Origin: Sulfurimonas aquatica | Lineage (GTDB): Bacteria > Campylobacterota > Campylobacteria > Campylobacterales > Sulfurimonadaceae | Length of the DNA stretch: 64,000 nt | Direction of reading: 5' to 3' | NCBI RefSeq assembly: GCF_017357825.1 | Contig: NZ_CP046072.1 | Span: forward strand, 1,860,001-1,924,000 | Part shown: positions 1-64,000 of the stretch, in pieces | Position numbering within the stretch: position 1 is the stretch's first letter | How the letters are laid out: the number at the start of each line of letters is the position of its first letter | Notes under the pieces: generated by a model | Database searches by the model: none | The model's input: only the letters and a program-made list of their open reading frames with translations | Told to the model about the DNA's origin: nothing | Translations under genes and position numbers: made by a program

Positions 1-419
1 CACAAATCATTAGACTGTTCATAATTTTTTTGATTAAAACTGCATGAAGAGCTTCTAGGAGTAGTTTTAAAACTAGCTCGCAGGATAGAAGGCAGTTTTT
101 TATTTTTACTCTCTGCTTTTTCTAGAGTTTGATTTACTAAGTTCTCCACAGTCTCATCAGTTAACATACCTGCTAAATAAGGATCACCGCATTTAAGTAT
201 ATACTTCTTATCATAATAAGAAAGTACTGTCACAAAATGGACATCAGGGTTTGCCACTAATGAGTACATAGCATAATAGGAACTGTTAAACTCATGTTTT
301 TTTACAGGAGCAAACTGTGAGATAAATGGACTATGCACATATCCGCTCTTTACAAATGTCAACTTGTTTAATTTACTTTTAGACACTTTAATATGCCATG
401 AAATTTCTTCTCTAGTCAT
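1..419 (-). CDS. Hypothetical protein, partial (3' end beyond window)
   Basis: An open frame runs leftwards from an ATG at 419 and leaves the window at base 1 with no stop, giving at least 139 residues. It starts MTREEISWHIKVSKSKLNKL and is soluble and lysine-rich, with no signal peptide, membrane segment or motif that I recognise. A strong AGGAGA ribosome binding site lies just upstream. Its promoter carries the island-wide TGACA-N5-TGTCA operator with a TACAAT -10 at 446-451. It is divergent from the small gene at 548, which has its own operator. I cannot assign a function; membership of the shared regulon is the only clue. Confidence 0.75.
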   Translation of the reverse strand, partial: MTREEISWHIKVSKSKLNKLTFVKSGYVHSPFISQFAPVKKHEFNSSYYAMYSLVANPDVHFVTVLSYYDKKYILKCGDPYLAGMLTDETVENLVNQTLEKAESKNKKLPSILRASFKTTPRSSSCSFNQKNYEQSNDL

Positions 420-445
420 TATAATTCTCCTATATATTTGAAAAA

Positions 446-477
446 ATTGTAACAACTACTTGTGACAGCTTGTGTCA
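446..477 (-). promoter_or_regulatory. Operator/promoter 1 of the island regulon
   Basis: Read leftwards, 477-463 is TGACACAAGCTGTCA, a perfect TGACA-N5-TGTCA inverted repeat. It is followed after 11 nt by a TACAAT -10 (451-446). It serves the partial gene at 1-419. The operator sequence is identical to the copy at 12854-12868. No -35 hexamer is evident, and the palindrome covers the place where it would be. Confidence 0.8.
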
Positions 478-487
478 TAAACATAAA

Positions 488-519
488 TGACGCAAGCTGT
501 CATTTTATCTGAGTATACT
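488..519 (+). promoter_or_regulatory. Operator/promoter 2 of the island regulon
   Basis: TGACGCAAGCTGTCA at 488-502 has one mismatch in the left half-site. A TATACT -10 follows at 514-519, again 11 nt away. It drives the small gene at 548. The two operators in this divergent region face opposite ways, and their asymmetric CAAGC core follows the direction of transcription. Confidence 0.8.
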
Positions 520-547
520 TTTTATAGTTCAAATAAAGGGAGAAGAA

Positions 548-742
548 ATGAATATATTATTTACCATATATATTGTTTCATATGTTCTAGTTGAAATGGA
601 TTCTGTTAAACGCCATAAAATGTTTTATTTTCATAGAGCTTGGAAAAGGTATGATCATAGTAGTTTAATTTTTTATTTTCGTATGCTTATATTAATATTA
701 CTTTTCCCATTATTTGCATTATTGGTTATTTTCGACATATAA
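548..742 (+). CDS. Small membrane protein, unknown function
   Basis: A 64-residue protein with an AAGGGAGAAG ribosome binding site ending two bases before the ATG, and a full operator/promoter module at 488-519. The sequence has a hydrophobic N-terminal stretch (about residues 2-16), a basic middle rich in Lys, Arg and His (about 19-38), and a strongly hydrophobic C-terminal helix (about 42-63). That predicts one or two membrane segments. Small membrane proteins in regulated accessory loci are sometimes membrane-acting effectors or anchors, but nothing here shows that directly. The good ribosome site and dedicated promoter make it a convincing gene despite its size. Confidence 0.65.
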   Translation: MNILFTIYIVSYVLVEMDSVKRHKMFYFHRAWKRYDHSSLIFYFRMLILILLFPLFALLVIFDI

Positions 743-772
743 AAAATGTTTAAAGATTTAGCATCTTAGATA

Positions 773-804
773 TGACATAAGCTGTCACTTTTATCTACTA
801 TAAT
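773..804 (+). promoter_or_regulatory. Operator/promoter 3 of the island regulon
   Basis: TGACATAAGCTGTCA at 773-787 is a perfect inverted repeat. A consensus TATAAT -10 follows at 799-804, 11 nt downstream. It drives the two-gene unit at 832-2976. Confidence 0.85.
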
Positions 805-831
805 TCATATATAAATACTAAAGGAGAAGGA

Positions 832-1197
832 ATGCTTGATATCAGAGCAATAGTATATTTTGATAAACAGATGAATCCTAATGGAGGCTGGGGTAATGAA
901 GACAATTGCTTATATTTAAATTTGAAATCCTTTGGAAGAGATTGGGGAGAGTTTAACAATTCATATGATTTTATAGAACATAGTCCATGTATGCTTGACA
1001 ATCGATGTGATATACCTGTAGATGAGTTTTTATCCATGGTTGGCTCTACACATGAAGAGGCTTATCAAAAACTTTTACAGATTATGCCGCATCTAAAAAG
1101 CAGACAACCTCTCCAGCAGAGTGTTGTTCTAAAGTTTTACGAAGAGTTAAAAATAAATACTATTAAAAAAGTAACCTTACAATTATGGGAAACTTAG
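832..1197 (+). CDS. Hypothetical protein, first gene of regulated operon
   Basis: A 121-residue soluble protein with a very strong AAGGAGAAGG site immediately upstream and the operator/promoter at 773-804. The N-terminal half is rich in Gly, Trp and Asn (around residues 15-45), and the C-terminal half looks helical. No family is recognised. It is followed after 33 nt by the helical-repeat gene at 1231, which has its own AAGGAGAAG site, so the two are very probably co-transcribed and may act together. Confidence 0.7.
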   Translation: MLDIRAIVYFDKQMNPNGGWGNEDNCLYLNLKSFGRDWGEFNNSYDFIEHSPCMLDNRCDIPVDEFLSMVGSTHEEAYQKLLQIMPHLKSRQPLQQSVVLKFYEELKINTIKKVTLQLWET

Positions 1198-1230
1198 TCA
1201 TAAAAATTCGATTATACACAAGGAGAAGTT

Positions 1231-2976
1231 ATGGGACATGGTTGTTGCAATGAGATACTAACGCATAGTGATAGAGTTTATGCTCTCAAAGAAGCGAACG
1301 AACTCGCTATTAGGATTGCTGATGAGATGACACAAGAGAATTATCATATATTTGTAACACGGGACTACTATAACAGAAAAGTGCATTGGAGGATGGCCGA
1401 AGGTGCTAACTTGGATAATAACTGGATAACTTACATAGCCATTAAAAAGAACTATGGTCTTGATGTTTTCATACATAGTAGCGATGAAAAGATTAGAGCT
1501 GCAGTTGGAGCACAAGGTTACCAATCTTCTGTACTTATTAATGATAAAAGTGCCTTAGTTCGTGCTGGAGTGGCACAGTCTGGATATGATCTAAAAAAAC
1601 TTATAAATGATGAAGAACCGGTAGTGCGTTGTGCAGTGGCGAAACAAGGTTACGGTCTTGATATATTGATAAGCGATGAAAACGATAGAGTACGTCGTAC
1701 GGTGGCCGAACAAGGATATAAAACTGAGATTTTAGTAAATGATAAAAGTCCAAGTGTCCGAACTGGTTTGGCAAAATCAGGATACGAGCTCAAAACCCTC
1801 ATGCTAGATGGTGATTCTAATGTTAGTCGTGCAGCAAGAGAGGAGTCTCTTAAAAAGATAGTCCATTGTGAGAACGATGAGGAAGCACTAAAAGCACTTA
1901 CATATATTGTGAATTTACCGCCTATCTCAGATGTTAACATTCCAGGACTTTGGCTAAACAATATGGTTATAGATGAAGATATAGCCATTGACATTATAAA
2001 TAAAGGGTACTGTTTGTCGTACTTTATCAATAGTAATAGCTCAAAAATAAGAGCTACTGTTGCCAAACAAGGGTATTGTTTAGATGTATTGATAAATGAT
2101 AAAGATCCAAAAGTACGTAGCGAGGTCGCTAAGCAAGGGTATGGACTTGATATACTTATTCATGATGAAGATTATTGGGTGCGTGTTGATGTTGTAAAAC
2201 AAGGCTATGGTCTAGACATTTTAGTAAAAGACACATCCTCTCAAGTTCGTGAGTGTATCGCCGATCAAGGTTATGGACTAGACATTCTACTCTACGACAA
2301 AGACTATGATGTTCGTAAAGCAGTCGCACGACAAGGATATGGGCTTGATACATTGGTATACGACGAAAATGAATATGTACGTGATGAAGTAGCTAGACAA
2401 GGATATCGCCTTGATATACTAGTAAAAGATAAAGATAGCTATGTAAAAAAAGCTGTGATTTCTCAAGGATATTGCTTGGAGAATCTTCTTTACGACAAGG
2501 GATATGGTGTTTCCAGTGATGCTTTAGAAGTAATTGCAGAGCAAGCCTCTAATATGAACGAAGTAGTAAAAATAGTTGACTCCGTTATGCAGACCATTCC
2601 TGATTTTATTGAAAAACTTCATGAAACAACTTGCATAAATCTGATGAATATGGGATTTCCCTTGAGCTATTTCATGAAACACAAACATCGATATGTCATT
2701 AATGCACTTGTTGATAGAGGATATGAACTAAAGACCTTTATACACGATGATAATTATCAAACTAAACAGTTTGCAATTCGTAAATTATTAGACAGTTGTA
2801 AAGATGCAGATGAAGTTACAGTAATTGTTAAAGAAGCTTTAAAAGTTGATTCTAATTATATGAATAAAATTGGCCTGGATGATTGCACCAAATTCATAGA
2901 CAAAGGATGTCCTTTGAAGTACTTTTCAAACAGCCGCTATATAACTATTCAAGATCTAATAAGAGCTCAACTGTGA
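1231..2976 (+). CDS. Helical-repeat protein with 22-residue HEAT/LRV-like repeats
   Basis: A 581-residue protein built largely of degenerate repeats of about 22 residues, with the pattern QGYGLDxLxxDxxxxVRxxV. One block covers about residues 60-205 and a second, more regular one about 265-430, with diverged copies beyond. The Val-Arg, Val-Ala, Gly-Tyr and Leu-Asp positions recur as in HEAT or variant leucine-rich repeats, suggesting an alpha-solenoid for binding protein or nucleic acid. The first 60 residues, including an HGCCNE segment, are not repetitive. No signal peptide or catalytic motif is visible. It forms an operon with the gene at 832, and its stop codon overlaps the next operator at 2974. 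The role is unknown; a scaffold or recognition function is inference. Confidence 0.8.
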   Translation: MGHGCCNEILTHSDRVYALKEANELAIRIADEMTQENYHIFVTRDYYNRKVHWRMAEGANLDNNWITYIAIKKNYGLDVFIHSSDEKIRAAVGAQGYQSSVLINDKSALVRAGVAQSGYDLKKLINDEEPVVRCAVAKQGYGLDILISDENDRVRRTVAEQGYKTEILVNDKSPSVRTGLAKSGYELKTLMLDGDSNVSRAAREESLKKIVHCENDEEALKALTYIVNLPPISDVNIPGLWLNNMVIDEDIAIDIINKGYCLSYFINSNSSKIRATVAKQGYCLDVLINDKDPKVRSEVAKQGYGLDILIHDEDYWVRVDVVKQGYGLDILVKDTSSQVRECIADQGYGLDILLYDKDYDVRKAVARQGYGLDTLVYDENEYVRDEVARQGYRLDILVKDKDSYVKKAVISQGYCLENLLYDKGYGVSSDALEVIAEQASNMNEVVKIVDSVMQTIPDFIEKLHETTCINLMNMGFPLSYFMKHKHRYVINALVDRGYELKTFIHDDNYQTKQFAIRKLLDSCKDADEVTVIVKEALKVDSNYMNKIGLDDCTKFIDKGCPLKYFSNSRYITIQDLIRAQL

Positions 2977-3005
2977 CACAACCCGTCACTTTTCTCCATT
3001 ATAAT
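2974..3005 (+). promoter_or_regulatory. Operator/promoter 4 of the island regulon
   Basis: TGACACAACCCGTCA at 2974-2988 has one mismatch in the right half-site and overlaps the stop codon of the preceding gene. A consensus TATAAT -10 lies at 3000-3005, 11 nt away. It is the likely promoter of the 3113-9381 operon with the STAND gene. Confidence 0.8.
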
Positions 3006-3040
3006 TTACATATAAACACTTAAGGATTACAGACCAGTAA

Positions 3041-3092
3041 GCTCAAATGAGCCCACAACAAATAACTTAGAAAAAATGTGTCGCTAAGTTAT
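3041..3092 (+). other. Structured 5' leader (two inverted repeats)
   Basis: The leader between the -10 at 3000-3005 and the ATG at 3113 is about 100 nt, much longer than those of the other island genes. It contains GCTCA/TGAGC (3041-3045 with 3048-3052; the 2-nt spacer means the innermost pair would have to open) and a perfect 9-bp stem ATAACTTAG/CTAAGTTAT (3062-3070 with 3084-3092, 13-nt loop). There is no U-run after the second stem, so a simple terminator is unlikely. It may control translation or mRNA stability, or encode a small RNA. Confidence 0.4.
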
Positions 3093-3112
3093 ATAACTTC
3101 AAGGACAATGAT

Positions 3113-4291
3113 ATGACATTACAAGAACAGATAATAAACACGCTACTACAATCAAAAAGGGATTTTTATATTCATGAGGCATATATAGGTTATGGTAACT
3201 TTGGACAGACGGGTAAACTTTACCATGTAGATTGCAATAAACAAAAAAATTACAATGGAAACCAACTGCTAGCTGAGCCAAATGAAGATTATAGACCATC
3301 AATGAGCCTTGTTGCTAATGATGACATTTATGGTCATCTGTTTGGGAAAACAAGTTTTTCATCAGAAGAGGAAAAAAATTCTGAAATAAAGCGGATATTG
3401 GAAGCGAGTGGATTTAAAAACCGAATGAATAATAGAGTCAAGATGGAGGAAGAGATAGGAGACTACCTTGATAAACTAGAGAGTAAAAAACAAGCAGAGA
3501 TAATTTTAAAAGCCAATGGAGGATTAGTAGAGATTCCTTTAGAAAAAATATATCATATTGGTATAAGTATAGAAAATGAACTACACACTATATGGCATCA
3601 AAGGGATGACGAAGATCGTTTGTCCATAGAAAGATTTAAACTTACATGTTCTGATGATGATTTCATACAAAGATATAGCCTTGATAATCCAGCTACATTG
3701 GAGGAACATATAAAAAACACTATTGCAGCTGTAGGAAAAGATGTTTTTCTAAATAATATTATCGATGATAATGACTATAGAGTATCTCTTATTGAAAAGT
3801 TTTTAGAAGATGAAGACATATACAGCTTACTACAAAGTATCTATACTCATGTCAACTCTCAATTAGTAAAGGGACTAGAAAGAGACTTATTAGGTGAACA
3901 TAGAACTATTTCTTTTTTAAACCAGTTTAGCGTTCCATACGACAAGATTAAAAATATACATGCTAGAGCTCGAAGTGGCTATCCATGCATAAAGGCTCAA
4001 ACTCGTAAACATCCAAATGGAATAATTAACGTTAATAGTTGGGCTGCTGCAATGATGAACACTGGTTTAAAAGTTCATGTAAATGCTCAAAGTGTATATA
4101 GAAAATCTAAAGAAGAGGTATTGGAAATAGTTAAACCAATGGCCATAGAGCATTTTAATAAACGTAAAATCTTGACGGATGGGATTATCTCTTATAGGTT
4201 CTATGATTTGTTTGAGCACTACTTTGAAATATCACTAGACGAGTTGGGCTTAGAAGTGCTAGCTACGACTAAGGAAAACTCAGATGACTAG
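3113..4291 (+). CDS. Hypothetical protein, first gene of the STAND operon
   Basis: A 392-residue soluble protein with an AAGGA site (3102-3106) seven bases before the ATG, downstream of operator 4. The N-terminal 60 residues are aromatic- and Gly-rich (IGYGNFGQTGKLYHVDCNK). A charged helical stretch follows at about 85-130, and a basic region near 290-340 contains INVNSWAAAMMNTGLKVHVN. I recognise no family. Its 3' end overlaps the 93-residue gene at 4284 by 8 nt. Conservation with the STAND gene would indicate a three-component system; that link is inference from the operon layout. Confidence 0.75.
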   Translation: MTLQEQIINTLLQSKRDFYIHEAYIGYGNFGQTGKLYHVDCNKQKNYNGNQLLAEPNEDYRPSMSLVANDDIYGHLFGKTSFSSEEEKNSEIKRILEASGFKNRMNNRVKMEEEIGDYLDKLESKKQAEIILKANGGLVEIPLEKIYHIGISIENELHTIWHQRDDEDRLSIERFKLTCSDDDFIQRYSLDNPATLEEHIKNTIAAVGKDVFLNNIIDDNDYRVSLIEKFLEDEDIYSLLQSIYTHVNSQLVKGLERDLLGEHRTISFLNQFSVPYDKIKNIHARARSGYPCIKAQTRKHPNGIINVNSWAAAMMNTGLKVHVNAQSVYRKSKEEVLEIVKPMAIEHFNKRKILTDGIISYRFYDLFEHYFEISLDELGLEVLATTKENSDD

Positions 4292-4565
4292 GCTAGGCAA
4301 CATAATGAAAGCGCAACAAGAATTAAAAATGATACTTGAAGATTTGTCTCCAGATAACATAGGTGAGACTACAGCCAATAATCTCAATGAATTGTTTAGT
4401 GTGTTTAACGATGCTTACATTTTAAGAAGTAAAAATGGAAAATATGAACTTAAAGAGATAGAAGAGATATATGAAAAATGTTTTGTAATTCTCAAGAGAG
4501 AGTACAGTCGAAAGTTTATCTCTTGTATGGCTACTACGATGATGTTCCAAGAGAAAGAAGAATAG
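4284..4565 (+). CDS. Small hypothetical protein between 392-aa gene and STAND gene
   Basis: A 93-residue, mostly helical and acidic protein. Its ATG overlaps the end of the previous gene and is preceded by AAGGA; an alternative in-frame ATG at 4302 would remove six residues. The only cysteines lie in the C-terminal half. No domain is recognised. The overlap with the upstream gene suggests translational coupling. The STAND gene follows after about 105 nt, so the product could be an adaptor or an inhibitor of that protein, but this is speculative. Confidence 0.65.
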   Translation: MTRLGNIMKAQQELKMILEDLSPDNIGETTANNLNELFSVFNDAYILRSKNGKYELKEIEEIYEKCFVILKREYSRKFISCMATTMMFQEKEE

Positions 4566-4671
4566 TTTATACTATTTTCGGTAGTATTTCACTACAAGAA
4601 TCAATTATAAAAAACAAATAATAAGAAAATATCAATGAATGAAGTGGCTATAAAGCTTAATGAGGAATCCA

Positions 4672-7600
4672 GTGAACAATACAAAAACATTTAGACTATT
4701 TATATCATCAACTTTCAGTGACTTCCAACTTGAACGTCGAGTCTTACATGAGAAGGTCTTTCCAGAGATAGACAAGCATTGTACGGAACAAGGATATCAG
4801 TTCCAACCCGTTGACCTGCGCTGGGGTGTTAACAATGAAGCACAACTTGATCAAAAAACTCTAGAGTTATGTCTCAACGAAGTTCGTGCTTGTAAGCACT
4901 TCCCTCATCCAAACTTTCTTATAATGCTCGGAAACCGTTATGGATGGGTATCTCTTCCTTATGCTATTAAAAAGAGTGAGTTTGAGAGTATCCTAGACTT
5001 TTATACAAATAACTCTAGTGCTCTTCAACTATTAAATGAATGGTACATCGAAGATAGCAATCATCTCATAGAAGATTTACATGCCTATGTACTAAAGCCG
5101 AGAGAACCTAAAGGAGCATATGCAGACTGGCAAGATTGGGAAAAGCTAGAGAATGAACTTCGTGCACTTCTTCAAGATGCCGCCAATGCACTTTTCAAAG
5201 GAACACCACAATATACCAAATACTTTCTCTCAGCCACAGAAGCAGAAGTCCAAGAGGGGATATTCAAGTATCTTCAACCTACCAAGTTTCAACTAGAAAT
5301 GCAAGAAGAATATACTGAAATCTCTGAAATCGATCAGGACTATGTCTATGGATTTGTCCGTAGCATCAACGATCATGAAACAGCAGACCTTTCAAACGAA
5401 CCTGCAAAGTCATTCATCGACAAAGACCAAACAAATGTCACTAACTTTAAAAAAGAACTTATTGAAAATACCCTAAATAAATCTAACCTTCTTCCAGCAG
5501 ATGTTACCCTCAGTGGGGATATAAATAACCCATTCACAGATAAGAGCTATCTTTTAGAGTTTGAGACCTTTATGATAGATAAGCTCAAGCTTGCAGTAAA
5601 TAAACAGATAGCAGAAGCACAAGAAATCTCACAGCTTACTCAAGAGAGAAGTGAGCAGCAAAGATTTCAGAGTTTAAAGACAAAGGTCTTCTTTGGAAGA
5701 GAAGAAGAATTAGAAGTAATTCAAAAGTATATAGATAGTGACAATACTCAACCTTTCATTGTCCATGGTGTCTCAGGCATAGGTAAGTCATCATTTATGG
5801 CTAAAGTAATTGAGCAGACAGAAGAGGCACTAATATATACAATTGCTGATCGCTTTATTGGTGTTACTTCATCCTCATCAAACACGAGAGCATTACTAGA
5901 GTCTCTAATCAATGACCTTGCGGCACAAAAAGTTCTAGTACTACCAGAGACTTTAAAACAAGATAATAATCAATTCAACCAACAAGTAAAAGAACTTCTA
6001 CTAACAATAGAAAAGCCTACAGTGATAATACTAGATGCTCTAGATCAACTTCAAAACAAAGACTACTTACAGTGGCTACCACTTGAGTTACCCTCAAACC
6101 TAAAGATCATTCTCTCTATGTTAGATCAAAAAGGGTATGAACATTACTATGACCTTTTAAAGAATAAACTTGATAAAAAAAACCAACTAAATATCGAAGC
6201 ACTAAATGATGCTGCTGCAACACAGACACTCAAAAGCTTACTTAAAAAAGAAAAGCATTCACTAACACCACAGCAGTTTGAGTATACACTTGAGAAATTT
6301 AGAGAAAGTAAGAGTTCTCCACTTTACCTCAAGATAGCATTTGAAGAGGTAAAGACATGGAAGAGTACGGATACAAATGAAGAACTTAGAGTTGGTATAC
6401 AAGAGGTTATAAAAGAGTTTATTGACAACCTCACTGAAAAATACCACCATTCCCCAAAAATAGTACATAAACTTTTAGGACTTATATACGCATCCAAAAA
6501 TGGTCTGAGTGAAAAGGAAATACTTGACCTTCTAAGCCGTGATGAATCAATACTTACTGATCTTGAGGAGTTTAATAAACTTGACCTCACTATAGATGGT
6601 GAGACAGTACGACGATTTCCCATCTCAATATGGGCAAGACTGCATGAACAGTTAAAACCTTTTATCAATGAGAGAACAATTGATAATCAAAATCTCATAT
6701 CATTTTTCCACAGACAAATAGATGAAGCAGTACATAACTGTATATATAAAGAGAATTCTCAGCTGTTACATAAAGAACTAGCCGATTACTTCTTGACACT
6801 GCAAGATAAAGATAAACTTTGGGATAAACGCTATTACAATCTTCACATGTTGGAAGAGACTCCATACCAACTCTTTCATGCAAAAGATGGCAAAAGACTA
6901 AAAGAGATTCTGATTGATCTTGAATTTTCTGGAAGTGTTTATAATAACCATAAGGAAGAGACCTTTACAGAGGTACTCGAAAAAGCTGTAGAAATTGATG
7001 GTATTACTGATGATGAGATTGACTCATGGAAAAAGTTTTTTCTTGAAAAAGCACACCTTATTACTGGGGTGGATGGAATTAACTGGAGGGCTAGTCAATC
7101 TTTGTTTCAGTTAGCTTATGAAGATGGAGACAACTCTCCTCTAAGCCATAATGCAGAACAGCTACTTGAGAAAGATAGAGTAGATTTTTTATGGTTAAAA
7201 AAGAGGAATAGACCTAAAAAGTTTAAAAGAACTGGATTGTTAAAGGTTTTAGAGGGGCATTCTGATACTATATTTGGTACAGAAATATTCAAAGATGGAA
7301 GGATACTCTCTTATTCAGTAGATAATACCTTAAGACTATGGGATTCTGAAGGTGAGCCTTTAAGAATTTTAGAAGGGCATACCAGTGCTGTAAAGGGTGC
7401 AAAGATTCTAGAAGACGGAAAGATACTCTCTTATTCACGAAATGAGACTCTGAGACTATGGAGTTCTGAAGGTGAGGCTTTGAGAATTTTAGAAGGGCAT
7501 ACTTATATTGTAAGCGGAGTAGAGATTCTAGAAGATGGAAGAATACTCTCTTATTCTGCTGATAATACTTTAAGACTCTGGAGTTCTGAAGGTGAGGCTT

Positions 7601-9381
7601 TGAGAATTTTAGAGGGGCATACCAGTGCTGTAAAGGGTGCAAAGATTCTAGAAGACGGAAAGATACTCTCTTATTCAGAGGATAATACTTTAAGACTATG
7701 GAGTTCTGAAGGTGAGCCTTTAAGAATTTTAGAGGGGCATACTGATTATGTAAGTGGTGTAAAGATTCTAGAAGACGGAAGAATACTCTCTTATTCTGCT
7801 GATAATACTTTAAGACTCTGGAGTTCTGAAGGTGAGCCTTTGAGAATTTTAGAGGGGCATACTGGTTTTGTAAATGGTGTAGCGGTTCTAGAAGATGGAA
7901 GAATACTTTCTTATTCAGGTGTAGCGGTTCTAGAAGATGGAAGAATACCCTCTTATTCAAAGGATAAAACTTTAAGACTATGGAGTTCTGAAGGTGAGCC
8001 TTTAAGAATTTTAGAAGGGCATACCAGCACTGTAAAGGGTGCAAAGATTCTAGAAGATGGAAGAATACTCTCTTATTCTGCTGATAATACTTTAAGACTA
8101 TGGAGTAATGAGGGAAAAGCTTTAGCTGTTTTAGAGGGGCATACTAGTTATGTAAATGGCATAGAGATTCTAGAAGATGGAAGAATACTCTCTTATTCTG
8201 CTGATAATACCTTAAGACTCTGGAGTTCTGAAGGTGAGCCTTTGAGAATTTTAGAGGGGCATACTGGTTTTGTAAATGGTGTAGCGGTTCTAGAAGATCG
8301 AAGAATACTTTCTTATTCTGCTGATAATACTTTAAGACTCTGGAGTAATGAAGAAAAAGCTTTAGCTGTTTTAGAGGGACATACTGATCATGTAAGTGGT
8401 GCAGAGATCTTAGAAGATGAAAAGATACTTTCTTACTCATGGGATAAAACTTTAAGACTCTGGAGTTCTGAAGGTGAGCCTTTAAGAATTTTAGAAGGGC
8501 ATACTAGTTTTGTAAATGGTGCAAAGGTTCTAGAAGATGGAAGAATACTCTCTTATTCAGAGGATAATACTTTAAGACTATGGAGTTCTGAAGGTGAGCC
8601 TTTAAGAATTTTAGAAGGGCATACCAGTGCTGTAAAGGGTGCAAAGATTCTAGAAGACGGAAAGATACTCTCTTATTCAAAGGATAAAACTTTAAGACTA
8701 TGGAGTAATGAAGGAAAAGCTTTAGCTATTTTAGAGGGGCATACTAGTTATATAAGTGGTGCAAAGATTCTAGAAGATGGAAGAATACTCTCTTATTCTG
8801 TTGATAAGACTTTAAGACTATGGAGTTCTGAAGGTGAGCCTTTGAGAATTTTAGAGGGACATACTGATAATGTAAGTGGTGCAAAGATTCTAGAAGATGG
8901 AAGGATACTCTCTTACTCATGGGATGATACTTTAAGACTATGGAGTTCTGAAGGTGAGCCTTTAAGAATTTTAGAAGGGCATACCCGTGCTGTAATTGGT
9001 GCAAAAATTCTAGTTGACGGAAGAATACTCTCTTACTCAAGTGATGTGACTTTAAGACTATGGAGTAATCAAGGAAAAGCTTTAGCTGTTTTAGAGGGGC
9101 ATACTGGTTTTATAGATGGTGCAAAGATTCTAGAAAATGGAAGGATACTCTCTTGTTCATATGATAAGACTCTAAGACTCTGGAGCAATGAAGGTGAAAA
9201 ACTGTGTCTATGGAATATTGCAGTTGAAAGTATATCCTTTAATAAGGTTACTGAAAAATCATTTCTAGCCCTCTCAGATAAATATTTACTTATCTATGAT
9301 TTTTATGATGGTAATGAAGCAATATCTATAAATGTACTTGCCAAAGAACTTGAAAACTCTTTATATGAAGATGGGATATAG
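4672..9381 (+). CDS. NLR-like STAND protein: DUF4062, NACHT NTPase, WD40 repeats
   Basis: A protein of 1569 residues. I prefer the GTG at 4672 over the ATG at 4660: AGGA (4663-4666) sits five bases before it, and the product then starts directly in the DUF4062 signature (RLFISSTFSDFQLER). DUF4062 covers about residues 5-115. A STAND/NACHT-type NTPase follows, with Walker A GVSGIGKSS near 366-374 and Walker B VIILDALDQ near 450-458. A helical region runs to about 855. Sixteen 40-residue WD40 repeats follow to about 1510, then one degenerate repeat. The same architecture occurs in animal NWD1-like proteins, and bacterial STAND NTPases (Avs and bNACHT proteins) are known phage sensors. Here the WD40 domain would sense and the N-terminus would signal or act. 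A defence role is inferred from family and context. Confidence 0.9.
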   Translation: MNNTKTFRLFISSTFSDFQLERRVLHEKVFPEIDKHCTEQGYQFQPVDLRWGVNNEAQLDQKTLELCLNEVRACKHFPHPNFLIMLGNRYGWVSLPYAIKKSEFESILDFYTNNSSALQLLNEWYIEDSNHLIEDLHAYVLKPREPKGAYADWQDWEKLENELRALLQDAANALFKGTPQYTKYFLSATEAEVQEGIFKYLQPTKFQLEMQEEYTEISEIDQDYVYGFVRSINDHETADLSNEPAKSFIDKDQTNVTNFKKELIENTLNKSNLLPADVTLSGDINNPFTDKSYLLEFETFMIDKLKLAVNKQIAEAQEISQLTQERSEQQRFQSLKTKVFFGREEELEVIQKYIDSDNTQPFIVHGVSGIGKSSFMAKVIEQTEEALIYTIADRFIGVTSSSSNTRALLESLINDLAAQKVLVLPETLKQDNNQFNQQVKELLLTIEKPTVIILDALDQLQNKDYLQWLPLELPSNLKIILSMLDQKGYEHYYDLLKNKLDKKNQLNIEALNDAAATQTLKSLLKKEKHSLTPQQFEYTLEKFRESKSSPLYLKIAFEEVKTWKSTDTNEELRVGIQEVIKEFIDNLTEKYHHSPKIVHKLLGLIYASKNGLSEKEILDLLSRDESILTDLEEFNKLDLTIDGETVRRFPISIWARLHEQLKPFINERTIDNQNLISFFHRQIDEAVHNCIYKENSQLLHKELADYFLTLQDKDKLWDKRYYNLHMLEETPYQLFHAKDGKRLKEILIDLEFSGSVYNNHKEETFTEVLEKAVEIDGITDDEIDSWKKFFLEKAHLITGVDGINWRASQSLFQLAYEDGDNSPLSHNAEQLLEKDRVDFLWLKKRNRPKKFKRTGLLKVLEGHSDTIFGTEIFKDGRILSYSVDNTLRLWDSEGEPLRILEGHTSAVKGAKILEDGKILSYSRNETLRLWSSEGEALRILEGHTYIVSGVEILEDGRILSYSADNTLRLWSSEGEALRILEGHTSAVKGAKILEDGKILSYSEDNTLRLWSSEGEPLRILEGHTDYVSGVKILEDGRILSYSADNTLRLWSSEGEPLRILEGHTGFVNGVAVLEDGRILSYSGVAVLEDGRIPSYSKDKTLRLWSSEGEPLRILEGHTSTVKGAKILEDGRILSYSADNTLRLWSNEGKALAVLEGHTSYVNGIEILEDGRILSYSADNTLRLWSSEGEPLRILEGHTGFVNGVAVLEDRRILSYSADNTLRLWSNEEKALAVLEGHTDHVSGAEILEDEKILSYSWDKTLRLWSSEGEPLRILEGHTSFVNGAKVLEDGRILSYSEDNTLRLWSSEGEPLRILEGHTSAVKGAKILEDGKILSYSKDKTLRLWSNEGKALAILEGHTSYISGAKILEDGRILSYSVDKTLRLWSSEGEPLRILEGHTDNVSGAKILEDGRILSYSWDDTLRLWSSEGEPLRILEGHTRAVIGAKILVDGRILSYSSDVTLRLWSNQGKALAVLEGHTGFIDGAKILENGRILSCSYDKTLRLWSNEGEKLCLWNIAVESISFNKVTEKSFLALSDKYLLIYDFYDGNEAISINVLAKELENSLYEDGI
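7240..9201 (+). repeat. Array of sixteen 120-bp near-identical WD40-coding repeats
   Basis: Sixteen tandem in-frame units of 120 bp encode 40-residue WD40 repeats with the invariant cores LEGHT, GRILSYS and TLRLWS. Unit 6 is 162 bp long because of a 42-bp internal duplication (7876-7917 and 7918-7959). Variation between units clusters at unit positions 9-10, 12, 14-15 and 27-29, while the framework stays almost fixed. Such internal identity implies recent expansion or ongoing homogenisation by recombination. Confidence 0.9.
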
Positions 9382-9430
9382 TTATTTAAATAAATGTAAT
9401 CACTTTAGGAAAAATAAATAGAAAACCTAG

Positions 9431-9665
9431 TCAGCACTCCATGCATACTTTGATATGGAAGCACCCATTGCTTCAATTGCGGCTGCCATTTACATTTTAG
9501 CTTTTTGAGATAAGATGGGTGGAACAACCGAAGAGGATAAAGAGCTTTGGAGTGAGTCCACTCAAAACTGCTGAAGATAGAGATTTATTAGAAATAGTTG
9601 AAGATAGAATTTCAAGGAAACACCGATTCGCAACACAAAAAAATGCTAAAGAGGCAATGAAATAG
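9431..9665 (+). pseudogene. Gene remnant, possibly IstB-like (IS21 helper)
   Basis: No intact gene lies in the gap 9382-9762. One frame from 9431 reads SALHAYFDMEAPIASIAAA, then a TGA stop (9506) and further sequence. The +1-shifted frame from about 9531 reads FGVSPLK followed by EDRDLLEIVEDRISRKHRF and ends with TAG at 9665. The last stretch resembles the DFG...RRDLLEIIEDR region of IstB ATPases. This suggests a decayed insertion-sequence gene with at least one stop and one frameshift. The match is short, so the family call is tentative. Confidence 0.35.
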
Positions 9666-9762
9666 TAAAAAGCATTCTTCCACTCTCTCTCAATTATGCT
9701 ACAATTTAAAAGCTTTTTATAAAAATATAATTAGTCAAGTATATTTTTATTAGGATTAGAGA

Positions 9763-10287
9763 ATGAAAGATATTATAGAAATCAATTTGAAGAAATATGA
9801 AGATGCATTTAATGAATTTGAATATTTTAAGACCAGTGAAGTACGAAGATTAAATCCAGATTTAATTGAATATATAGATGATATACTAAGTGAAAATGGA
9901 CTAAATAATAAATTAAAGATCATAGTATATATAGATGAAAAATACGACAAGTCACAAGTTGAAAAAATCAAATCTTCCCTAAGTAGAATTTATAATAAAA
10001 AAGAAGCTGAACTTAAAAAAGAGAGAGATGAGAACTTAAAAAAAGGAATTATCTATTTAATAATTGGATCTACGATGTTAATCGCATCAAACTTAATCAA
10101 TAAAGAAACAGAATTACTAAAAGAAATATTTTTAATTGGAGGTTGGGTATTTGTTTGGGAAAGTTTTTATTCAGTTATATTCGAATCAATGAAGATATCA
10201 AATATAATTAAGAAATATAAAAAAAGAGATGATATCTTAGATAATAATATTGATATAAAAACTGAAATGTCTAAAGATATAAATTAA
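9763..10287 (+). CDS. Hypothetical membrane protein
   Basis: A 174-residue protein. A charged N-terminal domain (1-100) ends in a Lys/Glu-rich coiled-coil-like stretch. It is followed by two adjacent hydrophobic segments, about 102-118 (IIYLIIGSTMLIASNLI) and 124-144, and a basic C-terminus. It therefore looks like a hairpin membrane protein with both ends on the same side. TTAGGATTAGAG lies before the ATG. Unlike its neighbours it has no TGACA-N5-TGTCA operator. Codon use is extremely AT-rich. No family is recognised. Confidence 0.65.
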   Translation: MKDIIEINLKKYEDAFNEFEYFKTSEVRRLNPDLIEYIDDILSENGLNNKLKIIVYIDEKYDKSQVEKIKSSLSRIYNKKEAELKKERDENLKKGIIYLIIGSTMLIASNLINKETELLKEIFLIGGWVFVWESFYSVIFESMKISNIIKKYKKRDDILDNNIDIKTEMSKDIN

Positions 10288-10342
10288 TAATTAGCATTTC
10301 AAATGGCCATTGTTAAGAGCTTTTATTATTTTAAGTATAGTC

Positions 10343-11653
10343 GGTAGTGTTCAATAATCTGTGTCAGTATCGAGTAATTCCTAAAATTGTATCATAAATT
10401 AAGAGCTTTATCTAATCTCCCCTCAAAGTGAATTGAGAGTTGAGAGATAGTTAAGCTCCAGTTTCTAACTGGCATAGTCCATTTTTTTGAGGCATTCTGG
10501 ATGCCCATATAGAGTAATTTTAATAAGCTATTATCATTAGGGAAAGCACCTTTAGTCTTAGTCAGTGTTCTGAACTGTCGATGCACAGACTCAATGATAT
10601 TGGTGGTATAGATTACTTTTCTAATATCAGCTGGATATTTAAAATATACAGACAGATTATCCCATTTATTTCTCCAAGAAGTAAAAACGATTGGATATTT
10701 TTTACCCCATTTTTCTTCAAGCTTATCGAGTTCAATTTCAGCTTCTTCTTTCGTAAAGGCTTGATAGACTTTCTTCAACTCTTTTGCGAACTGCTTTTGA
10801 TTAGCGGAACCTACATATTTAAGTGAATTTCGGATTTGATGAACAATACAGAGTTGTACTTCTGTGTCAGGATAGACTGAGTTTATGGCTTCAGGAAAGC
10901 CTTTTAAACCATCAACGGAAGCGATGAGTATATCTTTAACACCACGATGAGATAAATCAGTAAGTACCTGTAGCCAGAACTTAGCACCTTCACTCTCATT
11001 GAGATAGAGACCAAGTATCTCTTTCTTCCCATCAATGCCGACACCGAGAACGGTATAAAATGCTTTTGAGATATATCTTCCATCCTCTTTTACTTTATAG
11101 TGAATCGCATCTAAAAATATAAAAGGATATACTTCTTCAAGAGGACGAACTTTCCACTCTTGAAGCATAGGTATTATTTTATCTGTTACTGTACTGATTG
11201 CACCCTTAGAAAAGCCTACACCGTAAATATCTTCGATAAGCTTTGCTATTTGAGAGTAGCTGTTACCATGAGAGTAAAGAGCAAGTATTTTATCTTCTAT
11301 CTCACCTGACATAGTTCGTTGATTTTTCTTTACAATCTCAGGCTCAAAACTACCACTACGGTCTCTTGGAACATCAAGTTCAAATTCACCATGTTCACTT
11401 TTCATAGTTTTAGTGGCATAGCCATTTTTACGGTTCTTTGAGATATCTTGTGTTAAATGGGAATCTATTTCTGCGGAGAGAGCAGCTTCTGTAAGTTGCT
11501 TTATTAAAGAGCTTAATGCTCCATCTTTACCACTGATACTCTTACCAGCCTTTATATCACGAGCAAATTGCTCTGCATCTATTTCTATCTTCATCTGTGT
11601 GTCCTTGAGTAATTGTTATTTTACCCGATTGACACAGATTTTTAAACGGTCCC
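10343..11653 (-). mobile_element. IS256-family insertion sequence, copy 1
   Basis: A 1311-bp element with imperfect terminal inverted repeats (GGGACCGTTT... at the right end and GGTAGTGTTC... at the left end, both running into TCTGTGTCA). The 8-bp target duplication GTATAGTC lies at 10335-10342 and 11654-11661. It carries one transposase gene read leftwards. It inserted 18 bp upstream of operator 5. The duplication differs from that of copy 2, so this is an independent insertion. Confidence 0.95.
10392..11594 (-). CDS. IS256-family (mutator-type) transposase, copy 1
   Basis: A 400-residue transposase that catalyses cut-and-paste or copy-out transposition with a DDE catalytic triad. Family signs are FLDAIHYKVKEDG (first Asp), LIASVDGLKGFPEAI (second Asp), VQLCIVHQIRNSL, and the C-terminal TTNIIESVHRQFRTLTK segment with the catalytic Glu. 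The length is typical of intact IS256 transposases. The sequence is identical to the copy at 15620, so both elements are probably functional or very recently so. Confidence 0.95.
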   Translation of the reverse strand: MKIEIDAEQFARDIKAGKSISGKDGALSSLIKQLTEAALSAEIDSHLTQDISKNRKNGYATKTMKSEHGEFELDVPRDRSGSFEPEIVKKNQRTMSGEIEDKILALYSHGNSYSQIAKLIEDIYGVGFSKGAISTVTDKIIPMLQEWKVRPLEEVYPFIFLDAIHYKVKEDGRYISKAFYTVLGVGIDGKKEILGLYLNESEGAKFWLQVLTDLSHRGVKDILIASVDGLKGFPEAINSVYPDTEVQLCIVHQIRNSLKYVGSANQKQFAKELKKVYQAFTKEEAEIELDKLEEKWGKKYPIVFTSWRNKWDNLSVYFKYPADIRKVIYTTNIIESVHRQFRTLTKTKGAFPNDNSLLKLLYMGIQNASKKWTMPVRNWSLTISQLSIHFEGRLDKALNL

Positions 11654-11671
11654 GTATAGTCTTATAGAAAA

Positions 11672-11703
11672 TGACAGAACATGTCATCTATCTAATTTAT
11701 ACT
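11672..11703 (+). promoter_or_regulatory. Operator/promoter 5 of the island regulon
   Basis: TGACAGAACATGTCA at 11672-11686 is a perfect inverted repeat. A TATACT -10 follows at 11698-11703, 11 nt away. It drives the Dsb-like gene at 11735. IS copy 1 ends only 18 bp upstream but leaves the site intact. Confidence 0.85.
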
Positions 11704-11734
11704 TTATGTATTAAAAATAAAAGGTATATATACT

Positions 11735-12277
11735 ATGAAAAAACTTTTTTTACTTTTTTTACTATCATTAAATATTTTCGCTCTAGAAAAGCTAAATATT
11801 AATGACTCAAGCTTATCAGATGACTCCCAAGCTCTGTTAGAATCTATATCTAACTATGCCATTAAAGTTGGCAATGGATCTTTTTGTAAAACTTATATCT
11901 TTATAGATCCAATGTGCCCATATTCTCAAAAATATATCCAGCAAATCACTAAAAACAAAAAGGCTCAAGAAGTAAACAGCTATTATATATTTTTATATAA
12001 ACTACCGAAGTTTAATTCAAATAAGTTATTGCAACATATCTACCAATCATCTAATCCAGTTGAAACGCTTAAAAAGGTAATGATTAAGCATCAAGATGTC
12101 AACTTAGATGAAGTAGTAATAGATGCTGATATACAAACTAAGATTAATAGCATCGCCAGTGTCGCTTCTAGTCTCAAGATCACTGTACGTCCATATGTCA
12201 TGGCGTTTCAAAAGGGATCAAAATACTGCACAGTCTCCTCTGGCCCTGCTCCTTGCTTAGAAGAGAATGACTTCTAA
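11735..12277 (+). CDS. Periplasmic thioredoxin-fold (DsbA/DsbC-like) protein
   Basis: A 180-residue protein with a clear N-terminal signal sequence (residues 1-17, KK followed by Leu/Phe-rich core, cleavage after FALE or nearby). The thioredoxin-like region has FIDPMCPYSQ with Cys61 in a CPYS motif instead of CxxC, and a cis-Pro loop TVRPYV later in the chain. Other cysteines are at about 51 and two near the C-terminus. This suggests a thiol reductase or isomerase-like protein of the periplasm that would act by a monothiol mechanism or simply bind. AAAAGG lies upstream of the ATG. It is controlled by operator 5, which is unusual for a housekeeping Dsb gene. Confidence 0.75.
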   Translation: MKKLFLLFLLSLNIFALEKLNINDSSLSDDSQALLESISNYAIKVGNGSFCKTYIFIDPMCPYSQKYIQQITKNKKAQEVNSYYIFLYKLPKFNSNKLLQHIYQSSNPVETLKKVMIKHQDVNLDEVVIDADIQTKINSIASVASSLKITVRPYVMAFQKGSKYCTVSSGPAPCLEENDF

Positions 12278-12402
12278 TAATAAAGCGGAATAATATTTTA
12301 AATTTAAAAGGTTGAGAGTAAGATTCATAATATTGCTCTTCTATCAAATAAAATAAAAGTGTTTCTTTTGGAAAACACATCGGTCGAGAAAGAAATGAAG
12401 TT

Positions 12403-12702
12403 TTATGAAAGTTGAAAAATTACTTCTCTAATAAAATTAATATCCTTCTTATTTAACTTCTTTGTATCTATAGTTAAAACTCCATGTGCTAAAAAGCCTC
12501 CATACTCTTCTTCATAAGTTCTATAGCCATTAACTTCTAGTTTTACTTGTGGGATTTTCTGTCTTAGAATTGGGTAGACACTATCAACTAATTCACCAAC
12601 TTCCCATGGCTCCATATCCATATTGATGTGCAAAATAGTATCTCCCACATCGTAATTAAGCTCTTCTAAAAAAGACTCTATACTTATGATTAAACTAGCC
12701 AT
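12403..12702 (-). CDS. Hypothetical protein, operator-controlled
   Basis: A 99-residue acidic soluble protein read leftwards. It has an alternating hydrophobic pattern (SLIISIESFLEEL, then VKLEVNGYRTYEEEYGGF) that suggests a small alpha/beta domain. The ATG at 12702 is preceded by AAAGA-type sequence. The promoter with operator 6 lies at 12775-12806. It is convergent with the Dsb-like gene and divergent from the VirD4-like gene. No family is recognised. Confidence 0.6.
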   Translation of the reverse strand: MASLIISIESFLEELNYDVGDTILHINMDMEPWEVGELVDSVYPILRQKIPQVKLEVNGYRTYEEEYGGFLAHGVLTIDTKKLNKKDINFIREVIFQLS

Positions 12703-12774
12703 GTTCTTGTCTTTTCTTTCATATCTAATCCTTTACATTATTTGTTTTAACTCAAAGAGCAACTTCTAATTTAG

Positions 12775-12806
12775 AGTATAAAATATAGAGATGACAGGTT
12801 ATGTCA
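12775..12806 (-). promoter_or_regulatory. Operator/promoter 6 of the island regulon
   Basis: Read leftwards, 12806-12792 is TGACATAACCTGTCA, a perfect inverted repeat. TATACT follows at 12780-12775 after 11 nt. It serves the gene at 12403-12702. It forms the second divergent operator pair of the island, with operator 7. Confidence 0.85.
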
Positions 12807-12853
12807 CTTTACAAATTTGCAATGAACTATATAAGTCTATATAGTTCTCAAAA

Positions 12854-12885
12854 TGACACAAGCTGTCACAACATCTAAATATACT
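12854..12885 (+). promoter_or_regulatory. Operator/promoter 7 of the island regulon
   Basis: TGACACAAGCTGTCA at 12854-12868 is a perfect inverted repeat identical to operator 1. TATACT follows at 12880-12885 after 11 nt. It drives the VirD4-like ATPase gene and probably the WYL regulator gene behind it, which would make the regulator autoregulated. Confidence 0.85.
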
Positions 12886-12915
12886 CTTTTCATGAACCAA
12901 CAAAAAGGATAAACA

Positions 12916-14544
12916 ATGGCTAACATGGGTTTTATACAAACAAGAGAACCAGAGACTTGTTTAGAAGATCTAATAATGGTTCCAGAAACATTTACTCACT
13001 CTATCGCGTTTGGACAAACAGGTTGTGGAAAAACATCTAGCTTTATCTACCCAAATCTTAAAAATAGACTTGAGCTTGGACATGGGATTTTAGTTTATGA
13101 CTACAAAGGAAAAGAGCACTTTAGTGTTAAAGTTTTAGCAGAGTCTCTTGGTAGACTTGATGATGTAGTTGAGATAGGAAAACCATGGGGTAAAAGTATA
13201 AATATAATTCAAAATATGGATGAGGACGAACTAGACAAATTCTTTTCAAATATATTAAGTCATGGTAAGGATGGTAAGTACTGGGAAAACAGTGCTAAAT
13301 CACTTGGACAAAGTGTACTAAAGGTTTTAAAGTCTGTAGAGGACTTTTGTATAGAGTACGAATCAATTGAAACTGATGAAAAAGAAAGATCTGCACTGAA
13401 GTCAAAAATATCGGTTCCAACAAAAAAAACTATTGCTTCTTTAGTAGAAATTTGTTCTACTTTTGAAAATCTATGTGACTTTATAAATAAACTCGAAAAA
13501 ACTCAGCGACATATGGAAAACCTGATAGAGGAGAGCTTACAAAAGAATTTAAAAGAGACCCAAGATATTAAGTTGTTAAAACAAAAATACACAAGACTAA
13601 TACGAGAAAAAGAGAAGTTTAAAACTGTACTAGAGGATACTCAAGTTTCCTTAGATAGCTTTGGTAAGGACTCAAATGAAAATCTCACTCAAAATATCAT
13701 GGGTTCGTTAATCTCTCCATTAGTGAGTCTTTCACAAAATATTATGTTTAATACTAATTCATTCGACATTGCATCAGCTTTAAACCAAGGTAAGATCATC
13801 GTTGTAAATGTAGAGTCTATGTCTGATGTTGTAGTGGAAAGTTTAAACAACACCATACTTTATGAACTAAGCAAACGCACAAATAAGATGAACCTGCATC
13901 CCATCTCTATATTTATAGACGAGATTCAAAGAGTAGTAAGTAAAAACTCTGACTTGCCTATAGATGTTTTTAGAGAGGCAAAAGTCGACTTAATACTTGC
14001 TACTCAAAACTCTGCTCTACTTAAAGATAAACTTGAAGATGAAAAGTTTGAAGCTCTAATGGGAAATCTAACCCAAAAATATTACTTTAAAAGTTCTAGT
14101 GATGAAGAGATAAACTCTATAAACGAATTAAGAGTCCTAGAAGGTTTCGAGTATCTTTGCTCAAGTGATGACTATTCTAAAGTTCAGTGCTCTACTCCAA
14201 TATTTATAACAGAATCTGAAAAACTGAAAATAGAGTATAAATATCAAAAAGAACTTAAAGTACTATTTCATTTTTTATATGTGCAACAAGATAAACCTTA
14301 TGTACTAAATTATGACGCGAGACTTTTTAAAAGTAAGAAAGTGATTGCAATAAACATCAAAACATTCAAAGAAAGTATAGAGGATTCAATGTCCCACTAT
14401 GATTATTCAGATCTCTCTTGTGAAGTCGATTTTTTATTTAAGAAAACAATGAAACTTATGGATAAATATCCTTCTGTTGAGATTGATAAGAGCAGTTTAC
14501 TTTTAGACTCTATGGATTTTGAAGAGGAACTTCGCATAGTATAA
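12916..14544 (+). CDS. VirD4/TraG-like P-loop ATPase without membrane segment
   Basis: A 542-residue ATPase. Walker A FGQTGCGKTSS lies at about residues 32-42, followed by ILVYDYKGKEHF as in coupling proteins. Walker B ISIFIDEIQRVV lies at about 330-341, and LILATQNSALLKDKL beyond it matches the sensor region of TraG/VirD4 proteins. A charged helical insertion of roughly 60 residues lies near 195-255. Unlike conjugative coupling proteins it has no N-terminal membrane helices, and no relaxase or type IV secretion genes are nearby. A role as a DNA translocase or pump in a defence or mobile-element system is more likely than conjugation; this is inference. The WYL regulator follows after 61 nt. 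Confidence 0.85.
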   Translation: MANMGFIQTREPETCLEDLIMVPETFTHSIAFGQTGCGKTSSFIYPNLKNRLELGHGILVYDYKGKEHFSVKVLAESLGRLDDVVEIGKPWGKSINIIQNMDEDELDKFFSNILSHGKDGKYWENSAKSLGQSVLKVLKSVEDFCIEYESIETDEKERSALKSKISVPTKKTIASLVEICSTFENLCDFINKLEKTQRHMENLIEESLQKNLKETQDIKLLKQKYTRLIREKEKFKTVLEDTQVSLDSFGKDSNENLTQNIMGSLISPLVSLSQNIMFNTNSFDIASALNQGKIIVVNVESMSDVVVESLNNTILYELSKRTNKMNLHPISIFIDEIQRVVSKNSDLPIDVFREAKVDLILATQNSALLKDKLEDEKFEALMGNLTQKYYFKSSSDEEINSINELRVLEGFEYLCSSDDYSKVQCSTPIFITESEKLKIEYKYQKELKVLFHFLYVQQDKPYVLNYDARLFKSKKVIAINIKTFKESIEDSMSHYDYSDLSCEVDFLFKKTMKLMDKYPSVEIDKSSLLLDSMDFEEELRIV

Positions 14545-14605
14545 ATATTTTCAAGTATTTAGAAGTAAAATTTAACTATCCTACTATTAAAAAAATGGAG
14601 ATGAG

Positions 14606-15538
14606 ATGGAAGGAAGTGACCACGATAAATATTTATCAAGAATAAGCTTAATGATGGACTATTTAGCTATAAATGGACCTACTCATATGAAGGTTTTAGC
14701 CGAAGAGTATGGAACTTCTGAACGTACAATTAGAAGAGACATTGATGAAAGGCTTCACTTTTTTCCAATAGAGATAAAAAGAGGGATTGTTACTCTAGAA
14801 GAAGGCTTTAACTTAGATGACAAATCCCTTAGAGAAAATGAGCTTCTTATTACAGAATTAGCGTTAAATAGTATAAAGGGCATTGACGAGGTAGTGGACA
14901 AAACTCTTCACACTGTTAGAGCAAAGCTTTCATACCCACTTTTTTTTAGCCCGTATAATCTTAAAGCCGAACTCTATGAACCTATAAATATGAACTCCGA
15001 ACTATTAAACAAAATAGAAGACGCTATCACTAATCGTAATGTCTCTAGTATCAAAAGTAATGATTTAACATCATCTATAGACCCTTATAAGGTAGTTGCC
15101 TTTGATGGTATCTGGTACCTATTTGCAAAAGATAGAAATGACATGAAAATAAAAACCTATTTAATTTCAAATATACAAGAATTTCGAGCGTCAACAAAAG
15201 TATACTCAACTACACATGTTAATACAGATGAACTTTTAGAAAACGTACATACAGCTTGGTTTGAAGATGGCAATAGTTTTGATGTAACTGTTAAAGTTAA
15301 AAAAGAGATTGCTCACTACTTTGAACTAAAAAAACACCTTTCATCTCAGGAAATTATAAAAAAGAATGTTGATAGTTCCATCATCGTTAAGTTTAGTGTT
15401 AGCTGTGATGAAGATGTGGACAACCTCATTAAAGCATGGCTACCACACATAGAAGTAATCAAGCCTGAAAGATTTAGAAAAAAACTTATCAGTGAACTTG
15501 AATTATATGTAAAAGAGTTAAAAAACTATACTCTTTAA
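14606..15538 (+). CDS. WYL-domain transcriptional regulator
   Basis: A 310-residue protein with an N-terminal DeoR/HTH_11-type winged helix (about residues 10-60, GPTHMKVLAEEYGTSERTIR). A WYL domain follows, centred near 150-195 and containing the signature GIWYLFAKD, then a C-terminal WCX-like extension to 310. WYL proteins bind nucleic-acid or nucleotide ligands and control many phage-defence loci (BrxR and CapW are studied examples). TGGAGATGAG precedes the ATG. It lies 61 nt after the ATPase gene without its own promoter, so it is probably transcribed from operator 7. It is the only recognisable DNA-binding regulator in the island and the best candidate for the TGACA-N5-TGTCA sites. Confidence 0.9.
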   Translation: MEGSDHDKYLSRISLMMDYLAINGPTHMKVLAEEYGTSERTIRRDIDERLHFFPIEIKRGIVTLEEGFNLDDKSLRENELLITELALNSIKGIDEVVDKTLHTVRAKLSYPLFFSPYNLKAELYEPINMNSELLNKIEDAITNRNVSSIKSNDLTSSIDPYKVVAFDGIWYLFAKDRNDMKIKTYLISNIQEFRASTKVYSTTHVNTDELLENVHTAWFEDGNSFDVTVKVKKEIAHYFELKKHLSSQEIIKKNVDSSIIVKFSVSCDEDVDNLIKAWLPHIEVIKPERFRKKLISELELYVKELKNYTL

Positions 15539-15560
15539 TCTAATAGCTGAAGTTTTATCT

Positions 15561-16871
15561 GGGACCGTTTAAAAATCTGTGTCAATCGGGTAAAATAACA
15601 ATTACTCAAGGACACACAGATGAAGATAGAAATAGATGCAGAGCAATTTGCTCGTGATATAAAGGCTGGTAAGAGTATCAGTGGTAAAGATGGAGCATTA
15701 AGCTCTTTAATAAAGCAACTTACAGAAGCTGCTCTCTCCGCAGAAATAGATTCCCATTTAACACAAGATATCTCAAAGAACCGTAAAAATGGCTATGCCA
15801 CTAAAACTATGAAAAGTGAACATGGTGAATTTGAACTTGATGTTCCAAGAGACCGTAGTGGTAGTTTTGAGCCTGAGATTGTAAAGAAAAATCAACGAAC
15901 TATGTCAGGTGAGATAGAAGATAAAATACTTGCTCTTTACTCTCATGGTAACAGCTACTCTCAAATAGCAAAGCTTATCGAAGATATTTACGGTGTAGGC
16001 TTTTCTAAGGGTGCAATCAGTACAGTAACAGATAAAATAATACCTATGCTTCAAGAGTGGAAAGTTCGTCCTCTTGAAGAAGTATATCCTTTTATATTTT
16101 TAGATGCGATTCACTATAAAGTAAAAGAGGATGGAAGATATATCTCAAAAGCATTTTATACCGTTCTCGGTGTCGGCATTGATGGGAAGAAAGAGATACT
16201 TGGTCTCTATCTCAATGAGAGTGAAGGTGCTAAGTTCTGGCTACAGGTACTTACTGATTTATCTCATCGTGGTGTTAAAGATATACTCATCGCTTCCGTT
16301 GATGGTTTAAAAGGCTTTCCTGAAGCCATAAACTCAGTCTATCCTGACACAGAAGTACAACTCTGTATTGTTCATCAAATCCGAAATTCACTTAAATATG
16401 TAGGTTCCGCTAATCAAAAGCAGTTCGCAAAAGAGTTGAAGAAAGTCTATCAAGCCTTTACGAAAGAAGAAGCTGAAATTGAACTCGATAAGCTTGAAGA
16501 AAAATGGGGTAAAAAATATCCAATCGTTTTTACTTCTTGGAGAAATAAATGGGATAATCTGTCTGTATATTTTAAATATCCAGCTGATATTAGAAAAGTA
16601 ATCTATACCACCAATATCATTGAGTCTGTGCATCGACAGTTCAGAACACTGACTAAGACTAAAGGTGCTTTCCCTAATGATAATAGCTTATTAAAATTAC
16701 TCTATATGGGCATCCAGAATGCCTCAAAAAAATGGACTATGCCAGTTAGAAACTGGAGCTTAACTATCTCTCAACTCTCAATTCACTTTGAGGGGAGATT
16801 AGATAAAGCTCTTAATTTATGATACAATTTTAGGAATTACTCGATACTGACACAGATTATTGAACACTACC
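15561..16871 (+). mobile_element. IS256-family insertion sequence, copy 2
   Basis: A 1311-bp element that, in the parts I compared, is identical to copy 1 but inverted. The 8-bp target duplication TTTTATCT lies at 15553-15560 and 16872-16879. It inserted into the last codons of the TerB-like gene at 17234 and 22 bp beyond the stop of the WYL gene. Confidence 0.95.
15620..16822 (+). CDS. IS256-family (mutator-type) transposase, copy 2
   Basis: A 400-residue transposase whose protein sequence is identical to that of copy 1. It has the same DDE landmarks (FLDAIHYK, LIASVDGLKG, IESVHRQFR) and full length. GGACACACAG lies before the ATG. The identity points to recent transposition within this genome. 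Confidence 0.95.
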   Translation: MKIEIDAEQFARDIKAGKSISGKDGALSSLIKQLTEAALSAEIDSHLTQDISKNRKNGYATKTMKSEHGEFELDVPRDRSGSFEPEIVKKNQRTMSGEIEDKILALYSHGNSYSQIAKLIEDIYGVGFSKGAISTVTDKIIPMLQEWKVRPLEEVYPFIFLDAIHYKVKEDGRYISKAFYTVLGVGIDGKKEILGLYLNESEGAKFWLQVLTDLSHRGVKDILIASVDGLKGFPEAINSVYPDTEVQLCIVHQIRNSLKYVGSANQKQFAKELKKVYQAFTKEEAEIELDKLEEKWGKKYPIVFTSWRNKWDNLSVYFKYPADIRKVIYTTNIIESVHRQFRTLTKTKGAFPNDNSLLKLLYMGIQNASKKWTMPVRNWSLTISQLSIHFEGRLDKALNL

Positions 16872-17234
16872 TTTTATCTCTTCAAATATGGCATATTCTT
16901 TATCGACTATGCCGTCGCAAACAATAACACTATTTATATAATGAAGTATTTTACTTTTAACTTCATGATCTTGTTCAAATATACTATCTAGTTTTTGTAA
17001 TTCTAAATCAAACTCTCTATTGTCATTTTTTACTTCTATAAATAATTTAACGACTTCATCTACACTCATCTGAAAATTCTGTTGATAAAATTCTAAAAGC
17101 TTTTTCTCTTCTTCAATACTCTTTTTTTCGTCAGCTAGAATCACTTTTATTAGTAATACAGCCAGCATATTTTTAATTGCATCTATATTTTTATAGTCAT
17201 CAAACACATCTACTGTACTTAAATAAGGCAACAT
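16857..17234 (-). CDS. TerB-like protein, 3' end replaced by IS insertion
   Basis: A 125-residue protein resembling TerB/tellurite-resistance helical bundles: ILADEKKSIEEEKKLLEFY in the first half and VIVCDGIVDKEYAIFEEIK in the second, the paired acidic helices typical of the family. TerB domains bind metal and occur in many stress and phage-defence systems. IS copy 2 cut the gene at its last codons. Removing the IS and one target copy restores an ending ...EEIKLQLLD and a stop, so only a few residues were swapped for SVQ. The product may still fold. No operator lies upstream. Confidence 0.7.
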   Translation of the reverse strand: MLPYLSTVDVFDDYKNIDAIKNMLAVLLIKVILADEKKSIEEEKKLLEFYQQNFQMSVDEVVKLFIEVKNDNREFDLELQKLDSIFEQDHEVKSKILHYINSVIVCDGIVDKEYAIFEEIKGSVQ

Positions 17235-17319
17235 AATTATCCTTTATATTTATCTGTTTGTAATATTAGCAAAAATATATAAACTCACACTTTTATGAAC
17301 GAATTTCATTGCTATTATT

Positions 17320-17351
17320 TGACATATGCTGTCACAAACTAAAAGTAATAT
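17320..17351 (+). promoter_or_regulatory. Operator/promoter 8 of the island regulon
   Basis: TGACATATGCTGTCA at 17320-17334 is a perfect inverted repeat. TAATAT follows at 17346-17351 after 11 nt. It drives the amidohydrolase gene at 17377, the last island gene before the tRNA. Confidence 0.8.
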
Positions 17352-17376
17352 CTTATATATAAAACAAAGGTATTAC

Positions 17377-18093
17377 ATGATTTTACATATTCCACACTCC
17401 TCTACAGATACATTAGATTATAAGTTTTTACATAAAGAGCGAGAACTGCTTCGCATGACAGATCACTATACTGATGATCTATATGGATGTGCTGATGCTA
17501 AACGAGTTGTCTTTGAGTTAAGTCGTCTTGTATGTGATGTTGAGCGATTTCAGGATGATGAACAAGAGCCAATGAGCCGTTTTGGTATGGGTGTTTGCTA
17601 TACCAAAAACAGTGAGGGGAATAAACTGCGTGTCGTCACTGATGCAAATAAAGAGTACATAATTTCAAACTACTATATTCCCCATCATCATGAGTTAAGT
17701 AGTGCAGTAGACGATGAGTTAGCTCATAGCACAAAAGCCTTGATAATCGATTGTCATAGCTTTCCAGACAAGGCATATCGTTTCAATAATGACTTTAATC
17801 AAAAAAGACCAGACATATGCATAGGAACAGATAGCTACCACACGCCTAAAGGACTACTAGAGGAGACAAAAAAATATTTTCTCTCAAAAGGATATGTAGT
17901 CCAAGTCAACAAGCCCTACTCCGGTTCAATCGTTCCAATGAAGCATTATAAAAAAGACAAAAGAGTTTTATCTATTATGATTGAGATTAACCGTAAACTT
18001 TATATGGATGAGCATGGATTTAAAACTGAACATTATGAAGACTTAAAAGAAGAAATACATGAGCTTCTAATCCATTTAAATCATTTATATTAA
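17377..18093 (+). CDS. N-formylglutamate amidohydrolase family protein
   Basis: A 238-residue protein starting at the ATG at 17377 (MILHIPHSS), which has AAAGG just upstream. The longer frame from 17326 would begin inside the operator and is rejected. Family landmarks are IPHSS near the N-terminus, VCDVERFQDD near residue 50, and LIIDCHSFPDK in the middle. These are the metal and substrate residues of Zn-dependent N-formylglutamate deformylases (HutG-like). The usual role is the last step of one histidine-degradation route, but no hut genes are near. Control by the island operator suggests another substrate or purpose. Confidence 0.85.
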   Translation: MILHIPHSSTDTLDYKFLHKERELLRMTDHYTDDLYGCADAKRVVFELSRLVCDVERFQDDEQEPMSRFGMGVCYTKNSEGNKLRVVTDANKEYIISNYYIPHHHELSSAVDDELAHSTKALIIDCHSFPDKAYRFNNDFNQKRPDICIGTDSYHTPKGLLEETKKYFLSKGYVVQVNKPYSGSIVPMKHYKKDKRVLSIMIEINRKLYMDEHGFKTEHYEDLKEEIHELLIHLNHLY

Positions 18094-18266
18094 AGAGTTA
18101 AATATATGTTGATAGAGTTCAAGATTAGGATAATTAACACCTACAATCTAGCTAATACCAACTTCAGTCACGATAACTCAAATATTAGTACTTACAGAAT
18201 GAAAAATTAAACGATAAATTGATTTTTAAAATTGTTTGGAAGTTCGGTATTTATGAGGTTTACAAG

Positions 18267-18343
18267 TGGTGGGTCCTATGTGACTCGAACACATGACCAC
18301 TCCGTTATGAGCGGAGGGCTCTAACCAACTGAGCTAAAGACCC
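18267..18343 (-). tRNA. tRNA with CAU anticodon (Met or lysidine-modified Ile)
   Basis: Read leftwards, a 77-nt cloverleaf with encoded CCA. The acceptor GGGTCTT pairs with AGGACCC, the D-loop is AGCTCAGTTGGTTAGAGC, and the anticodon loop is CTCATAA. The anticodon CAU fits elongator Met or Ile2; I cannot decide between them by eye. Its 3' end faces the accessory island. Confidence 0.9.
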
Positions 18344-18421
18344 ACTATGTAGTACAAGCAAATGCTTTGTAGGCCGAAATTATACAAGTGGGTAGCTTAG
18401 TTTTTGCTTACTATTGGAAGT

Positions 18422-18859
18422 TTATTGAGTATTTACCATCCAAATAGAAAAGATGTTTATATATCCCCAAAATGACTCAAGTGATTTCTCTGTAACACCC
18501 TGCTCTTTTAGATCTAAAATGATTTCTCTATATAGTTCTAACCAAGTCTCTCTAGCTTTTGCATCTATACGAAATGGAGCATGACGACCTACCATCTGTG
18601 GTGCACCTCTGTTTTGGTTAAAGTATGCAGGTCCTCCACATATCTGTATCATAAAGTCAGCTGAGTGCTGTTTTGCTTCTTCAAACTCTTTCTCATCTAA
18701 TGGAAAGAGATGTTTTATGTCACTTACTTTTAAAGCGTCATAGTGTTTTGAGACCATATCTCTCATACCTTGTTCTGTCATCTCTATTAAAAACTCTGGG
18801 ATTGGTTTAGTTACCCCTGGTCTTACTCCAAATTGTGCATGCGATATTTCTAAGTTCAT
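18422..18859 (-). CDS. Truncated haemoglobin (group II-like)
   Basis: A 145-residue globin of the 2-on-2 family. Signs are the ICGGPAYFNQNRGAP segment followed by MVGRHAPFRIDAKARETW, matching the E-F region with the proximal His (RHAPF) and the conserved Trp. Such proteins bind O2 or NO and are linked to NO or oxygen handling. The ATG overlaps the stop of the RND transporter gene (ATGA), so it is the last gene of the rsmH operon. Confidence 0.85.
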   Translation of the reverse strand: MNLEISHAQFGVRPGVTKPIPEFLIEMTEQGMRDMVSKHYDALKVSDIKHLFPLDEKEFEEAKQHSADFMIQICGGPAYFNQNRGAPQMVGRHAPFRIDAKARETWLELYREIILDLKEQGVTEKSLESFWGYINIFSIWMVNTQ

Positions 18860-21800
18860 TCATTTTCCTTGTTTTGTTTTAAAGTTATAACTGGTGGTTT
18901 TATTTTATAAGCCACTGCAAACAGAAGTGGTACATATATCAGGTTTAAAACTGTTGCCCATGCTATACCAAAGCCTAAAGATACTGCCATTGGCTGAAGT
19001 ATGACAGCTTGTCCTGAAGCAAAAAATATCAATGTAAGTAGCCCTAAAACCGTAGTGAGTGATGTAAGCAATATAGGTCTAAGTCTTGTTTTAGCTCTAC
19101 TCATCAACTCTTCAGTGTCTTTTGATTTTTTAATAAAATCAACCATAATTAGTCCATCATTCACTACAACGCCAGCAAGTCCCACCACACCGATCAAACC
19201 AGGCATAGTTAAGTTAAGGTTCATAATCCAGTGACCAACATAAACGCCAAGTAATACAAGAGGAATCGTACTAATGACTATTAGAGATTTCTTTATAGAG
19301 TCAAATAACCATACAAGCGTTATGAATATCAAAAATATTGCCATGATAGCAGACTGCATCATCTCTTTTTTATTTTTATTATTCTCTTTTTCTTCACCTT
19401 TGATATCTACTTTATAGCCACTGTTTTTTAACTCTTCAAGAGTTGCTTCTAATTTTTGGATAACCTCGGAAGATGTCATTTTAGTTTTATCTAATGATGC
19501 AAAAACACTTCTTATTCGCGTGCCATCCTCTTTTTTTAGTGTCACAAAACTCTGTATATATACAAACTCGCATATATCCTTTAGTGAAACGAATTGCTCT
19601 TGTTGAGGGATCTGTAGCTCTATCTGATTTATTGAGTCTATCTCTTTTGTCATGTCGCTTTGGAGTTTGATTCTTACGAGTCCATTTGAGTTAAAAAGTT
19701 TTCCATACTCGCCTTTTAGATAGTAAGCTCTTAGTGCGCTTGAAACTACCTCTTCATTAAATCCCAACTCCTGTCCATATCTATTTACTCGAAGTTTTAG
19801 TTCCTTCTCTCCAATATCTGCATCATCTGCTATGTTAAATACACCCTCTATTTTAGAGAGTTCATCTTGAAGCTTTTTGAGTCCTTGTAAGATATTTCCA
19901 CTATCATCGCTACTAAGACTTATCTCAATATCATTTGCCACAACGCCAGCGCCAGGAACTTTTACAACAAGCTCCTCATAAATGCCATCAGTATCATTTT
20001 GTAACTTTATCTCATCTTTTAGAAGCTCTTTTATAACTTCTGCTATCTCTTGAGCATCACGGACTCTCTTCTTTACCTCAGCGTTATATTCTAAAGAGAG
20101 ATAAGGGCTTATATACTTATCAAAAATATTTACTGGAGCTCTCTCATGCAAGTCAACAAAAATATGAAACATATTCTCACCAATTTCTGGTCTATTTTTA
20201 GCATCCATTTTAAAGCCGACTACAGAAGTCACCGATGCGACATTTTCCTTATCAAGATTCTTTAGTAATATTTTCTCAAGTTTTGTAACAATCACTTCCG
20301 TATCTGTAAGTTCATTATTTATATCTACTTTTCCATACACATATACCTGCGTGTTATCAAAATCTGGAAAGAGCTGAAACTTAGAGTTTTTCATCATTAC
20401 GTATGTCAGTGAGAGTATACTCAGCACAATAATAAAAAGCGAAATAAACTTTCTTCTAAAGAAAAAGTGCAATAGTCTGCTATAACTACTATACATCTTC
20501 TCCCAAAACCTTTTAGTAAAACTTCCCTCGTTGGAGACTCTTAAAAACTGATGTGCATGCAGAGGAAGAAAGTAAAATGCCTCAAATAGCGAAGAGAGTA
20601 GGAGCACTGTAATCATAATGGGAATAATCTTTATAAACATCCCCATTTCCCCTGTCATAAGAAGCATCGGTAAAAATGCGAAAACTGTAGTAAGAGTGGC
20701 TGTTAATACTGCTGGAAACATCTCAGTAGCTCCAACTATAACAGCCTCCTTTCTCTCCATTCCCTCTTCTAAATGTCTATAGATGTTTTCAGCTACAACA
20801 ATTGCCTCATCCACAAGCATACCTAACGCTATAAGAGCTCCTAGTAGTGAGAGCATATTTAGACTATTTCCAAGTATTTCAGTTGCAATTAGTCCAATCA
20901 TAAAACTTACCGGTATTCCTAACGCCACTACAAACGCGATACCTCGGTTAATAAAAATCAGCATTGCTATAAACACAAGCATAAGTCCAAATGCAATATT
21001 TGAAAAAACTACATTTAGACGATTTTTAATCCACACTGAGGTATCTGTGTAGATACTATAAGTGATTTTAGGATTTTTTAATGTTTGCTTTTTAAGAAGT
21101 TCTCGTATATCTTTTACAAGTGCTATGGAGTTTCCATCTTTACTCTTGGTAACGTTTATAGAAATATTTCTAGCGCCATTGTAGTGAGAAAGCTCGATGG
21201 CATCAGCTAACTTAAATGAAACATCGGCAATATCCCCTATACGAAGTTTTACATTACCAATACCGATAATAGTATCTTCAATATCTTTAACTTTTTTCTC
21301 TCCGTTATAGGTAGAGATGTAAAGATGCTGTGCTTTTTGTTTTATAGTCCCTACGGGGAATATGGAGCTTATGTTTGATATAGCTGAAACGACTAATGTG
21401 GGTTTTAATCCATATGCTTTTATCTTCTCACTATTGAGTTTTATTTCTAACTCTTCATCAGCATCACCACGAATAGCTATCTCGCTTAAGTCTTTAAACT
21501 TAGTTAGTTCGCTCTTTAACTCATCTGCATACTCTAAAAGTTCAGAGGTAGAAAAATCTCCCGCTATTGCAATAAGTACAAGAGGAAAAGCATGTGCTTT
21601 AATCTTTGCAATTGGCTCGCTCATATCTGATGGTAAGTCTTTTTTTACAGCAGCTACAACATCCTTTACTTCATTTAAAACGCTAACATTATCTGAGCCA
21701 GTTTTTATATCCGCGTTTATACTAAATGAACCATTTTTTATAGTTGTAAGTATCTCTTCAAGTTCATCTATGTTCTGTAAATCGTCTTCTATGGTTTGAA

Positions 21801-21996
21801 CAACCATTTTGTCGAGTATGTCAGCAGACGTACCGGCATATCCGCCAGATATGTTTATCTTGTCCATATTCATAGGAGGGAAAATCTCTTTTGGAATATT
21901 TAGATATGCAAAGGCTGAGAGCATAAATATAAAGATAAGGAGTATATGATTTAAAAGTGGTTTTTCTATGGAAAACTCTATAAATTTGCGAATCAT
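18856..21996 (-). CDS. RND-family efflux transporter (AcrB/CusA-like)
   Basis: A 1046-residue inner-membrane protein with the two-fold RND layout. One transmembrane helix (about 12-32) and a large periplasmic domain are followed by a block of helices near 330-540, then a repeat of this pattern. The proton-relay helix carries GMLVDEAIVVAENIY, with Asp-Glu in place of the Asp-Asp pair of AcrB. Length matches the family. It should export a substrate through a tripartite pump, but no membrane-fusion or outer-membrane partner is adjacent. It lies in an operon: the ftsL-like gene ends 8 nt upstream and the globin gene overlaps its stop. The substrate is unknown. Confidence 0.9.
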   Translation of the reverse strand: MIRKFIEFSIEKPLLNHILLIFIFMLSAFAYLNIPKEIFPPMNMDKINISGGYAGTSADILDKMVVQTIEDDLQNIDELEEILTTIKNGSFSINADIKTGSDNVSVLNEVKDVVAAVKKDLPSDMSEPIAKIKAHAFPLVLIAIAGDFSTSELLEYADELKSELTKFKDLSEIAIRGDADEELEIKLNSEKIKAYGLKPTLVVSAISNISSIFPVGTIKQKAQHLYISTYNGEKKVKDIEDTIIGIGNVKLRIGDIADVSFKLADAIELSHYNGARNISINVTKSKDGNSIALVKDIRELLKKQTLKNPKITYSIYTDTSVWIKNRLNVVFSNIAFGLMLVFIAMLIFINRGIAFVVALGIPVSFMIGLIATEILGNSLNMLSLLGALIALGMLVDEAIVVAENIYRHLEEGMERKEAVIVGATEMFPAVLTATLTTVFAFLPMLLMTGEMGMFIKIIPIMITVLLLSSLFEAFYFLPLHAHQFLRVSNEGSFTKRFWEKMYSSYSRLLHFFFRRKFISLFIIVLSILSLTYVMMKNSKFQLFPDFDNTQVYVYGKVDINNELTDTEVIVTKLEKILLKNLDKENVASVTSVVGFKMDAKNRPEIGENMFHIFVDLHERAPVNIFDKYISPYLSLEYNAEVKKRVRDAQEIAEVIKELLKDEIKLQNDTDGIYEELVVKVPGAGVVANDIEISLSSDDSGNILQGLKKLQDELSKIEGVFNIADDADIGEKELKLRVNRYGQELGFNEEVVSSALRAYYLKGEYGKLFNSNGLVRIKLQSDMTKEIDSINQIELQIPQQEQFVSLKDICEFVYIQSFVTLKKEDGTRIRSVFASLDKTKMTSSEVIQKLEATLEELKNSGYKVDIKGEEKENNKNKKEMMQSAIMAIFLIFITLVWLFDSIKKSLIVISTIPLVLLGVYVGHWIMNLNLTMPGLIGVVGLAGVVVNDGLIMVDFIKKSKDTEELMSRAKTRLRPILLTSLTTVLGLLTLIFFASGQAVILQPMAVSLGFGIAWATVLNLIYVPLLFAVAYKIKPPVITLKQNKENE

Positions 21997-22004
21997 TTGT
22001 CTTC

Positions 22005-22283
22005 CTAAAAAAGTGTATCTAAGATTTGGTTTTTAAATTTAATAGACTCTACGGAAGCGCTTATTATTCTATTTTCTTCTTTTAACGTTTCATAAGCAAT
22101 CTTCTGTTTTGCTATATCTCTACTTTGAAAATAAATCTGCTGAGAGATATAAACTTTAGGAAATGCGAACATAGCAATAAACGTAAGGGTAAGAAGAATG
22201 TAAACATAGTAACCAACGTCAAGATTTCTCTTTGCTAAAAGAACTACGTCTATCTCGTCTAAGAGCTCTTCTTTATCACTCAT
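22005..22283 (-). CDS. ftsL: FtsL-like cell-division protein
   Basis: A 92-residue bitopic protein with a cytoplasmic N-terminus, one membrane helix (about 24-44, VGYYVYILLTLTFIAMFAF) and a C-terminal leucine/heptad-like coiled coil (YETLKEENRIISASVESIK). Small size, topology and position directly after rsmH match FtsL, which joins FtsB and FtsQ in the divisome. The sequence itself is poorly conserved in this family, so the call relies on topology and synteny. The start overlaps the rsmH stop by 4 nt. Confidence 0.7.
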   Translation of the reverse strand: MSDKEELLDEIDVVLLAKRNLDVGYYVYILLTLTFIAMFAFPKVYISQQIYFQSRDIAKQKIAYETLKEENRIISASVESIKFKNQILDTLF

Positions 22284-23206
22284 CTCAAGTCCATTTTAAA
22301 AATTCTCATTTTTGCGCTTCTGCTTCTTACATTCTCTTTAAGCTCGTCATCTGCCGCCATTAAAGGTTTTTTTGTTACTACCTTTCCTAGTTCATGGTTA
22401 TTGCCACATGTACATCGAAAAGCTTCACTAGGGCAGATACATGACTTACTCCAGGCAGAAAAGGCCTGCTTTACTATTCTATCTTCTAAAGAATGAAATG
22501 ATATTATAGCTATTTTCGCTTCACTTAGTTTTGCTTCTTCAATACTCTTTAAAAGTGATTTTAACTCACCAAGTTCGTCATTTACCTCTATGCGAATAGC
22601 CTGCATTAAAAGTGTAGCTGGATGTATCTTTTTTCCTCTAGGCATATCATTTTTCAAAGTGTCGCTTAACTCTTTTGCAGAAGAAAATGGTCGGTTTCTC
22701 ACTATCTCAGAGGCTAGTTTTTTATAGTTGCGAAGTTCGCCATACTCTAATAGTATTTTTTCTAACTCACTAGATGAGTACTCATTTATAACTGTAGCAG
22801 CACTTAGTGGAGCATTAACATCCATACGCATGTCAAGGTTTTCGCTCTCATAAGAAAAACCTCTATCCTTTTGGTCTAACTGTAAAGATGAAACGCCAAT
22901 ATCCGCTAAAACACCCTTGATATCTTCCGCGTTATACTCTTTAAGTATCTCTTTTATTACAGCGGAGAAACGCCCTTTTCTTATAGATACTCTATCACCA
23001 AATTTACTGAGTCTTTTGGTTGAAAAATCTATGGCTGTTTGGTCTTGGTCTATTGCTATCAGTTTGATATTTTGGTTTGACTCTAAAATCATTGAAGAGT
23101 GCCCACCATATCCCATAGTGCAGTCAATAATAATACCCTCTTGAATATCTTCAAAAGTTGCTATTACTTCACGATAAAGTACTGGAATATGGGGAATATT
23201 TTGCAC
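22280..23206 (-). CDS. rsmH: 16S rRNA (cytosine1402-N4)-methyltransferase RsmH
   Basis: A 308-residue SAM-dependent methyltransferase that modifies C1402 in the ribosomal P site. Landmarks are HIPVLYREV at the start, the SAM-binding DCTMGYGGHSS, the GVLADIGVSSLQLD motif, and SFHSLEDRIVKQAF near the C-terminus. Length is typical. It is the first gene of a leftward operon with ftsL, the RND transporter and the globin. It is divergent from the receiver protein gene at 23325. Confidence 0.97.
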   Translation of the reverse strand: MQNIPHIPVLYREVIATFEDIQEGIIIDCTMGYGGHSSMILESNQNIKLIAIDQDQTAIDFSTKRLSKFGDRVSIRKGRFSAVIKEILKEYNAEDIKGVLADIGVSSLQLDQKDRGFSYESENLDMRMDVNAPLSAATVINEYSSSELEKILLEYGELRNYKKLASEIVRNRPFSSAKELSDTLKNDMPRGKKIHPATLLMQAIRIEVNDELGELKSLLKSIEEAKLSEAKIAIISFHSLEDRIVKQAFSAWSKSCICPSEAFRCTCGNNHELGKVVTKKPLMAADDELKENVRSRSAKMRIFKMDLR

Positions 23207-23324
23207 AAAAGACCTTAAATTATGAATTTATCGAATTATACACTCTTTTGTATAACAAAACTAATATAAATAATTTAGCTTTAAATCTTTATACAGTATG
23301 ATAAATAAAAAAATAGGTTGCTCA

Positions 23325-24446
23325 ATGTTCCTTGAATACCAATACGAGATAATAACTGTAATTGTCCTTGTTACTGGATTAATAATCTATTTCTTAACAA
23401 AAAAAAAGAGCTCTCCTACTAAAGCATCTCAAAAAGATTTAGAAGAAATAATAATTGATCCCACTGATGAGCCTATCAAAAATGAAGTAACAAACAGTTC
23501 AACTTCAGAGCAAGAAGTAGAAGAGCAAAAGAGTGCTCCAGAAAATGAAATTCAAGAAGATTTAAATGGAAGTGAAGAGGGAGATTTTGATCTACAAAAG
23601 ACTCCAAATAAAGAAGAAAATAAAGAGATAATTCAACAAAAAACTATTCATAAACGTAAAATAATTCCACATGGCAAAATCACAAAACACAGTTTTAAAG
23701 AGTTTGCAGGTAAGAGAATACTCGTTGCAGAAGATAATCTCATTAACCAAAAAGTTATTACTGGTCTTCTTGCAGGTAGTGATATAGAAATTATAATTGC
23801 CAATGATGGTCAAGAGGCTCTAGACATATTAGAAAATGATTCTGATTTTTCAATGATCTTAATGGATGCGCATATGCCAAGAATGAATGGTTTTGATGCA
23901 ACAAGAGCAATCCGAGCAAATCCAAACTATGATCACATAGTCGTTGTAGCCCTAAGTGGCGATATAGCTTTAGATGACATTAGAAAAATGCAAGAAGCTG
24001 GTATGCAGGAGCAACTACAAAAACCTTTAAGAATGGAATCACTCTATGAGATATTTTATGCTTACTGCACTAAAGAGAAGCACCAATACGGTGACTATGT
24101 AGAGGTCATTATGACTAAAGAGCTCAACGGTGACAAAGGTTTAGAGGTGTGTGGTGGAGATGAAGATTTTTATAGAGAAATTTTAAAAGAGTTTATAGAC
24201 ACATATGATAACTCAACGCAAGAGTTAGGAGAACTTCTCCAAAGTGAGAATCTAAAAGCCGCTGATAAACTACTCTTAGATATTATTGGTCTGACTGCAA
24301 ACATAGGTGCGGAAAATCTACATAAAATTGCAAACTATATTAAAAGCGCTCTTAGCGATACTGAGGAGAAGAGTTATCTAACTCTTGTAGACCAATATAA
24401 AATAAGCTTAGACAACCTTATAAAAGATATTAAAGAGTACCTTTAA
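23325..24446 (+). CDS. Membrane-anchored receiver protein with HPt-like domain
   Basis: A 373-residue protein. I take the ATG at 23325 because it places the membrane helix (YEIITVIVLVTGLIIYFLT) at the N-terminus; an in-frame ATG at 23298 lacks a ribosome site. A long acidic linker follows. A full receiver domain has ILVAEDNLINQ (acidic pocket), ILMDAHMPRMNGFDA (phospho-Asp) and LQKPLR (Lys). A C-terminal four-helix HPt-like domain has DIIGLTANIGAENL, where the His of HPt domains is replaced by Leu. There is no kinase domain. It is probably a phosphorelay output or sink at the membrane. Confidence 0.8.
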   Translation: MFLEYQYEIITVIVLVTGLIIYFLTKKKSSPTKASQKDLEEIIIDPTDEPIKNEVTNSSTSEQEVEEQKSAPENEIQEDLNGSEEGDFDLQKTPNKEENKEIIQQKTIHKRKIIPHGKITKHSFKEFAGKRILVAEDNLINQKVITGLLAGSDIEIIIANDGQEALDILENDSDFSMILMDAHMPRMNGFDATRAIRANPNYDHIVVVALSGDIALDDIRKMQEAGMQEQLQKPLRMESLYEIFYAYCTKEKHQYGDYVEVIMTKELNGDKGLEVCGGDEDFYREILKEFIDTYDNSTQELGELLQSENLKAADKLLLDIIGLTANIGAENLHKIANYIKSALSDTEEKSYLTLVDQYKISLDNLIKDIKEYL

Positions 24447-24453
24447 GTACTCT
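24434..24453. terminator. Hairpin between convergent genes
   Basis: The 7-bp stem AGAGTAC/GTACTCT with a 6-nt loop overlaps the stop of the receiver gene. It is followed by CTGTTTT on the + strand. It lies between convergent genes (23325 rightward, proA leftward) and could end transcription from either side. Confidence 0.5.
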
Positions 24454-24458
24454 CTGTT

Positions 24459-25691
24459 TTATCTCGTCTGTCCACTTCCATAAATCTTAAACTTGTAAGT
24501 AGTTAAACCTTCTATTCCCATCGGTCCACGAGCATGAAGCTTGTTTGTACTAATACCAACTTCTGCACCAAAACCAAAAGCACCACCATCCGTAAAACGT
24601 GTACTCGCGTTAACGTATACAGCTGCTGCATCTATGGCGTTTAAAAAAGTCTCAGCCGTAGTTATATCTTCAGTTATTATAGCCTCAGAGTGTCCTGATG
24701 TAAATCTTACTATATGTTCTATCGCGCCCTCGACTCCATCAACTACTTTAATATTTAGTATGTTAGCTAGATACTCAGTGTCATAATCTTCATCAGTAGC
24801 GTTTGCTACTTCGATGATACTTTGAGTGTTTAGACACCCTTTTAGCTCTGTATGAGCTTTATCAAACTCAGCCTTTAGGAGTGGGAGTGCTTTTTTTGCT
24901 ATAGCACTATCTACAAGTAGTGTCTCCATTGCGTTACAAACGCCAGGGCGCTGTACTTTAGCGTTTATCGCTATGGCAATGGCATTATCTAGCTTTGCAT
25001 CTCTGTCAATATATGTATGACACTGCCCCTTGTCATGTTTTACCACGCTTACGGTTGCATTGTCACATACATGTTTTATAAGCCCCGCCCCACCACGAGG
25101 AATAATCAGATCTACATATTTATCCATTTTAATAAGTTTGTTTACTCCCTCTCTTGATGAGTCGGGAATAAGTGAAACTAACTCTTTTGGCAAAGAGTTT
25201 CTCTCTAGTACGGCCTGTAAGACTTTAGCAATAGCTTTGTTAGAGTTTTCTGCCTCTTTTCCACCTTTTAGTACACATACGTTTGAGCTTTTAAAACATA
25301 ATGCCGCTGTATCGCTTGTAACGTTTGGGCGAGACTCATAGATGATTCCTATAACACCAATAGGGATACTTGTCTTTTCAATTTTAAGTCCATCTTCTGT
25401 TATCCAGCCCTCGAGTACTCTTCCAACAGGTTCTTTAAGGCCAGCAATCTCTTCTACTGCTACAGCCATTCCTTCTACTCTACTCTCATCTAGAAAAAGT
25501 CTATCCATAAGTGCAGATGTTAAGCTATTTTTTTTACCATCAGCCATATCTAAAGCATTTGCTTCTAAAAGATCCATAGTGTTTGCTCGAAGAGCCTCTG
25601 CCATCTCTTTTAATATTCTATTTTTAGCACTACCGCTTAGGGTATTAAAAACCCTACTTGCAGTTTTTGCTTTACTTAAAAATTCTTCCAT
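24459..25691 (-). CDS. proA: Gamma-glutamyl phosphate reductase
   Basis: A 410-residue NADPH-dependent enzyme of proline synthesis that reduces gamma-glutamyl phosphate to glutamate 5-semialdehyde. Landmarks are IYESRPNVTSDTAALCFKS, VCVLKGGKEAENSN, DLIIPRGGAGLI and the active-site Cys in QRPGVCNAMETLLV. Length is typical. It is divergent from proC, with 57 nt between the two starts, so the two proline genes share a control region. proB is not in the window. Confidence 0.97.
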   Translation of the reverse strand: MEEFLSKAKTASRVFNTLSGSAKNRILKEMAEALRANTMDLLEANALDMADGKKNSLTSALMDRLFLDESRVEGMAVAVEEIAGLKEPVGRVLEGWITEDGLKIEKTSIPIGVIGIIYESRPNVTSDTAALCFKSSNVCVLKGGKEAENSNKAIAKVLQAVLERNSLPKELVSLIPDSSREGVNKLIKMDKYVDLIIPRGGAGLIKHVCDNATVSVVKHDKGQCHTYIDRDAKLDNAIAIAINAKVQRPGVCNAMETLLVDSAIAKKALPLLKAEFDKAHTELKGCLNTQSIIEVANATDEDYDTEYLANILNIKVVDGVEGAIEHIVRFTSGHSEAIITEDITTAETFLNAIDAAAVYVNASTRFTDGGAFGFGAEVGISTNKLHARGPMGIEGLTTYKFKIYGSGQTR

Positions 25692-25748
25692 TTTATTCCC
25701 TTGTACTCTAATGATGATATACTATCATAAAAAAATTAAGGCACTTTA

Positions 25749-26507
25749 ATGAAAACTATCACTTTTATCGGAAATGGCAACATGGCACTAAGTATTGCAC
25801 AAGGTTTAAAAAAGAATTACAAAATAGAAGTAGTTGGAAGAAGCTTAGAAAAACTCAAAAAATTTGAAGAAAAATTAGGGGTAGAAATAGAAAAGCATAT
25901 AATGGATGGATTTCATATGCAGGATAAAACAGTCCTACTCTGCGTTAAGCCTGCAAACGTTCAAGAGGTATCTAAACTCCTTCAAGGCCAAGCAAGAGTA
26001 ATCTTTTCAGTACTTGCCGGAACTTCTCTAGAAAAGCTCCGTACAAACTTTAACACTCAAGCAGTTGTACGAACTATGCCAAACCTTGCAGCAAGCGTTA
26101 ACAGGTCAATGACTACGCTCACTGGCGATATAAACTTTCAAGAAGAAGCAAAGGAGCTATTAGGTGCGATAGGAAGTACAAGATGGTTATCTTCAGAAAA
26201 AGAGATAGACATAGCAACGGGACTTGCTGGGAGTGGTCCTGCTTATTTAGCTCTTATTGCTGAAGCGCTTACAGATGGAGCGGTAAAACAAGGTCTTAAA
26301 CGCGATGACGCCATGGCTATTATGAGAGGTCTTTTTGGTGGCTTTGGTGAGCTAATACAAGATATTCACCCTGCGCTACTAAAAGATGGCGTTATGAGTC
26401 CAGGAGGAACAACTGCGGCTGGTTATGGCGCGTTAGAAGATGGAAATGTAAGAAGTGCATGTATGGATGCTATCGAGCAAGCATACAAAAGAGCAAAAGA
26501 ACTTTAA
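25749..26507 (+). CDS. proC: Pyrroline-5-carboxylate reductase
   Basis: A 252-residue enzyme for the last step of proline synthesis. It has the N-terminal dinucleotide-binding FIGNGNMALSIAQGL and VRTMPNLAASVN in the middle. The C-terminal signature region ALTDGAVKQGLKRDDAM and VMSPGGTTAAGYGALE contains the P5CR motif. AAGG lies upstream of the ATG. It pairs functionally with the divergent proA. A terminator-like hairpin follows. Confidence 0.97.
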   Translation: MKTITFIGNGNMALSIAQGLKKNYKIEVVGRSLEKLKKFEEKLGVEIEKHIMDGFHMQDKTVLLCVKPANVQEVSKLLQGQARVIFSVLAGTSLEKLRTNFNTQAVVRTMPNLAASVNRSMTTLTGDINFQEEAKELLGAIGSTRWLSSEKEIDIATGLAGSGPAYLALIAEALTDGAVKQGLKRDDAMAIMRGLFGGFGELIQDIHPALLKDGVMSPGGTTAAGYGALEDGNVRSACMDAIEQAYKRAKEL

Positions 26508-26520
26508 ACCTTCCTACTCC

Positions 26521-26545
26521 AAAGCTTGCATTTAACGCAAGCTTT
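26521..26545. terminator. Bidirectional terminator between proC and thrC
   Basis: Perfect 9-bp stem AAAGCTTGC/GCAAGCTTT with a 7-nt loop, placed between the ends of the convergent proC and thrC genes. Its symmetry with flanking A and T bases lets it work in both directions. Confidence 0.75.
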
Positions 26546-26549
26546 ACTC

Positions 26550-28022
26550 TTATAAAAACTTCAATATCTCTTTTTCAATATCTTCTTTTTCTATAATCGT
26601 ATCTTGTGCTATCTCTTTTGTGAAGAGACCTTTTACCATAGCTGGTATTTCAAGATTAGCGGTTTTAGAGATAGACTCTAACGCGTCTATGTCGTGAGCG
26701 TCAACTTCACCCGTCAGTGCGTTTGCTATAACAGGTGAAAACTTCGTCCACTCAGCAGTAGAGTAAGCAATAGTTTTAATATCTGGATTTGAGCAAGTCT
26801 CATATGATTTTAAACATGTAGCAGTATGAGGATCCATTAAGTAGCCATCATTTTCAAATGTCTCTTTAATATATTTTTTACCCTCGTCTCCATTACAAAA
26901 ATCAGCGTCAAAACATTCACGAAGAGTTGAGAGTTCATCTTTGGTAAGCTCATAAGCGTTTTTAGACTCTAAGTCATTCATCAACTCTCTTGTTCTCTTA
27001 TAACCAAAAAGATCAAAAAGAATTCTCTCTACATTTGATGATTTTAAGATATCCATTGCCGGAGATGTTGTACCAACGACTTCACAATTTCTTAAGTCAT
27101 ATTTTCCATCTTTAATAAGAGTCGTTAAAACATTATTCTCATTTGAAGAGATTATAATTTTTTCAACTGGAAGACCCATTTTCCAAGCATAGTAACCACC
27201 AAGCGCGTTTCCGAAGTTTCCACTTGGAACATTTAAGTAAACTTTTTCACCCATAGCAGTCGCGCCTTGACGAACAAGCTCAAGGTAACTGTGAATATGA
27301 TAGATTATTTGAAATATAATACGACCGAAGTTTACAGAGTTAGCAGCTGAGAGAGAAACATCTTTTTCTTTGAGTGCTGCTTTAAAACTATCTGATGCAA
27401 GCAGATGTTTAAGTGCATTTTGAGCATCATCAAAAACACCGTTAATACCTATAACTTTTAAGTTTTTCGCATCCTCTGTTACCATTTGTAAACGCTGAAC
27501 ATCACTTGTTCCACCATCAGGATAAAGGCAAGCAACTTGGACATTAGCACGGTTTTTAAATGTTTCTAACGCAGCGGGACCAGTATCTCCACTAGTAGCT
27601 GCCAATATAAGATAATTTTCGTTGCGTTTTTGAGCGATAGAAGAGAGAACAATCCCAAAAGGCTGAAGCGCCATATCTTTAAACGCACGAGTTGGACCGT
27701 GATAAAGTTCACTTATATAAAGGTTCTCTTTCACTTTAACAACTGGAACAGGATTACTCTTATCGTCAAACTCATCATAAAGGCTTAATGCTTCATCTAT
27801 AACATCTGTATCAATATCTATCTCAAAACGAGAGAGCATATCTTTTGCAAGTTCTTTATAAGATGAGTTTAAATGTTTAGTTAAAAACTCTTCACCTAAC
27901 TCGGGAAGAGTCTCTGGGACATAAAGACCACCAAAAGAAGCTATAGGTGCTAAGATAGCTTGAGAAAAAGTTACACTTTGAGGTCTGTTTTCGTCTATAC
28001 CGCGAGTCTGAATGAAGTTCAT
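26550..28022 (-). CDS. thrC: Threonine synthase
   Basis: A 490-residue PLP enzyme converting O-phosphohomoserine to threonine. Landmarks are an N-terminal TRG segment, the PLP lysine in GPTRAFKDMALQPFG, ILAATSGDTGPAALE, and VPSGNFGNALGGYYA for phosphate binding. Length matches the longer proteobacterial type. It is followed by the terminator shared with proC. The upstream envC-like gene ends about 50 nt away, so thrC could be read from its operon or from its own promoter. Confidence 0.96.
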   Translation of the reverse strand: MNFIQTRGIDENRPQSVTFSQAILAPIASFGGLYVPETLPELGEEFLTKHLNSSYKELAKDMLSRFEIDIDTDVIDEALSLYDEFDDKSNPVPVVKVKENLYISELYHGPTRAFKDMALQPFGIVLSSIAQKRNENYLILAATSGDTGPAALETFKNRANVQVACLYPDGGTSDVQRLQMVTEDAKNLKVIGINGVFDDAQNALKHLLASDSFKAALKEKDVSLSAANSVNFGRIIFQIIYHIHSYLELVRQGATAMGEKVYLNVPSGNFGNALGGYYAWKMGLPVEKIIISSNENNVLTTLIKDGKYDLRNCEVVGTTSPAMDILKSSNVERILFDLFGYKRTRELMNDLESKNAYELTKDELSTLRECFDADFCNGDEGKKYIKETFENDGYLMDPHTATCLKSYETCSNPDIKTIAYSTAEWTKFSPVIANALTGEVDAHDIDALESISKTANLEIPAMVKGLFTKEIAQDTIIEKEDIEKEILKFL

Positions 28023-28073
28023 AATTATCTCTATTTTTTATTTTTGAAATTATATCGCTTAAAAATAAATATT

Positions 28074-29303
28074 CTACTTAAAAAGCCGTATAGGATTTAT
28101 GTGGTAAGACTTCTGCGTTACTTCAAAAACAAGCTCATCCGCCACTCTTCCTATTGTAAAACCTTTTTTTATCTTAATTCCATTTTTTATATTTGGAGAG
28201 ATTTGAGAGAGATTTGCATAGATAGTATGAAGACCATTGTTATGTTCGACAATAACTATATTGTTGAGTACTGCAGTTTTATCTGCATATATCACCTTAC
28301 CATTAAAGACTGTTTTTACTTTTGCATCAGATATCTTTGGTTTCAGGGATATTGACTCATTAAATATTTTGATACCATAAATTGGATCTGTATAAGTGCC
28401 ATATCCTTTGGTTATCGTATACTCATCCAATGGTGCTATAGTTTTTACACCTCTGTATTTTTTAGTTTTAACGGCTTGATAGCTATTACCATGTTTTTTA
28501 ACTTTTGGAAGTATTTCCTCTGGGACTTCTTCTATCTTTTTAGCCTCAAATGCTTTTTTTCTTTCTGCTTCTTCTTTGGCTTTATTAATCTCATCTATTT
28601 TAACAATATTGAGTTTTGCCAGCGTACTCTTAAGAGTATTTTGTCTACTAAGTAGTACTTTTAACTCTTTTTTATAAGACTCTTTATCTTTTTCAAGCTT
28701 TTTTAACGCCTTTTTATTTTCACTCTGTGTCTTAAGTAATTTCTTTCTTTTAGCGTCTATATTTGCTATTGCAACTTCTAAATAGCTAGTTTTTTCATTA
28801 AGCGAATCTATATTTTTAGAATTACTAAAAAATGTATCACTTAATTTTTCAGCCTTATTTTTTGACTCTTCAAGCATATTTTTAAGTATTTCAACCTCAA
28901 TCAAAGAGTTTTCGTTTTCAGTATAATTCTCTTCCAATATAATAGAAAGTGAAACACTTTTTGCAATTACAAATACAAGATCTTCTTCTATCTTCGCTTG
29001 CTGTGTTTTTAATTTTGACTGAGATTTTTTCATATCAGAGAGCTGTGAAGTATTAGTTTTATAAGTTTTCTCTTTTAGTGCTAGTTCTTCTTTTAACTTT
29101 TTTAAATACTTATTTTGTTTTTTTAGTTGACGTTTTTGTTTTAAAATTGCCTTAGCAGTCTTTGACATTTTCTTGTTTATACGAGAGTAGTTTTTACTAT
29201 AAGAGCTAAGCTTAGATGCAGTTTTTTTTATTTTTTTATCTGTATCTTCTTTGGCAGCTGAAAAAGTAAAAAGTAAAAAAAGTATAACAACTAAATGCAT
29301 CAT
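28074..29303 (-). CDS. EnvC-like murein hydrolase activator
   Basis: A 409-residue exported protein: signal peptide (about 1-17), a very long coiled coil (about 20-260), and a C-terminal LytM/M23-like domain (about 290-409). The His and Asp zinc ligands of active M23 peptidases are missing (YGIKIFNES and ELVFEVTQ stand where HxxxD and HxH would be), as in E. coli EnvC, which activates amidases rather than cutting. It directly follows ftsX with a 4-nt overlap, the classic FtsEX-EnvC arrangement for cell separation. Confidence 0.85.
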   Translation of the reverse strand: MMHLVVILFLLFTFSAAKEDTDKKIKKTASKLSSYSKNYSRINKKMSKTAKAILKQKRQLKKQNKYLKKLKEELALKEKTYKTNTSQLSDMKKSQSKLKTQQAKIEEDLVFVIAKSVSLSIILEENYTENENSLIEVEILKNMLEESKNKAEKLSDTFFSNSKNIDSLNEKTSYLEVAIANIDAKRKKLLKTQSENKKALKKLEKDKESYKKELKVLLSRQNTLKSTLAKLNIVKIDEINKAKEEAERKKAFEAKKIEEVPEEILPKVKKHGNSYQAVKTKKYRGVKTIAPLDEYTITKGYGTYTDPIYGIKIFNESISLKPKISDAKVKTVFNGKVIYADKTAVLNNIVIVEHNNGLHTIYANLSQISPNIKNGIKIKKGFTIGRVADELVFEVTQKSYHINPIRLFK

Positions 29304-30112
29304 ACCTCTTCTTTATGACTCAAAACAATAAAACTCGCTAATATAGTTGATAAAATCATAGCAATACCTAACATAATAATTAAATCCGTCACTGGATCAA
29401 ATACAATAATTTCTATACCAATATTAGTAAACTGCTCTTTGACCCAATCGTTAGTTGAAATGTATGTGAAAAGAGCAAATGAAAAAGCAGTAGCTATAAA
29501 AGCATCAACTATTGCCAGTCTAAAGAGTACAGCTGAACGCAGCCAAGTAGGAGCACCAAATAGGGCCATAATACTCATGCGTTCATTATGTTTGAACTGC
29601 CAAATTTTTAGCTCTTTAGAGATAAGTAAAACTGTTACAACTCCAACTAAAAATGCAAATACTGTAATTACTGTTTTGAAAAGCAGTAGTAATTTGTATG
29701 TAGTGTCATGACTTCTAGAAAATGTCTCAACTTTAATGATGGATTTATTACGTTGGAGCTCTTTAGTGAGACTATTTATCTCATCAGGGCTTGGATAGTA
29801 TGAAAGTTTCAACTTGTAAAACTTAGGAAGTGAGAGTTTTAAAAGTTCTATATTTTTTTCTGCTATTCCTGTGTTTAACTTTTTTATAACACTATCGGGA
29901 CTCAACATTGTAAGGTCGGATATTAGACTGTTTTGGGCAGTTAAGGTAGCTTTATCTAAATTTTTTTGACTTACAACTACTAGGGAGTAGTTATTCGCAA
30001 GATTTTCTTTATACGCAGTTATAGACCTATCTACTATTATAAAAGTTTGTAAAGAAAACAGTATACTCAACAGTGCTATAACTAGGGAGAGATGGTTCTT
30101 AAGTGACTTCAT
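29300..30112 (-). CDS. ftsX: Cell-division ABC transporter permease FtsX
   Basis: A 270-residue membrane protein with four predicted helices: one near 10-28, a periplasmic loop to about 155, then three between 160 and 265. This is the FtsX topology. It forms a complex with FtsE and transmits ATP hydrolysis to the periplasmic EnvC-like partner. It overlaps ftsE by 14 nt and the downstream envC-like gene by 4 nt, so translation is coupled. Confidence 0.9.
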   Translation of the reverse strand: MKSLKNHLSLVIALLSILFSLQTFIIVDRSITAYKENLANNYSLVVVSQKNLDKATLTAQNSLISDLTMLSPDSVIKKLNTGIAEKNIELLKLSLPKFYKLKLSYYPSPDEINSLTKELQRNKSIIKVETFSRSHDTTYKLLLLFKTVITVFAFLVGVVTVLLISKELKIWQFKHNERMSIMALFGAPTWLRSAVLFRLAIVDAFIATAFSFALFTYISTNDWVKEQFTNIGIEIIVFDPVTDLIIMLGIAMILSTILASFIVLSHKEEV

Positions 30113-30770
30113 TTATTCTCCCATACTCTATATGAAAATGCTGATAATCAACTTTCATAGTCTCTGGTATATGGTGGGTTACAACGATAACAGTAGACTT
30201 TAGTTGCTCATTTGCACCTTCAAGAAGATTCCAAATAAGTTGTGAAGAGTAATCATCTAGATTTCCGGTAGGCTCATCTGCAAGTATGAGAACTGGATTA
30301 TGAGAAAGTGCTCTAGCCATTGCTACGCGTTGCTGCTCTCCACCACTTAACTCTTTTGGGTACTTACCTGCTTGATGCTTTAGTCTTACATGCTTTAAGA
30401 GTGAGTCTACTTGATTTTGTGTGACACTTTTATCATACCCGCTGATAATGAGAGGAAGCATTATGTTTTTCTCAATTGTCCACTCTTTTACAAGTTTATA
30501 ATCTTGAAAAACTATTCCCGTATGTTTACGCAAAAGATTGAGTTTAGACTTAGTAACGCCTTTTAGTTCAACACCAGCAACGACTAAACTTCCCTCTACG
30601 GGTTTTAGTGCTCCATAAAGAGATTTTAAAAGAGTAGACTTCCCACTACCACTAGCACCTGTAATAAAAACAAAACTTCCAGAGTTAATAGAGAAACTTA
30701 CTTTGTTGATAATGGTCTCCTCTTTTGAGTAAGAGAGTGATAAATTATCAGCAATAATTACTTTATCCAT
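30099..30770 (-). CDS. ftsE: Cell-division ATP-binding protein FtsE
   Basis: A 223-residue ABC ATPase with Walker [15 protein letters not shown]-loop [10 protein letters not shown], signature [15 protein letters not shown], Walker [13 protein letters not shown] and switch His VVTHH. Length and position before ftsX identify it as FtsE. The start overlaps the end of trmB by 8 nt. Confidence 0.95.
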
Positions 30771-31935
30771 TTAAAATTCCATCTAAAATTTTATGTGCTT
30801 CAAGATTACTTTTTGACTTTAAAGGTAATTCAGGATAGTAAGATACACTGTTTTCTTTAATAATCAAATAAAGATGTTCAGGTCTATCATAGCTACCCAT
30901 AGATAAACGCAGCATAATACCATCATCCATTTTAAAAGCTCTCTCAAAATGTATAAAACCACCTTCAAATCTATTTGTAGTTTTATGAAGTTTTAATATC
31001 TCTTCGAACGAAGATTTTCCTTTAGAAAACTCAAAATTTCCTTCAATATAAAGTGCCTCTGAATCTTCTTCATTTATCATAGTCACATCATAAATATTTT
31101 TTTCCATTTTACGCCATCTATCTTCATACTTTGAGACTATGGCAATATCTTTGTTTTTATTAATATGTAAAACCGTTTTGTTAAATGCTATAAAAGTCTC
31201 ATAGGAGTAAGCATAATAGTTTTCACTGTCTGTACGAAGTTCTAACTGTCCATCTACTTTTAAAGCACGTCTGCACTCTTCTATAAAAGAAGTCGATATC
31301 ACTCTTCTATGTGGCTTTTTATCCCAAGGAACTGGAAAGTGCACATAAACTTTTCCTACAAGATTAGAAGGTACTAGTTCCATAAAAAGCCTAGCATCAT
31401 AATCTAAAACTAGGAGATTATCTAAGTTCTGAATACTAACTTGCTTTAAAACTTGCTCAATAGAAGGACGATGAATCTCAATCCCAATAAAAAGTATATC
31501 TTTATTATTAGCAGCTTGATGCAGTAGATGACGACCGGAACCAAATCCAACTTCTATACGAACTTCTCTACCAGTAGGAAAATCATTTGCAAAATACTCT
31601 ATTTTTTTTAGAGCGGTCACCTCTTCTAAATGTATGTTTTTTTGGCCACTTAAAACATTCGAAGCTAAAACATTTAACTCAGCTAAGTTTGCATAAGCGC
31701 TAAGTGCACGATGAACATTATGTATTGAGGCTGGACGAGTCAATTTATCTGTCTTGAGTAGGTTTCTATTCTCCTCCTCTTTAACTAAAAGAAAAAAATC
31801 TTCCTCTTCAAAACTTACAGCTATTAGTTTCTCTTTATCATTATTTACATTTGTTGCAATAAAGTTAAAAGAGACCCCATTATGCTCGGATGGAAAACTA
31901 ATCTCATTAAATTTTTCAATGTGTAAATGAGGCAT
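30763..31935 (-). CDS. trmB: tRNA (guanine-N7)-methyltransferase
   Basis: A 390-residue protein with the TrmB core in the middle: SAM-binding [29 protein letters not shown], and [15 protein letters not shown], which resembles the TrmB substrate motif. It methylates G46 of tRNA. It is much longer than the E. coli enzyme (about 240 residues), with an N-terminal extension of about 110 residues and a C-terminal domain, as in other Campylobacterota. It overlaps the preceding lipoprotein stop by 1 nt and ftsE by 8 nt, inside a single operon. Confidence 0.93.
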
Positions 31936-33329
31936 TAAAGTCCACTCAAGTCTAATTCTTCAGGAACAGATATAATATCTTTTGCTTCTTCTTTACTAGC
32001 TGCAACTGGCTCAGGGATATACTCAGAAACAACTTCATCTTTTACTTTTTTGATTGGAGCTTTTTGAATCTCAGTAGATTCAGGAGTCACAATTTTAACC
32101 TCAACGCTAGCCTCTGATTTTATTTTATTTTCATCTAAGCTATAGACCATATATCGGTACGTACTATCTGGAAGAATGTTTGTATCGATAAAAGTGTTCC
32201 CAACTATACCTTCAAACTCTTCTTGCGTTTCATCAAACCAGCCTTTTTTATGCTTTTTTCTAATCACAAACGTTTTTGAACGCGAATCCGTCTTACTCCA
32301 TTTTAGTTCGATTTTCGAACCTAGAAGTTGAGCTTCTACAATTGCTGGTGCCAAAGGTTTTGGAAGTGTCATACCTGCAATAGAGTTTTTCTCATGCTCA
32401 CTCTCTAAGTCGTCTTTATCTACAGCACTTACTCTGTAAAAATAACTCCTTCCATCCTCTTCAATTTTATCTATAAAAATATTATTATGGAGTGTAGCAA
32501 TTAATTCATAACTTCCATCTACTGATTCGCTTCTGTAAAGATAATAAAGTTTAAAATCTTTTGTAGTAGATTCATCCCAATTTATCTGAATTCTCTTTGG
32601 AAGGTTAATAGTAGTTTTAATATTTTCTATACTTTTTGGGAGTGCCTTAGTTATCACTTTTACAATTTGACTTGGAGTTGAAATGATTCCATCAAATGTT
32701 ACAGCACGAAGGCGATACATATAGACATAATTATCGTTAAGTTCATCATCAATAAACTCGGCGTTAAGTCTACCTTTTACAACTGACAACTTACTCCAGG
32801 TCTCTTCTTCAAGAGTTTTTCTCTCAACAATATACTCTTTTACTTTTTCATTGATATGTGGTCGCCATATCAGCTTTGCTGTTCTTGGCATACCTGTAAT
32901 ACTGTGAATCCAAGCCACAGATTGCAGAACCGGTAGGGAATTAACAGAGACAATTTGACTCTGCTCACTTTGAGAGTCTTGTGTAAATGTTTTAAACATA
33001 TAGCTATATTTTGTATCTGGCTCTACATTAGAGTCTACATAATGAGTTTTAAATCTACCCTCAATAGTGTCAGTATGAACTAAACTACTTTGGCCTTCAT
33101 AAGAAGGTGATTTTTTATAGACATATATACCATTTACTCTAGGGTCTTGAATATTTTTCCATTCAAAAGCTATTGCATTCATATCAGTAATAATACCATT
33201 CTGCGTTAACTCTACTATTGGAAGAGTAGTATCTATAACTACTATATCTTCTGGTTTAGGTGAAGTGCCACATCCACTAAGGATCAGCAGTGAAGCTGTC
33301 AATAATGTACTTGGTATCCATAACTTCAT
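31935..33329 (-). CDS. Fibronectin type III domain lipoprotein
   Basis: A 464-residue exported lipoprotein: signal peptide with lipobox ILSGCGTS (Cys near residue 20). It then has about four fibronectin type III-like beta domains of roughly 90-100 residues, each with WxxxxDxxVxxYxVYRK-like and YxYMVxxVD-like strands, and an acidic low-complexity tail. It is probably anchored in the outer or inner membrane on the periplasmic side. The ATG lies 53 nt inside the upstream pseudouridine synthase gene. Its place in the ftsEX operon hints at an envelope role, not shown directly. Confidence 0.85.
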
Positions 33330-34251
33330 TTAAACTCTCCATATTAAATTTTTTCTCTAATGCACTCTGCATAATATCATCAAATCCAGCTTGAAAAAAC
33401 ATCTTCTCTTTTGTCGTTGGATGTATGAAGTAAATCATATAAGCATGTAGCAAAATTCGTTCCGACTTATCTACTTTAGGGCTTAACCCATAAATATGAT
33501 CACCAAGTATATGACGATTAATCGTCTCTAAATGTACACGAATTTGATGAGTACGCCCAGTAAATAGTTTACATGCAATTAGTTGATTTTTTTCATCCTT
33601 GCTTAGTGCAAGATTTTTAAACATTGTTTTAGCACTTTTAGAGTGTTCTAATCCACATGACATCTTCAAGCGATTATTTGCACTTCGTCCAATATTACCT
33701 TCAATAACGGTAATATCATCTTTAAGTGGAGGAGTCACTACTGCAATGTAATATCTTCCCATACTTTTATCCTGAAGCTGTGCAGATAAAAACTCATGTG
33801 CTTCGTTATTTTTGGCCACAACCATAGTTCCACTAGTACCTTTATCAAGTCTGTGAACTATACCGTGGCGTTCTTCTCCACTAATCGTTGAGAGTCGAAT
33901 ACCTTTATGCTTTAGCCAATCAACCAATGTTGCATCTTTTACACTTGGTGCTGGGTGAACTGTCACTCCACTTGGCTTGTTTATAACTAAAATATCCTCA
34001 TCTTCATAAAGTACTTCCACATCAAAATCGACATCAAGAGCTTTTTGCTGTTTAGCTTCTGGAAACTCTACTCTTACATTTTGATTTGTTTTTAACTTCA
34101 CGCCTGGACGAGAGACTTTTTTATTATCTACCCAAACACATTCGTGTTTTATTAAAGCTGCTACTTGTGAACGAGTTTGCCCAATTTGAGCAGCAAGAAA
34201 AACATCTAAACGCTCTGCATTTTCACAAATATACTCTTTTACATCTCTCAT
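33277..34251 (-). CDS. RluA/RluD-family pseudouridine synthase
   Basis: A 324-residue enzyme making pseudouridine in RNA, probably 23S rRNA. It has an N-terminal S4 domain (about 12-75, RLDVFLAAQIGQTRSQVAALI) and a catalytic core with the active-site Asp in HGIVHRLDKGTSGTMVV. ACKLFTGRTHQIRVHL is the second family motif. RluD is the nearest named relative, but RluA and RluC types cannot be separated by eye. The end overlaps the lipoprotein start by 53 nt. It is divergent from rodA. Confidence 0.93.
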   Translation of the reverse strand: MRDVKEYICENAERLDVFLAAQIGQTRSQVAALIKHECVWVDNKKVSRPGVKLKTNQNVRVEFPEAKQQKALDVDFDVEVLYEDEDILVINKPSGVTVHPAPSVKDATLVDWLKHKGIRLSTISGEERHGIVHRLDKGTSGTMVVAKNNEAHEFLSAQLQDKSMGRYYIAVVTPPLKDDITVIEGNIGRSANNRLKMSCGLEHSKSAKTMFKNLALSKDEKNQLIACKLFTGRTHQIRVHLETINRHILGDHIYGLSPKVDKSERILLHAYMIYFIHPTTKEKMFFQAGFDDIMQSALEKKFNMESLNEVMDTKYIIDSFTADP

Positions 34252-34301
34252 TTATCTACCTTTATGTTACAATCATACAATTTTATTTTGGAGTTACAAA
34301 C

Positions 34302-35414
34302 TTGTGGAGATTTGATAAGGGTATTTTATCACAATTTGACTTCTTTTCTATCATTCTTATAATTCCCCTAATTATTACTTCAAACTGGCTAATTGGTGAA
34401 GTTGTGCCTGCTCTTGCACAAAAGCAAGTTGCCTATGTTGGTATCGCGTTTATTGCATTTTTGGTCGTCTTTTTTTTGCCCATTAGAAGGATGAGTTGGC
34501 TTATACCTTTGATATATTGGGGAAATATTGGACTACTCTTAGCTGTAGAATTTTTCGGTCATGCTCGCCTTGGTGCACAAAGGTGGATAAATATCCCTTT
34601 TATAAACGCCACTATACAGCCCTCAGAATTCGTAAAACCAGCACTTATTTTAATGCTTGCTTATCTTATCCATAAGAACCCTCCACCACTCCAAGGCTAT
34701 AGGATTAAAGAGTTTGCAAAAATAAGTTTTTATATATTACTTCCCTTTATCCTTATAGCAAAAGAACCCGATTTAGGTACTGCTCTTGTTTTACTACTTA
34801 TCGGCTATGGAACTCTCTTTTTTATAGGAGTACATTGGAAGATAGTCGCGAGTATTGCTACCATAGCTATTCTTTTAATTCCAATATCATACAAGTTTAT
34901 ACTTCATGATTATCAAAAGGTTAGAATACAAGACTTTTTAAGTGAAAAGCCCTCTTATCATGTACAACAATCAATCATTGCAATAGGTTCAGGCGGATGG
35001 AGTGGAAAAGACAAAGAGAATGCAACGCAGACTCAAATGCGTTTTTTGCCTATTGCAACAAGTGATTTTATCTTTGCCTTTGTAGTTGAGAGGACTGGTT
35101 TTTTAGGAGCTCTTGCACTAATATCTCTTTATGCGGTGCTCATTCTACATCTTTTAAGTTTAGCGATCTTTAACAAAGATTATTACATCAAGGTAGTAAG
35201 TGTCTCCATCTCATTTATGATTTTTATATATATGGGAGTAAATATATCAATGACTATTGGGTATGCACCAGTAGTGGGTGTCCCTTTACCAATGTTTAGC
35301 TATGGAGGAAGTAGTTTTTTTAACTTTATGATACTCTTTGCCATCATGCAAAACCTTATTACCTTTCGATATAAAGATATGTATGACAATCGAGGAACAA
35401 AAAGTTTTATGTAG
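34302..35414 (+). CDS. rodA: Rod-shape peptidoglycan polymerase RodA
   Basis: A 370-residue SEDS-family glycosyltransferase with about ten membrane helices. Landmarks are FGHARLGAQRWINIPFINATIQPSEFVKPAL, quoted in parts as GAQRWI and QPSEFVKPA, KEPDLGTALVLL, and GVPLPMFSYGGSSF. I choose TTG at 34302: GGAG lies eight bases upstream and the length then equals that of E. coli RodA. A longer frame reaching 34086 would run into the divergent gene. No PBP2 gene is adjacent. Confidence 0.93.
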   Translation: MWRFDKGILSQFDFFSIILIIPLIITSNWLIGEVVPALAQKQVAYVGIAFIAFLVVFFLPIRRMSWLIPLIYWGNIGLLLAVEFFGHARLGAQRWINIPFINATIQPSEFVKPALILMLAYLIHKNPPPLQGYRIKEFAKISFYILLPFILIAKEPDLGTALVLLLIGYGTLFFIGVHWKIVASIATIAILLIPISYKFILHDYQKVRIQDFLSEKPSYHVQQSIIAIGSGGWSGKDKENATQTQMRFLPIATSDFIFAFVVERTGFLGALALISLYAVLILHLLSLAIFNKDYYIKVVSVSISFMIFIYMGVNISMTIGYAPVVGVPLPMFSYGGSSFFNFMILFAIMQNLITFRYKDMYDNRGTKSFM

Positions 35415-37170
35415 CCTGTGACTCTATAAGTGACTGAACATTTTGTGCAACAAGTCTAGGGGATGCTCCCCCTGGTATTAATTTACTTATTGAGACTATG
35501 TTTAATGCAGGTTTATTACCTATGAGTATAATGTTAGGAATAGATAAAATATTTTTTTGATAGATATTTAAAAACTTTTCAACTCTTACTTTTTGAAGGA
35601 CCTCTTCTACTACTAAAATTTTAACACTATTAGTCATAGCCCATTTAATTGCGGCTTTTTCATCTATAAACGATTTTATGTCAAGAGATTTATCCATTGT
35701 CTTAATAGCACTTTCATACTCCATCGCTTCTTGAGCAGATGCGGTAACTACCATTATATAATCTTTATGCACTGAGACTAAGTAGTCATAAAGTTCAAAG
35801 AGTTTTTGAGTATCTCCTGTTGCCTTATACTCATCTTGTGTACTCAAAAAATATTTGAGATAAGTTTTCGTATTGAGCTCACCATGAATTGAAGAGTCTC
35901 TAAAGTGTGCTTTAACAGCTTTAGATGTTTTTGCTTGCATCCACTGCTGTGCATCAAAGAAATAAGCTTGAGCGTTTAAGATATCCACTAAATCATCTTG
36001 GTGTTTTTGGGCTTCAACAGAGAAAAGAGCATAAAAGTCTTCCCTATATTCTGCTTCAAAATCTTTTAACAGTATTAAGTCTTGTTTATACCTCTCATCA
36101 AGCTCTGCCATCATATGTACAACATCAACATAGGCACCATTTAGTGATTTGAGTTCCTCTTTTAAAAGTGTAAATTGTTCAGTTTTTATAACTTTTTCAA
36201 GCTCTTGCTTTTTAACATTACGAACGCCACCAATAACTTTCTCACTATTTTTCAACTGCTTTAACTTAGTTATCAGTGCTTCTGCACCATCTTTTATCTT
36301 TTGATACTCTGCTTGAGATGATAAAAAAACCTCTTCATATGCTAAATGAGGGTATTTAACTTTTCTTTTAAAACCATCATATACTTTACCCATAGTTTTT
36401 AAATCATCACTCAACATTCTAATTTTAGGTGTAATAATATTAATGTCTATATCTATCAAATTGTTATATGTTGTCCAAAGAAATCTTCTTGCAATAACAT
36501 AATCAAGTCGTCCACTCACTTTTTTATAATTTTTTCTTATATCTATATTATGTTGTATTGTGTCAAAATAGTTTTTTACAGCTGTATTAATATTTAAAGT
36601 ATTGGTAATACTTTCTGGTCTCTCTTTTTCTAACTCTTCGTTTATTTCATCAATAATCTCCACAGAGGGTTCTAATTCAAAGTGCTCTTCTTTATTTTCC
36701 TCTTCGTTTGTGAGTTTATCCTCATCAGGTAGAGTTTCACTCCTATCATCATCCGCTTCTTCTAAAAACTCTTCTTCGTATTCATCTTCTTCTGATTCAG
36801 TTGAAAGAGCTTCTTGATTTTCACTTGTATGTTCACCATCATGATTAAGAGCATTGGTCGTTTCTATTGTCTGAGTTGTATGATTTTCGTCTATTTCACT
36901 TTTATCTTCTGTCTCTTGTTGATCAACTTCTACTTGGTCTGAACTATCAGACTCTGCTTGTTCTTGCAATATTTCGGCACTCTCTTTAGAGATAATGTTG
37001 AAAGCTTCACCCTCAATATAATCAAAAACAACTTCTAAACCCGTAGTAGGCATTACATCAAAATCATCCCAGTTTTGGACACTAAATACTATTTTTTTTC
37101 TTTCTTGTGTGATGATAATTCCATTGCCATCAGATGTGTTAAAAAAGAGAGTTTTACCATTCATATTCAT
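35407..37170 (-). CDS. Unknown protein: CSD-like N-terminus, acidic linker, receiver-like C-terminus
   Basis: A 587-residue soluble protein. The first 55 residues (GKTLFFNTSDGNGIIITQE, then ERKKIVFSV) have the beta-strand pattern of a cold-shock-like domain. A very acidic, Glu/Ser-rich stretch covers about 65-185. A long helical region follows to about 455. The last 120 residues have alternating strands and helices (IMVVTASAQEAMEYESAI, ILVVEEVLQ, IILIGNK) resembling a response-regulator fold without a clear phospho-Asp pocket. Its end overlaps the convergent rodA by 8 nt. I do not recognise the family. Confidence 0.75.
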   Translation of the reverse strand: MNMNGKTLFFNTSDGNGIIITQERKKIVFSVQNWDDFDVMPTTGLEVVFDYIEGEAFNIISKESAEILQEQAESDSSDQVEVDQQETEDKSEIDENHTTQTIETTNALNHDGEHTSENQEALSTESEEDEYEEEFLEEADDDRSETLPDEDKLTNEEENKEEHFELEPSVEIIDEINEELEKERPESITNTLNINTAVKNYFDTIQHNIDIRKNYKKVSGRLDYVIARRFLWTTYNNLIDIDINIITPKIRMLSDDLKTMGKVYDGFKRKVKYPHLAYEEVFLSSQAEYQKIKDGAEALITKLKQLKNSEKVIGGVRNVKKQELEKVIKTEQFTLLKEELKSLNGAYVDVVHMMAELDERYKQDLILLKDFEAEYREDFYALFSVEAQKHQDDLVDILNAQAYFFDAQQWMQAKTSKAVKAHFRDSSIHGELNTKTYLKYFLSTQDEYKATGDTQKLFELYDYLVSVHKDYIMVVTASAQEAMEYESAIKTMDKSLDIKSFIDEKAAIKWAMTNSVKILVVEEVLQKVRVEKFLNIYQKNILSIPNIILIGNKPALNIVSISKLIPGGASPRLVAQNVQSLIESQAT

Positions 37171-37297
37171 GCACTGAGTATATCTAAAATAATTTATATT
37201 AGTGATAAAAAGAGGCTATTGTTACAGTTAAAATAAAAAAATATAATAAAATTAATGATAAAAGAAGTTATAATATCTTTATAAAAGAGGAATAATC

Positions 37298-37714
37298 ATG
37301 AATGCAAATATTCGCAATAGACTAAATATAGAGATTAAAAAAGCCTACTATGTTTTTACAAGATATAAATCACCATGTACTTTTGCTATTTTATATCATG
37401 AAGAGGAGTTGCATGTAGCAAAGCTTGGAGAATTTGTAAGAATTTCAGATCATTTACTAAAAGTAGATGATAATCATTATTTTATAAACTTTGCATTTAC
37501 TGAACAAAATGGTGCATTTAAAGCATCTCAAAATTTAATTTTATACCTTGATAAACATTTCAACAATAGAACATCTTGTATTGCTGTAGACACATTCGAT
37601 TCAACACACTCATCAACAATTGTAATAAATAGACTTATGCAAATTCTTCAGGAGATTAAAAAAGATCCTTATTCAAGAATAGAAGATGAAAATATTTTAA
37701 ATGGACTTGTATAA
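37298..37714 (+). CDS. Hypothetical protein
   Basis: A 138-residue soluble protein with GAGG upstream of the ATG. The pattern of strands and helices (FAILYHEEELHVAKLGEFVR, NHYFINFAFTEQNGAF, then LIQxL-type helices) suggests an alpha/beta domain that could resemble a degenerate GGDEF or sensor fold. No motif supports a firm call. It is divergent from the 35407-37170 gene and followed by the tRNA cluster on the opposite strand. Confidence 0.7.
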   Translation: MNANIRNRLNIEIKKAYYVFTRYKSPCTFAILYHEEELHVAKLGEFVRISDHLLKVDDNHYFINFAFTEQNGAFKASQNLILYLDKHFNNRTSCIAVDTFDSTHSSTIVINRLMQILQEIKKDPYSRIEDENILNGLV

Positions 37715-37724
37715 TTAAATTGGG

Positions 37725-37800
<76 letters not shown>

Positions 37801-37812
37801 ATGTTTTTTTAA

Positions 37813-37889
37813 TGGTGCTGACACGAGGATTCGAACCCCGGGCCTGTTGATTACAAATCAACTGCTCTAGCCAACTGAGCTATGTCAGC
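37813..37889 (-). tRNA. tRNA-Thr (UGU)
   Basis: Read leftwards, a 77-nt cloverleaf with encoded CCA. The acceptor is GCTGACA and the anticodon loop TTTGTAA (anticodon UGU). It is separated from the next upstream tRNA by about 135 nt with no gene. That gap contains a loose inverted repeat around GCTTAAAAAT and ATTTTTAAGTGC. Confidence 0.95.
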
Positions 37890-38024
37890 AAAAATGACTC
37901 ATTTAATTGTAACTTTGAATATATTTATAGATATCTTATTTTTGAATTTGTTGTGCTTAAAAATAAGGCGAAGCATAGTGCACTATATGAGTCTAATTTT
38001 TAAGTGCAAATAATTAAAAAGAAG

Positions 38025-38101
38025 TGGCGCGGTGGACGAGACTCGAACTCGCGACCCCCTGCGTGACAGGCAGGTATTCTAACCAACTGAACTACCACCG
38101 C
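38025..38101 (-). tRNA. tRNA-Asp (GUC), copy 1
   Basis: Read leftwards, a 77-nt cloverleaf with encoded CCA. The acceptor is GCGGTGG and the anticodon loop CTGTCAC (anticodon GUC). It is identical in sequence to the copy at 38434-38510. Confidence 0.95.
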
Positions 38102-38126
38102 GCATATAATAAAAAGTACTTTAAAA

Positions 38127-38202
38127 TGGTGGGCATTACTGGACTCGAACCAGTGACATCTACCTTGTAAGGGTAGCGCTCTACCAACTGAGCTAAACGC
38201 CC
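38127..38202 (-). tRNA. tRNA-Val (UAC), copy 1
   Basis: Read leftwards, a 76-nt cloverleaf with encoded CCA. The acceptor is GGGCGTT and the anticodon loop CTTACAA (anticodon UAC). It is identical to the copy at 38339-38414. Confidence 0.95.
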
Positions 38203-38228
38203 ATTTTAAAATCTGTAACACCAAATTT

Positions 38229-38304
38229 TGGCGACCCCTAAAGGATTTGAACCTCTGTTCCTACCATGAAGTGATAGTGTCCTTGGCCACTAGACGAAAG
38301 GGTC
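38229..38304 (-). tRNA. tRNA-Glu (UUC)
   Basis: Read leftwards, a 76-nt cloverleaf with encoded CCA. The acceptor GACCCTT pairs with AGGGGTC, and the anticodon loop ACTTCAT gives UUC. It lies between the two Val copies. Confidence 0.95.
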
Positions 38305-38338
38305 ACTGTACTTTCACAAACGAAAGGTTTGTTAACAA

Positions 38339-38414
38339 TGGTGGGCATTACTGGACTCGAACCAGTGACATCTACCTTGTAAGGGTAGCGCTCTACCAAC
38401 TGAGCTAAACGCCC
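38339..38414 (-). tRNA. tRNA-Val (UAC), copy 2
   Basis: Read leftwards, a 76-nt cloverleaf identical to copy 1 at 38127-38202, including the encoded CCA. The duplication suggests gene amplification or unequal recombination within the cluster. Confidence 0.95.
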
Positions 38415-38433
38415 AAAGATAAACTAAAACATA

Positions 38434-38510
38434 TGGCGCGGTGGACGAGACTCGAACTCGCGACCCCCTGCGTGACAGGCAGGTATTCTAACCAACTGAA
38501 CTACCACCGC
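38434..38510 (-). tRNA. tRNA-Asp (GUC), copy 2
   Basis: Read leftwards, a 77-nt cloverleaf identical to copy 1 at 38025-38101, including the encoded CCA. Confidence 0.95.
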
Positions 38511-38534
38511 ATATATAGTGTTTTAATTTAAAAA

Positions 38535-38610
38535 TGGTGTCCTGTGATGGATTCGAACCATCGGCCACATCATTAAAAGTGACGTGCTCTACCAGCTGAG
38601 CTAACAAGAC
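38535..38610 (-). tRNA. tRNA-Lys (UUU)
   Basis: Read leftwards, a 76-nt cloverleaf with encoded CCA. The acceptor GTCTTGT pairs with ACAGGAC, and the anticodon loop CTTTTAA gives UUU. It is the first tRNA of the cluster in the direction of transcription. Confidence 0.95.
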
Positions 38611-38685
38611 ATTTTGTCTCTTAATCTTAAGAGGTCGAAATTATAGACAAATAGGTCTTAGATGTCAAGATAATTAATGCTAAAT

Positions 38686-39774
38686 TTAGAAAAAAGTCTC
38701 TTTGTCTATGAGAAGAAGCATTTTTACAGCATATAGAACTGTTTGACTCTGCACATAATTTCTATCTCCATGAAAATGGAGATGTTCTTCTTCATGTACT
38801 TCTTTACTTCTAACACCTATATATACAGTGCCTACAGGTTTTTCAGTAGTACCTCCGGTATCTCCAGCAATTCCACTTACAGAAAGTGCATAGTCAGCCC
38901 CACTTACACTTATGCAGCCTTCACTCATTTCTCTAACAACTTCCTTACTTACCGCTCCATTTTCTTCTATTACACTATGTGAAACTGCAAGCCAATTCTC
39001 TTTTAAAGAGTTTGAGTAAGTAACTAAAGAGCCATCAAGAATTTTTGAAGCACCATTTTCTTTTGTAAAATAATAACTAAGTAAGCCTCCCGTACAACTT
39101 TCAGAAAAAGTAATTTTTTTTGAGGATGCTGAGAGTTTTTCAATGATATACAAGACGATATTTGAAGATGGAATTAACTTTTTAGGAAGTAACTTTTTTG
39201 CACCATGAATGAACTTAGAGATATCTCCATATTTTTTGCTAAATATGTCCACCCTAAGCCAACCTTCCACTTGAAGCGTTACGTCAAATTGCACTTCATA
39301 TGTTTGCGCTATTGGATTAAGTATAGTTATAAGATCTTCTTCTGCTTCTTCAAATACGTGTATAGTCGCTTTAGTGCTAGTCGCTTGAAGTAACAGTTGA
39401 GGAAGACTTTCACCTTCATCTATTTGCAGTACGTTTACTATTGAATTGTTATATTCGAGCAAGTAACTTCTATCTTCAAACAGAGAGGCTTTTTGAGGTA
39501 TGAGCATTCCCTCTCTTAGTATTTGACTATCACTTGTAGCTGTACATATAAGTTTGCCTACTGTAGAGAAGTTTTTCTTTGTTGATATTATAATTATTTG
39601 ATCACTTGAATTAAGCTCTTCTTCTAGATATAAAAAAAGTGAACTATCACTTGCTTTAAAATACGTTATTGAGTTTATAAATTCACTCTCATTCTCAATT
39701 TTACGGAGTATATACTCTCGCAGTGATCTGTTATAAATAAACTTATTCCCGATAAATATTAGATGTAACTTCAT
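38686..39774 (-). CDS. CinA-family nicotinamide-nucleotide amidohydrolase
   Basis: A 362-residue protein whose C-terminal 160 residues are a CinA/PncC domain: FSESCTGGLLSYYFTKENGA (catalytic Ser region), LVTYSN, SVSGIAGDTGGTTEKPVGT. PncC deamidates nicotinamide mononucleotide in NAD recycling. The N-terminal 190 residues resemble a diverged CinA MoCF-like domain but lack clear motifs; this long form occurs in Campylobacterota. It lies upstream of the tRNA cluster on the same strand and is divergent from ileS. Confidence 0.88.
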   Translation of the reverse strand: MKLHLIFIGNKFIYNRSLREYILRKIENESEFINSITYFKASDSSLFLYLEEELNSSDQIIIISTKKNFSTVGKLICTATSDSQILREGMLIPQKASLFEDRSYLLEYNNSIVNVLQIDEGESLPQLLLQATSTKATIHVFEEAEEDLITILNPIAQTYEVQFDVTLQVEGWLRVDIFSKKYGDISKFIHGAKKLLPKKLIPSSNIVLYIIEKLSASSKKITFSESCTGGLLSYYFTKENGASKILDGSLVTYSNSLKENWLAVSHSVIEENGAVSKEVVREMSEGCISVSGADYALSVSGIAGDTGGTTEKPVGTVYIGVRSKEVHEEEHLHFHGDRNYVQSQTVLYAVKMLLLIDKETFF

Positions 39775-39886
39775 AGTTATTTTCAGCCTTGTACATAGTC
39801 TTTTCTTGGCTTATTATATCACTTTTATAAGCTTTTAAACACATAAGAGATATAATCCAAAAATTTTATACACTTTTGAGGCACAG

Positions 39887-42649
39887 ATGGATTACAAAGA
39901 TACACTACTTTTACCTACTACTAGTTTTGAGATGAGAGGCAATCTTCCAAACAAAGAACCTTTGAAATATGCTTCTTGGGATGAAAAGAAAATTTACGAA
40001 AAAATGAAAAAAAATCGTAAAGACGCGCCTAGTTTCACCCTTCATGATGGACCTCCATATGCAAATGGACATATTCATATTGGTCATGCACTCAACAAAG
40101 TACTTAAAGACATTATCATTAAGCATAACTATTTTAATGGTAAATCAGTTCGTTTTACTCCAGGTTGGGATTGTCATGGTCTACCAATAGAGCAACAAGT
40201 TGAAAAAAAACTTGGTGGTAAGCAAAAAAAAGAGCAACTTGAAACTGCTCAAATTAGAAAACTATGTCGTGAGCATGCTGCAAAATTTGTAGATATCCAA
40301 AGAGACGAGTTTAAACAACTGGGAATAATCGCTGATTGGAAAAACCCTTATGTAACGATGGACTTCAAATTTGAAGCAAATATCTATAGAACTCTTTGTG
40401 GAGTAGCAAAAAAGGGACTTTTGATAGAGCGTTCAAAACCTGTTTTTTGGTCTTGGGCTGAAAGAACCGCTCTTGCTGAAGCTGAAGTAGAGTATGAAGA
40501 CAAAGAGTCTCACTCAATCTACATCGCGTTTGAACTGAGTGATGAAGCTAAAGCTAAACTAGGAATAGAGGGAAAAGCCGCTCCTATTATCTGGACAACA
40601 ACGCCATGGACTATCCCTGCCAATACTGGTATCTCGCTAAACCCAGATGAAGAGTATATTCTTACAACTGACGGATTTATAGTTGCTAAAGAGCTTTTTG
40701 AAGCTTCAAAAGAAGAGGGATTATTTACAGGTAGTATCTCTAAAACGTTTAAAGCGACAGAGTTTGAAAACCTAGAAGCGATCAATCCACTCAATGGTAG
40801 AACTTCACGTATAATTCTTGGTGAACATGTTTTAGTAGACAATGGTACAGGCTGTGTTCATACTGCACCTGGTCATGGTGAAGATGATTACCGTATTGGC
40901 CTTGTGTATGATTTAGAAGTTGTTATGCCAGTTGATGAAACAGGATGTTATGACAACACTATCGTTCGTGAAAAACTCATTCCAAACGCCGAAGATTTTG
41001 TGGGCCGTCATATCTTTAAATCGAATGATGATTTAATCGAACTAATGGGAGACGCAGTAGTAAAAGTTGGCAAATTTACTCACTCATACCCACACTGTTG
41101 GCGTTCACATACTCCACTTATCTTTAGAGCTACAAAACAGTGGTTTATATCCGTTGATGAAAAACCTGCAGAGCAAGACAATACGCTAAGAGACATCGCG
41201 TTAAGCGAGATAGAAAAAACTCTTTTCGTTCCCGAGACTGGAAGAAATAGACTCAAATCTATGGTAGAAAACCGTCCTGACTGGTGTATATCTCGTCAAC
41301 GTGATTGGGGTGTGCCAATAGCGTTCTTTAGAGTTAAAGCTACTGACGAAGTTATACTTGATGAGAAAGTTTTAAACTACGTCGCTATGATATTTGAGAT
41401 GCAAGGAAGTGACGCCTGGTACTCAATGCCTACAGAAATGCTTCTCTATCCTGGAGCTGGTTACAAAGCTGATGAAGTTGAAAAAGTAACAGACATCTTA
41501 GACGTATGGTTTGACTCTGGTTCAACTTGGAATAGCGTTTTAAAATCTCGTAACTATGATGCTGGTAAATACCAAGCCGACTTATACGTAGAGGGAAGTG
41601 ATCAACATCGTGGTTGGTTCCAATCTTCACTCTTTCTATCTGCCGCAGTTGAGCATAAAGCGCCATATAAAGGCGTTTTAACTCACGGTTTTACTGTTGA
41701 TGACAAGGGCGAGAAAATGTCCAAGTCAAAAGGCAATGTTATAGCGCCTGATAAAGTACTCAAAGAGTACGGAAGTGAAATCCTGCGTTTATGGGTTGCT
41801 TCATCTGATTATCAAGGTGATTTAAAAATCTCTCAAGGAATTTTAAAACAGATATCTGAGAACTATAGAAAACTTAGAAATACTTTTAGAATTATGCTTG
41901 CAAATATAAATGACCTTGAAACACTTACTCCCTACGAAGAGATGGGTGAACTTGATAAGTGGATTTTAAATGTTTCTAAAAATACGTTTAATGAAGCTCA
42001 TAAATCATTTTCAGAGTATAACTTTGTTCATGGAATGAGTACACTTAACAACTTTATAGCAAATGAGCTGAGTGGTATGTATATAGATATGACAAAAGAT
42101 TCTCTTTACTGTAATGAGAAAAATGGCTCACGTCGTAAAGCAAGTCAAAGTGCAATGGCAATCATCACAAAATCTTTACTTCTTTTAATGGCTCCTATTT
42201 TAACTTATACGGCTGATGAGATAGTTGAAAATGCTCCAGCTATCATTAAAGGTGATGCTGAAGATATCTTTGACATGGTTTATTCAGAGATTGAAGTGGG
42301 TGAGACAGACTTCGACGCTGAGTATATGGTCAAAGCTCGTGAAGGCTTTGGCTCAGTCGTAGATGGACTTAAAAAAGAAAAAGTCATCAAAAGCACTCTT
42401 GAATTAGTTATATATACTGAATCTAAAGTAACCCTATCGCTTGACCCGGCCGATGCTGAAGATTGGTTTGTGGTATCTGGCATCATTGAGGATAAATCTG
42501 ACATAGAAGCTCTTGGAAGTTTTAAAGTCGATGACGAAACATTTATAGTAGCTAAAGCTAGTGATTTTAAATGTCCAAGATGTTGGAAGTTCCAGGCTAA
42601 AAAGGAAGAGTGTACATGTGCAAGATGTGAAGAGGTTGTGAGTGCCTAA
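39887..42649 (+). CDS. ileS: Isoleucyl-tRNA synthetase
   Basis: A 920-residue class I synthetase charging tRNA-Ile. It has the HIGH motif as HIGH within ANGHIHIGHAL (residues 64-67) and KMSKS near 609-613. An editing domain lies between, with WTTTPWTIPANTG, and the C-terminal zinc site is FKCPRCWKFQ with CTCARC. Length matches the bacterial type. GAGGCACAG lies before the ATG. A 36-codon gene overlaps its end. Confidence 0.98.
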   Translation: MDYKDTLLLPTTSFEMRGNLPNKEPLKYASWDEKKIYEKMKKNRKDAPSFTLHDGPPYANGHIHIGHALNKVLKDIIIKHNYFNGKSVRFTPGWDCHGLPIEQQVEKKLGGKQKKEQLETAQIRKLCREHAAKFVDIQRDEFKQLGIIADWKNPYVTMDFKFEANIYRTLCGVAKKGLLIERSKPVFWSWAERTALAEAEVEYEDKESHSIYIAFELSDEAKAKLGIEGKAAPIIWTTTPWTIPANTGISLNPDEEYILTTDGFIVAKELFEASKEEGLFTGSISKTFKATEFENLEAINPLNGRTSRIILGEHVLVDNGTGCVHTAPGHGEDDYRIGLVYDLEVVMPVDETGCYDNTIVREKLIPNAEDFVGRHIFKSNDDLIELMGDAVVKVGKFTHSYPHCWRSHTPLIFRATKQWFISVDEKPAEQDNTLRDIALSEIEKTLFVPETGRNRLKSMVENRPDWCISRQRDWGVPIAFFRVKATDEVILDEKVLNYVAMIFEMQGSDAWYSMPTEMLLYPGAGYKADEVEKVTDILDVWFDSGSTWNSVLKSRNYDAGKYQADLYVEGSDQHRGWFQSSLFLSAAVEHKAPYKGVLTHGFTVDDKGEKMSKSKGNVIAPDKVLKEYGSEILRLWVASSDYQGDLKISQGILKQISENYRKLRNTFRIMLANINDLETLTPYEEMGELDKWILNVSKNTFNEAHKSFSEYNFVHGMSTLNNFIANELSGMYIDMTKDSLYCNEKNGSRRKASQSAMAIITKSLLLLMAPILTYTADEIVENAPAIIKGDAEDIFDMVYSEIEVGETDFDAEYMVKAREGFGSVVDGLKKEKVIKSTLELVIYTESKVTLSLDPADAEDWFVVSGIIEDKSDIEALGSFKVDDETFIVAKASDFKCPRCWKFQAKKEECTCARCEEVVSA

Positions 42650-42752
42650 CGTCTCAGAACCTGTAACGATAGAATTTATTGGAGCTTCGATAGCTCTAAT
42701 ATTTATTATGGTTGGCGTGGGAATATTCTTAGTTAAAAAATTTAAAAACTAA
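42642..42752 (+). CDS. 36-residue single-span membrane protein
   Basis: A small reading frame with GTG start overlapping the last codons of ileS in another frame, preceded by AGAGG. The product is VPNVSEPVTIEFIGASIALI at the start, then a glycine-containing hydrophobic helix ending in VKKFKN. That is a typical one-pass membrane peptide with a positive cytoplasmic end. It resembles in size and layout the small subunits of respiratory or transport complexes. It is too short for family assignment. Overlap with ileS suggests coupled translation. Confidence 0.5.
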   Translation: MPNVSEPVTIEFIGASIALIFIMVGVGIFLVKKFKN

Positions 42753-42798
42753 CAACCTCCTTTGCATAAAAAATTATTATACAAACAAAGGTTTTAAA

Positions 42799-43452
42799 AT
42801 GCAAACTATTATTCAAGATCTTAAAAATGCTCTTAAATCTAATCAACCACTTGAAGAGTACTTAAACAAAAATTCCAAATACACTTGGCAGAAAAACTAT
42901 CCTATAGCGATAGTACATGAATATACTCGAGTAAAAGAACCTGACACCTTAGCAAAAATGAATGAGTTGTACTTTTTTGGCGATGATGGTTTTTCTCAGG
43001 ATATGTACACACCAAAAATGATTGAATTTTTAAATATGCAAGCTCCACAATACATAAAAAATGCTTCTTTACTTTGTTATGATGGACCATTAGAACATGC
43101 TTGTACTTTTAAAGAAAAATTTCCACATGATAAATGGAAAAAAGTCCTTAATAATCATAACTTCAAAGCTACAGTTGAGATTTCAAACTTTGATTCTAAT
43201 GCATCTATTATGGAGATAGAGACTGAGCTACGTGATTTTATGCGCAGCAGAAAAGAGATTCCGTCTTTGAAAAAAATCGCTTTTGTATGGATAGTTACTC
43301 TGCCAAATACAACTGATATTACACAAATTATGGAACATTACTTTTTAGATAATTATGCGAGTATTACAGATGAAAATACTACAACTTATATTGGCTGGAA
43401 TGAAATTTTGAACAATATAAACTTACGTTATTTTGTCGTAACGCCAAAATAA
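42799..43452 (+). CDS. Hypothetical protein, tandem paralogue A
   Basis: A 217-residue soluble protein, clearly paralogous to the next gene. Both share W...YPIxIVxE near residue 35, FFGDDGFS or FFDAEGFS, FKEK...WKKV, a SLKxIxFxWIVTxPxTT motif and HYFLDNxxxI...YIGW near the C-terminus. No known domain is recognised. The AAAGG ribosome site (42787-42791) can pair with CCTTTG at 42759-42764, which might damp translation. It lies downstream of ileS and the 36-residue gene. Confidence 0.75.
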   Translation: MQTIIQDLKNALKSNQPLEEYLNKNSKYTWQKNYPIAIVHEYTRVKEPDTLAKMNELYFFGDDGFSQDMYTPKMIEFLNMQAPQYIKNASLLCYDGPLEHACTFKEKFPHDKWKKVLNNHNFKATVEISNFDSNASIMEIETELRDFMRSRKEIPSLKKIAFVWIVTLPNTTDITQIMEHYFLDNYASITDENTTTYIGWNEILNNINLRYFVVTPK

Positions 43453-43481
43453 TGTAAGTTAAGATGTAAAAGGCAAAATAT

Positions 43482-44132
43482 ATGAAAAAAATCATATCTG
43501 ACATACATAATGCTGAGCAGAACAGTAGAAAAACAATTGAATTTTTAATTCAAAACAGTTCATGGAGTTGGATTGGAGAGTATCCTATTTCAATTGTAAA
43601 TGAAATCAGTAGAATTACAAATGAAGAAGATCTAAAAAATTTAGAAAAAATAAACTTTTTTGATGCGGAGGGATTTTCTAAAAATAGTTATTCACCAAAA
43701 GAGATAGAGTACCTAATTCAGGATGTTCCCTCTGCAATCAAAACGGCTTACTGCCTTTGCTTAAAAAAGAAACCTGCTGGTAATTACATCTTTAAAGAAA
43801 AATCACAAAACGATCATTGGAAAAAAGTCACCGATGAGCAAAACTTTGAAGCTTTAGTTGAGTCTACAAAATTTAAAGACTCAGATAGCGTTAAGGTTAT
43901 TGAGAACGCATTGCGAGACATCATGCAAGGCGCAAAAGATATACCTTCACTAAAGAACATAGGTTTTGCATGGATTGTCACAGTTCCTAAAACTACAAAT
44001 GTAGAAGCTATATTAAATCATTATTTTTTAGATAATCATATATTTATAGAAAAGGGAAGAAAAATTACCTATATTGGATGGGCTGATAAACTCGTAGATA
44101 TTAATATGAGAACCTTCGCTAATAATCCTTAA
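43482..44132 (+). CDS. Hypothetical protein, tandem paralogue B
   Basis: A 216-residue soluble protein with the same layout as the preceding gene (WIGEYPISIVNEISRI, FFDAEGFSKNSYSPKEIEYL, NIGFAWIVTVPKTTNV, HYFLDN, YIGWADKL). By eye the two share roughly a third to 40 percent of residues, indicating an old tandem duplication. The gap is 29 nt, so they are probably co-transcribed. Function unknown; cytoplasmic location is likely as there is no signal. Confidence 0.75.
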   Translation: MKKIISDIHNAEQNSRKTIEFLIQNSSWSWIGEYPISIVNEISRITNEEDLKNLEKINFFDAEGFSKNSYSPKEIEYLIQDVPSAIKTAYCLCLKKKPAGNYIFKEKSQNDHWKKVTDEQNFEALVESTKFKDSDSVKVIENALRDIMQGAKDIPSLKNIGFAWIVTVPKTTNVEAILNHYFLDNHIFIEKGRKITYIGWADKLVDINMRTFANNP

Positions 44133-44211
44133 ATTTAAAATAAAAGTCCTATAAAGAAATATCAAATATATAAATGATACAATATTTCATACATACTATT
44201 TAGGTTGCATT

Positions 44212-45255
44212 ATGAAACAACAAGAGCTCGTGTTTGATTTTATTAATACTCTATCTTACCCTGTTGTACTAGTTACTCAAGAACAAGAAGATGCAGAGTA
44301 TATAGTTTCATATTCTAATCAAAAAATGAAAAATATTTTAAATCATAAAGAGTCTTTAGAACCTCAACTTCCGAGTAGTTTTCTTGAGATTTTAGACTCT
44401 CATAAAGAAGAAATTGATGCAAATGGTATCATGGTCAATAATATTGAGTTCTCAGATAAATTTTACAATATTAATATTATTAAAAATTTAAATCATATTT
44501 TAATAACTTTTATAGAAATTGAAATGGAGAACCTATTTGAGAGCATTACTTTTAAAGATATAGGAAGTGCATGTAGTGCAATGATTGTTGTTCTTAATGA
44601 TAAAGGAGAACTTGTAGATGCAAATGAATGCTTTTTAGCTTTTGTTGGAATAAAAAAAGAGGAAGTACTCTTTAAGAATTTTTTTCAATCTTTCATTCCA
44701 GGTAGTGTTGAGCAGTTAAATCAGCATTTTTCAAAACTATTGGAAAATGATACTAACAATAACCATTTTGTTACACCTCTTAAAGATATAAATGGAGATG
44801 GATATAGAATTAATTGGCAAGTATCTAAAATGGTAAGACAAAATCAAAACTTTATCATAGCAGTTGGAAGTGATATTAGCTCACTCATAGAACAGAGTAA
44901 TAATTTTAAAGAGAAGCTAGATAGTATAAAAGTTGGTTTTGAGTACTTTCCTTTTGCTGTAGGGTATATGAACTCAACTGGTACATTTACTACAATAAAT
45001 AAAAAATTCATGAAAATGTTTCATATAAAAGATGAAAATGCTCATATAGATTTTAATCAGATACCTTTTTTCAAAAAAAATATCGACTTTGATCAAATGA
45101 GTGAAAATATTAAACTTATAAAAGAACTTAGTTATAAAGTAAAATATCCAACTAAAAATAAAGTTCTAAATATTAGTGTTGACATAAGGATGTTAAGTGG
45201 CAAAAAAGAGTCATCAAAGCTCTATATTGTAGTAGCTCATAAAATTAAGTCTTAA
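44212..45255 (+). CDS. PAS-domain protein without output domain
   Basis: A 347-residue protein with three PAS-like regions: a diverged one at about 5-110, a clear one at about 115-225 (VVLNDKGELVDANECFLAFV, PLKDINGDGYRINW), and a third at about 235-345 (FAVGYMNSTGTFTTINKKFM). There is no kinase, GGDEF, methyl-accepting or DNA-binding domain, so it probably senses a ligand or redox state and passes the signal by protein contact. It is followed after 58 nt by gatA. Confidence 0.8.
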   Translation: MKQQELVFDFINTLSYPVVLVTQEQEDAEYIVSYSNQKMKNILNHKESLEPQLPSSFLEILDSHKEEIDANGIMVNNIEFSDKFYNINIIKNLNHILITFIEIEMENLFESITFKDIGSACSAMIVVLNDKGELVDANECFLAFVGIKKEEVLFKNFFQSFIPGSVEQLNQHFSKLLENDTNNNHFVTPLKDINGDGYRINWQVSKMVRQNQNFIIAVGSDISSLIEQSNNFKEKLDSIKVGFEYFPFAVGYMNSTGTFTTINKKFMKMFHIKDENAHIDFNQIPFFKKNIDFDQMSENIKLIKELSYKVKYPTKNKVLNISVDIRMLSGKKESSKLYIVVAHKIKS

Positions 45256-45313
45256 GTAAAAAGACATACATTTGGATATAATATATTTATAATTTTAAAA
45301 GATAGGAAATTTA

Positions 45314-46651
45314 GTGATTACATTAAAAGAAGCACTACAACTAAGTAAAGAAGAGTTAAACAAATTTAAAGATGAACTAAAAGCTAAAATAGAAGCTAAT
45401 CCCGACCTTAATGCATATATTGATGTAAATAATGTAGGTGATGGTATTCCAATCGCTATAAAAGATAATATACAAGTTAAAGATTGGTCAATTACGTCTG
45501 GATCAAATATACTCCAAGGCTATATCGCTCCATATAATGCAACTGTAATTGAAAAAATGATTCAAGCAGGCCTAAGCCCTTTTGGTAGAACAAATATGGA
45601 TGAGTTCGCTATGGGCTCAACTACTGAGACTAGTTTTTATGGTAAAACACTAAACCCTATAAATAAAGAGCATGTACCTGGTGGAAGTTCTGGAGGAAGT
45701 GCGGCTGCAGTTGGTGCTGGACTTGCCATTGCTGCACTTGGAAGCGATACGGGAGGATCTATCCGTCAGCCTGCTGCTTATTGTGGAATAGTTGGGATGA
45801 AACCAACTTATGGAAGAGTATCGCGTTACGGACTTGGTGCCTATGCATCATCACTAGATCAGATTGGCCCAATGACTCAAAATGTTGAAGATGCTGCAAT
45901 TTTATATGACATCATTAGCGGTAGTGATGAAAAAGACTCTACAAATGCAATGAAAGACGATAAGGTTTGTGAAAATCTAAATGCACAGAGGAAACTTACT
46001 ATCGCCGTACTTCCAAAGTATCTCGAAAAAGCTTCCGATGATGTTAAAGAGGCATATGCTAAAGCAATAGAAGCTCTCAAATCTCAGGGTCATACCATAA
46101 TAGAACGCGAGATGATGGATGCTAAGTTTGATATCTCAGCTTACTATATCACTGCGACGGCTGAAGCTACAACTAACCTTGCTCGTTATGATGGTATCCG
46201 CTATGGTAACCGTGTTGAAGGAAAAAATCTTGAAGATACTTTCATACAAACACGAAGTAATGGTTTTGGGGATGAAGTTAAACGCCGTATTTTATTAGGT
46301 AACTTTGTATTAAGTAGTGGTTACTACGAAGCTTACTATGTAAAAGCACAAAAAACAAGACACATCATCAAAGATGCTTATGCGAAAATATTTGAAGATG
46401 TAGACTTAATTCTCTCACCTATTGCACCAGGTGTTGCACCAAAATTTGGCGAACTAGCGACACCAATGGATATGTATTTAAGTGACATTTATTCAATTTC
46501 AGTGAATCTTGCCGGTCTCCCTGCCCTTTCACTTCCAATAAGTAAAAATGCAGATGGAATGCCTGTTGGATTGCAACTCATCGCTGCACCATATAATGAA
46601 CAAACGCTTTTTGATGGCTCACTCAGTTTAGAAAAAGCAATCAACTCTTAA
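45314..46651 (+). CDS. gatA: Aspartyl/glutamyl-tRNA amidotransferase subunit A
   Basis: A 445-residue amidase-signature protein, the glutaminase subunit of GatCAB that converts Glu-tRNA(Gln) or Asp-tRNA(Asn). The Ser-cisSer-Lys triad is visible: Lys in IAIKDNIQVK, and Ser residues in PGGSSGGSAAAV and GSDTGGSIRQPA. It starts with GTG at 45314 behind AGGAAAT. gatB and gatC are not adjacent, as is common in this phylum. A terminator-like hairpin follows. Confidence 0.96.
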   Translation: MITLKEALQLSKEELNKFKDELKAKIEANPDLNAYIDVNNVGDGIPIAIKDNIQVKDWSITSGSNILQGYIAPYNATVIEKMIQAGLSPFGRTNMDEFAMGSTTETSFYGKTLNPINKEHVPGGSSGGSAAAVGAGLAIAALGSDTGGSIRQPAAYCGIVGMKPTYGRVSRYGLGAYASSLDQIGPMTQNVEDAAILYDIISGSDEKDSTNAMKDDKVCENLNAQRKLTIAVLPKYLEKASDDVKEAYAKAIEALKSQGHTIIEREMMDAKFDISAYYITATAEATTNLARYDGIRYGNRVEGKNLEDTFIQTRSNGFGDEVKRRILLGNFVLSSGYYEAYYVKAQKTRHIIKDAYAKIFEDVDLILSPIAPGVAPKFGELATPMDMYLSDIYSISVNLAGLPALSLPISKNADGMPVGLQLIAAPYNEQTLFDGSLSLEKAINS

Positions 46652-46658
46652 ATACTTT

Positions 46659-46680
46659 ACTCTCAAAGCTATTTGGGAGT
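46659..46680 (+). terminator. Terminator-like hairpin after gatA
   Basis: A 9-bp stem ACTCTCAAA/TTTGGGAGT with one G-T pair and a 4-nt loop, just after the gatA stop. The following sequence is TATTAAAA and not a strong U-run. It sits just before the ribosome site of the next gene. Confidence 0.5.
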
Positions 46681-46698
46681 TATTAAAAAGGATTTCAA

Positions 46699-47115
46699 AT
46701 TCTTTATACTTTCATTCATACTATTCATATCTTTTCAGTTTTTATTTACGGTGGCTTTTTATTTGTAGATATTCTATTTTTATCTAAAATGAATCAAACG
46801 CTTGATGCAGATGAGCATAAAAAAGCTCGTGAGTCAATTATGATTCATGTAAGAAAAGTTGTTCCCTATGCTTTAATGGTTGCTGTTGCAAGTGGTATGT
46901 ATCTATTTTTTCAAGTCTTTGGAGAGATAGTAGACAATCAACTTAGCAGTTTTCAAATCATGCTAGGTATTAAAGCATTTTTAGGATTATGGCTTGGCTT
47001 TCGTGGTATAAATCAAAAGCTATTTGGTATAAACCCTTGGATCTTTAAAAGTCATCTATTTCCATTCTCACTAGTTGTACTTATAATTCTTTTATCACAG
47101 TTTATGTACCTCTAG
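46699..47115 (+). CDS. Integral membrane protein (CopD/DUF2269-like), apparent ATT start
   Basis: The first ATG of this frame (46789) would cut off a conserved-looking first helix. The frame stays open upstream to a TAA at 46684 and contains no ATG, GTG or TTG there. An AAGGA site (46688-46692) lies six bases before ATT at 46699. From ATT the product has 138 residues and four hydrophobic helices: HTIHIFSVFIYGGFLFVDIL, then about 60-80, 85-100 and 118-138. The His-containing first helix resembles small CopD/DUF2269-type membrane proteins that may bind haem or copper. An upstream sequencing error is the alternative explanation. Confidence 0.65.
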   Translation: MLYTFIHTIHIFSVFIYGGFLFVDILFLSKMNQTLDADEHKKARESIMIHVRKVVPYALMVAVASGMYLFFQVFGEIVDNQLSSFQIMLGIKAFLGLWLGFRGINQKLFGINPWIFKSHLFPFSLVVLIILLSQFMYL

Positions 47116-48131
47116 CCCATAGGGTACATAATCTCTTCTTGAATCGTTTTTATCTCTGCCATAACCTCTTCACTAAGCTTAATGTCAAACGCAGCAAAAG
47201 AGTTGTCTAGTTGCTCTGGCGTTCTTGCTCCAATTATAGTTGATGCAACAAAGTCAAATTGTTTAGAGTACGCTACAGCTAAAGTAACAGGTGAAATATT
47301 TAATTGTGAGGCAATTTCCATGTATTTTGATGTACTTTTAAGGGACTTATCATTGACAAACCGTGTTCCTTGAGCTCTTATTCGTGGATTAGAATTTTTT
47401 AGATATTCTGAAAATCTTGCATTCTCAGGATAAAACTTAGCGTTGTACTTCCCACTCAGCACACCTCCACCAATAGGCGAATATGGCAAAAGTGAAATCT
47501 TTTCTTGTTTGCAAACATGAGCTAACTCATCAAGAAAACGCGGGTTATTTAAAGAGAAGTTATTTTGTATAGATTCAAATCTACTGATACCTAGATTTTT
47601 AGAAGTCTCATTTGCTTTTGTGAGTCCATAAGCGCTATCATTTGAAGTTCCAAGATACCTGACCTTTCCCTCTTTTACTAACTCATCAAACGCCAATAAA
47701 GACTCTTCTATAGGTATAACGGTGTCTGGCCAATGCATTTGATAAAGGTCAATATAATCAGTTCCTAATCTCTTTAAACTCCCTTCTATCGCTCTTTTAA
47801 TATGGAACTTATCTATTGCTGTCATTCCATTTCTTATCGGTGGGACAAACCATCCATTTGCCGCTCCTGCAACTTTTGAAGCGATGATGAGGTTTTCTCT
47901 ATTTTTTCCTTTTAACCATCGTCCTATTATACTCTCAGTTTCTCCAGAGTATTCAGATTTAGGAGGAACTGGATAGAGTTCGGCTGTGTCAAAAAAGTTT
48001 ACTCCTCTATCGACTGCTTTATCCATTATACGAAAAGATTCATTCTCATCACTCCATGATCCAAAACTCATAGTTCCCAAACATATAGGCGTAACTCGAA
48101 GTCCTGTTTTTCCAATATATCGATATTCCAT
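47112..48131 (-). CDS. Aldo/keto reductase
   Basis: A 339-residue NADPH-dependent oxidoreductase of the aldo/keto reductase family. The catalytic residues are visible: Asp and Tyr in VNFFDTAELYP, Lys in ASKVAGAAN, and His in YQMHWPD. NADP-binding IIGART and the C-terminal EQLDNSFAAFDI are typical of the Tas/YghZ-like group. Substrate cannot be told. It is convergent with the membrane protein gene (4-nt overlap) and divergent from guaB. Confidence 0.92.
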   Translation of the reverse strand: MEYRYIGKTGLRVTPICLGTMSFGSWSDENESFRIMDKAVDRGVNFFDTAELYPVPPKSEYSGETESIIGRWLKGKNRENLIIASKVAGAANGWFVPPIRNGMTAIDKFHIKRAIEGSLKRLGTDYIDLYQMHWPDTVIPIEESLLAFDELVKEGKVRYLGTSNDSAYGLTKANETSKNLGISRFESIQNNFSLNNPRFLDELAHVCKQEKISLLPYSPIGGGVLSGKYNAKFYPENARFSEYLKNSNPRIRAQGTRFVNDKSLKSTSKYMEIASQLNISPVTLAVAYSKQFDFVASTIIGARTPEQLDNSFAAFDIKLSEEVMAEIKTIQEEIMYPMG

Positions 48132-48255
48132 AAAAAGCCTTTAGTAGTAAAAAAAATTTATATATTATTATAGCTAACTACTTATTTTACCTCCTTTTAA
48201 CAACAAAAAAGATATAATCCAAAAATTTTAAAGCAGTAAGCATAATTACTTTTAG

Positions 48256-49716
<1,461 letters not shown>

Positions 49717-49756
49717 ACTCTTTATAGCTCTTTAAGAGTTATAAAAACCTCCAAAT

Positions 49757-49787
49757 ATACAAAGTGTAAAAATATTACACTTTGTAT
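49757..49787 (+). terminator. Strong hairpin after guaB
   Basis: Perfect 13-bp stem ATACAAAGTGTAA/TTACACTTTGTAT with a 5-nt loop, 40 nt after the guaB stop. A shorter stem AACTCTT/AAGAGTT at 49716-49740 precedes it. No long U-run follows, but it is by far the most stable structure in this gap. Confidence 0.7.
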
Positions 49788-49873
49788 AACTTATATTTAT
49801 CTCTAAAAATTAATCCACTTTAAACTATAATTATATATAATGAGTACATAAAATCAGTTTATTAGGAATATTA

Positions 49874-52429
49874 ATGAATAGTATGGATAAGGTAGATGTT
49901 GATGCACAAAAATTAAAACTTCTATATATTAATACTTCCTCTGCACAATTACAAGATTCACCCCTACCCTTAAATGACATTTTTCAAACTGTAACAATAC
50001 TCTCATCTATAGATCAAACATTTGAACTATATAAAAAGAATTTTAATACCCCAGAACATTTTGACATTATTATAATGGATATTGATACATTAGATAGTGA
50101 CACCATAATGATTTGTAAAAATCTAAAAGAGTTTAAACAGAACCAAATTATAGTTATAATAAGTCAAGATAAAGACTCAGACTACTTAGTAGAAGCATTA
50201 AATATAGGTGTGAACAAGTATATTGCAAAACCTTTCGATAGAGACTCTGTGGTCTCTTTGCTAACTGAGCTCTCTACTATTACCACAATAAATACTCAAC
50301 AAGAAGATAAAGAGTTTTTACTTAGACAACAGAACAAAATAATTGATGAAAATGTCTACATTACTACTTCTGACTTAAATGGGAAAATTTTAGAGATATC
50401 TCAAGCTTATTTAGATTTTACAGGATATGCAAAAGAAGATATTATAGGACAAAATCATCGCATATTTAGAAATCATGATATTGATACAAATGTTATTAAA
50501 CATCTTTGGGAAACTATTTCTAATGGTAAAGAGTGGAAAGGTGAGCTAAAAAATAACAAACTAAGTGGTGAAGAGTACTGGATAAGTACAACAATTAGAC
50601 CACTCTATGATAAAAACAATGTCATGACAGGTTACACCGCTGTTAAAAGAGATATAACTAATCAGAAACGATTAGAGGAACTTTCGATCCAAGACCCTCT
50701 TACTTTAATACATAATCGTAGATATTTTGACACATACTTTAAACGTGAACTTAAACGTTCAGCATGGAAAAAAGAGAGATTTTCGCTTTTACTTTTAGGT
50801 GTAGACTACTATGAAGATTACAGGGATAAAGTAGGAAGGCTGAAATCTGACAAAGTAATTTTACAAATATCAGATGGAATATCCGAATGCTTAAGCTCCA
50901 AAATTTATGAAATATTTAAAGTGACTGAAACAGAGTTTGCCATAATTTTACTAAATTATGATGACGAACATGTCAAAGATTTTTCCACTCAAATAATATC
51001 TTGTGTAGAATCTCTAAAAATAGAAAATCCACATAGTAAAGTCTCACAATATTTTACACTCTCCATTGGTGTAGCAAATATTCAAACAGATAAGCATACT
51101 CTATACTGTAACGATATATACAATATAGCCGATGCTAACCTTACTAAAGCAAAAGAGTTAGGTAGAAATAGATTTGTGATGGAAGTTGATGAGAGTTATC
51201 TACAAGAGTTAAAAGATATAGATGTGATTACTAAACTTCCAAATAGAGGAGTTTTAGTACACGATATCTCTTTACTACAAGAAGATGCAATGCTAATGAT
51301 ACTTCACATAAAACAGATTAACTCACTTAAAAATCTTTATGGGTTTGATTTTACAAGTGAGGTTGTAGGTAAAAAAGCTCAGCAACTTAAGGATATATTG
51401 CGAGATGAAGAGACGTCTCTATATAGCCTAAATTTACAAGAGTTTGCTATTTTGGTTACAAATAAAAACTTATTTGACAAATATTTTTTACTTTTGAAGC
51501 ACTCAATACTACTTAATAATGACTTTTATATAAATAACTTAGATCAATATATTACTGCTGATTTTACTGTTGGTATTGCTTATGGTATAGGCGGCATATT
51601 TAACCATGCTGACTTAGTACTCCAAGAAGCCATACTGTCTAAAATAAGTTACAAAGTATATAAAAGCAATCAAACAGCAAGACAACTAGAAGAGGACACT
51701 CTTAAACGTCTGCGTGTATACAAACAAGCACTCCATGAAGGAAATATTATCCCTTATTTTCAACCTATTGTCGATACATATACAGGTAAACTTATAAAAT
51801 ATGAAGCTCTGGCACGTTTACAAACAGAAGATGGGAGTATAGTAAGTCCATACTTCTTTTTAGATTCTGCAAAAGAGGATAAATCATTTGAATACTTTAC
51901 AAGACAGATGATGCAAAAAGTTTTTATCATATACTCTAAAAATAGTGCTGACATCTCCATCAATCTAAGTTATGAAAATATCAACTCTGAGAGTATGATT
52001 CAGTACATAAAAAATAGACTAAATAAATATGGTGGAGAAGGTATAACATTTGAAATTGTAGAGTCAGAGGATATTAGAGATTATAAAGTACTTGAAGAGT
52101 TTATAGGGATGGTTAAAAACTATGGATGTAAAATTTCTGTTGATGATTTTGGCTCAGGTTATTCAAACTTTAAACATGTAACACAATTAGATATAGACTT
52201 TATAAAACTTGATGGATCTTTAATAGAGAACCTTAATAAAGATGAAAATATCAAACATATGATTAAAGGACTTTTAGTCTATGCTAAAAATGCCAATATT
52301 AAAACTATCGCAGAGTTTGTGAGTTCTAAAGAGCTTGCAGACACAGTAAAAGAGCTCGGGATAGACTATATTCAAGGCTATTACCATGGTGAACCTAAGA
52401 GCCCTGAAGAGTATGGTCTAAAAAACTAG
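49874..52429 (+). CDS. REC-PAS-GGDEF-GGDEF-EAL signalling protein
   Basis: An 851-residue protein. A receiver domain (about 10-135) has IIIMDIDTLDSD for the phospho-Asp and IAKPFDRDS for the Lys. A PAS domain follows (about 150-270). Two GGDEF-like domains (about 275-430 and 440-600) both lack the GGDEF motif, with TETEF and NLQEF in its place. The C-terminal EAL domain (about 615-851) keeps KYEALARLQ, EIVES, SVDDFGSGYSN, IKLDGS and AEFV. It should therefore break down cyclic di-GMP and not make it, with activity set by phosphorylation and the PAS ligand. No kinase gene is adjacent. Confidence 0.9.
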   Translation: MNSMDKVDVDAQKLKLLYINTSSAQLQDSPLPLNDIFQTVTILSSIDQTFELYKKNFNTPEHFDIIIMDIDTLDSDTIMICKNLKEFKQNQIIVIISQDKDSDYLVEALNIGVNKYIAKPFDRDSVVSLLTELSTITTINTQQEDKEFLLRQQNKIIDENVYITTSDLNGKILEISQAYLDFTGYAKEDIIGQNHRIFRNHDIDTNVIKHLWETISNGKEWKGELKNNKLSGEEYWISTTIRPLYDKNNVMTGYTAVKRDITNQKRLEELSIQDPLTLIHNRRYFDTYFKRELKRSAWKKERFSLLLLGVDYYEDYRDKVGRLKSDKVILQISDGISECLSSKIYEIFKVTETEFAIILLNYDDEHVKDFSTQIISCVESLKIENPHSKVSQYFTLSIGVANIQTDKHTLYCNDIYNIADANLTKAKELGRNRFVMEVDESYLQELKDIDVITKLPNRGVLVHDISLLQEDAMLMILHIKQINSLKNLYGFDFTSEVVGKKAQQLKDILRDEETSLYSLNLQEFAILVTNKNLFDKYFLLLKHSILLNNDFYINNLDQYITADFTVGIAYGIGGIFNHADLVLQEAILSKISYKVYKSNQTARQLEEDTLKRLRVYKQALHEGNIIPYFQPIVDTYTGKLIKYEALARLQTEDGSIVSPYFFLDSAKEDKSFEYFTRQMMQKVFIIYSKNSADISINLSYENINSESMIQYIKNRLNKYGGEGITFEIVESEDIRDYKVLEEFIGMVKNYGCKISVDDFGSGYSNFKHVTQLDIDFIKLDGSLIENLNKDENIKHMIKGLLVYAKNANIKTIAEFVSSKELADTVKELGIDYIQGYYHGEPKSPEEYGLKN

Positions 52430-53592
52430 TTATATGCCGCGCTATAAGCTGGCATTCTTTTTCGAACTCGCTTTAGATAGTGCTTAGGCTCATCAAAACG
52501 CAGGTTTGCCTGTAAATGATTATAGACCTCTTCTGGTGTCATGGCATTTATCTTCCCTACTGCTTTATTTACATTATACTTTCTTGTAAATGCCCATGCG
52601 ATATTTCCCGCACCCGTGTTATATGCCGCAATACTACAGTATAGTCTACTTTGTGGATTTTTTATTTTTTTAAGATATCTGTAGTACAAAATATGCAAGT
52701 AAGTACTACCCATCTCTATATTATTTTTTCCAGAGTACAGATATGTTGCACTTGGCATCCCTTTTTTCTTATAAAGGAACTTGTATATGTCACGACCTGC
52801 AGATGTCGGAACAACTTGCATAAGCCCAAATGCTGGAATATGAGATTTTGCAAAAGGGTTAAAATCGCTCTCTGTTTGAATAATTGCAAAGATAAGAGGA
52901 ACGGGAATTTCAAACCTTTTAGCATTTTTTCTTACATCTGCTTCATAAGCTTTTGATTTTTTCAAAGTACTGTTCTTAGGGAGGGCTACTCTTATTCTAT
53001 AAACTTTTTCGTCTTTCAACTTGGATTTTTTTACTTCAATTTTAGACTTTTCAAGAGTTTTAGAGACATACTTTTTCACATCTTTTTTTGTTGGTTTTTT
53101 ATCAAAAACTATATTTGATAGTATTGGTTTATCATCTTTCTTTGTTTTAAACTTATCTATTTTTTTAGATATCTCAGCTACTTTTTTTTGCAGTGGATCT
53201 GTTTTTATAACTTCCTCTGTGCTTTTACTAACAGCATAGTTAAGTCTCTTCTGAAGTTGTTTCTGTGCTATTTCTTTACTAGGTGCGATAGTCTCTATAA
53301 CTATCTCATTCTTTTCAAAGTCAACTTCAGAGCGACTCTTTTTATCTTCAGAGTAACTTACCCACTCTTTTTTTGAAGATAATTTAGGGTCCTTCCAAAA
53401 TTTTCCCAATTCACCTTTATAAGCCTTATACTCTTCATCTAGCTCTTTTTTATATTTATCAAATTCATTTTCTTGAGTCATCTTGTACGAGCTAAATTCA
53501 GCCTGCATCTGAGCCATTTCTTCTTCCATAGTAAGTGCTTGAGTTGATATAACTAATAGAGTAGATAAAAAAAGAGTCTTAAGTATTTTCAT
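52426..53592 (-). CDS. MltC-like lytic transglycosylase
   Basis: A 388-residue exported enzyme: signal peptide (about 1-19), an MltC-type N-terminal domain (about 60-215), and an SLT lysozyme-like domain (about 230-388). The SLT part shows the catalytic Glu in IFAIIQTESDFNPFA, then AFGLMQVVP and SIAAYNTGAGN, and a C-terminal YLKRVRKRMPAY. It cuts glycan strands of peptidoglycan. There is no lipobox Cys, unlike E. coli MltC. It ends convergent with the signalling gene (4-nt overlap). Confidence 0.9.
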   Translation of the reverse strand: MKILKTLFLSTLLVISTQALTMEEEMAQMQAEFSSYKMTQENEFDKYKKELDEEYKAYKGELGKFWKDPKLSSKKEWVSYSEDKKSRSEVDFEKNEIVIETIAPSKEIAQKQLQKRLNYAVSKSTEEVIKTDPLQKKVAEISKKIDKFKTKKDDKPILSNIVFDKKPTKKDVKKYVSKTLEKSKIEVKKSKLKDEKVYRIRVALPKNSTLKKSKAYEADVRKNAKRFEIPVPLIFAIIQTESDFNPFAKSHIPAFGLMQVVPTSAGRDIYKFLYKKKGMPSATYLYSGKNNIEMGSTYLHILYYRYLKKIKNPQSRLYCSIAAYNTGAGNIAWAFTRKYNVNKAVGKINAMTPEEVYNHLQANLRFDEPKHYLKRVRKRMPAYSAAYN

Positions 53593-53719
53593 TTATTTTC
53601 CTAATATAATTTAATAAATATACTACCTATATTTTAATTAAAAAGTAATAATGATACACAGATTAAATTAGCTAAATTTTCAAATAATATTTTATATAAA
53701 ACAGTGATATAATCAAGAC

Positions 53720-54232
53720 ATGAAAAATATAAATATAAAATATGCAGGTTTCTGGATACGATTTATGGCCTCGCTTGCAGATACAATCTTTTTAGCCTTA
53801 CCTTTGGGTATAGTTATTTACTTTTTGAGTGATGGAACGTGGTTTGATTTTTCACAATATCAGCAGAATATGCAGATGGCAATGAGTGGAAATACTCATG
53901 CACTAGACAAGCAACCAAACACATCATTAAAGTGGGAACTTCTATTTGAAGTTTCAGTTTTGATAACTACTATGTTATTTTGGAGAAGATGGAGAGGCGC
54001 TACGCCAGGAAAGAAATTTGTTCATATCAAAGTTGTAGACGCTCTCACCTTTGAAGATATAGATAATAAACAAGCTATAACTCGCTCACTGGGTTATATC
54101 GTTTCAACATTTGTTTTTTTACTAGGTTTTATAATGGTAGCATTTAGAAAAGATAAACGCTCACTGCATGATTTACTTGCAGGAACTAGCGTTATATATG
54201 AAGGTGAAAATGAAGATGAAAATATCGATTAG
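53720..54232 (+). CDS. RDD-family membrane protein
   Basis: A 170-residue protein with the RDD layout: Arg and Asp in GFWIRFMASLADTIFLALPL, a central helix after KWELLFEVSVLITTM, the RGATPGKKFVHIKVVD segment, and a last helix before KDKRSLHDLLAGTSVI. These proteins are thought to move ions or small molecules. No strong ribosome site is seen before the ATG. The downstream small gene overlaps its end. Confidence 0.85.
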   Translation: MKNINIKYAGFWIRFMASLADTIFLALPLGIVIYFLSDGTWFDFSQYQQNMQMAMSGNTHALDKQPNTSLKWELLFEVSVLITTMLFWRRWRGATPGKKFVHIKVVDALTFEDIDNKQAITRSLGYIVSTFVFLLGFIMVAFRKDKRSLHDLLAGTSVIYEGENEDENID

Positions 54233-54422
54233 TGCACAAAATATTGAGAATATAGAACTATTAAAAGAGTTACTAAAAACAGATGAAAGTTCTATAATTA
54301 ATCAAGCTCTTGAAGAGTTTTTCGCAAATGAGCAAAAAAAACTTTTAGAAAAAGATATAGATGATGAAAATAGACTTACAAACCTAGATTATGATGAGTT
54401 TTGGGATGGAGTTGATATATAG
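54210..54422 (+). CDS. Small RHH-like or antitoxin-like protein
   Basis: A 70-residue acidic protein overlapping the RDD gene by 23 nt. AAGG lies five bases before the ATG at 54210; a second ATG follows at 54216. The opening KISISAQNIENIELLKELL and ESSIINQALEEFFANE resemble a ribbon-helix-helix strand followed by two helices, and the acidic tail (NLDYDEFWDGVDI) resembles the toxin-binding end of antitoxins. No toxin gene is adjacent, so an orphan regulator is possible. Confidence 0.55.
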   Translation: MKMKISISAQNIENIELLKELLKTDESSIINQALEEFFANEQKKLLEKDIDDENRLTNLDYDEFWDGVDI

Positions 54423-54428
54423 CTTTGT

Positions 54429-55181
54429 TTAATCTTCAGTTATAAAAAAGCTATCTACAGATATATTTTTAAATGCTGCGTTTAGCGAAGTGAAGAGGTC
54501 TGGAAACTCTTTTTCCATCTTTGCCAACATTACCTTCATTTTTGCTCTTGCATGGGGCATTTTGACATCAAAACGCATAGCAGGACAAGCTTCATCGCCT
54601 ATAGCTTCTATTTCATTATCTTGAACAAAAGCAAGAAGTTGGCGTTCACGCATCTGAATAAGTGGACGAATGACTATAAGGCCATTTTCCGCAGTATACT
54701 TTGGAGCTAAAGAGCGCATCTGACCGTTATAAATAAAGTTCATGAAAAAGCTCTCAGCAGCATCATCCATGTGGTGACCAAGAGCTACTTTATTACAACC
54801 TAGCTCTTGTGCAACGCTATAGAGGTAACCTCTTCTCATACGAGAGAAAAAACTACAAAAAGAGGAGTTCTTACGAATCTTTTCTTTTGCGAGTTCATAT
54901 GTTTGAGTATCCCTAATGACATGTTCTATGCCATTGGCTTTACAATGAGCTGATAATTTATCAAAATTTTCACCCATGCCATACCCAACTGTTACAGCAA
55001 CAAATTCAAACTTAAAAGGAGCACGACGTTGTTGTTCTCTCATAGCGTGTATCATAGTAAGCGAATCTTTTCCACCACTTAAACCAACAAGGATTTTATC
55101 ACCCTCTTCTATTAGTTTAAACTCAGCGTTAGTTTTGCCAAGTTTTGACATAACCTTCTTCGAAGGAACTATACCTCTCAC
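54429..55181 (-). CDS. TtcA-like tRNA 2-thiocytidine synthetase family protein
   Basis: A 250-residue PP-loop ATPase with VGLSGGKDSLTMIHAM near residue 33 and GHHMDDAAESFFMNF, as in TtcA, which thiolates C32 of tRNA. TtcA uses three Cys residues for its iron-sulphur cluster. Here the first pair region reads FCSFFSRMRRG, with Phe where the second Cys is expected, and the third Cys is present in EACPAM. The protein may thus have lost or altered its cluster, or belong to a related subfamily. It lies about 55 nt downstream of mtnN on the same strand. Confidence 0.8.
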   Translation of the reverse strand: MRGIVPSKKVMSKLGKTNAEFKLIEEGDKILVGLSGGKDSLTMIHAMREQQRRAPFKFEFVAVTVGYGMGENFDKLSAHCKANGIEHVIRDTQTYELAKEKIRKNSSFCSFFSRMRRGYLYSVAQELGCNKVALGHHMDDAAESFFMNFIYNGQMRSLAPKYTAENGLIVIRPLIQMRERQLLAFVQDNEIEAIGDEACPAMRFDVKMPHARAKMKVMLAKMEKEFPDLFTSLNAAFKNISVDSFFITED

Positions 55182-55235
55182 TTTAAGCCTCCCATTGAGG
55201 GAAACATAGCGTTAGCATAGTTAAATGGACTTTGT

Positions 55236-55946
55236 TCATTTTGCGTCATATGATGGACTAACTATTTTATCTACCATTTTCATAACGAATTCTGCAGAGA
55301 TGATTGCACTTGATTCCATAAACTCGTCAAATGAAAAAGACGCATCCGTATCAGCAGTGTCACTAATTGCACGCAGTATAAAAAAAGGCACGTTTAAGGC
55401 ATTGCATACAACACCAACGCTTCCACCTTCCATTTCAAGAGCATCTGCATTAAAGTTATCTACTATTTTCTTTTTTATAGCCTCATCATGTACAAACTGA
55501 TCACCAGTGGCAATAATCCCTTCTTGAACTGTTTTCCCTAACTCTACTGCCACGTCTTTAGCTATTTTTATGAGTTCTTTATCTGTCTCAACAAATACAG
55601 ACCCACCAGGAACAAAGCCTATAGGGTGTCCAAAAGCAGTAATATCTAAATCATGCTGAGAAAGTTTTGTAGCTACTATTAAATCTCCGATTTTCAGACT
55701 AGGATTTATTCCACCTGCAACACCAGAAAATAGAAGTATAGAACATCCAAAGTGCTCAATCATAGTAGTTGCAGTCAAGGTTGAAAATACTTTTCCAATT
55801 TTAGAGTAAGCAATAACTAACTCACTACCCTTATATGTAGCCTCGTAATAAGTATTGTCTGCATACTCGGTAGTTTTGTAATCACCCACTATCTTTAGTA
55901 TTGGAGCTATCTCCTCAGGCATTGCACCCATAATTGCTATCTTCAT
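55236..55946 (-). CDS. mtnN: 5'-methylthioadenosine/S-adenosylhomocysteine nucleosidase
   Basis: A 236-residue nucleosidase acting on MTA, SAH and, in Campylobacterota, aminodeoxyfutalosine of the menaquinone route. Family signs are MKIAIMGAMPEEI, FSGVAGGINPSLKIGD, the substrate-binding DALEMEGGSVGVV with its Glu, and the catalytic Asp in RAISDTAD. It lies 12 nt after the nitrilase gene, in a leftward operon with fabD. Confidence 0.95.
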   Translation of the reverse strand: MKIAIMGAMPEEIAPILKIVGDYKTTEYADNTYYEATYKGSELVIAYSKIGKVFSTLTATTMIEHFGCSILLFSGVAGGINPSLKIGDLIVATKLSQHDLDITAFGHPIGFVPGGSVFVETDKELIKIAKDVAVELGKTVQEGIIATGDQFVHDEAIKKKIVDNFNADALEMEGGSVGVVCNALNVPFFILRAISDTADTDASFSFDEFMESSAIISAEFVMKMVDKIVSPSYDAK

Positions 55947-55958
55947 AATGTAAAATTC

Positions 55959-56675
55959 CTATATTTCAAATGTTTTAATAACTACTTCATAATGAGGTAA
56001 TTTATGCTCAATTTCAGCGTTTGCATTGACTATACAACTTCCACCCCAAAACCCAAGGCCATCTTCAAATCCAACACGGTTTACAAAGATAAGCATAGCA
56101 CTACACTCTTTTGCCACTGTTTGAATGATTTCATACCATTTACTTTGTATATCTAAACCATTATTGCTGAAACCACGTGCGGGTGAAGCGACTAACGCTA
56201 TTATTAAATCTGGATTTTGTTCTATTAAATCATGGTGAACGTTTTTATGCCAAAGATCTTCACAAACAACCATGGAGACTCTTTTTTCTTCAACTAAGAA
56301 ACTTTCAAATAGATCTCCAGCACTAAAGTATCGTGCTTCTTCAAACATACCATAGTTTGGCAGGTGAACTTTATTGTGTCTGCTTAAAAGTTCACCCTGA
56401 CTAAAATATAGAGCTGTGTTTCTAAAGCTGTTTTTTTCTCTTAACGCCACACCAACAACAATATCTATATCTTTACTCAACTCTCTAAGTTCATTTAATT
56501 CATCTAAGCGCCAAGCATCTTCTGTAAGTTTGTCTTGGAGCATATACCCACTTAGTGAAAGTTCAGGAAAAACGATGATATCACTCTGATTTTTAACACT
56601 GTTTATAGTTTTAATGATTTCACCTAAGTTAGAACGATTTAACTTAGGTGATGTTTGGGCAAGAGTTATTCTCAT
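55959..56675 (-). CDS. Carbon-nitrogen hydrolase (nitrilase superfamily)
   Basis: A 238-residue amidohydrolase with the Glu-Lys-Cys triad visible: Glu in IVFPELSLSGY, Lys in HNKVHLPNYGMFEE, and Cys in VSMVVCEDLWH. The substrate is unknown; the short form without extra domains is close to omega-amidase or N-carbamoyl hydrolase types. It lies 2 nt after fabD and 12 nt before mtnN in the same direction. Confidence 0.9.
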   Translation of the reverse strand: MRITLAQTSPKLNRSNLGEIIKTINSVKNQSDIIVFPELSLSGYMLQDKLTEDAWRLDELNELRELSKDIDIVVGVALREKNSFRNTALYFSQGELLSRHNKVHLPNYGMFEEARYFSAGDLFESFLVEEKRVSMVVCEDLWHKNVHHDLIEQNPDLIIALVASPARGFSNNGLDIQSKWYEIIQTVAKECSAMLIFVNRVGFEDGLGFWGGSCIVNANAEIEHKLPHYEVVIKTFEI

Positions 56676-56677
56676 AC

Positions 56678-57616
56678 TTAAGAGCAGATTTCTTCTTTAA
56701 CAGCTTCAAGTGAAGCCATATCTGAGATATTTAACGTTTTTAAATCTTTAGCGATTCTACGGTTAAGGCCTTTAAGAGTGATACCATTACCAAACTCTAT
56801 AGCCATATCTAAATCATTAGCTACTGCTAAAATTGATTGTTTATATTTAACTGGCTTAACAAGTTGATCCTTAAGTAGAGCAACTGCATCAGCTTTTGTA
56901 CTGTATGGCGCTGTAGTTACATTAGATATAACAGGTGCACTAAAGTTATTACTAATCATCTTCTCCATCAATTCAGCTAGTGGTGCTTGTGCTGGCTCTA
57001 AGATAGCACAGTGAGACGCAACTGACATATCTAAAAGCAGTGCACGTTTTGCACCTGCATCTTTAAATGTTTGCTCTAAAGAAATTAAATCTGACTTCAT
57101 ACCAGCAACTACAAGTTGACCATCTTGATTGTAATTTGCAGGCCATACTTTCTTACCTTCAGCCTGTGCATCAGCACAAACTTTTTCAACAGAAGCATCA
57201 TCAAGACCAACAAGAACCATCATTCCAGCTTCAACGCTGTCACATGCAGACTGCATAAATGCACCACGGTTATGCACCAACTCAATAGCATCTACATAGT
57301 CAATAGCACCTGAAGCGCAGAGTGCAGAAAATTCACCAAGGGAGTGTCCTAAGAAAAGTTCTGCTTTTACATCTGGGCAAGCGTCACTAAAAAGTTTGTA
57401 AGCTATCATCTGCACTAATAAAATTGCAGGTTGAGTATAAGCAGTTTGACCTAACTTCTCATTTTCTTCAAAAATGAGTGCTTTAAAGTCAACTCCAATT
57501 CGCTCACCAGCTTTTGCAAACATCTCACGTGCCACTTCGCTATTATCGTAAAAGTCTTTTCCCATTCCAACCGCTTGACTACCTTGTCCAGCAAATATCA
57601 TCGCAATTCTACTCAT
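56678..57616 (-). CDS. fabD: Malonyl-CoA:ACP transacylase
   Basis: A 312-residue enzyme of fatty-acid synthesis that loads malonyl groups onto ACP. It has the N-terminal FAGQGSQAVGMGKD, the active-site Ser in FLGHSLGEFSALC, the catalytic His in SVASHCAILEPA, and a C-terminal EFGNGITLKGL. Length is typical. It follows the gene at 58399 directly (0-nt gap), so the two are translated as a unit. Confidence 0.97.
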   Translation of the reverse strand: MSRIAMIFAGQGSQAVGMGKDFYDNSEVAREMFAKAGERIGVDFKALIFEENEKLGQTAYTQPAILLVQMIAYKLFSDACPDVKAELFLGHSLGEFSALCASGAIDYVDAIELVHNRGAFMQSACDSVEAGMMVLVGLDDASVEKVCADAQAEGKKVWPANYNQDGQLVVAGMKSDLISLEQTFKDAGAKRALLLDMSVASHCAILEPAQAPLAELMEKMISNNFSAPVISNVTTAPYSTKADAVALLKDQLVKPVKYKQSILAVANDLDMAIEFGNGITLKGLNRRIAKDLKTLNISDMASLEAVKEEICS

Positions 57617-58399
57617 CTATTCTCCTTGTAAATACTCTTTGTTATCTGATATTTTTTTTCTTAATGTATTTCTATTAAGCCCTAGCTTATCTGCTAATTG
57701 TAGTTGTGACTTAAACTTACTTAACCCTGCTTTAATTAAAGGTACCTCATACAGGTATAGGTAATTTCTATAGTCACTATTGGAACCCATTTTTTCAAAA
57801 AGATAATTTTGCATTATTTCCATCAACTCATTATCTTTAATATCTTGTAATAAATAATTTACCATAACTTGTCGCTTCAATGATTTTGCATTGTTACTTA
57901 AGTCAGCTTTAAAATTTGTAATATTAAAATCTTCGCTGCCACCGAATAACTTCGATGCTTCTTTAGTAAACTGTTTTACTAAAATCGAAACATCTTCAGC
58001 TCTCTCTTTTAAGGGTGGAATATCAAACTTAACACTAAAAATATCTTCAATAAATTCATTTGTAAAAGATTGCTTTGATGTCGCTATAACACGAATATTA
58101 TTTTCATTTATAGAATCAACTAAGCGTTTAAGATTTGGAGAGGTTTCTATATTTGTAATGATGATTTCTCTACTACTCTCGAGTGTAACAAGTAGCTCAT
58201 CAAAATTCGATGCATCTACAATAGATGCATCTGGAAGTATAAAAGAAGCTAAAGTCTTTTTTCCAACACCAACCTCACCCATAATTAGGGCATTCACAGT
58301 TAGTGTTTTTAAAAGTGTAGCAGTTTTAAAAGCTTCAGTTGAAGCTTCAGATGCAGTTATAAAACTAGTGACATCCACAGCCTGTACCACAACTTTCAC
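57617..58399 (-). CDS. Degenerate sigma-54-type AAA protein with Fis-like HTH
   Basis: A 260-residue protein resembling a shortened NtrC-like activator. Walker A is GEVGVGKKTLA near residues 41-51. FDIPPLKERAEDVSILVKQF is the classic segment of sigma-54 AAA domains, and the C-terminal LADKLGLNRNTLRKKI is a Fis-type helix-turn-helix. There is no receiver domain, and the GAFTGA loop needed to contact sigma-54 is absent; the region between Walker A and B is shortened. It is likely a DNA-binding protein with another mode of action. It overlaps slyD by 35 nt and abuts fabD. Confidence 0.8.
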   Translation of the reverse strand: MKVVVQAVDVTSFITASEASTEAFKTATLLKTLTVNALIMGEVGVGKKTLASFILPDASIVDASNFDELLVTLESSREIIITNIETSPNLKRLVDSINENNIRVIATSKQSFTNEFIEDIFSVKFDIPPLKERAEDVSILVKQFTKEASKLFGGSEDFNITNFKADLSNNAKSLKRQVMVNYLLQDIKDNELMEIMQNYLFEKMGSNSDYRNYLYLYEVPLIKAGLSKFKSQLQLADKLGLNRNTLRKKISDNKEYLQGE

Positions 58400-58874
58400 C
58401 TTCAGCTGGTTTATTCTCAGCAGGTATACCTGTCATAGCTTCTTCAGCAGATGCATCTCTAACGCTGTTTAATGCAACACTAAACATTAATTCTTTACCT
58501 GCAAGAGGATGATTAAAATCGATCACTACCGTATCAGCACCAATCTCTTTTACAATAACTTGTACAGTACCGCCATCTTCACCTTGACCATAAAGAGTCA
58601 TACCAATATCTAAATCAATACCAGCAAATTGGTCAGCAGGAACTTCTTGAGTTGCATCAGCGTTATACTCTCCATAAGCATCTTGAGGCTTAACAAGAAG
58701 ATCAGCTTTTTCACCAACTTCCATATTTACTATTCCGCTTTCTAAACCAGGAATAATTTGACCTTTACCAAACATAAATACAAGTGGAGCTCCACCGATG
58801 TTACTATCTACTACTTTGTCGCCATCACGTACTTCGTACTCTATTGATACAATTTGATTTGCTTCTATTGCCAT
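58365..58874 (-). CDS. slyD: SlyD-type FKBP peptidyl-prolyl isomerase
   Basis: A 169-residue prolyl isomerase and chaperone with the FKBP core split by an insert-in-flap domain (VKPQDAYGEYNAD, VIDFNHPLAGKEL). The short C-terminal tail ESCGTGCGCH is Cys/His-rich and can bind nickel, as in E. coli SlyD, which supplies Ni to hydrogenase and urease. Length matches the family. It overlaps the downstream gene by 35 nt. Confidence 0.92.
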   Translation of the reverse strand: MAIEANQIVSIEYEVRDGDKVVDSNIGGAPLVFMFGKGQIIPGLESGIVNMEVGEKADLLVKPQDAYGEYNADATQEVPADQFAGIDLDIGMTLYGQGEDGGTVQVIVKEIGADTVVIDFNHPLAGKELMFSVALNSVRDASAEEAMTGIPAENKPAEGESCGTGCGCH

Positions 58875-58922
58875 ATTATCTACCTTTAATTTATTTTTGC
58901 GATTTTATCATAATAATCTATA

Positions 58923-59840
58923 TTATGGCTGAAGATATTCATTTGCTTCTTTAGCTTCAATAGAATTAGGATATTTTGCAACTATTGCTTTAAAAAAGTT
59001 TTTAGCATTGTCTTTATCACCAGTTTTCCTCATAGATATAGCTGTATGCAGCATTAATTTAGGCATATATGATGCTTTAGAATACAAAGAAGAACTCTTT
59101 TTAAAATAAGAAATTGCATTTGCATAATTTTTTCTTTTATAGTTCATTTCACCAATCATATAGTGTGAAAATGCAGGCTTATAATTCTTCTTAATTAAAT
59201 GCTCATAATTCTCAATTGCATTGGTATAATATCTTTTCTTATAATATGCTTGTGCTTCTTTATATACATCAGAACTACTCATTGAATCAAGTTTTGATTT
59301 AGAAGAGCTTTTTGTATTACTTTTCAACTCTTTTACTATAAGCTCTTTAAACTCATTTACATTTGTAACGAGAGTATTAAACTCGTCTTTTGAAACATAG
59401 TGAGTGTTTATTGTATCAAGAAGTAAAGACATTTCTGTAATTACAATTTTTTGCTGCTCTATGCTTGTTGTATTAGATTGAACGACTTCGCTAAGTCTCT
59501 TCTCATACAGATCTACACTTTCTCTATTTGCTAAGTTCTTCTCATTCTGCTTTTGTATATTTATTTTGTTATTATGTGCTTTTCTACTTAAACTCTCAAT
59601 AATACTTTGCAAACCATCAATTCTTTCTCTTAGTGAGTCTAATTCATTTGCTTGATTATTACTTTTAACAGAAACTTTATTGAGTTTTTTCTTAGTGTCT
59701 AAAATAACTTTTTCATTGGAAGTAAGTCCATAAGGGTTTGGACTGTCGAGATTACCAGCACCAAACGCAGATGGTTCAGCACTGATAAGAAGTATAGGAT
59801 ATACAGCAGAGAGTAAGAAAACTAACTTACTTATCTTCAT
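58923..59840 (-). CDS. cpoB: Tol-Pal system protein CpoB/YbgF
   Basis: A 305-residue periplasmic protein: signal peptide (about 1-21), a coiled-coil trimerisation region (about 50-150), a linker, and C-terminal TPR repeats (about 185-305, AQAYYKKRYYTNAIENYEHL, SHYMIGEMNYKRKNYANAI). CpoB links the Tol-Pal machine with cell-wall synthesis. It starts 9 nt after pal, in the normal order of the operon. Confidence 0.9.
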   Translation of the reverse strand: MKISKLVFLLSAVYPILLISAEPSAFGAGNLDSPNPYGLTSNEKVILDTKKKLNKVSVKSNNQANELDSLRERIDGLQSIIESLSRKAHNNKINIQKQNEKNLANRESVDLYEKRLSEVVQSNTTSIEQQKIVITEMSLLLDTINTHYVSKDEFNTLVTNVNEFKELIVKELKSNTKSSSKSKLDSMSSSDVYKEAQAYYKKRYYTNAIENYEHLIKKNYKPAFSHYMIGEMNYKRKNYANAISYFKKSSSLYSKASYMPKLMLHTAISMRKTGDKDNAKNFFKAIVAKYPNSIEAKEANEYLQP

Positions 59841-59848
59841 CTATATAA

Positions 59849-60400
59849 TTATGGTAATAGTTTAAAATCTACACGACGGTTTTTAGACCAACATGACTGA
59901 GTTTTATCAGAACATACTGGGTTACTTTCGCCATAACTTACCATAGAGATACGAGATCCATCAATCCCTTCTGCTACGAATGCTTTTTTGACTGCATCAG
60001 CACGCTTTAGACCAAGTGCGAAGTTATACTCATCGCTTCCCCACTCGTCACAATTACCTTCAAGTTTAACTTTATAATCCATTGCACCAGTTTTACCCAG
60101 TTCTGCAGCAGAAGTAATTCTCTCTTGCATATCTGGAGTGATATCAAATTTATCAAATGCAAAATATATAGTTGGTAGCTGAGATTCAATATCAGACATA
60201 CTTAAAGTAGTAGAATCATTTGATGATGAGTCAACCATACTATCTTCATTAGACACTACTTCAGTCTCAACTTCTTTAACTTTTTCCACTACTACAGGCT
60301 TAACAACTTCTTCTTTTGTATCTACTGCAGGCTCTTTTGTACTACATCCACTAAGAACTAATAGTGCTGTAACAACGCTAGAAAGTACTATACTCTTCAT
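59849..60400 (-). CDS. pal: Peptidoglycan-associated lipoprotein Pal
   Basis: A 183-residue outer-membrane lipoprotein with lipobox VLSGCSTKE (Cys near residue 19), a Glu/Val-rich linker, and a C-terminal OmpA-like domain that grips peptidoglycan: IYFAFDKFDITPDMQ, LEGNCDEWGSDEYNFALG, and VSYGESNPVC. It works with TolB and TolQRA to draw in the outer membrane at division. It is separated from tolB by about 105 nt holding an AT-only hairpin. Confidence 0.95.
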   Translation of the reverse strand: MKSIVLSSVVTALLVLSGCSTKEPAVDTKEEVVKPVVVEKVKEVETEVVSNEDSMVDSSSNDSTTLSMSDIESQLPTIYFAFDKFDITPDMQERITSAAELGKTGAMDYKVKLEGNCDEWGSDEYNFALGLKRADAVKKAFVAEGIDGSRISMVSYGESNPVCSDKTQSCWSKNRRVDFKLLP

Positions 60401-60456
60401 ATTAAATATCCTCTATTTTAAAAATTGAGATATTATACCAAAAAAAATAGATAATA

Positions 60457-60490
60457 AAATAAATATATTGATTATTTTATATATTTATTT
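60457..60490 (-). other. AT-only hairpin between tolB and pal
   Basis: Perfect 12-bp stem AAATAAATATAT/ATATATTTATTT with a 10-nt loop, in the largest gap of the tol operon. Stability is low because every pair is A-T. It may be an mRNA processing or decay barrier that separates pal and cpoB levels from tolB, or simply a promoter-rich spacer for pal. Confidence 0.35.
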
Positions 60491-60504
60491 ATATAATCTT
60501 TTTT

Positions 60505-61755
60505 CTACCAATCCATAGATTGAACTCTTCCATATTTTAATGGAAAAAGATAGTTTTTATTGTGATTTAGTCTTATAATTCCTATAGAACTCTGCTCTTT
60601 ATAGTTTTTAATAAAAAGTATCGCATCCCCATCTTTTGAAAATCTTGGGAACTCATTAATACCTGTAGCAGTAAGCCTTCTAATAAAATCTGTCTTCATT
60701 GAAATAAGATGAAGATTGAAAGTATTTTTTGAAAAGGCATTTGAACTTTCTCTAGCTTTATAAACTATATACTCACCATTAGAGCTACATGCAGAGTTAC
60801 TCTTACCATAAAAAACCAATTGCTCTACTGCATTTGTTTTTAGATCTTTTGAGAAGACATTTGGATAACCTAATCTTGATGAAATAAATATAATTTTGTT
60901 TTTATCCATAAACTGTGCATTAACATCTATCCCCCCATAACTAGTCTCGCGTTTGTATTTCTTTGTTGTCAAATTATATGTATACACATCGGGCTGTCCA
61001 TTCTTGGCCATCGTTAACAATAAAGTATTACTATCTGCACTTACATCTGAACAAACCATCATTCCATCAGAGGAGATGATCTTTTTAACTTTCACAGTTT
61101 TAAGATCAAGATGCTTAAGAGTAGGTACATTAGAATCTAAAGATGTGTAATAAAAAGCATTTTGTGCATTATTAGCCCATTTTGGAAAGACATTAAAACC
61201 ACCACTTACAACAACTTGCTGATATGATAGAGAATAATCTGAAATAACGATTTCACTCTCTTTAGGTCCAACTATTCGTGAGAAAATCACTTTTCTTTTC
61301 ATCCACTCAACTGATGGCTCACCCATAAATTTATTAATATCGTAAGCTATAGCATGTGCTATAAACATATATATATTACGTCTACTAACTTTATAGTTTT
61401 TAGAAAATACGTCTTTGCCTTCCACTAACATTTTCATTTCAACGTTTAACGCGCCATTGTCATCTTCAAACATTTTATATCGCAATACGTATGCCATATC
61501 TATATTTTCAACTAAAACATCTGTAGCATTATAGTGTGTCACTCTATGAAATCTTTCAACATTAAAAATAGAAATTACATTTAAATCTGCAATAAGGGCT
61601 TTAAAAAACTGTAGCTTGAAGGTATCATCATAACTAATAGAAGCATCTTCAACCGCCAAAGATGGTAAAGAGTCTGCCTTTTTAATCACTTCAATCGTTG
61701 CATCATTAGCATGAGATAATCCAAACAACATTAATAATATAAGTATAATTTTCAA
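60505..61755 (-). CDS. tolB: Tol-Pal system translocation protein TolB
   Basis: A 416-residue periplasmic protein: signal peptide (about 1-16), an N-terminal alpha/beta domain, and a C-terminal beta-propeller with TolB repeats such as MVCSDVSADSNTLLLTMAK, DVYTYNLTTKKYKRET and FPRFSKDGDAILFIK. It binds Pal and TolA. It follows the tolA-like gene after 2 nt and has the usual length. Confidence 0.93.
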   Translation of the reverse strand: MKIILILLMLFGLSHANDATIEVIKKADSLPSLAVEDASISYDDTFKLQFFKALIADLNVISIFNVERFHRVTHYNATDVLVENIDMAYVLRYKMFEDDNGALNVEMKMLVEGKDVFSKNYKVSRRNIYMFIAHAIAYDINKFMGEPSVEWMKRKVIFSRIVGPKESEIVISDYSLSYQQVVVSGGFNVFPKWANNAQNAFYYTSLDSNVPTLKHLDLKTVKVKKIISSDGMMVCSDVSADSNTLLLTMAKNGQPDVYTYNLTTKKYKRETSYGGIDVNAQFMDKNKIIFISSRLGYPNVFSKDLKTNAVEQLVFYGKSNSACSSNGEYIVYKARESSNAFSKNTFNLHLISMKTDFIRRLTATGINEFPRFSKDGDAILFIKNYKEQSSIGIIRLNHNKNYLFPLKYGRVQSMDW

Positions 61756-61757
61756 CT

Positions 61758-62480
61758 TTACTCCTTAGATGTAAGTATTACAACTGTTTTTGTAGGGATA
61801 TTTTGTGGATGAATAGGAAATATGACATCCATAATTCTAGCTTTAATATTGTCTACTTCTTCATTTAAAGCAGGATTATTTGAATAACTAAGTATCCTAA
61901 AGTCTATGACTTTTCCAAGTGCATTTAACTCAATAACACTCTTTACACTGTTGCCCTGTGTATTAGCAGGAACTCTAAAATACCTATAAACAATTGCTTG
62001 AATTTTAGCTAAATATTCGTTAACTTGCTCAGCAGTAGAGCTTTCTTCACTCTCATTGTGTGTATCAATTTCATTAAGATTATTAACAACTTCAGAAATT
62101 GAATTTACACTATTTTTTTCTTTTTTTTGAATTTTTTTCTGAATATCGAGCAATCGTTTTGTATCTTCTTTTTTAATTACTTTTTTCTTAGGCGTGATTT
62201 TTTTTGTCCAAACATCGCTAAATAGATTGTTTACATCTATGTTATCTCCTGTATCTTCAACAACACTAGATACGGGCGAACTTTTTTTAATTTTTTTTGG
62301 CTTAGTAGTTGCAATTTTTGGAACATCTAATGAAATAGAAATATAATTATTTTTAGTAAGTGCATAGGATTTTATATCAACTGAACGGAACATCATTAAT
62401 GAAAAAAATATAAATATTAGAAAAAAAAGTGAGAAAGAGATAAATCCACTTAAATAAAAAAATTTATTAGAGTTATCCAT
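61758..62480 (-). CDS. tolA: TolA/TonB-like envelope protein
   Basis: A 240-residue protein with one N-terminal membrane helix (about 12-33, SGFISFSLFFLIFIFFSLMM), a Lys- and Ser-rich extended middle (about 55-150), and a C-terminal TonB/TolA-like domain (about 155-240, IVYRYFRVPANTQGNSVKSV, DFRILSYSNNPALNEEV). It spans the periplasm from TolQR to TolB and Pal. The position between tolR and tolB supports TolA over TonB. It overlaps tolR by 8 nt. Confidence 0.85.
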   Translation of the reverse strand: MDNSNKFFYLSGFISFSLFFLIFIFFSLMMFRSVDIKSYALTKNNYISISLDVPKIATTKPKKIKKSSPVSSVVEDTGDNIDVNNLFSDVWTKKITPKKKVIKKEDTKRLLDIQKKIQKKEKNSVNSISEVVNNLNEIDTHNESEESSTAEQVNEYLAKIQAIVYRYFRVPANTQGNSVKSVIELNALGKVIDFRILSYSNNPALNEEVDNIKARIMDVIFPIHPQNIPTKTVVILTSKE

Positions 62481-62865
62481 TTGTTGCGAGTGAAACTTCA
62501 GTAAAACCAGCTTGCTTAACAGCTGCTAACACAGACATCACAACTCCATAATCTAAACTTTTATCTGCACTAATTAATACAGTTGCTTTTTTATCTAATT
62601 TATTTGCATATAGAAAAAAATTATCCATAAAAGCATTTAGTAAATAGTTATCTTTGTTTATCTTTACATTTTTATTTTTATCAATCGAAATATGAACTGG
62701 AGGGATTTTAGAAAGTTGCTTTGTTGTAGAACCTTGAGGTAGTTTTATCTCTTCTTCATATATAATATTAGGTGCAATCACCATTAAAATAGCTAATAAA
62801 ACTAACATTACATCGACAAGCGGAGTAATATTTAGCTCAGGTTTATCATCCCAATCATATATCAT
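62473..62865 (-). CDS. tolR: TolR/ExbD-family protein
   Basis: A 130-residue bitopic protein with the N-terminal LNITPLVDVMLVLLAILMVI helix holding the proton-carrying Asp of the family, and a periplasmic domain ending VMSVLAAVKQAGFTEVSLAT. With TolQ it makes the proton-driven motor. The gene order identifies it as TolR and not ExbD. It lies 3 nt after tolQ. Confidence 0.92.
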   Translation of the reverse strand: MIYDWDDKPELNITPLVDVMLVLLAILMVIAPNIIYEEEIKLPQGSTTKQLSKIPPVHISIDKNKNVKINKDNYLLNAFMDNFFLYANKLDKKATVLISADKSLDYGVVMSVLAAVKQAGFTEVSLATNG

Positions 62866-62868
62866 ATA

Positions 62869-63435
62869 TTACTTCTTACGAGCTAAGATAGCGTCACTTT
62901 GCATTTGAAGAAAACTAATAAGTTCAAATGACTTTCGTTTTAATATCTGATGGTATGTATAAGCGAAGATTGCAACAAAGATACCTGCAGCTGTAGCTAT
63001 TAGTGCATCTGACACACCGCTAGATATAATGTTCATACTCCCTGATGTTTTACCAATATGAGTAAATGTATCAAGGATTGAGACCACAGTACCAAAAAGA
63101 CCAATAAAAGGTGTAGTAGATGCAAAGATAGAGAGGATAGAGAGACCTTTAGTTGCCTCTTTAGTTGCAGCAAGCATACCGAGTGCTAAAACTTCTTTTG
63201 AAATAACATTACTTGTTCTAATAAAGTTATTTAAAAAAGAGTTTTCATTAACAGTAGAAGCACCCATGAGTAGTGCTTCTAAAGAAGTACTTTCACGAGA
63301 GACCCAACTATTAATAGAAAAATAGCGATAGAAAAAAACCCAATTTAATATAATAAAGTAGATTGATAATAGAGCCAAAACACCAATAGTCACAGGATGA
63401 CTTTTAAGATAAAAATCGACTAAATTATTAATCAT
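62869..63435 (-). CDS. tolQ: TolQ/ExbB-family protein
   Basis: A 188-residue membrane protein with three helices (about 15-35, 100-125, 138-162). The family block GLSILSIFASTTPFIGLFGT and the following VVSILDTFTHI are clear, as is VSDALIATAAGIFVAI. It forms the stator-like channel of the Tol motor. It starts 3 nt after the atpC stop, so the Tol genes may be read from the ATP synthase operon. Confidence 0.93.
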   Translation of the reverse strand: MINNLVDFYLKSHPVTIGVLALLSIYFIILNWVFFYRYFSINSWVSRESTSLEALLMGASTVNENSFLNNFIRTSNVISKEVLALGMLAATKEATKGLSILSIFASTTPFIGLFGTVVSILDTFTHIGKTSGSMNIISSGVSDALIATAAGIFVAIFAYTYHQILKRKSFELISFLQMQSDAILARKK

Positions 63436-63438
63436 AAA

Positions 63439-63831
63439 TTATATTAATCTTTGAGCTGCTGATTCTATTCTAGCAGATACTGTAGCAATAGCAGCACTAG
63501 AGTCTGCAATATCACTAATTAGTTTCTTAGCTTCATCAAGAGCTTTTGCAATTTCAGTTTCATCAGCACCACGAATTGGCGCAGCACCTTCAACTAAAAC
63601 AACAACTTTTCCTTCATCAACATGAACGACACCCCAGTTAATAACTATAGCTTCAACTGATTTGTCTGTTTTTTCAACATCAATAACTCCACCAGTAAGA
63701 AGAGTAGTTAATGATGAGTGACCAGCAAGCACACCAAACTCTCCTTCTTCACCAGGAAGAACTACACTAACAGCTTCACCATTAAAGATTTCACCATTAG
63801 GTGTTAGGATTTCAAGGTTAAAATTATCCAT
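63439..63831 (-). CDS. atpC: ATP synthase epsilon subunit
   Basis: A 130-residue F1 subunit. It has the beta-sandwich N-terminal domain (LEILTPNGEIFNGEAVSVVL, GEEGEFGVLAGHSSLTTLL, INWGVVHVDEGKVVVL) and a helical C-terminal hairpin. It regulates rotation and ATP hydrolysis. It lies 25 nt after atpD and directly before tolQ. Confidence 0.95.
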   Translation of the reverse strand: MDNFNLEILTPNGEIFNGEAVSVVLPGEEGEFGVLAGHSSLTTLLTGGVIDVEKTDKSVEAIVINWGVVHVDEGKVVVLVEGAAPIRGADETEIAKALDEAKKLISDIADSSAAIATVSARIESAAQRLI

Positions 63832-63856
63832 TATAGTCCTTTAATAGACATAGAGT

Positions 63857-64000
63857 CTATTTATTTTTCTCGTGTTTAGCGATAGCTTCGTCCATACCAC
63901 CAACCATATAGAATGAATTCTCAGACATATGATCGTAATCGCCATTGATAATACCTTTGAAACCAGCGATAGTATCTTCAAGCTTAACATATTTACCAGG
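63857..64000 (-). CDS. atpD: ATP synthase beta subunit, C-terminal part
   Basis: The leftward frame entering from the right edge reads [20 protein letters not shown] and ends [18 protein letters not shown] with a stop at 63857-63859. This is the typical C-terminus of the catalytic F1 beta subunit. The rest of the gene is outside the window. Confidence 0.95.

Follow-up and report, generated by a model that had tools for sequence, protein, structure and literature searches.

A palindrome at fixed distance from the -10 element, and a WYL protein as its probable activator, in an accessory island of Sulfurimonas aquatica

Which regulator reads the inverted repeat that precedes scattered accessory genes of Sulfurimonas aquatica, and does it activate or repress them? 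The question arises from a 64,000-nt stretch of DNA, the window (GCF_017357825.1, NZ_CP046072.1, positions 1,860,001-1,924,000, forward strand), for which a sequence-only reading had described eight copies of TGACA-N5-TGTCA, six perfect and two with one mismatch, each followed after 11 nt by a -10-like hexamer. Pattern scans located perfect copies starting at 463, 773, 11672, 12792, 12854 and 17320 and one-mismatch copies starting at 488 and 2974, which confirmed all eight, and on reading the sequence a hexamer was present exactly 11 nt past the downstream half-site in 8/8 sites. The operator-promoter units (palindrome, spacer, -10 hexamer) were:

446..477 (-): TGACACAAGCTGTCA, 11 nt, TACAAT; reads left into a 452-aa AAA_5 ATPase gene
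488..519 (+), one mismatch: TGACGCAAGCTGTCA, 11 nt, TATACT; reads into a 64-aa ORF, 548-742
773..804 (+): TGACATAAGCTGTCA, 11 nt, TATAAT; reads into 832-1197
2974..3005 (+), one mismatch: TGACACAACCCGTCA, 11 nt, TATAAT; reads into 3113-4291
11672..11703 (+): TGACAGAACATGTCA, 11 nt, TATACT; reads into 11735-12277 (thioredoxin-like)
12775..12806 (-): TGACATAACCTGTCA, 11 nt, TATACT; reads left toward 12403-12702
12854..12885 (+): TGACACAAGCTGTCA, 11 nt, TATACT; reads into a VirD4-like/WYL gene pair
17320..17351 (+): TGACATATGCTGTCA, 11 nt, TAATAT; reads into an FGase-like gene, ATG at 17377

Orientation fixed by core and -10, with two operators in each divergent region, was likewise supported. 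The unit at 2974..3005 overlaps the stop codon of ORF 1231-2976. Two extra one-mismatch matches (996-1010 and 3322-3336) lie within ORFs and have no -10 hexamer at 11 nt. Right of 18.1 kb in the window the scan found no match with 0-1 mismatch, as had been claimed, and matches with up to two mismatches were not enriched in the window (37 versus 33.4 expected). The genes concerned were:

1..419 (-): start of the 452-aa AAA_5 ATPase gene, which continues left of the window; predicted target
548..742 (+): 64-aa ORF, no Pfam match; predicted target
832..1197 (+): 121-aa ORF, no family above cut-off; predicted target
3113..4565 (+): two ORFs of 392 and 93 aa, no Pfam match; predicted target
4660..9381 (+): 1573-aa AAA_16 NTPase with WD40 repeats (STAND/NLR-like)
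11735..12277 (+): 180-aa thioredoxin-like protein, below Pfam cut-off; predicted target
12403..12702 (-): 99-aa ORF, no Pfam match; predicted target
12916..14544 (+): VirD4/TraG-like ATPase, immediately preceding the WYL gene
14606..15538 (+): WYL regulator of 310 aa (Pfam), proposed to read the operators
17377..18093 (+): N-formylglutamate amidohydrolase-like protein, 238 aa from ATG 17377; predicted target

The NTPase at 4660..9381 is a possible distal target of the 2974 unit via a putative operon, and the position of unit 12854..12885 before the VirD4-like/WYL pair predicts autoregulation of the WYL gene. No repair gene was recognised among the predicted targets. When 10 island proteins were submitted to PADLOC, five were unmatched and the others gave family-level matches only, both VirD4-like proteins to mad8 (best 3.6e-9), the FtsH-like protein to IetA (7.9e-37), the TIR-LRR protein to TIR families and the WYL protein to WYL; the island genes may serve defence. 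The view that accessory genes are targets of one co-ordinated promoter class was supported.

The distribution of the motif was then determined over the whole 2.845-Mb contig. Perfect copies numbered 13 versus 2 for the reversed pattern, and 10 of them fell within one 59-kb stretch (2.1% of the contig) reaching left of the window, while the largest count in any 59-kb stretch of 20,000 uniform simulations was 5. On the other hand, matches with at most one mismatch numbered 73 (the 13 perfect ones included) versus 68 for the reversed pattern; the genome scan thus revealed enrichment and clustering of the perfect copies, whereas one-mismatch matches taken together show no enrichment genome-wide. 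Units extend left as far as contig position 1,807,936, and three perfect sites (1482012, 1621768 and 1622680) lie outside the 59-kb stretch. The best reading is that the regulon exceeds the eight sites of the window and comprises at least 16 promoters, the window sites being its right-hand part; the eight sites stand but their number does not, and restriction to this island alone was too narrow, since 3/13 perfect sites are outside it. All 13 perfect copies agreed with TATAAT at 4-6 of 6 positions on one side when read from offset 11, with a mean of 5.15 compared with at most 3.31 at the other offsets from 3 to 21. TAnnnT was found strictly at 11 nt in 11/13, and the other two sites carry CATAAT and AATAAT.

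In the 151 genomes of the family the palindrome alone was unspecific, at least one perfect copy being present in 121. The strict unit was found in 21/151 genomes, with 49 copies in total versus 9 for the reversed pattern, indicating that some single-genome matches are due to chance; 12 of the 49 belong to S. aquatica, where one palindrome was scored in both directions. A WYL match (E 1e-5) was obtained in 15/21 strict-unit genomes versus 51/130 others (p 0.008), and in 11/12 genomes with at least two strict units versus 55/139 others (p 0.0005), the groups being tallied by hand from listings. Palindromes of relatives were also located independently of the -10, in the neighbourhoods of five relatives with WYL orthologues 45-63% identical and on contigs L102, L105 and L106; 32 of these 34 (two of the 34 being near-identical repeats in G140) have a -10 at 11 nt, the next offsets reaching 11/34. 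A full-matrix scan of 20 stretches from relatives gave 29 matches versus 1.4 expected. The units are thus linked to close WYL orthologues, and they are conserved before orthologous genes whose order is shuffled among genomes. A unit precedes the AAA_5 gene in S. aquatica (G000), G140, G097, L102 (62-66% identical) and G013, the Band_7 gene in G000, G097 and G140, and the N-formylglutamate amidohydrolase-like (FGase) gene in G000 and G097. The VirD4-like gene follows a unit twice in G000, the second time as a second own copy, and its homologues do so in L102, G097, G140, L106, G099, G049, G055 and G013, the palindrome being imperfect in G097, G140, L106 and G013.

These data bear on the reading that the sites are ordinary promoters in which the palindrome arose by chance or was duplicated, the units having been copied along with genes under no common regulator. 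At least two duplicate pairs do occur: 1621751/1622663, whose 152-aa products are 99% identical, and 1835450/1854281, with similar leaders. The flanks of the remaining sites, however, are unrelated by eye, operator and spacing are retained in other genomes upstream of orthologues with 62-80% protein identity, and chance does not account for the enrichment, the clustering, the fixed offset or the matrix matches in relatives, so that an origin of this kind is very improbable. A giant regulon in G025, with its 57 perfect palindromes, was considered and rejected: about 50 of them are copies of a single core recurring every ~312 bp, and 0/57 have a strict -10 at 11 nt.

The product of 14606-15538 had been named as the likely reader of the operators, and this was supported insofar as it is the only PF13280 match in its genome (profile search, E 0.001). 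Pfam assigned HTH_DeoR (12-48), WYL (134-194) and WCX (226-299) to it, all above cut-off. Its structure model (pLDDT 73.7, pTM 0.33) gave DriD as best Foldseek match (7e-13), followed by PafBC (3e-12), with BrxR and CapW at ~1e-7, and in VIA-align DriD, BrxR, PafBC and CapW were tied (Z ~12); with a model of this confidence the structure comparison does not separate activators from repressors.

The promoter layout was also compared. DriD of Caulobacter crescentus is a homodimeric WYL activator whose sites overlap the -35 and keep a constant distance to the -10, with the consensus ATACGAC(X)7GTCGTAT; the DriD probe ATACGACAGTAACTGTCGTAT contains GACA-N5-TGTC, so that the units described here share GAC-N7-GTC with it. 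Both also have a poor -35 (1-3 of 6 positions matched at the window sites, 1-2 of 6 in DriD promoters) and the HTH-WYL-WCX architecture, and the 11-nt spacing of 13/13 own and 32/34 relative sites parallels the constant distance in DriD promoters. In DriD's own published promoters the distance to a weak -10 could be read by eye as roughly 9-11 nt, with no single figure. The systems differ in the outer half-site bases (T/A here, C/G in DriD), in the arginines of the DriD RLDR segment, which are not conserved in the window WYL protein, in the predicted targets, which here are accessory genes with no repair gene recognised, and in sequence (~16% identical residues when aligned by Foldseek, with a TM of 0.37). 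Mycobacterial PafBC, a heterodimeric WYL activator that works by sigma adaptation and in which PafB reads the -26 motif, drives promoters of the form tTGTCRgtg-8 nt-TannnT, that is TGTCR-N11-TannnT, a layout and -26 element found here too; unlike PafBC, the perfect palindrome and the one PF13280 match suit a homodimer. SiwR, also mycobacterial, is a homodimeric WYL activator with a palindrome upstream of the -10 and a -26 region needed for activation, as proposed here, but it was described for an adjacent operon rather than for at least 16 promoters.

The palindrome over the -35 region had been taken to suit a repressor. The WYL protein would then act like BrxR or CapW in a defence island, its palindrome blocking RNA polymerase until a ligand releases the repressor. 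Both are HTH-WYL regulators encoded in accessory or defence-type islands with inverted-repeat operators, the fold comparison leaves repressors and activators unseparated, and in bacteria needing no -35 a strong -10 might suffice, and a repressor bound between -38 and -24 could then obstruct it. However, at the promoters described CapW sites overlap the -10 and BrxR R-BOX1 lies downstream of it, whereas WYL activators sit at -26/-35; moreover, a repressor requires no constant phase to the -10, yet 11 nt is kept here. The fixed phase and the published operator positions led us to discard repression as the main reading, and we keep it as an improbable rival. The missing -35 was dropped as proof of activation, since Campylobacter sigma70 promoters lack a -35 anyway.

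We therefore favor activation, because the fixed phase over the -35 region matches the WYL activators and not the CapW/BrxR repressors: the eight sites are probably part of a WYL-activated regulon of at least 16 promoters whose reader is the 14606-15538 product. The unit would consist of the TGACA-N5-TGTCA palindrome (core mostly YAHSY), which spans roughly -38 to -24, a spacer of exactly 11 nt and a sigma70-type -10; no -35 is recognisable. The WYL protein, when active, would bind the palindrome as a homodimer and, in the manner of DriD, PafBC and SiwR, retain the housekeeping RNA polymerase at these weak promoters, and scattered accessory genes, its own gene pair among them, would be switched on together. 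Motif, spacing, clustering, conservation before orthologues and linkage to close WYL orthologues are observations; binding and activation by the WYL protein are inferred.

The strongest challenge to this assignment comes from a second regulator of the same island:

contig 1819906-1820598: OmpR/PhoB-type response regulator gene

This regulator and a 7TMR-DISM histidine kinase may themselves read and activate the sites, with the WYL protein a neighbour or the reader of a subset. The pair lies beside related units in S. aquatica, G013, G055, G049, G099 and G009; 11-nt-spaced units occur in the regulator-kinase intergenic region of G055, G049 and G013, and a weaker unit precedes the kinase gene of S. 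aquatica itself. E. coli PhoB also recognises TGTCA half-sites (Pho box CTGTCAT-..-CTGTCAT), and their distance from the core promoter is likewise strict. Furthermore, units precede orthologous AAA_5 or Band_7 genes in G013 and G048 and the VirD4-like gene in G055, and no WYL protein was detected in these three genomes (G048 95% and G055 89% complete), of which G013 and G055 have the regulator pair. The WYL protein as reader in every genome was not sustained; as reader in S. aquatica it remains likely, with the PhoB-type regulator beside the sister class and the genomes in which no WYL protein was detected counting against it.

PhoB-type regulators, on the other hand, bind direct repeats, whereas the sites here are inverted repeats, and no close regulator orthologue was found in the stretches examined around the WYL-linked islands of G097 (contig C74 whole, 59 kb, best match 27% identity), G107 (contig C59, 90 of 90.6 kb), G079 (120 kb, best match 25%) and G140 (699 kb of 2.74 Mb, including an island with 15 matrix matches, best match 34%). 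The 34%-identical regulator of G140 has its own kinase (1449-1451 kb) and adjoins no unit of usual quality. The cores differ as well: YAHSY was found in 11/13 exact sites linked to a WYL gene versus 0/9 linked to the response regulator, a post hoc comparison; two near misses and two near-identical pairs are counted among the nine. A response regulator with a sister class of units is thus a real rival to the WYL protein, although as activator of the sites described here we judge it unlikely.

The strict pattern was absent from G107 and G079, because the -10s of their units deviate or the palindromes are imperfect. For most distant WYL genes the linkage breaks down: no unit was found around four WYL homologues of 35-41% identity (G003, G009, G089 and G101) or on 40 of the 43 kb of the WYL contig of G043. 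G003 and G009 carry exact units on contigs other than the WYL contig. Among 16 WYL genes of 26-31% identity, units were near three (G062, G052 and G134, chosen for their units), and G062 has a perfect unit immediately before a WYL gene 27% identical to that of the window.

Single-stranded DNA or DNA damage was, by analogy, a first guess for the signal. Single-stranded DNA was downgraded since the PafB arginines that contact it, R211 and R214, align with L186 and N189 of the WYL protein described here (residues matched up by hand in the alignment) and the pair is retained in 0/17 aligned WYL members. A broader proposal, which we hold tentatively and at somewhat less than even chance, is that a WYL activator subfamily without this arginine pair responds to another ligand and, through a TGACA-YAHSY-TGTCA-N11-TAnnnT module, drives a dispersed conflict system, a response regulator reading a sister module in relatives. 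Its members would include the VirD4-like ATPase, the AAA_5 ATPase, an SPFH protein, the FGase-like enzyme and the FtsH-like protease, with NLR-like NTPases nearby, and it would operate in a lineage that lacks LexA. H. pylori and C. jejuni have no lexA, and LexA (PF01726) gave no match at E 0.001 in the S. aquatica genome, the control being positive in 10/14 genomes.

A search limited to open papers found no comparable WYL regulon in Campylobacterota, which is not to say that none is in print; nor was a WYL activator subfamily lacking the arginine pair found described there. BrxR and CapW are local repressors of few promoters in defence-type islands; if the activator reading is true, the island described here would belong to a programme of many promoters, driven by an activator, that switches on numerous scattered accessory genes together. 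The programme would sit in a bacterial group missing the usual DNA-damage regulator LexA, and the absence of the arginines leads straight to the question of which ligand this WYL branch senses. The module is exact enough for targets to be predicted by sequence, so that unknown accessory genes of relatives may be assigned to one programme.

All eight sites of the sequence-only reading were recovered in the window of S. aquatica, six as perfect TGACA-N5-TGTCA palindromes and two with one mismatch (488 and 2974), each with a -10-like hexamer exactly 11 nt downstream, as had been described. Matches with up to two mismatches were no commoner in the window than in shuffled sequence (37 versus 33.4), and the signal therefore lies in the perfect copies together with the -10. 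In the whole genome (2.845 Mb, two contigs; the window is C1:1860001-1924000) 13 perfect palindromes were found against 2 for the reversed pattern; matches with at most one mismatch, perfect ones included, were not enriched (73 versus 68). All 13 perfect copies, irrespective of location, carried on one side a hexamer with 4-6 of 6 TATAAT matches at offset 11, where the mean match was 5.15 compared with 3.31 at the best other offset (3-21). Of the 13 copies, 10 lay within 59 kb (contig 1818375-1877334), and 20,000 uniform simulations never placed more than five in a stretch of that size. The palindrome alone is not rare, since at least one perfect copy occurred in 121 of 151 family genomes (maximum 57). 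In one of them (G025:C1:1639881-1655459, fetched as L100 and L101) about 50 perfect TGACAGTGACTGTCA copies recur about every 312 bp; this extended tandem array, which may lie within a repetitive gene, was rejected as a regulon.

The eight sites are real, but the regulon is larger than they had suggested, as units of palindrome plus -10 run on to the left of the window and beyond the island:

Units outside the window (contig positions)
1807936: one-mismatch unit before a Band_7/SPFH protein
1818375: perfect unit before an FtsH-like AAA-AAA-M41 protease
1835467 (also given as 1835450): perfect unit, now with only a truncated ORF behind
1854298 (also given as 1854281): perfect unit before a 179-aa protein gene
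1856047: perfect unit before the second VirD4-like ATPase
1482012: perfect unit outside the island, before a 376-aa protein
1621768/1622680: duplicated pair of perfect units outside the island, before two 152-aa proteins, 99% identical

Together with the window's two one-mismatch units, the genome total comes to at least 16 well-scoring units; this is a minimum, since the scoring of one-mismatch units was restricted to the 113 kb fetched. A gene start was identified behind 15 of the 16, and 11 of those 15 begin 25-31 nt past the -10. By eye, the leaders following units 1835450 (L015 14591-15482) and 1854281 (L016 13595-14313) are similar over more than 100 nt, and the short ORF behind the former looks like the beginning of the 179-aa gene. 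The 152-aa gene outside the island is lipoprotein-like and tandemly duplicated (L018 9262-10695), with one perfect unit per copy.

The domain-bearing first genes behind these units encode an AAA_5 ATPase, two VirD4/TraG-like ATPases, the FtsH-like protease, the Band_7 protein, an FGase-like protein and a weakly thioredoxin-like protein; the remaining first genes have no recognised domain. The island also encodes immune-type proteins (a 1573-aa AAA_16-WD40 protein, TIR-LRR, DUF4062-NTPase-TPR, DUF4062-NTPase-ankyrin and TIR-NTPase-WD40), none of them as a first gene behind a unit in this island. Some are codirectional with an upstream unit and may belong to its operon; in G107, units stand directly before a DUF4062-NTPase-TPR gene and before a homologue. 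A defence role of the regulon is something we only infer, because the immune-type genes are not first genes and PADLOC gave family-level matches only on the island proteins. Between two operator units, at 1231-2976, lies a 581-aa protein with many short repeats by eye, HEAT-like by Pfam.

If the -10 is set at -12 to -7, the whole palindrome covers positions -38 to -24, of which the downstream half TGTCA takes up -28 to -24. The palindrome had been taken as a repressor operator over the -35 region; this is probably wrong, given the constant -10 phase and the position of the site. PafBC-dependent promoters are described as tTGTCRgtg-8 nt-TannnT, and their TGTCR-N11-TannnT is the layout of the units here (PMC5656591). 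The WYL activator SiwR is reported to require the -26 region (PMC10693628), and DriD, whose sites are described as covering the -35 with an invariable spacing to the -10, has the target ATACGAC(X)7GTCGTAT and a test probe containing GACA-N5-TGTC. In contrast, the palindromes of the WYL repressor CapW are described as overlapping the -10 (PMC9122588) and R-BOX1 of BrxR as downstream of it (PMC9122601), whereas here the palindrome is upstream. Since the layout agrees with PafBC, SiwR and DriD and differs from CapW and BrxR, the units are read, by analogy, as activator-dependent promoters. The -35 at the eight window sites had only 1-3 of 6 matches, but Campylobacter sigma70 promoters are reported to be generally without a -35 (PMC3847290), so that the constant phase, and not the poor -35, bears the argument.

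Two regulators could read the units:

Window 14606-15538 (+): WYL protein, 310 aa
Contig 1819906-1820598 (+): PhoB-type response regulator of the own island
L014 18503-19783 (-): 7TMR-DISM histidine kinase, divergent from the regulator

The WYL protein is the only one in the genome by PF13280, and its gene sits behind a VirD4-like gene whose promoter has a perfect unit. Among PDB sequences, its family profile matched PafBC (2.4e-6) and DriD (about 2e-5) better than BrxR (0.033); Foldseek ranked DriD and PafBC top (TM 0.37 or less), and VIA-align on the weak WYL model left activators and repressors tied. Among the 151 genomes, orthologues 45-63% identical were found in five (G107, G097, G079, G043 and G140), with weaker ones elsewhere. 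Scanning 20 relative stretches with a full matrix of the 13 own sites gave 29 matches, where Markov shuffles predict 1.4; there were none near the four homologues in G003, G009, G089 and G101 (35-41% identity) or in 40 of the 43 kb of the G043 WYL contig. The strict pattern missed the units of G107 and G079, in which the -10 deviates or the palindrome is imperfect. With a palindrome-only matrix, blind to the -10, the neighbourhoods of the five close orthologues, taken with three named contigs, yielded 34 oriented matches. At exactly 11 nt, 32 of these agreed with the -10 at 4 or more of 6 positions, compared with 11 of 34 at the next best offsets. Seven loci were recovered from named genomes, all of them Sulfurimonas, Campylobacterales or Helicobacteraceae MAGs. 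Gene order differs among genomes, yet orthologous genes keep the unit in front:

Genes found behind units (G000, own genome; L, fetched stretch or named contig)
AAA_5: G000, L102, G097, G140; 62-66% identical
VirD4-like: G000 (twice), L102, G097, G140, L106
Band_7: G000, G097, G140; 71-80% identical
FGase: G000, G097; 68% identical
172-179-aa protein: G000, G097; 44% identical
Inositol-phosphatase-like protein: G140, G043, L105; 83-87% identical

The AAA_5 gene occurs in 7 of 151 genomes and has the unit in four (own, G140, G097, G013), the three without being the most distant (29-39% identity); the Band_7 gene has it in 4/4 (own, G097, G140, G048), each with one palindrome mismatch.

Speaking against the WYL protein as reader, a unit and an orthologous target gene are present in G013 and G048, and a unit and a VirD4-like gene in G055, where no WYL protein was found. 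A PhoB-type regulator 49-85% identical to that of the own island, with a 7TMR-DISM-type kinase, is the neighbour in G013, G055, G049, G099 and G009. However, the stretches searched in four WYL-linked genomes gave no close copy of this regulator. In G140, a single contig with 15 matrix hits in its island, the best match over 699 kb was 34% identical, has its own kinase and lacks a unit of usual quality alongside; the best was 27% on the whole G097 contig C74 and 25% over 120 kb of G079, and 90 kb of G107 had no close copy either. PhoB is described as binding direct repeats, strictly spaced from the promoter (PMC3465305, PMC10294691); the units here are palindromes. The cores also differ: YAHSY, a pattern picked post hoc, occupied the centre of strict units in 11 of 13 WYL-linked but 0 of 9 regulator-linked sites, the latter including two near misses and two near-identical pairs. 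It was present in 1 of 12 sites linked to neither, in 3/3 in G043 (WYL gene on another contig) and in 8/12 in the own genome. VirD4-like genes are again close to the kinase/regulator pair in G013, G055 and G099, and the own kinase gene has a weak unit, TAACAAATTTTGTCA-N11-TACACT, pointing towards it. Among genomes chosen for their units, G062 has a perfect unit immediately upstream of a WYL gene with 27% identity, G134 has units on both sides of a WYL gene, and in G052 two units lie on the contig of one; units lay near 3 of 16 WYL genes of 26-31% identity, the other 13 being without. On these comparisons the WYL protein is the predicted, and quite probable, reader of the YAHSY sites.

Mutation of PafB R211/R214 together with PafC R201/R204 is reported to abolish ssDNA binding, which the PafC pair alone did not (PMC11804915). 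By hand-counted mapping, L186 and N189 occupy the positions of the PafB pair in the window WYL protein, whereas R208 and Y196 are retained as K183 and Y171; both arginines were kept in 0 of 17 aligned WYL members. No LexA (PF01726) match was found in the genome, and lexA is reported absent from H. pylori and C. jejuni too (PMC2912397).

The WYL gene lies in a cassette (thioredoxin-like, 99-aa, VirD4-like, WYL) between two identical (100%) inverted 1311-bp copies (10343-11653 and 15561-16871), which by eye resemble an insertion sequence whose ORF would encode a 400-aa transposase; because these copies flank it, the cassette carrying the regulator gene may be able to move or invert. The best supported reading of the regulon, with the response regulator as its specific rival, is that of a WYL activator, in which this protein would activate the promoters from a palindrome upstream of the -10.

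What the first reader, a model, noticed from the sequence alone, without database searches (positions are those of the whole stretch)
4672..9381. Bacterial NLR-like STAND protein with near-identical WD40 repeats
DUF4062, NACHT-type NTPase and WD40 are joined in one chain as in animal NWD1-like proteins. Sixteen 40-residue repeats are almost identical in framework, while residues at repeat positions 9-10, 12, 14-15 and 27-29 vary. In fungal HET-type NLRs, highly conserved WD40 repeats with a few hypervariable surface positions are the hallmark of fast-evolving recognition. The same pattern here suggests a sensor that changes specificity by repeat shuffling. Its operon and operator tie it to the island regulon.
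Basis: partly seen in the sequence, partly recalled or inferred. Interest (0 to 1): 0.88.

Follow-up and report, generated by a model that had tools for sequence, protein, structure and literature searches.

The report
Bacterial NLR-like receptor with diversifying WD40 array
A Sulfurimonas gene encodes an animal-NLR-like immune receptor whose 16 WD40 repeats recombine and are under selection to differ at the same few surface positions as fungal self/non-self receptors, so this kind of fast-evolving recognition probably exists in bacteria too.

Summary
The ORF (probable GTG start 4672, end 9381) encodes DUF4062, a NACHT-type STAND NTPase, an NWD1-like winged helix and sixteen 40-aa WD40 units. 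Unit 6 carries a recent in-frame 42-bp duplication.

The three most variable of the 40 unit positions are exactly the three known top-face WD40 interaction hotspots (1 of 9,880 possible triples). At the four positions under strong positive selection in Podospora het-d/het-e repeats, omega here is about 3.6, against about 0.4 for the rest of the unit. The repeats have also recombined.

Relatives keep the effector and NTPase but swap the sensor (TPR, ankyrin or propeller) at about residue 760.

The most likely function is an abortive-infection receptor with a TIR-like DUF4062 NADase effector. The closest prior art is Swarozyc and TEP1, cyanobacterial STAND-WRAP proteins, Avs, and the general report of variable hotspots in highly repetitive prokaryotic WD40 proteins: a new variant of a known kind.

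Not shown: NADase activity, phage defence, the ligand, and repeat-number variation between strains (no close orthologue with a repetitive array was found). Two WD40 arrays in unrelated Sulfurimonas proteins show a similar pattern, so it is not unique to NLRs.

The parts
2974..2988 (.). Operator-like palindrome TGACACAACCCGTCA with a TATAAT box shortly downstream, upstream of the 3113-9381 gene set
   Evidence: 13 sites in 121 kb, 0.7 expected; 14 exact sites in the genome, 10 of them in a 59-kb island; sequence
3113..4291 (+). Companion gene 1, 392 aa, no known family, no relative in the other genomes of the genus searched or in plasmids
4284..4565 (+). Companion gene 2, 93 aa, overlaps gene 1, no known family
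4672..9381 (+). STAND/NLR-like receptor gene (GTG start 4672 preferred over ATG 4660)
   Evidence: relatives' N-termini
4690..5280 (+). DUF4062 TIR-like effector domain; motif S191-A-T-E-A-E196, E196 the presumed catalytic Glu (residues numbered from ATG 4660)
   Evidence: equivalence to TEP1 E1008 partly inferred
5662..6390 (+). NACHT-type STAND NTPase with Walker A GVSGIGKSS (around residues 370-378) and Walker B ILDALD
   Evidence: AF2 model with structural matches Avs3, MalT, plant NLRs, Apaf-1
6457..6735 (+). NWD1-like winged helix (HTH_NWD1)
   Evidence: 29.2 bits, cut-off 27
7249..9210 (+). Array of 16 WD40 units (40 aa each, unit 6 of 54 aa), predicted as 16 four-stranded blades
7876..7959 (+). 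42-bp in-frame tandem duplication inside unit 6 (40/42 identical), modelled as a disordered loop

Best explanation
The protein works as a bacterial NLR. In the resting state the C-terminal beta-propellers and winged helix hold the NACHT-type NTPase in an ADP-bound, monomeric form. A protein from an invader, most likely a phage structural or packaging protein, docks on the propeller top faces, whose contact residues differ from blade to blade. Docking triggers nucleotide exchange and oligomerisation and brings the N-terminal DUF4062 domains together. These act as TIR-like NADases, deplete NAD+ and stop the infected cell. Blades are homogenised and reshuffled by recombination within the array, while selection keeps the top-face positions diverse, so new specificities can be built quickly. 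Shown by computation: the architecture, the repeat count, the positional pattern, omega above 1, the recombination and the sensor swaps among relatives. Inferred: the ligand class, oligomerisation, NADase activity, abortive infection, and ongoing change of specificity.
For: Domains pass curated cut-offs. The NTPase model aligns best with Avs3 (Z 15.1, 3.5 A over 230 residues), then MalT, a STAND-TPR protein, plant NLRs and Apaf-1. DUF4062 matches the solved TEP1 NADase domain at E 7e-21, and E196 of SATEAE is invariant in the family. DUF4062 proteins are NADases that give antiphage defence in E. coli (PMC13174449). The three most variable unit positions are the three known top-face hotspots (PMC3419727). 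On the inferred tree the four sites with the strongest signal (24, 7, 26, 9) are the equivalents of the four Podospora codons 7, 9, 25, 27 (PMC1805685). Omega at these four is 3.6, 2dlnL 55.6. All 16 units have different four-residue combinations. Recombination: PHI 0 of 2000 permutations, and half-to-half correlation 0.12 vs 0.68 +/- 0.08 simulated without recombination. Sensor domains are swapped at about residue 760 in three pairs of relatives. Distribution is patchy: 8 of 135 genomes of the genus and 12 of 399 of the order. It lies in a co-regulated island with TIR proteins, further DUF4062 receptors, a kinase and IetA/mad-like ATPases.
Against: No activity, ligand or phage data. PADLOC finds no known system. 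No close orthologue with a repetitive array, so turnover in a population is unmeasured. Relatives that align through the linker have non-repetitive propellers. The hotspot pattern also occurs in WD40 proteins of other architecture, so it may be a general feature of young propellers. Codon models assume one tree, which recombination violates; tree-free counts (pN 0.53, pS 0.31 at the four positions) give a more modest ratio. No structure confirms how 16 blades close; the propeller model is a single-sequence prediction (pLDDT 73, pTM 0.51).
Confidence: 0.62

Rival explanations
1. A young amplified propeller without arms-race evolution: one WD40 blade was amplified, and the exposed top-face positions drift freely because the fold does not need them, while recombination keeps the rest alike. 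The protein may still be a STAND receptor with a fixed ligand.
For: Highly repetitive WD40 proteins are common in bacteria and show diverse hotspots in general (PMC5587647); new propellers are continuously amplified from single blades (PMC9218822); unrelated arrays L035 and L036 show the same pattern.
Against: Free drift predicts omega near 1, but it is about 3.6-4.7 at the hotspots under inferred and star trees and higher under shuffled trees. Exposed bottom-face loops are constrained (pN 0.15, pS 0.33).
Confidence: 0.22
2. A STAND switch for an internal signal (stress, envelope damage, cell-cell or kin recognition) or a regulator of a mobile island, not an antiviral receptor; the varied blades bind several endogenous partners.
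For: It lies in a co-regulated island next to VirD4/TraG-like coupling proteins and a transposase. In fungi the same repeat design serves allorecognition (PMC1805685). Some STAND proteins, such as MalT, are metabolic regulators (own knowledge).
Against: The DUF4062 effector is an executioner NADase in its tested relatives (PMC13174449). Neighbours are defence-like. The distribution is patchy.
Confidence: 0.13
3. An inactive or decaying gene: the 14-aa duplication in unit 6 or an odd blade arrangement breaks the propeller.
For: The duplication inserts 14 residues inside blade 6; disrupted repetitive propellers are known (PMC9218822).
Against: The frame is intact over the whole gene, framework omega is 0.12-0.4, all Walker and DUF4062 motifs are kept, and the insert is modelled as a loop.
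Confidence: 0.03

Closest known systems
NWD1 / NWD2 / TEP1 (animal DUF4062-NACHT-WD40 STAND proteins)
   Same: Same domain order, DUF4062 - NACHT - winged helix - WD40; HTH_NWD1 model passes its cut-off; closest solved DUF4062 is TEP1
   Different: Bacterial; the WD40 units are highly repetitive with selected hotspots; NADase activity is untested here
Swarozyc (KpSwz, bacterial DUF4062 antiphage NADase)
   Same: DUF4062 effector family, defence-island setting
   Different: The solved KpSwz chain is 326 aa with a winged portal-binding domain and no STAND NTPase or WD40; only weak partial sequence match
Podospora HNWD family (HET-D, HET-E, HET-R)
   Same: NACHT plus repetitive WD40; same positively selected positions; recombination between repeats
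   Different: HET effector instead of DUF4062; higher repeat identity (over 80-85%); population polymorphism is shown there and untested here
STAND-WRAP proteins of cyanobacteria (Npun_R6612, PDB 2ymu)
   Same: Bacterial STAND NTPase with highly repetitive WD40; best Foldseek match of the array; immune role proposed earlier (cited in PMC9218822)
   Different: No DUF4062; blades there lack synonymous changes (very recent amplification); coupled TIR-STAND gene in the operon, whereas here a TIR-STAND-WD40 gene lies about 51 kb away
Avs / bNACHT antiphage STAND proteins
   Same: STAND NTPase between an effector and a C-terminal sensor; Avs3 is the best structural match of the NTPase
   Different: Avs sensors are large TPR-like arms that bind terminase or portal (own knowledge); no PADLOC Avs match here
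Highly repetitive prokaryotic WD40 proteins (Hu et al. 2017)
   Same: Internal identity at least 0.7 with diverse hotspot sites
   Different: That survey's text does not mention NACHT or NLR, so this STAND architecture was not treated there

Membership tests
NWD1/TEP1-type DUF4062-NACHT-WD40 protein | DUF4062 domain | tested here: met
   Pfam 40.3 bits, cut-off 24.7; TEP1 domain match E 7e-21
NWD1/TEP1-type DUF4062-NACHT-WD40 protein | NACHT NTPase followed by NWD1-like winged helix | tested here: met
   NACHT 29.2/26.7 and HTH_NWD1 29.2/27 bits
NWD1/TEP1-type DUF4062-NACHT-WD40 protein | C-terminal WD40 propellers | tested here: met
   WD40 341.8 bits; 16 units
NWD1/TEP1-type DUF4062-NACHT-WD40 protein | Catalytic Glu of the TIR-like NADase | tested here: inconclusive
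   E196 invariant in all alignments; equivalence to TEP1 E1008 rests on the spacing of R908/R954/R976 in chain 11gz plus TEP1 residues recalled from memory, not on an alignment through the motif
NWD1/TEP1-type DUF4062-NACHT-WD40 protein | NAD(P)+ hydrolysis | not testable with these tools
   Needs an enzyme assay; in the cited work only TEP1, not NWD1, NWD2 or NPHP3, was active
Swarozyc | Short DUF4062 protein with a winged portal-binding auxiliary domain and no STAND NTPase | tested here: not met
   1,569-aa protein with NACHT and WD40; profiles match KpSwz only over about 20 residues
Podospora HNWD (HIC-WD40 NLR) | Diversifying selection at unit positions 7, 9, 25, 27 (fungal numbering) | tested here: met
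   Equivalent positions 7, 9, 24, 26: omega 3.6, 2dlnL 55.6; same four strongest on the inferred tree
Podospora HNWD (HIC-WD40 NLR) | Repeat identity above about 85% | tested here: not met
   Mean 75%, maximum 90%, framework 83%
Podospora HNWD (HIC-WD40 NLR) | Exchange of repeats by recombination | tested here: met
   PHI 0/2000; half-to-half correlation 0.12 vs 0.68 simulated
Podospora HNWD (HIC-WD40 NLR) | Repeat-number polymorphism between alleles | not tested
   No second allele or close orthologue with an array in the collections searched
Highly repetitive (HR) WD40 proteins | Internal identity at least 0.7 | tested here: met
   0.749
Avs | Match to a known Avs/defence model | tested here: inconclusive
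   No convincing PADLOC match; NTPase fold match to Avs3 Z 15.1 over 230 residues
DGR-diversified sensor | Reverse transcriptase in the genome | tested here: not met
   No RVT_1 match in the whole genome

The most novel reading that the evidence does not exclude
Bacteria have a germline-diversifying NLR family. A constant DUF4062-NADase/NACHT core is coupled to exchangeable repeat sensors (WD40, TPR, ankyrin), and within the sensors recombination plus positive selection at a handful of surface positions generates new specificities, convergent with fungal het genes.
Probability: 0.45. Interest if true: 0.82.

Novelty: new variant of a known kind. Interest (0 to 1): 0.64.

Why it matters
The same four surface positions stand out in a bacterium and in a fungal incompatibility system. 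If strain data confirm turnover, repeat-array diversification becomes a general solution for intracellular non-self recognition, and one that can be studied in E. coli. It also gives bacterial homologues of the TEP1/NWD1 architecture for asking how a propeller switches on a DUF4062 NADase, an open question in the vault field.

Tried and rejected
DGR-driven hypervariation: rejected, no reverse transcriptase in the genome. Virus-borne gene: no match in phage records and one distant DUF4062 relative in viral contigs; the WD40 array had none. Known defence system: no convincing PADLOC hit for this protein. Close orthologous arrays: looked for in the genus, the order, GTDB contigs and Polynucleobacter. 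Only degenerate propellers (L027, L106-L109) and distant Burkholderiales DUF4062-WD40 proteins (L060, L063, L066; 41-aa units, roughly half identical, more repeats) were found; in the latter synonymous sites are saturated. Companion genes gave no family. A model-based alignment of units for L035/L036/L060 failed to cover units and was redone with H and W anchors. TPR arrays of relatives (L030, L059) also concentrate change at a few positions, but those positions were picked by variability, so this is only suggestive. Inactivation by the 42-bp duplication was considered and judged unlikely.

Full report
WHAT IS THERE. The ORF at 4660-9381 is open for 1,573 codons. The start is more likely GTG 4672, because GAGGA sits just upstream of it and relatives begin MTNNKTFRLF or MNNKKTFRLF. 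The window lies at 1.86 Mb of a 2.85-Mb genome. Pfam places DUF4062, NACHT/nSTAND1, an NWD1-type winged helix and WD40 in that order, each above its cut-off. The array has 16 units of 40 residues from residue 864. Unit 6 carries a 42-bp in-frame duplication identical at 40 of 42 bases.

POSITIONAL PATTERN. Over the 16 units, entropy is highest at positions 24, 7 and 9, followed by 6 and 26. Positions 7, 9 and 24 are R1-2, R1 and D-1, the three residues of each blade that carry protein contacts on the top face of solved WD40 complexes (PMC3419727). Only 1 of the 9,880 possible triples scores as high. In Podospora het-d/het-e relatives, codons 7, 9, 25 and 27 are under strong positive selection, in pairs around the conserved codons 8 and 26 (PMC1805685). 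In this 40-aa unit the equivalents are 7, 9, 24 and 26, around the conserved 8 and 25. The mapping rests on the His and Trp anchors and on the shorter unit here; it is an inference, not a published alignment.

SELECTION. Tree-free counts at the four positions give pN 0.53 and pS 0.31; all other positions give pN 0.11 and pS 0.30. Bottom-face loops, also exposed, give pN 0.15 and pS 0.33. A codon model gives omega 4.7 for positions 7/9/24 on the inferred tree, 4.5 on a star tree and higher on shuffled trees, with framework 0.11-0.18. For the four fungal positions tested as a preset class, omega is 3.6 and 2dlnL against omega 1 is 55.6, with 0.38 for all other positions. On the inferred tree the four sites with the largest likelihood gain are 24, 7, 26 and 9. 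On the star tree the order changes (24, 7, 6, 39, 9, 33, 26), so the ranking of the lesser sites is not robust. All 16 units differ in their four-residue combination.

SHUFFLING. Compatibility of neighbouring sites exceeds all 2,000 permutations. The distances between units measured on the two halves of the unit correlate at 0.12, while simulation without recombination gives 0.68 +/- 0.08. Unit halves have therefore been reassorted. The 42-bp duplication shows a recent length change inside the array. Mean unit identity is 75% and framework synonymous divergence about 0.33, so this is an older homogenised array, not a burst of identical copies.

RELATIVES AND SENSOR SWAPS. Within the genus only 8 of 135 genomes have a close DUF4062-NTPase relative, and in the order 12 of 399. 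The closest (G003, 62%) matches to about residue 760 and then differs completely. The same break appears between two Polynucleobacter proteins and between two proteins of one Burkholderiales genome. The C-termini are TPR (own genome L011; L025, L030, L059), ankyrin (own genome L010) or propeller. Those that align through the linker into the propeller (L027, L106-L109) have degenerate, non-repetitive propellers. Burkholderiales relatives (L060, L063, L066) have longer WD40 arrays of LSWS type with lower internal identity. The window array is therefore probably a lineage-specific re-amplification, and no close orthologous array exists in the collections to test turnover.

GENERALITY. Two highly repetitive WD40 arrays of unrelated architecture in the same genus (L036 and L035) show raised omega at the same four positions (4.3 with 2dlnL 39.5, and 2.2 with 6.0). 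Hu et al. (PMC5587647) noted diverse hotspot sites in highly repetitive WD40 proteins in general. The pattern is thus a property of a class, and the receptor reading rests on the architecture as well.

STRUCTURE. An AlphaFold model of residues 1-747 (13-sequence alignment, pLDDT 79, pTM 0.71) matches Avs3 (Z 15.1, 3.5 A over 230 residues), MalT, a STAND-TPR protein, plant NLRs and Apaf-1. The array model (single sequence, pLDDT 73, pTM 0.51) shows 16 four-stranded blades, with the duplicated 14 residues as a low-confidence loop between strands b and c. Its first Foldseek match is 2ymu, the repetitive Nostoc propeller, with Apaf-1 among the next. How the blades partition into rings is unresolved.

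EFFECTOR. DUF4062 was recently reported to be a TIR-like NADase: bacterial Swarozyc proteins protect E. coli from phage through NAD+ depletion, and TEP1 is an active NADase, while NWD1, NWD2 and NPHP3 showed no activity (PMC13174449, a preprint). The family here matches the TEP1 domain at 7e-21. The motif S-A-T-E-x-E is conserved; E196 is invariant in every alignment, whereas E194 is not. The TEP1 arginines R908, R954 and R976 have the spacing of chain positions 15, 61 and 83, which puts E1008 at position 115. From memory of the TEP1 sequence this is the second Glu of SVTEME, the equivalent of E196; this last step was not confirmed by an alignment.

SETTING. The gene follows two small genes of unknown family. 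A palindrome of TGACA/TGTCA type occurs 13 times in 121 kb around the locus (0.7 expected), including just upstream of 3113. The island holds a TIR-NTPase-WD40 protein, other TIR proteins, three other DUF4062 receptors, a kinase, and M41-type AAA and IetA/mad-like ATPases.

VERDICT. This is a new variant of a known kind: the NWD1/TEP1-like architecture, a STAND-WRAP-like repetitive sensor and the HNWD-like selected positions had each been described, but this combination was not found in the papers searched.

Noticed in passing
window 1231-2976 (+): 581-aa protein made of about 25-aa similar HEAT-like repeats (QGYGLDILI..D....VR), in a gene set preceded by the same operator; another repetitive protein in the regulon.
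   Followed up: no
window 463-502, 773-787, 2974-2988, 11672, 12792, 12854, 17320: Island-wide palindromic operator TGACACAAGCTGTCA, often next to TATAAT-like boxes; the regulator was not identified.
   Followed up: partly
G000:C1:1811304-1813664 (L009 8304-10664): TIR - NPHP3_N-type NTPase - WD40 protein whose blades are the closest found to the window's (53%); a second receptor sharing the same kind of blade with a different effector.
   Followed up: partly
L011 5640-13131, L025-L026, L030 4649-15735: Recurrent module: small protein of unknown family, AAA/M41 or IetA-like ATPase, DUF4062-TPR receptor(s), with a TIR protein in two of the three loci; looks like a multi-gene system in Campylobacterota.
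   Followed up: no
L059 (Arcobacter cryaerophilus) from 1877: DUF4062-NTPase with about nine similar 46-aa TPR units; change is concentrated at a few helix-A positions with almost no synonymous change there.
   Followed up: partly
window 10392-11594 (-): Transposase-like ORF (looks IS256-like, not confirmed with a family search) directly downstream of the receptor region.
   Followed up: no
window 12916-14544 (+) and L011 13345-15084 (-): VirD4/TraG-like or mad8-like ATPases, two related copies in the island.
   Followed up: no
window 37728-38610 (-): Cluster of eight tRNA genes.
   Followed up: no

Follow-up and report, generated by a model that had tools for sequence, protein, structure and literature searches.

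The 64,000-nucleotide stretch of the Sulfurimonas aquatica genome analysed here (the window) contains eight promoters with one palindromic site, TGACA-N5-TGTCA, and a gene for a WYL-domain protein that lies behind a VirD4-like ATPase gene. This raises the question of which protein reads the sites and whether it represses or activates the genes behind them.

A palindromic site at a fixed distance from the -10 box

The exact site occurs 13 times in the genome (G000), as compared to two copies of the reversed control, and 10 of the 13 fall in an island of 59 kb (about 60 kb) that starts 42 kb before the window. Six exact sites are located in the window (463, 773, 11672, 12792, 12854 and 17320). 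Together with two one-mismatch sites having the same promoter layout (488 and 2974), they give eight WYL-type promoters (Table 1). Exact sites were searched for in the whole genome and one-mismatch sites in selected stretches. Three further exact sites (1482012, 1621768 and 1622680) are about 250-390 kb away from the WYL gene. Read towards the next gene, the composite layout is TGACA-N5-TGTCA-N11-TANNNT, with the site exactly 11 bp before the -10 box. TANNNT stands at this distance from TGTCA in 11 of the 13 exact sites and NANNNT in all 13; a rotation control for TANNNT at +11 gave a mean of 1.35 and a maximum of 8, and 0 of 20,000 rotations reached 11. Moreover, TATA[AC]T is present at +11 in 8/13 exact sites and at none of the offsets 0-10 or 12-35. 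When different box gaps were tested, a gap of 11 yielded 11 exact-site matches (10 sites, one of them read both ways) and the other gaps 0-4. The WYL-linked exact sites of six genomes (G000, G164, G135, G152, G070 and G077) have NANNNT at +11 in 24 of 24 cases and TANNNT in 19. This fixed 11-bp layout is new here. A -35 hexamer at a 17-bp spacer would read CANNNN and lie inside the site, which makes it a poor -35 by position. With up to two mismatches allowed, the window has 37 copies of the pattern at an expectation of 33.4, which is no enrichment; the signal resides in the exact copies and in the fixed distance to the -10 box.

Table 1 Features of the island (window coordinates unless a contig is given; promoter rows list site, gap to the -10 box, -10 box and the genes ahead)
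Feature	Coordinates	Strand	Details
WYL-type promoter	446..477	-	TGACACAAGCTGTCA, 11 bp, TACAAT; towards AAA_5 (MoxR-like)/vWA-like pair, window -2407 to 455
Divergent partner site, 1 mismatch	488..519	+	TGACGCAAGCTGTCA, 11 bp, TATACT; towards 64-aa ORF 548-742
WYL-type promoter	773..804	+	TGACATAAGCTGTCA, 11 bp, TATAAT; towards 832-1197 and HEAT-repeat ORF 1231-2976
WYL-type promoter, 1 mismatch	2974..3005	+	TGACACAACCCGTCA, 11 bp, TATAAT; towards 3113-4291, 4284-4565 and AAA-WD40 ORF 4660-9381
AAA NTPase with WD40 repeats (NLR-like), predicted regulon member	4660..9381	+	Pfam WD40, AAA_16
WYL-type promoter	11672..11703	+	TGACAGAACATGTCA, 11 bp, TATACT; towards thioredoxin-like ORF 11735-12277 (weak Pfam match)
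WYL-type promoter	12775..12806	-	TGACATAACCTGTCA, 11 bp, TATACT; towards 99-aa ORF 12403-12702
WYL-type promoter of VirD4-WYL	12854..12885	+	TGACACAAGCTGTCA, 11 bp, TATACT
VirD4/TraG-like P-loop ATPase, first gene of the probable VirD4-WYL operon	12916..14544	+	Pfam TraG-D_C
WYL-domain regulator, 310 aa	14606..15538	+	Pfam HTH_DeoR, WYL, WCX; AlphaFold2; Foldseek
WYL-type promoter	17320..17351	+	TGACATATGCTGTCA, 11 bp, TAATAT; towards N-formylglutamate amidohydrolase-like ORF (likely start 17377)
FGase-family protein (PF05013)	17377..18093	+	67.5% identical copy behind a site in L087
OmpR-type response regulator	G000:C1:1819906-1820598		in island

The probable VirD4-WYL operon, its WYL protein and the island

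The VirD4-like ORF has a TraG-D_C match above the Pfam cut-off and a match to the NCBIfam VirD4-like CD1115 family (conju_CD1115) with an E value of 1.4e-10, which is below the family cut-off. The VirD4-like and WYL genes probably form one operon, because the exact site 12854-12868 lies 47 bp 5' of the VirD4 ATG and a search of 12300-15900 revealed no terminator-like site. The initial annotation had placed the WYL gene behind an operator-driven VirD4-like gene and had assigned an HTH domain to its product, and both statements are borne out. The locus L007 contains a 59% identical VirD4-like orthologue at the same place and the same site sequence and position at 8278. The 446..477 promoter has counterparts at the equivalent place in L007 (7461) and L086 (7516), and its one-mismatch divergent partner recurs in L007 at 7485. 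A sigma-70 scan of 12300-15900 detected 12 promoter-like sites, no excess over the 14.8 in shuffles, and none of them used the -10 box at 12880. The idea that VirD4-WYL is a composite transposon between two inverted IS copies was rejected. Although 100% identical to each other over 1311 bp, the copies look like separate insertions, since each is flanked by an 8-bp duplication of its own (GTATAGTC and TTTTATCT, identified by eye from the flanks).

The matches of the WYL protein to HTH_DeoR, WYL and WCX are all above the Pfam cut-offs and, together with the structure model, give the order wHTH, helical linker, WYL and WCX in one chain. No other protein of the genome matches Pfam WYL at E<=1e-3, and an alignment search for further WYLs returned just one weak 33-residue match, on C2. 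The AlphaFold2 model is of middling confidence (mean pLDDT 69.8), with linker helices at 77-114 being of low confidence. The recognition helix is located near residues 39-49 and includes R40 and R44. R44 is Arg in 7/7 aligned orthologues with sites, among them that of G153, which has one-mismatch sites by its WYL gene; the position is Lys, Thr or Asn in six divergent WYL orthologues, whose neighbourhoods are without site excess. When the model was used as the query in Foldseek, PafBC and DriD occupied ranks 1-15, DriD matching over the full length, and BrxR and CapW came after. VIA-align, a second structural aligner, showed no preference (BrxR/CapW Z 10.7-12.3, with BrxR at the top; PafBC/DriD Z 9.0-12.0). 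In a PDB sequence search with the WYL family profile there was no match at E 0.01, DriD included, and the likeness is a fold match only.

The island encodes MoxR-like AAA and vWA-like proteins, double-AAA FtsH-like proteases, NACHT/WD40/TIR proteins, VirD4-like ATPases and a radical-SAM protein. A 464-aa protein with an AAA_5 match is a candidate MoxR-type AAA; its 492-aa partner has a DMSGSMG stretch, seen by eye, and no vWA Pfam match. The two-AAA-domain proteins combine Pfam AAA_2 with AAA and Peptidase_M41 in L001:5781-8324 and L003:5582-8491, with an FtsH_fam match below the cut-off. The candidate MoxR-like AAA/vWA-like pair, the double-AAA FtsH-like protein, the radical-SAM gene and the TIR and NACHT-type proteins are shared with the FtsH-type MoxR-vWA ternary conflict systems (Kaur et al. 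2020, PMC7159879), whereas the VirD4-like ATPase and the WYL regulator are additions of this island. The sole whole-word mention of WYL in that paper is in the reference list. The earlier part of the island also contains an OmpR-type response regulator together with its histidine kinase (G000:C1:1818503-1820598). Thus, the proposal that the WYL protein is the only DNA-binding regulator holds, by domain matches, for the part of the island inside the window and fails for the island as a whole.

Sites and WYL genes in related genomes

In five other genomes, too, the sites are concentrated near WYL orthologues. For instance, 6/7 sites of the one-contig genome G077 are at most 50 kb from its WYL gene (binomial 1.6e-8), and in G000 10/13 are at most 60 kb away (4.5e-12), both against a null of uniform placement. 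The count for the composite pattern over 135 genomes is 44, as compared to four for the control. Bare N5 sites are frequent by chance: 83/119 genomes have at least one, and some genomes without a close WYL reach counts as high as WYL genomes (seven in G026, five each in G017 and G079; control 0). Composite sites were also found in 12/122 genomes without a close WYL orthologue, four of which (G001, G017, G028 and G149) have no WYL profile match at E<=1e-4. In G001 and G017, perfect sites are located 42-43 bp before VirD4 and IMPase genes. A survey of 24 IMPase genes, two of them cut by a contig end (G142 and G033), revealed exact sites in G138 and G124 with TGTACT and TGCACT at +11; the IMPase copy of G000 is without a site. 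The core TGACANAAGCTGTCA was tried as a sharper marker and discarded, as it is present in 11/135 genomes, 4/13 with and 7/122 without a close WYL. The co-occurrence of motif and WYL gene that the initial annotation had proposed as a check is supported by the clustering in the five genomes, and it breaks down in G001, G017 and G028. These few incomplete genomes have the motif without a detectable WYL gene, the situation that had been named as speaking against the WYL protein, and they weaken the assignment without overturning it.

Some distant WYL genes of related genomes come with a variant of the site, GACA-N6-TGTC, in which the half-sites are unchanged, the spacer is longer by 1 bp and the distance to the -10 box is kept; relative to N5 sites, the -10-proximal half-site is anchored and the distal half-site is shifted by 1 bp. 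By searching for GACA-N6-TGTC-N12-TANNNT, with reading frames of less than 150 aa being dropped, 18 matches (16 sites) were found within 1.5 kb at 12/59 distinct WYL genes and none in 268 kb of background. The background consisted of window positions 20001-64000 and of 37 loci, among them IMPase and response-regulator loci, that have no WYL match; it is fair for N6 only, because the IMPase loci carry N5 sites. In a tree of 55 WYL genes, selected for a length of 260-400 aa and for frames free of stops, 15/16 WYLs with N6 sites, counted with the looser NANNNT box, belong to one 29-row clade with a support of 99/98. The N5 label alone is not clustered (176/500 shuffles were as low). No recurring alternative palindrome was found around the 35-40% WYL orthologues (53 loci including overlapping duplicates). 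Judged by these sequence comparisons, the spacer of the site follows the WYL subfamilies and the N6 class follows the WYL tree.

The reader of the sites and the sign of its action

Two known WYL activators resemble the present case. DriD from Caulobacter crescentus has the same layout of wHTH, helical linker, WYL and WCX, and its consensus ATACGAC-N7-GTCGTAT shares the GAC-N7-GTC core contained in TGACA-N5-TGTCA (PMC12340889, preprint). It likewise serves several promoters, with sites over a poor -35 at equal distance to the -10 box (PMC12340889). However, the flanking bases are T/A here and AC/GT in DriD, and the predicted regulon here is a conflict-gene island, whereas that of DriD comprises DNA-damage genes (PMC12340889). 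The motif of the mycobacterial activator PafBC, tTGTCRgtg-8nt-TannnT, shares TGTCR followed by TANNNT after 11 bp (PMC5656591), and activation by PafBC is a case of sigma adaptation that works via a -26 element (PMC11804915). The two outward arginines of the PafB recognition helix, R44 and R48 (PMC6789036), are counted as a further likeness to the WYL protein. In contrast to the PafBC heterodimer and its non-palindromic site, one protein and a palindrome are present here, and the genome has a single WYL gene by Pfam instead of a PafBC-type pair. By ungapped counting from the WYL motif, the PafB ssDNA residues R181 and R208 correspond to Ser156 and Lys183. The candidate ssDNA-contact residues are conserved just in part, and an ssDNA ligand is not backed by residues because PafB R181 aligns with Ser156; activation by ssDNA as in DriD is a prediction here.

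To judge from site distribution and spacers, the protein that binds the sites is very probably the WYL protein, which would control about a dozen promoters over the roughly 60-kb defence-like island. The idea of one WYL regulator over many promoters gains support from the sites around WYL orthologues and from the spacer that tracks WYL subfamilies. By analogy, an activator is more likely than a repressor because the fixed distance to the -10 box matches the PafBC/DriD layout, unlike that of the repressor BrxR. The likeness to BrxR and CapW drawn in the initial annotation probably has the wrong sign. CapW, a WYL regulator reportedly linked to phage-defence loci, and BrxR share with the present case the position of a WYL regulator within a defence-type island and autoregulation, which is predicted here, and BrxR also the inverted-repeat site. 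We regard it as unlikely that the WYL protein acts as such a repressor, covering the -35 region and being released by a phage or damage signal. In favour of repression, BrxR and CapW are defence-linked and BrxR represses via inverted repeats (PMC9122601). In addition, the -35 region would fall within the palindrome, promoters whose -10 box is close to consensus, as is true of many, could fire unaided, and VIA-align ranks BrxR top. However, repressor operators need no exact distance, yet 24/24 sites keep one across different genes and six genomes, and in the N6 subfamilies it is the -10-proximal half-site that is anchored. Moreover, the best Foldseek matches are activators, and R-BOX1 of BrxR (pEFER), one of two boxes on its plasmid, is just downstream of its promoter (PMC9122601), whereas the ten exact island sites are each upstream of the -10 box at the exact distance. 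Each of the 13 exact sites is followed by a NANNNT box after 11 bp, and none has the BrxR-type operator position.

It is very improbable that another protein, the best candidate being the island's OmpR-type response regulator, reads the sites and that the WYL gene is a passenger. Four genomes (G000, G084, G176 and G001) have an orthologue of the response regulator with composite sites no more than about 7 kb away, and three of the four are without a close WYL. In addition, the PhoB box ends some 11 bp ahead of the -10 box. OmpR-family sites are usually direct repeats, however, and 131/135 genomes lack a match at E<=1e-40, among them G077, G164, G135, G152 and G070, in which the WYL gene has sites around it. 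As a general site reader, the response regulator was rejected with matches in just 4/135 genomes; it also leaves the N6 sites beside distant WYL genes unexplained. Hardly credible is a mobile promoter cassette copied with gene modules, or chance, in place of a single regulator. The two-mismatch sites without excess in the window and the accidental-looking composite matches in coding sequence (G010, G007 and G149) would fit, whereas the spacing statistics, sites conserved in front of different gene families and their tracking of WYL subfamilies do not.

The explanation that we consider reasonably probable is a homodimeric WYL activator of the DriD/PafBC mechanistic type. The winged helices of the homodimer would bind the GACA...TGTC half-sites between about -38 and -24, which takes in the poor -35 position, and would help the housekeeping RNA polymerase to start at promoters without a good -35. 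PafBC is not known to bind its promoter in the absence of polymerase. In this way, about a dozen promoters across the 60-kb island of conflict-type genes and a few distant genes may be co-activated in response to a nucleic-acid signal, perhaps ssDNA, sensed in the WYL domain. Activation of its own VirD4-WYL operon would create positive feedback.

Campylobacterota are not known to have LexA. As a tentative extension, the WYL activators of this group could form a family that serves as an alternative to SOS control, in which each subfamily uses a spacer of 5 or 6 bp at a fixed -10 distance, senses phage- or damage-derived nucleic acid and switches on a whole conflict island by sigma adaptation, here at least ten promoters over 60 kb. 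If the activator reading is true, a whole defence-type island would be under coordinated positive control by one WYL protein, as opposed to local WYL repression in BREX. The exact promoter code of half-site, spacer and -10 gap would then make WYL specificity testable by spacer swaps and would allow WYL regulons to be read from sequence in this bacterial group.

The WYL gene and its predicted promoters

The initial annotation placed a WYL regulator gene behind a VirD4-like ATPase gene, and this arrangement is borne out. The 310-aa protein carries HTH_DeoR, WYL and WCX domains (Pfam) and no other protein of the genome matches Pfam WYL at E<=1e-3. Its gene follows the VirD4/TraG-like ATPase gene after a gap of 61 bp, and no terminator-like site was found in the scanned VirD4-WYL stretch. 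Both genes are flanked by inverted, 100% identical IS copies encoding a Mutator-family transposase. Each copy is bordered by an 8-bp target duplication of its own, which suggests separate recent insertions.

The 2.85-Mb genome contains 13 exact copies of TGACA-N5-TGTCA (reversed pattern: 2), of which 10 lie in a 59-kb island (C1:1818375-1877334) that starts before the window (C1:1860001). With two mismatches allowed, the site shows no excess in the window. When each site is read towards the gene it precedes, the -10 box starts exactly 11 bp past TGTCA (+11). Here, TANNNT is present at 11 of the 13 exact sites and NANNNT at all 13; in 20,000 trials with rotated flanks, TANNNT averaged 1.35 and never came to 11. 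TATA[AC]T occurs at +11 in 8/13 sites and is absent from every other offset between 0 and 35. One-mismatch sites at window positions 488 and 2974, at C1:1625718 and at C1:1819859, ahead of the island histidine kinase (TACACT), have the same spacing.

Three exact sites are located outside the island (C1:1482012, 1621768 and 1622680). The first, roughly 390 kb away from the WYL gene and with TATAAT at +11, precedes an ORF of 376 aa that has no Pfam match. Two near-identical tandem lipoprotein-like genes, which lie beside another pair of histidine kinase and response regulator, have an exact site each, with CATAAT or AATAAT at +11.

Predicted regulon and neighbouring features (bare numbers, window positions)
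Feature	Coordinates	Remark
MoxR-like/vWA-like pair		in window, leftwards; predicted regulon
64-aa ORF		in window; predicted regulon
121-aa/HEAT pair		in window; predicted regulon
AAA-WD40 operon		in window; predicted regulon
Thioredoxin-like ORF		in window; predicted regulon
99-aa ORF		in window; predicted regulon
VirD4-WYL		in window; predicted regulon
FGase		in window; predicted regulon
Second VirD4-like gene	site C1:1856047	upstream of window; predicted regulon; Pfam match just below cut-off
179-aa/FtsH-like cluster, on towards NACHT-TPR and TIR genes	site C1:1854298	upstream of window; predicted regulon
189-aa ORF before 1665-aa ORF	site C1:1835467	upstream of window; predicted regulon
Second FtsH-like gene	site C1:1818375	upstream of window; predicted regulon
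7TMR-DISM histidine kinase, OmpR-type response regulator	C1:1818503-1820598	before window, within island
VirD4/TraG-like ATPase gene	12916-14544	
WYL gene	14606-15538	
IS copies	10343-11653, 15561-16871	
TerB-like protein (PF05099)	16857-17234	between second IS copy and FGase promoter
Tandem lipoprotein-like genes	C1:1621262-1622695	outside island
IMPase gene	C1:1036449-1037249	

The content of the island is similar to that of FtsH-type MoxR-vWA ternary conflict systems as outlined in PMC7159879. The island may have an anti-phage function, although its PADLOC matches are at domain level. An ORF related to the TerB-like protein is present in another genome (locus L084 of G077). The WYL protein had been regarded as the sole DNA-binding regulator of the island, which, by domain matches, holds for the part within the window; however, the part before it encodes an OmpR-type response regulator, whose orthologues lie near sites in G084, G176 and G001.

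Occurrence of the site with and without WYL genes

A WYL orthologue at E<=1e-60 is present in 13 of the 135 genus genomes. The own genome has 10 exact sites in the vicinity of the gene, G077 has 6, and G164, G135, G152 and G070 have 2 each. In the direction of the next gene, all 24 WYL-linked exact sites carry NANNNT at +11 and 19 carry TANNNT; the remaining five (both in G152, both in G070, one in G077) have AATAAT, AACAAT or AATACT. In G164 (locus L007), the WYL protein is 64% identical and sites occupy the same two promoters as in the window: the VirD4-WYL 15-mer is identical, and the AAA_5/MoxR promoter has a second site 24 bp away (25 bp in the window).

No exact site was found near the WYL gene in seven orthologue genomes. 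Two of them, G153 and G140 (4-kb and 23-kb contigs), have a one-mismatch site each before an adjacent IMPase gene. The other five (G165, G035, G171, G181 and G020) encode divergent orthologues with 35-40% identity. Position 44 of the recognition helix is Arg in the seven aligned site-bearing orthologues, Lys, Thr or Asn in the divergent ones, and Lys in the divergent orthologue of G044 from outside the genus. R40 and R44 may be equivalent to the two arginines, four residues apart, that the PafB recognition helix is described to expose (PMC6789036).

On its own, the site has little value as a marker, with at least one copy in 83/119 genomes; in some genomes that lack a close WYL, 4-7 bare sites are scattered over contigs (control: 0). 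The composite TGACA-N5-TGTCA-N11-TANNNT gave 44 matches in 18/135 genomes (control: 4). The proposed co-occurrence of motif and WYL gene was upheld in part: 25 matches fall in 6 of the 13 close-WYL genomes, but 19 fall in 12 of the 122 others, three of them within coding sequence (G010, G007 and G149). WYL-profile matches at E<=1e-4 are present in eight of these 12 genomes (71/135 in the genus), covering only the HTH in G083 and the last 43 positions in G081, and absent from G001, G017, G028 and G149. In G142, a 767-aa gene and a distant WYL gene stand on either side of the composite site. The main contrary evidence is G001 (94% complete), which has perfect sites 42-43 bp ahead of VirD4 and IMPase genes and in which WYL was not found.

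IMPase orthologues occur in 24/135 genomes. Exact sites precede six of them (G001, G017, G164, G138, G077 and G124), with TANNNT at +11 in four, TGTACT in G138 and TGCACT in G124; one-mismatch sites precede four (G027, G009, G153 and G140). Neither kind was found before 12, and two are cut by contig ends. The IMPase gene of the own genome lacks the site seen before the six orthologues.

Spacer classes at distant WYL genes

The 1.5-kb flanks of 59 distinct WYL genes from three queries were scanned for GACA-N-TGTC ahead of TANNNT, with spacers and gaps varied in a grid. At a gap of 12, N6 gave 18 matches, corresponding to 16 sites at 12 genes, as two sites were read both ways; at the six remaining gaps it gave between 1 and 6; a 268-kb background contained no N6 match at any gap. 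N5 with a gap of 12 gave 12 matches versus 16 in the background, which is inflated by IMPase loci. A wider GAC-GTC grid over 53 loci showed the same peaks. Flanks with GACA-N6-TGTC, often GACATAAAG[AC]TGTC, include L025, L014, L018, L036 and L202.

In a maximum-likelihood tree of 55 of the 59 proteins, a single 29-row clade (support 99/98) contains 15/16 N6-site rows, and 8/9 N5-site rows lie outside it. The N6 label requires 9 changes versus 14.1 in shuffles (0/500 as low), in a test inflated by related rows. For the N5 label by itself, no clustering was seen (8 changes versus 8.6; 176/500 as low); one reason is that island sites lying over 1.5 kb from the gene did not count. Across the genus and order, GACA-N6-TGTC at the same -10 distance would form a second class of WYL promoters. 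The WYL protein is likely the reader of the sites, because the N6 spacer tracks this protein and the half-site nearer the -10 keeps one distance.

Activation or repression

Among the open-licence papers listed for WYL proteins in Sulfurimonas, in Campylobacterota and as defence-island activators, none describes such a WYL regulon in its title or abstract beginning. PafBC promoters are reported as tTGTCRgtg-8nt-TannnT, which amounts to TGTCR-N11-TANNNT (PMC5656591); PafBC, activated by ssDNA, acts at -26 through sigma adaptation (PMC11804915), and SiwR too activates from the -26 region (PMC10693628). According to a preprint, DriD binds ATACGAC-N7-GTCGTAT, placed over a poor -35 at a constant distance to the -10 (PMC12340889); its GAC-N7-GTC core is contained in TGACA-N5-TGTCA. 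Candidate ssDNA-ligand residues are conserved only in part: in an ungapped count starting at the WYL motif, PafB R208 corresponds to Lys183, which is invariant in 13 rows, but R181 to Ser156.

The main rival is repression, as implied by the initial annotation's comparison with BrxR and CapW. A structural model (mean pLDDT 69.8, pTM 0.34) aligned by VIA-align showed no preference between the two groups, with high rmsd throughout: BrxR and CapW reached Z 10.7-12.3 over 156-165 residues, and PafBC and DriD Z 9.0-12.0, the alignments covering 237-250 residues for the full-length DriD chains and for one chain of PafBC. However, the BrxR box is described directly downstream of its own promoter (PMC9122601), and Foldseek ranked PafBC and DriD at 1-15 (E 3.5e-12 to 2.2e-9), with BrxR and CapW next (from E 6.7e-8). 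Thus, on promoter comparison and structural matches, BrxR/CapW-like repression is less favoured than the reading that the WYL protein would activate its predicted promoters.
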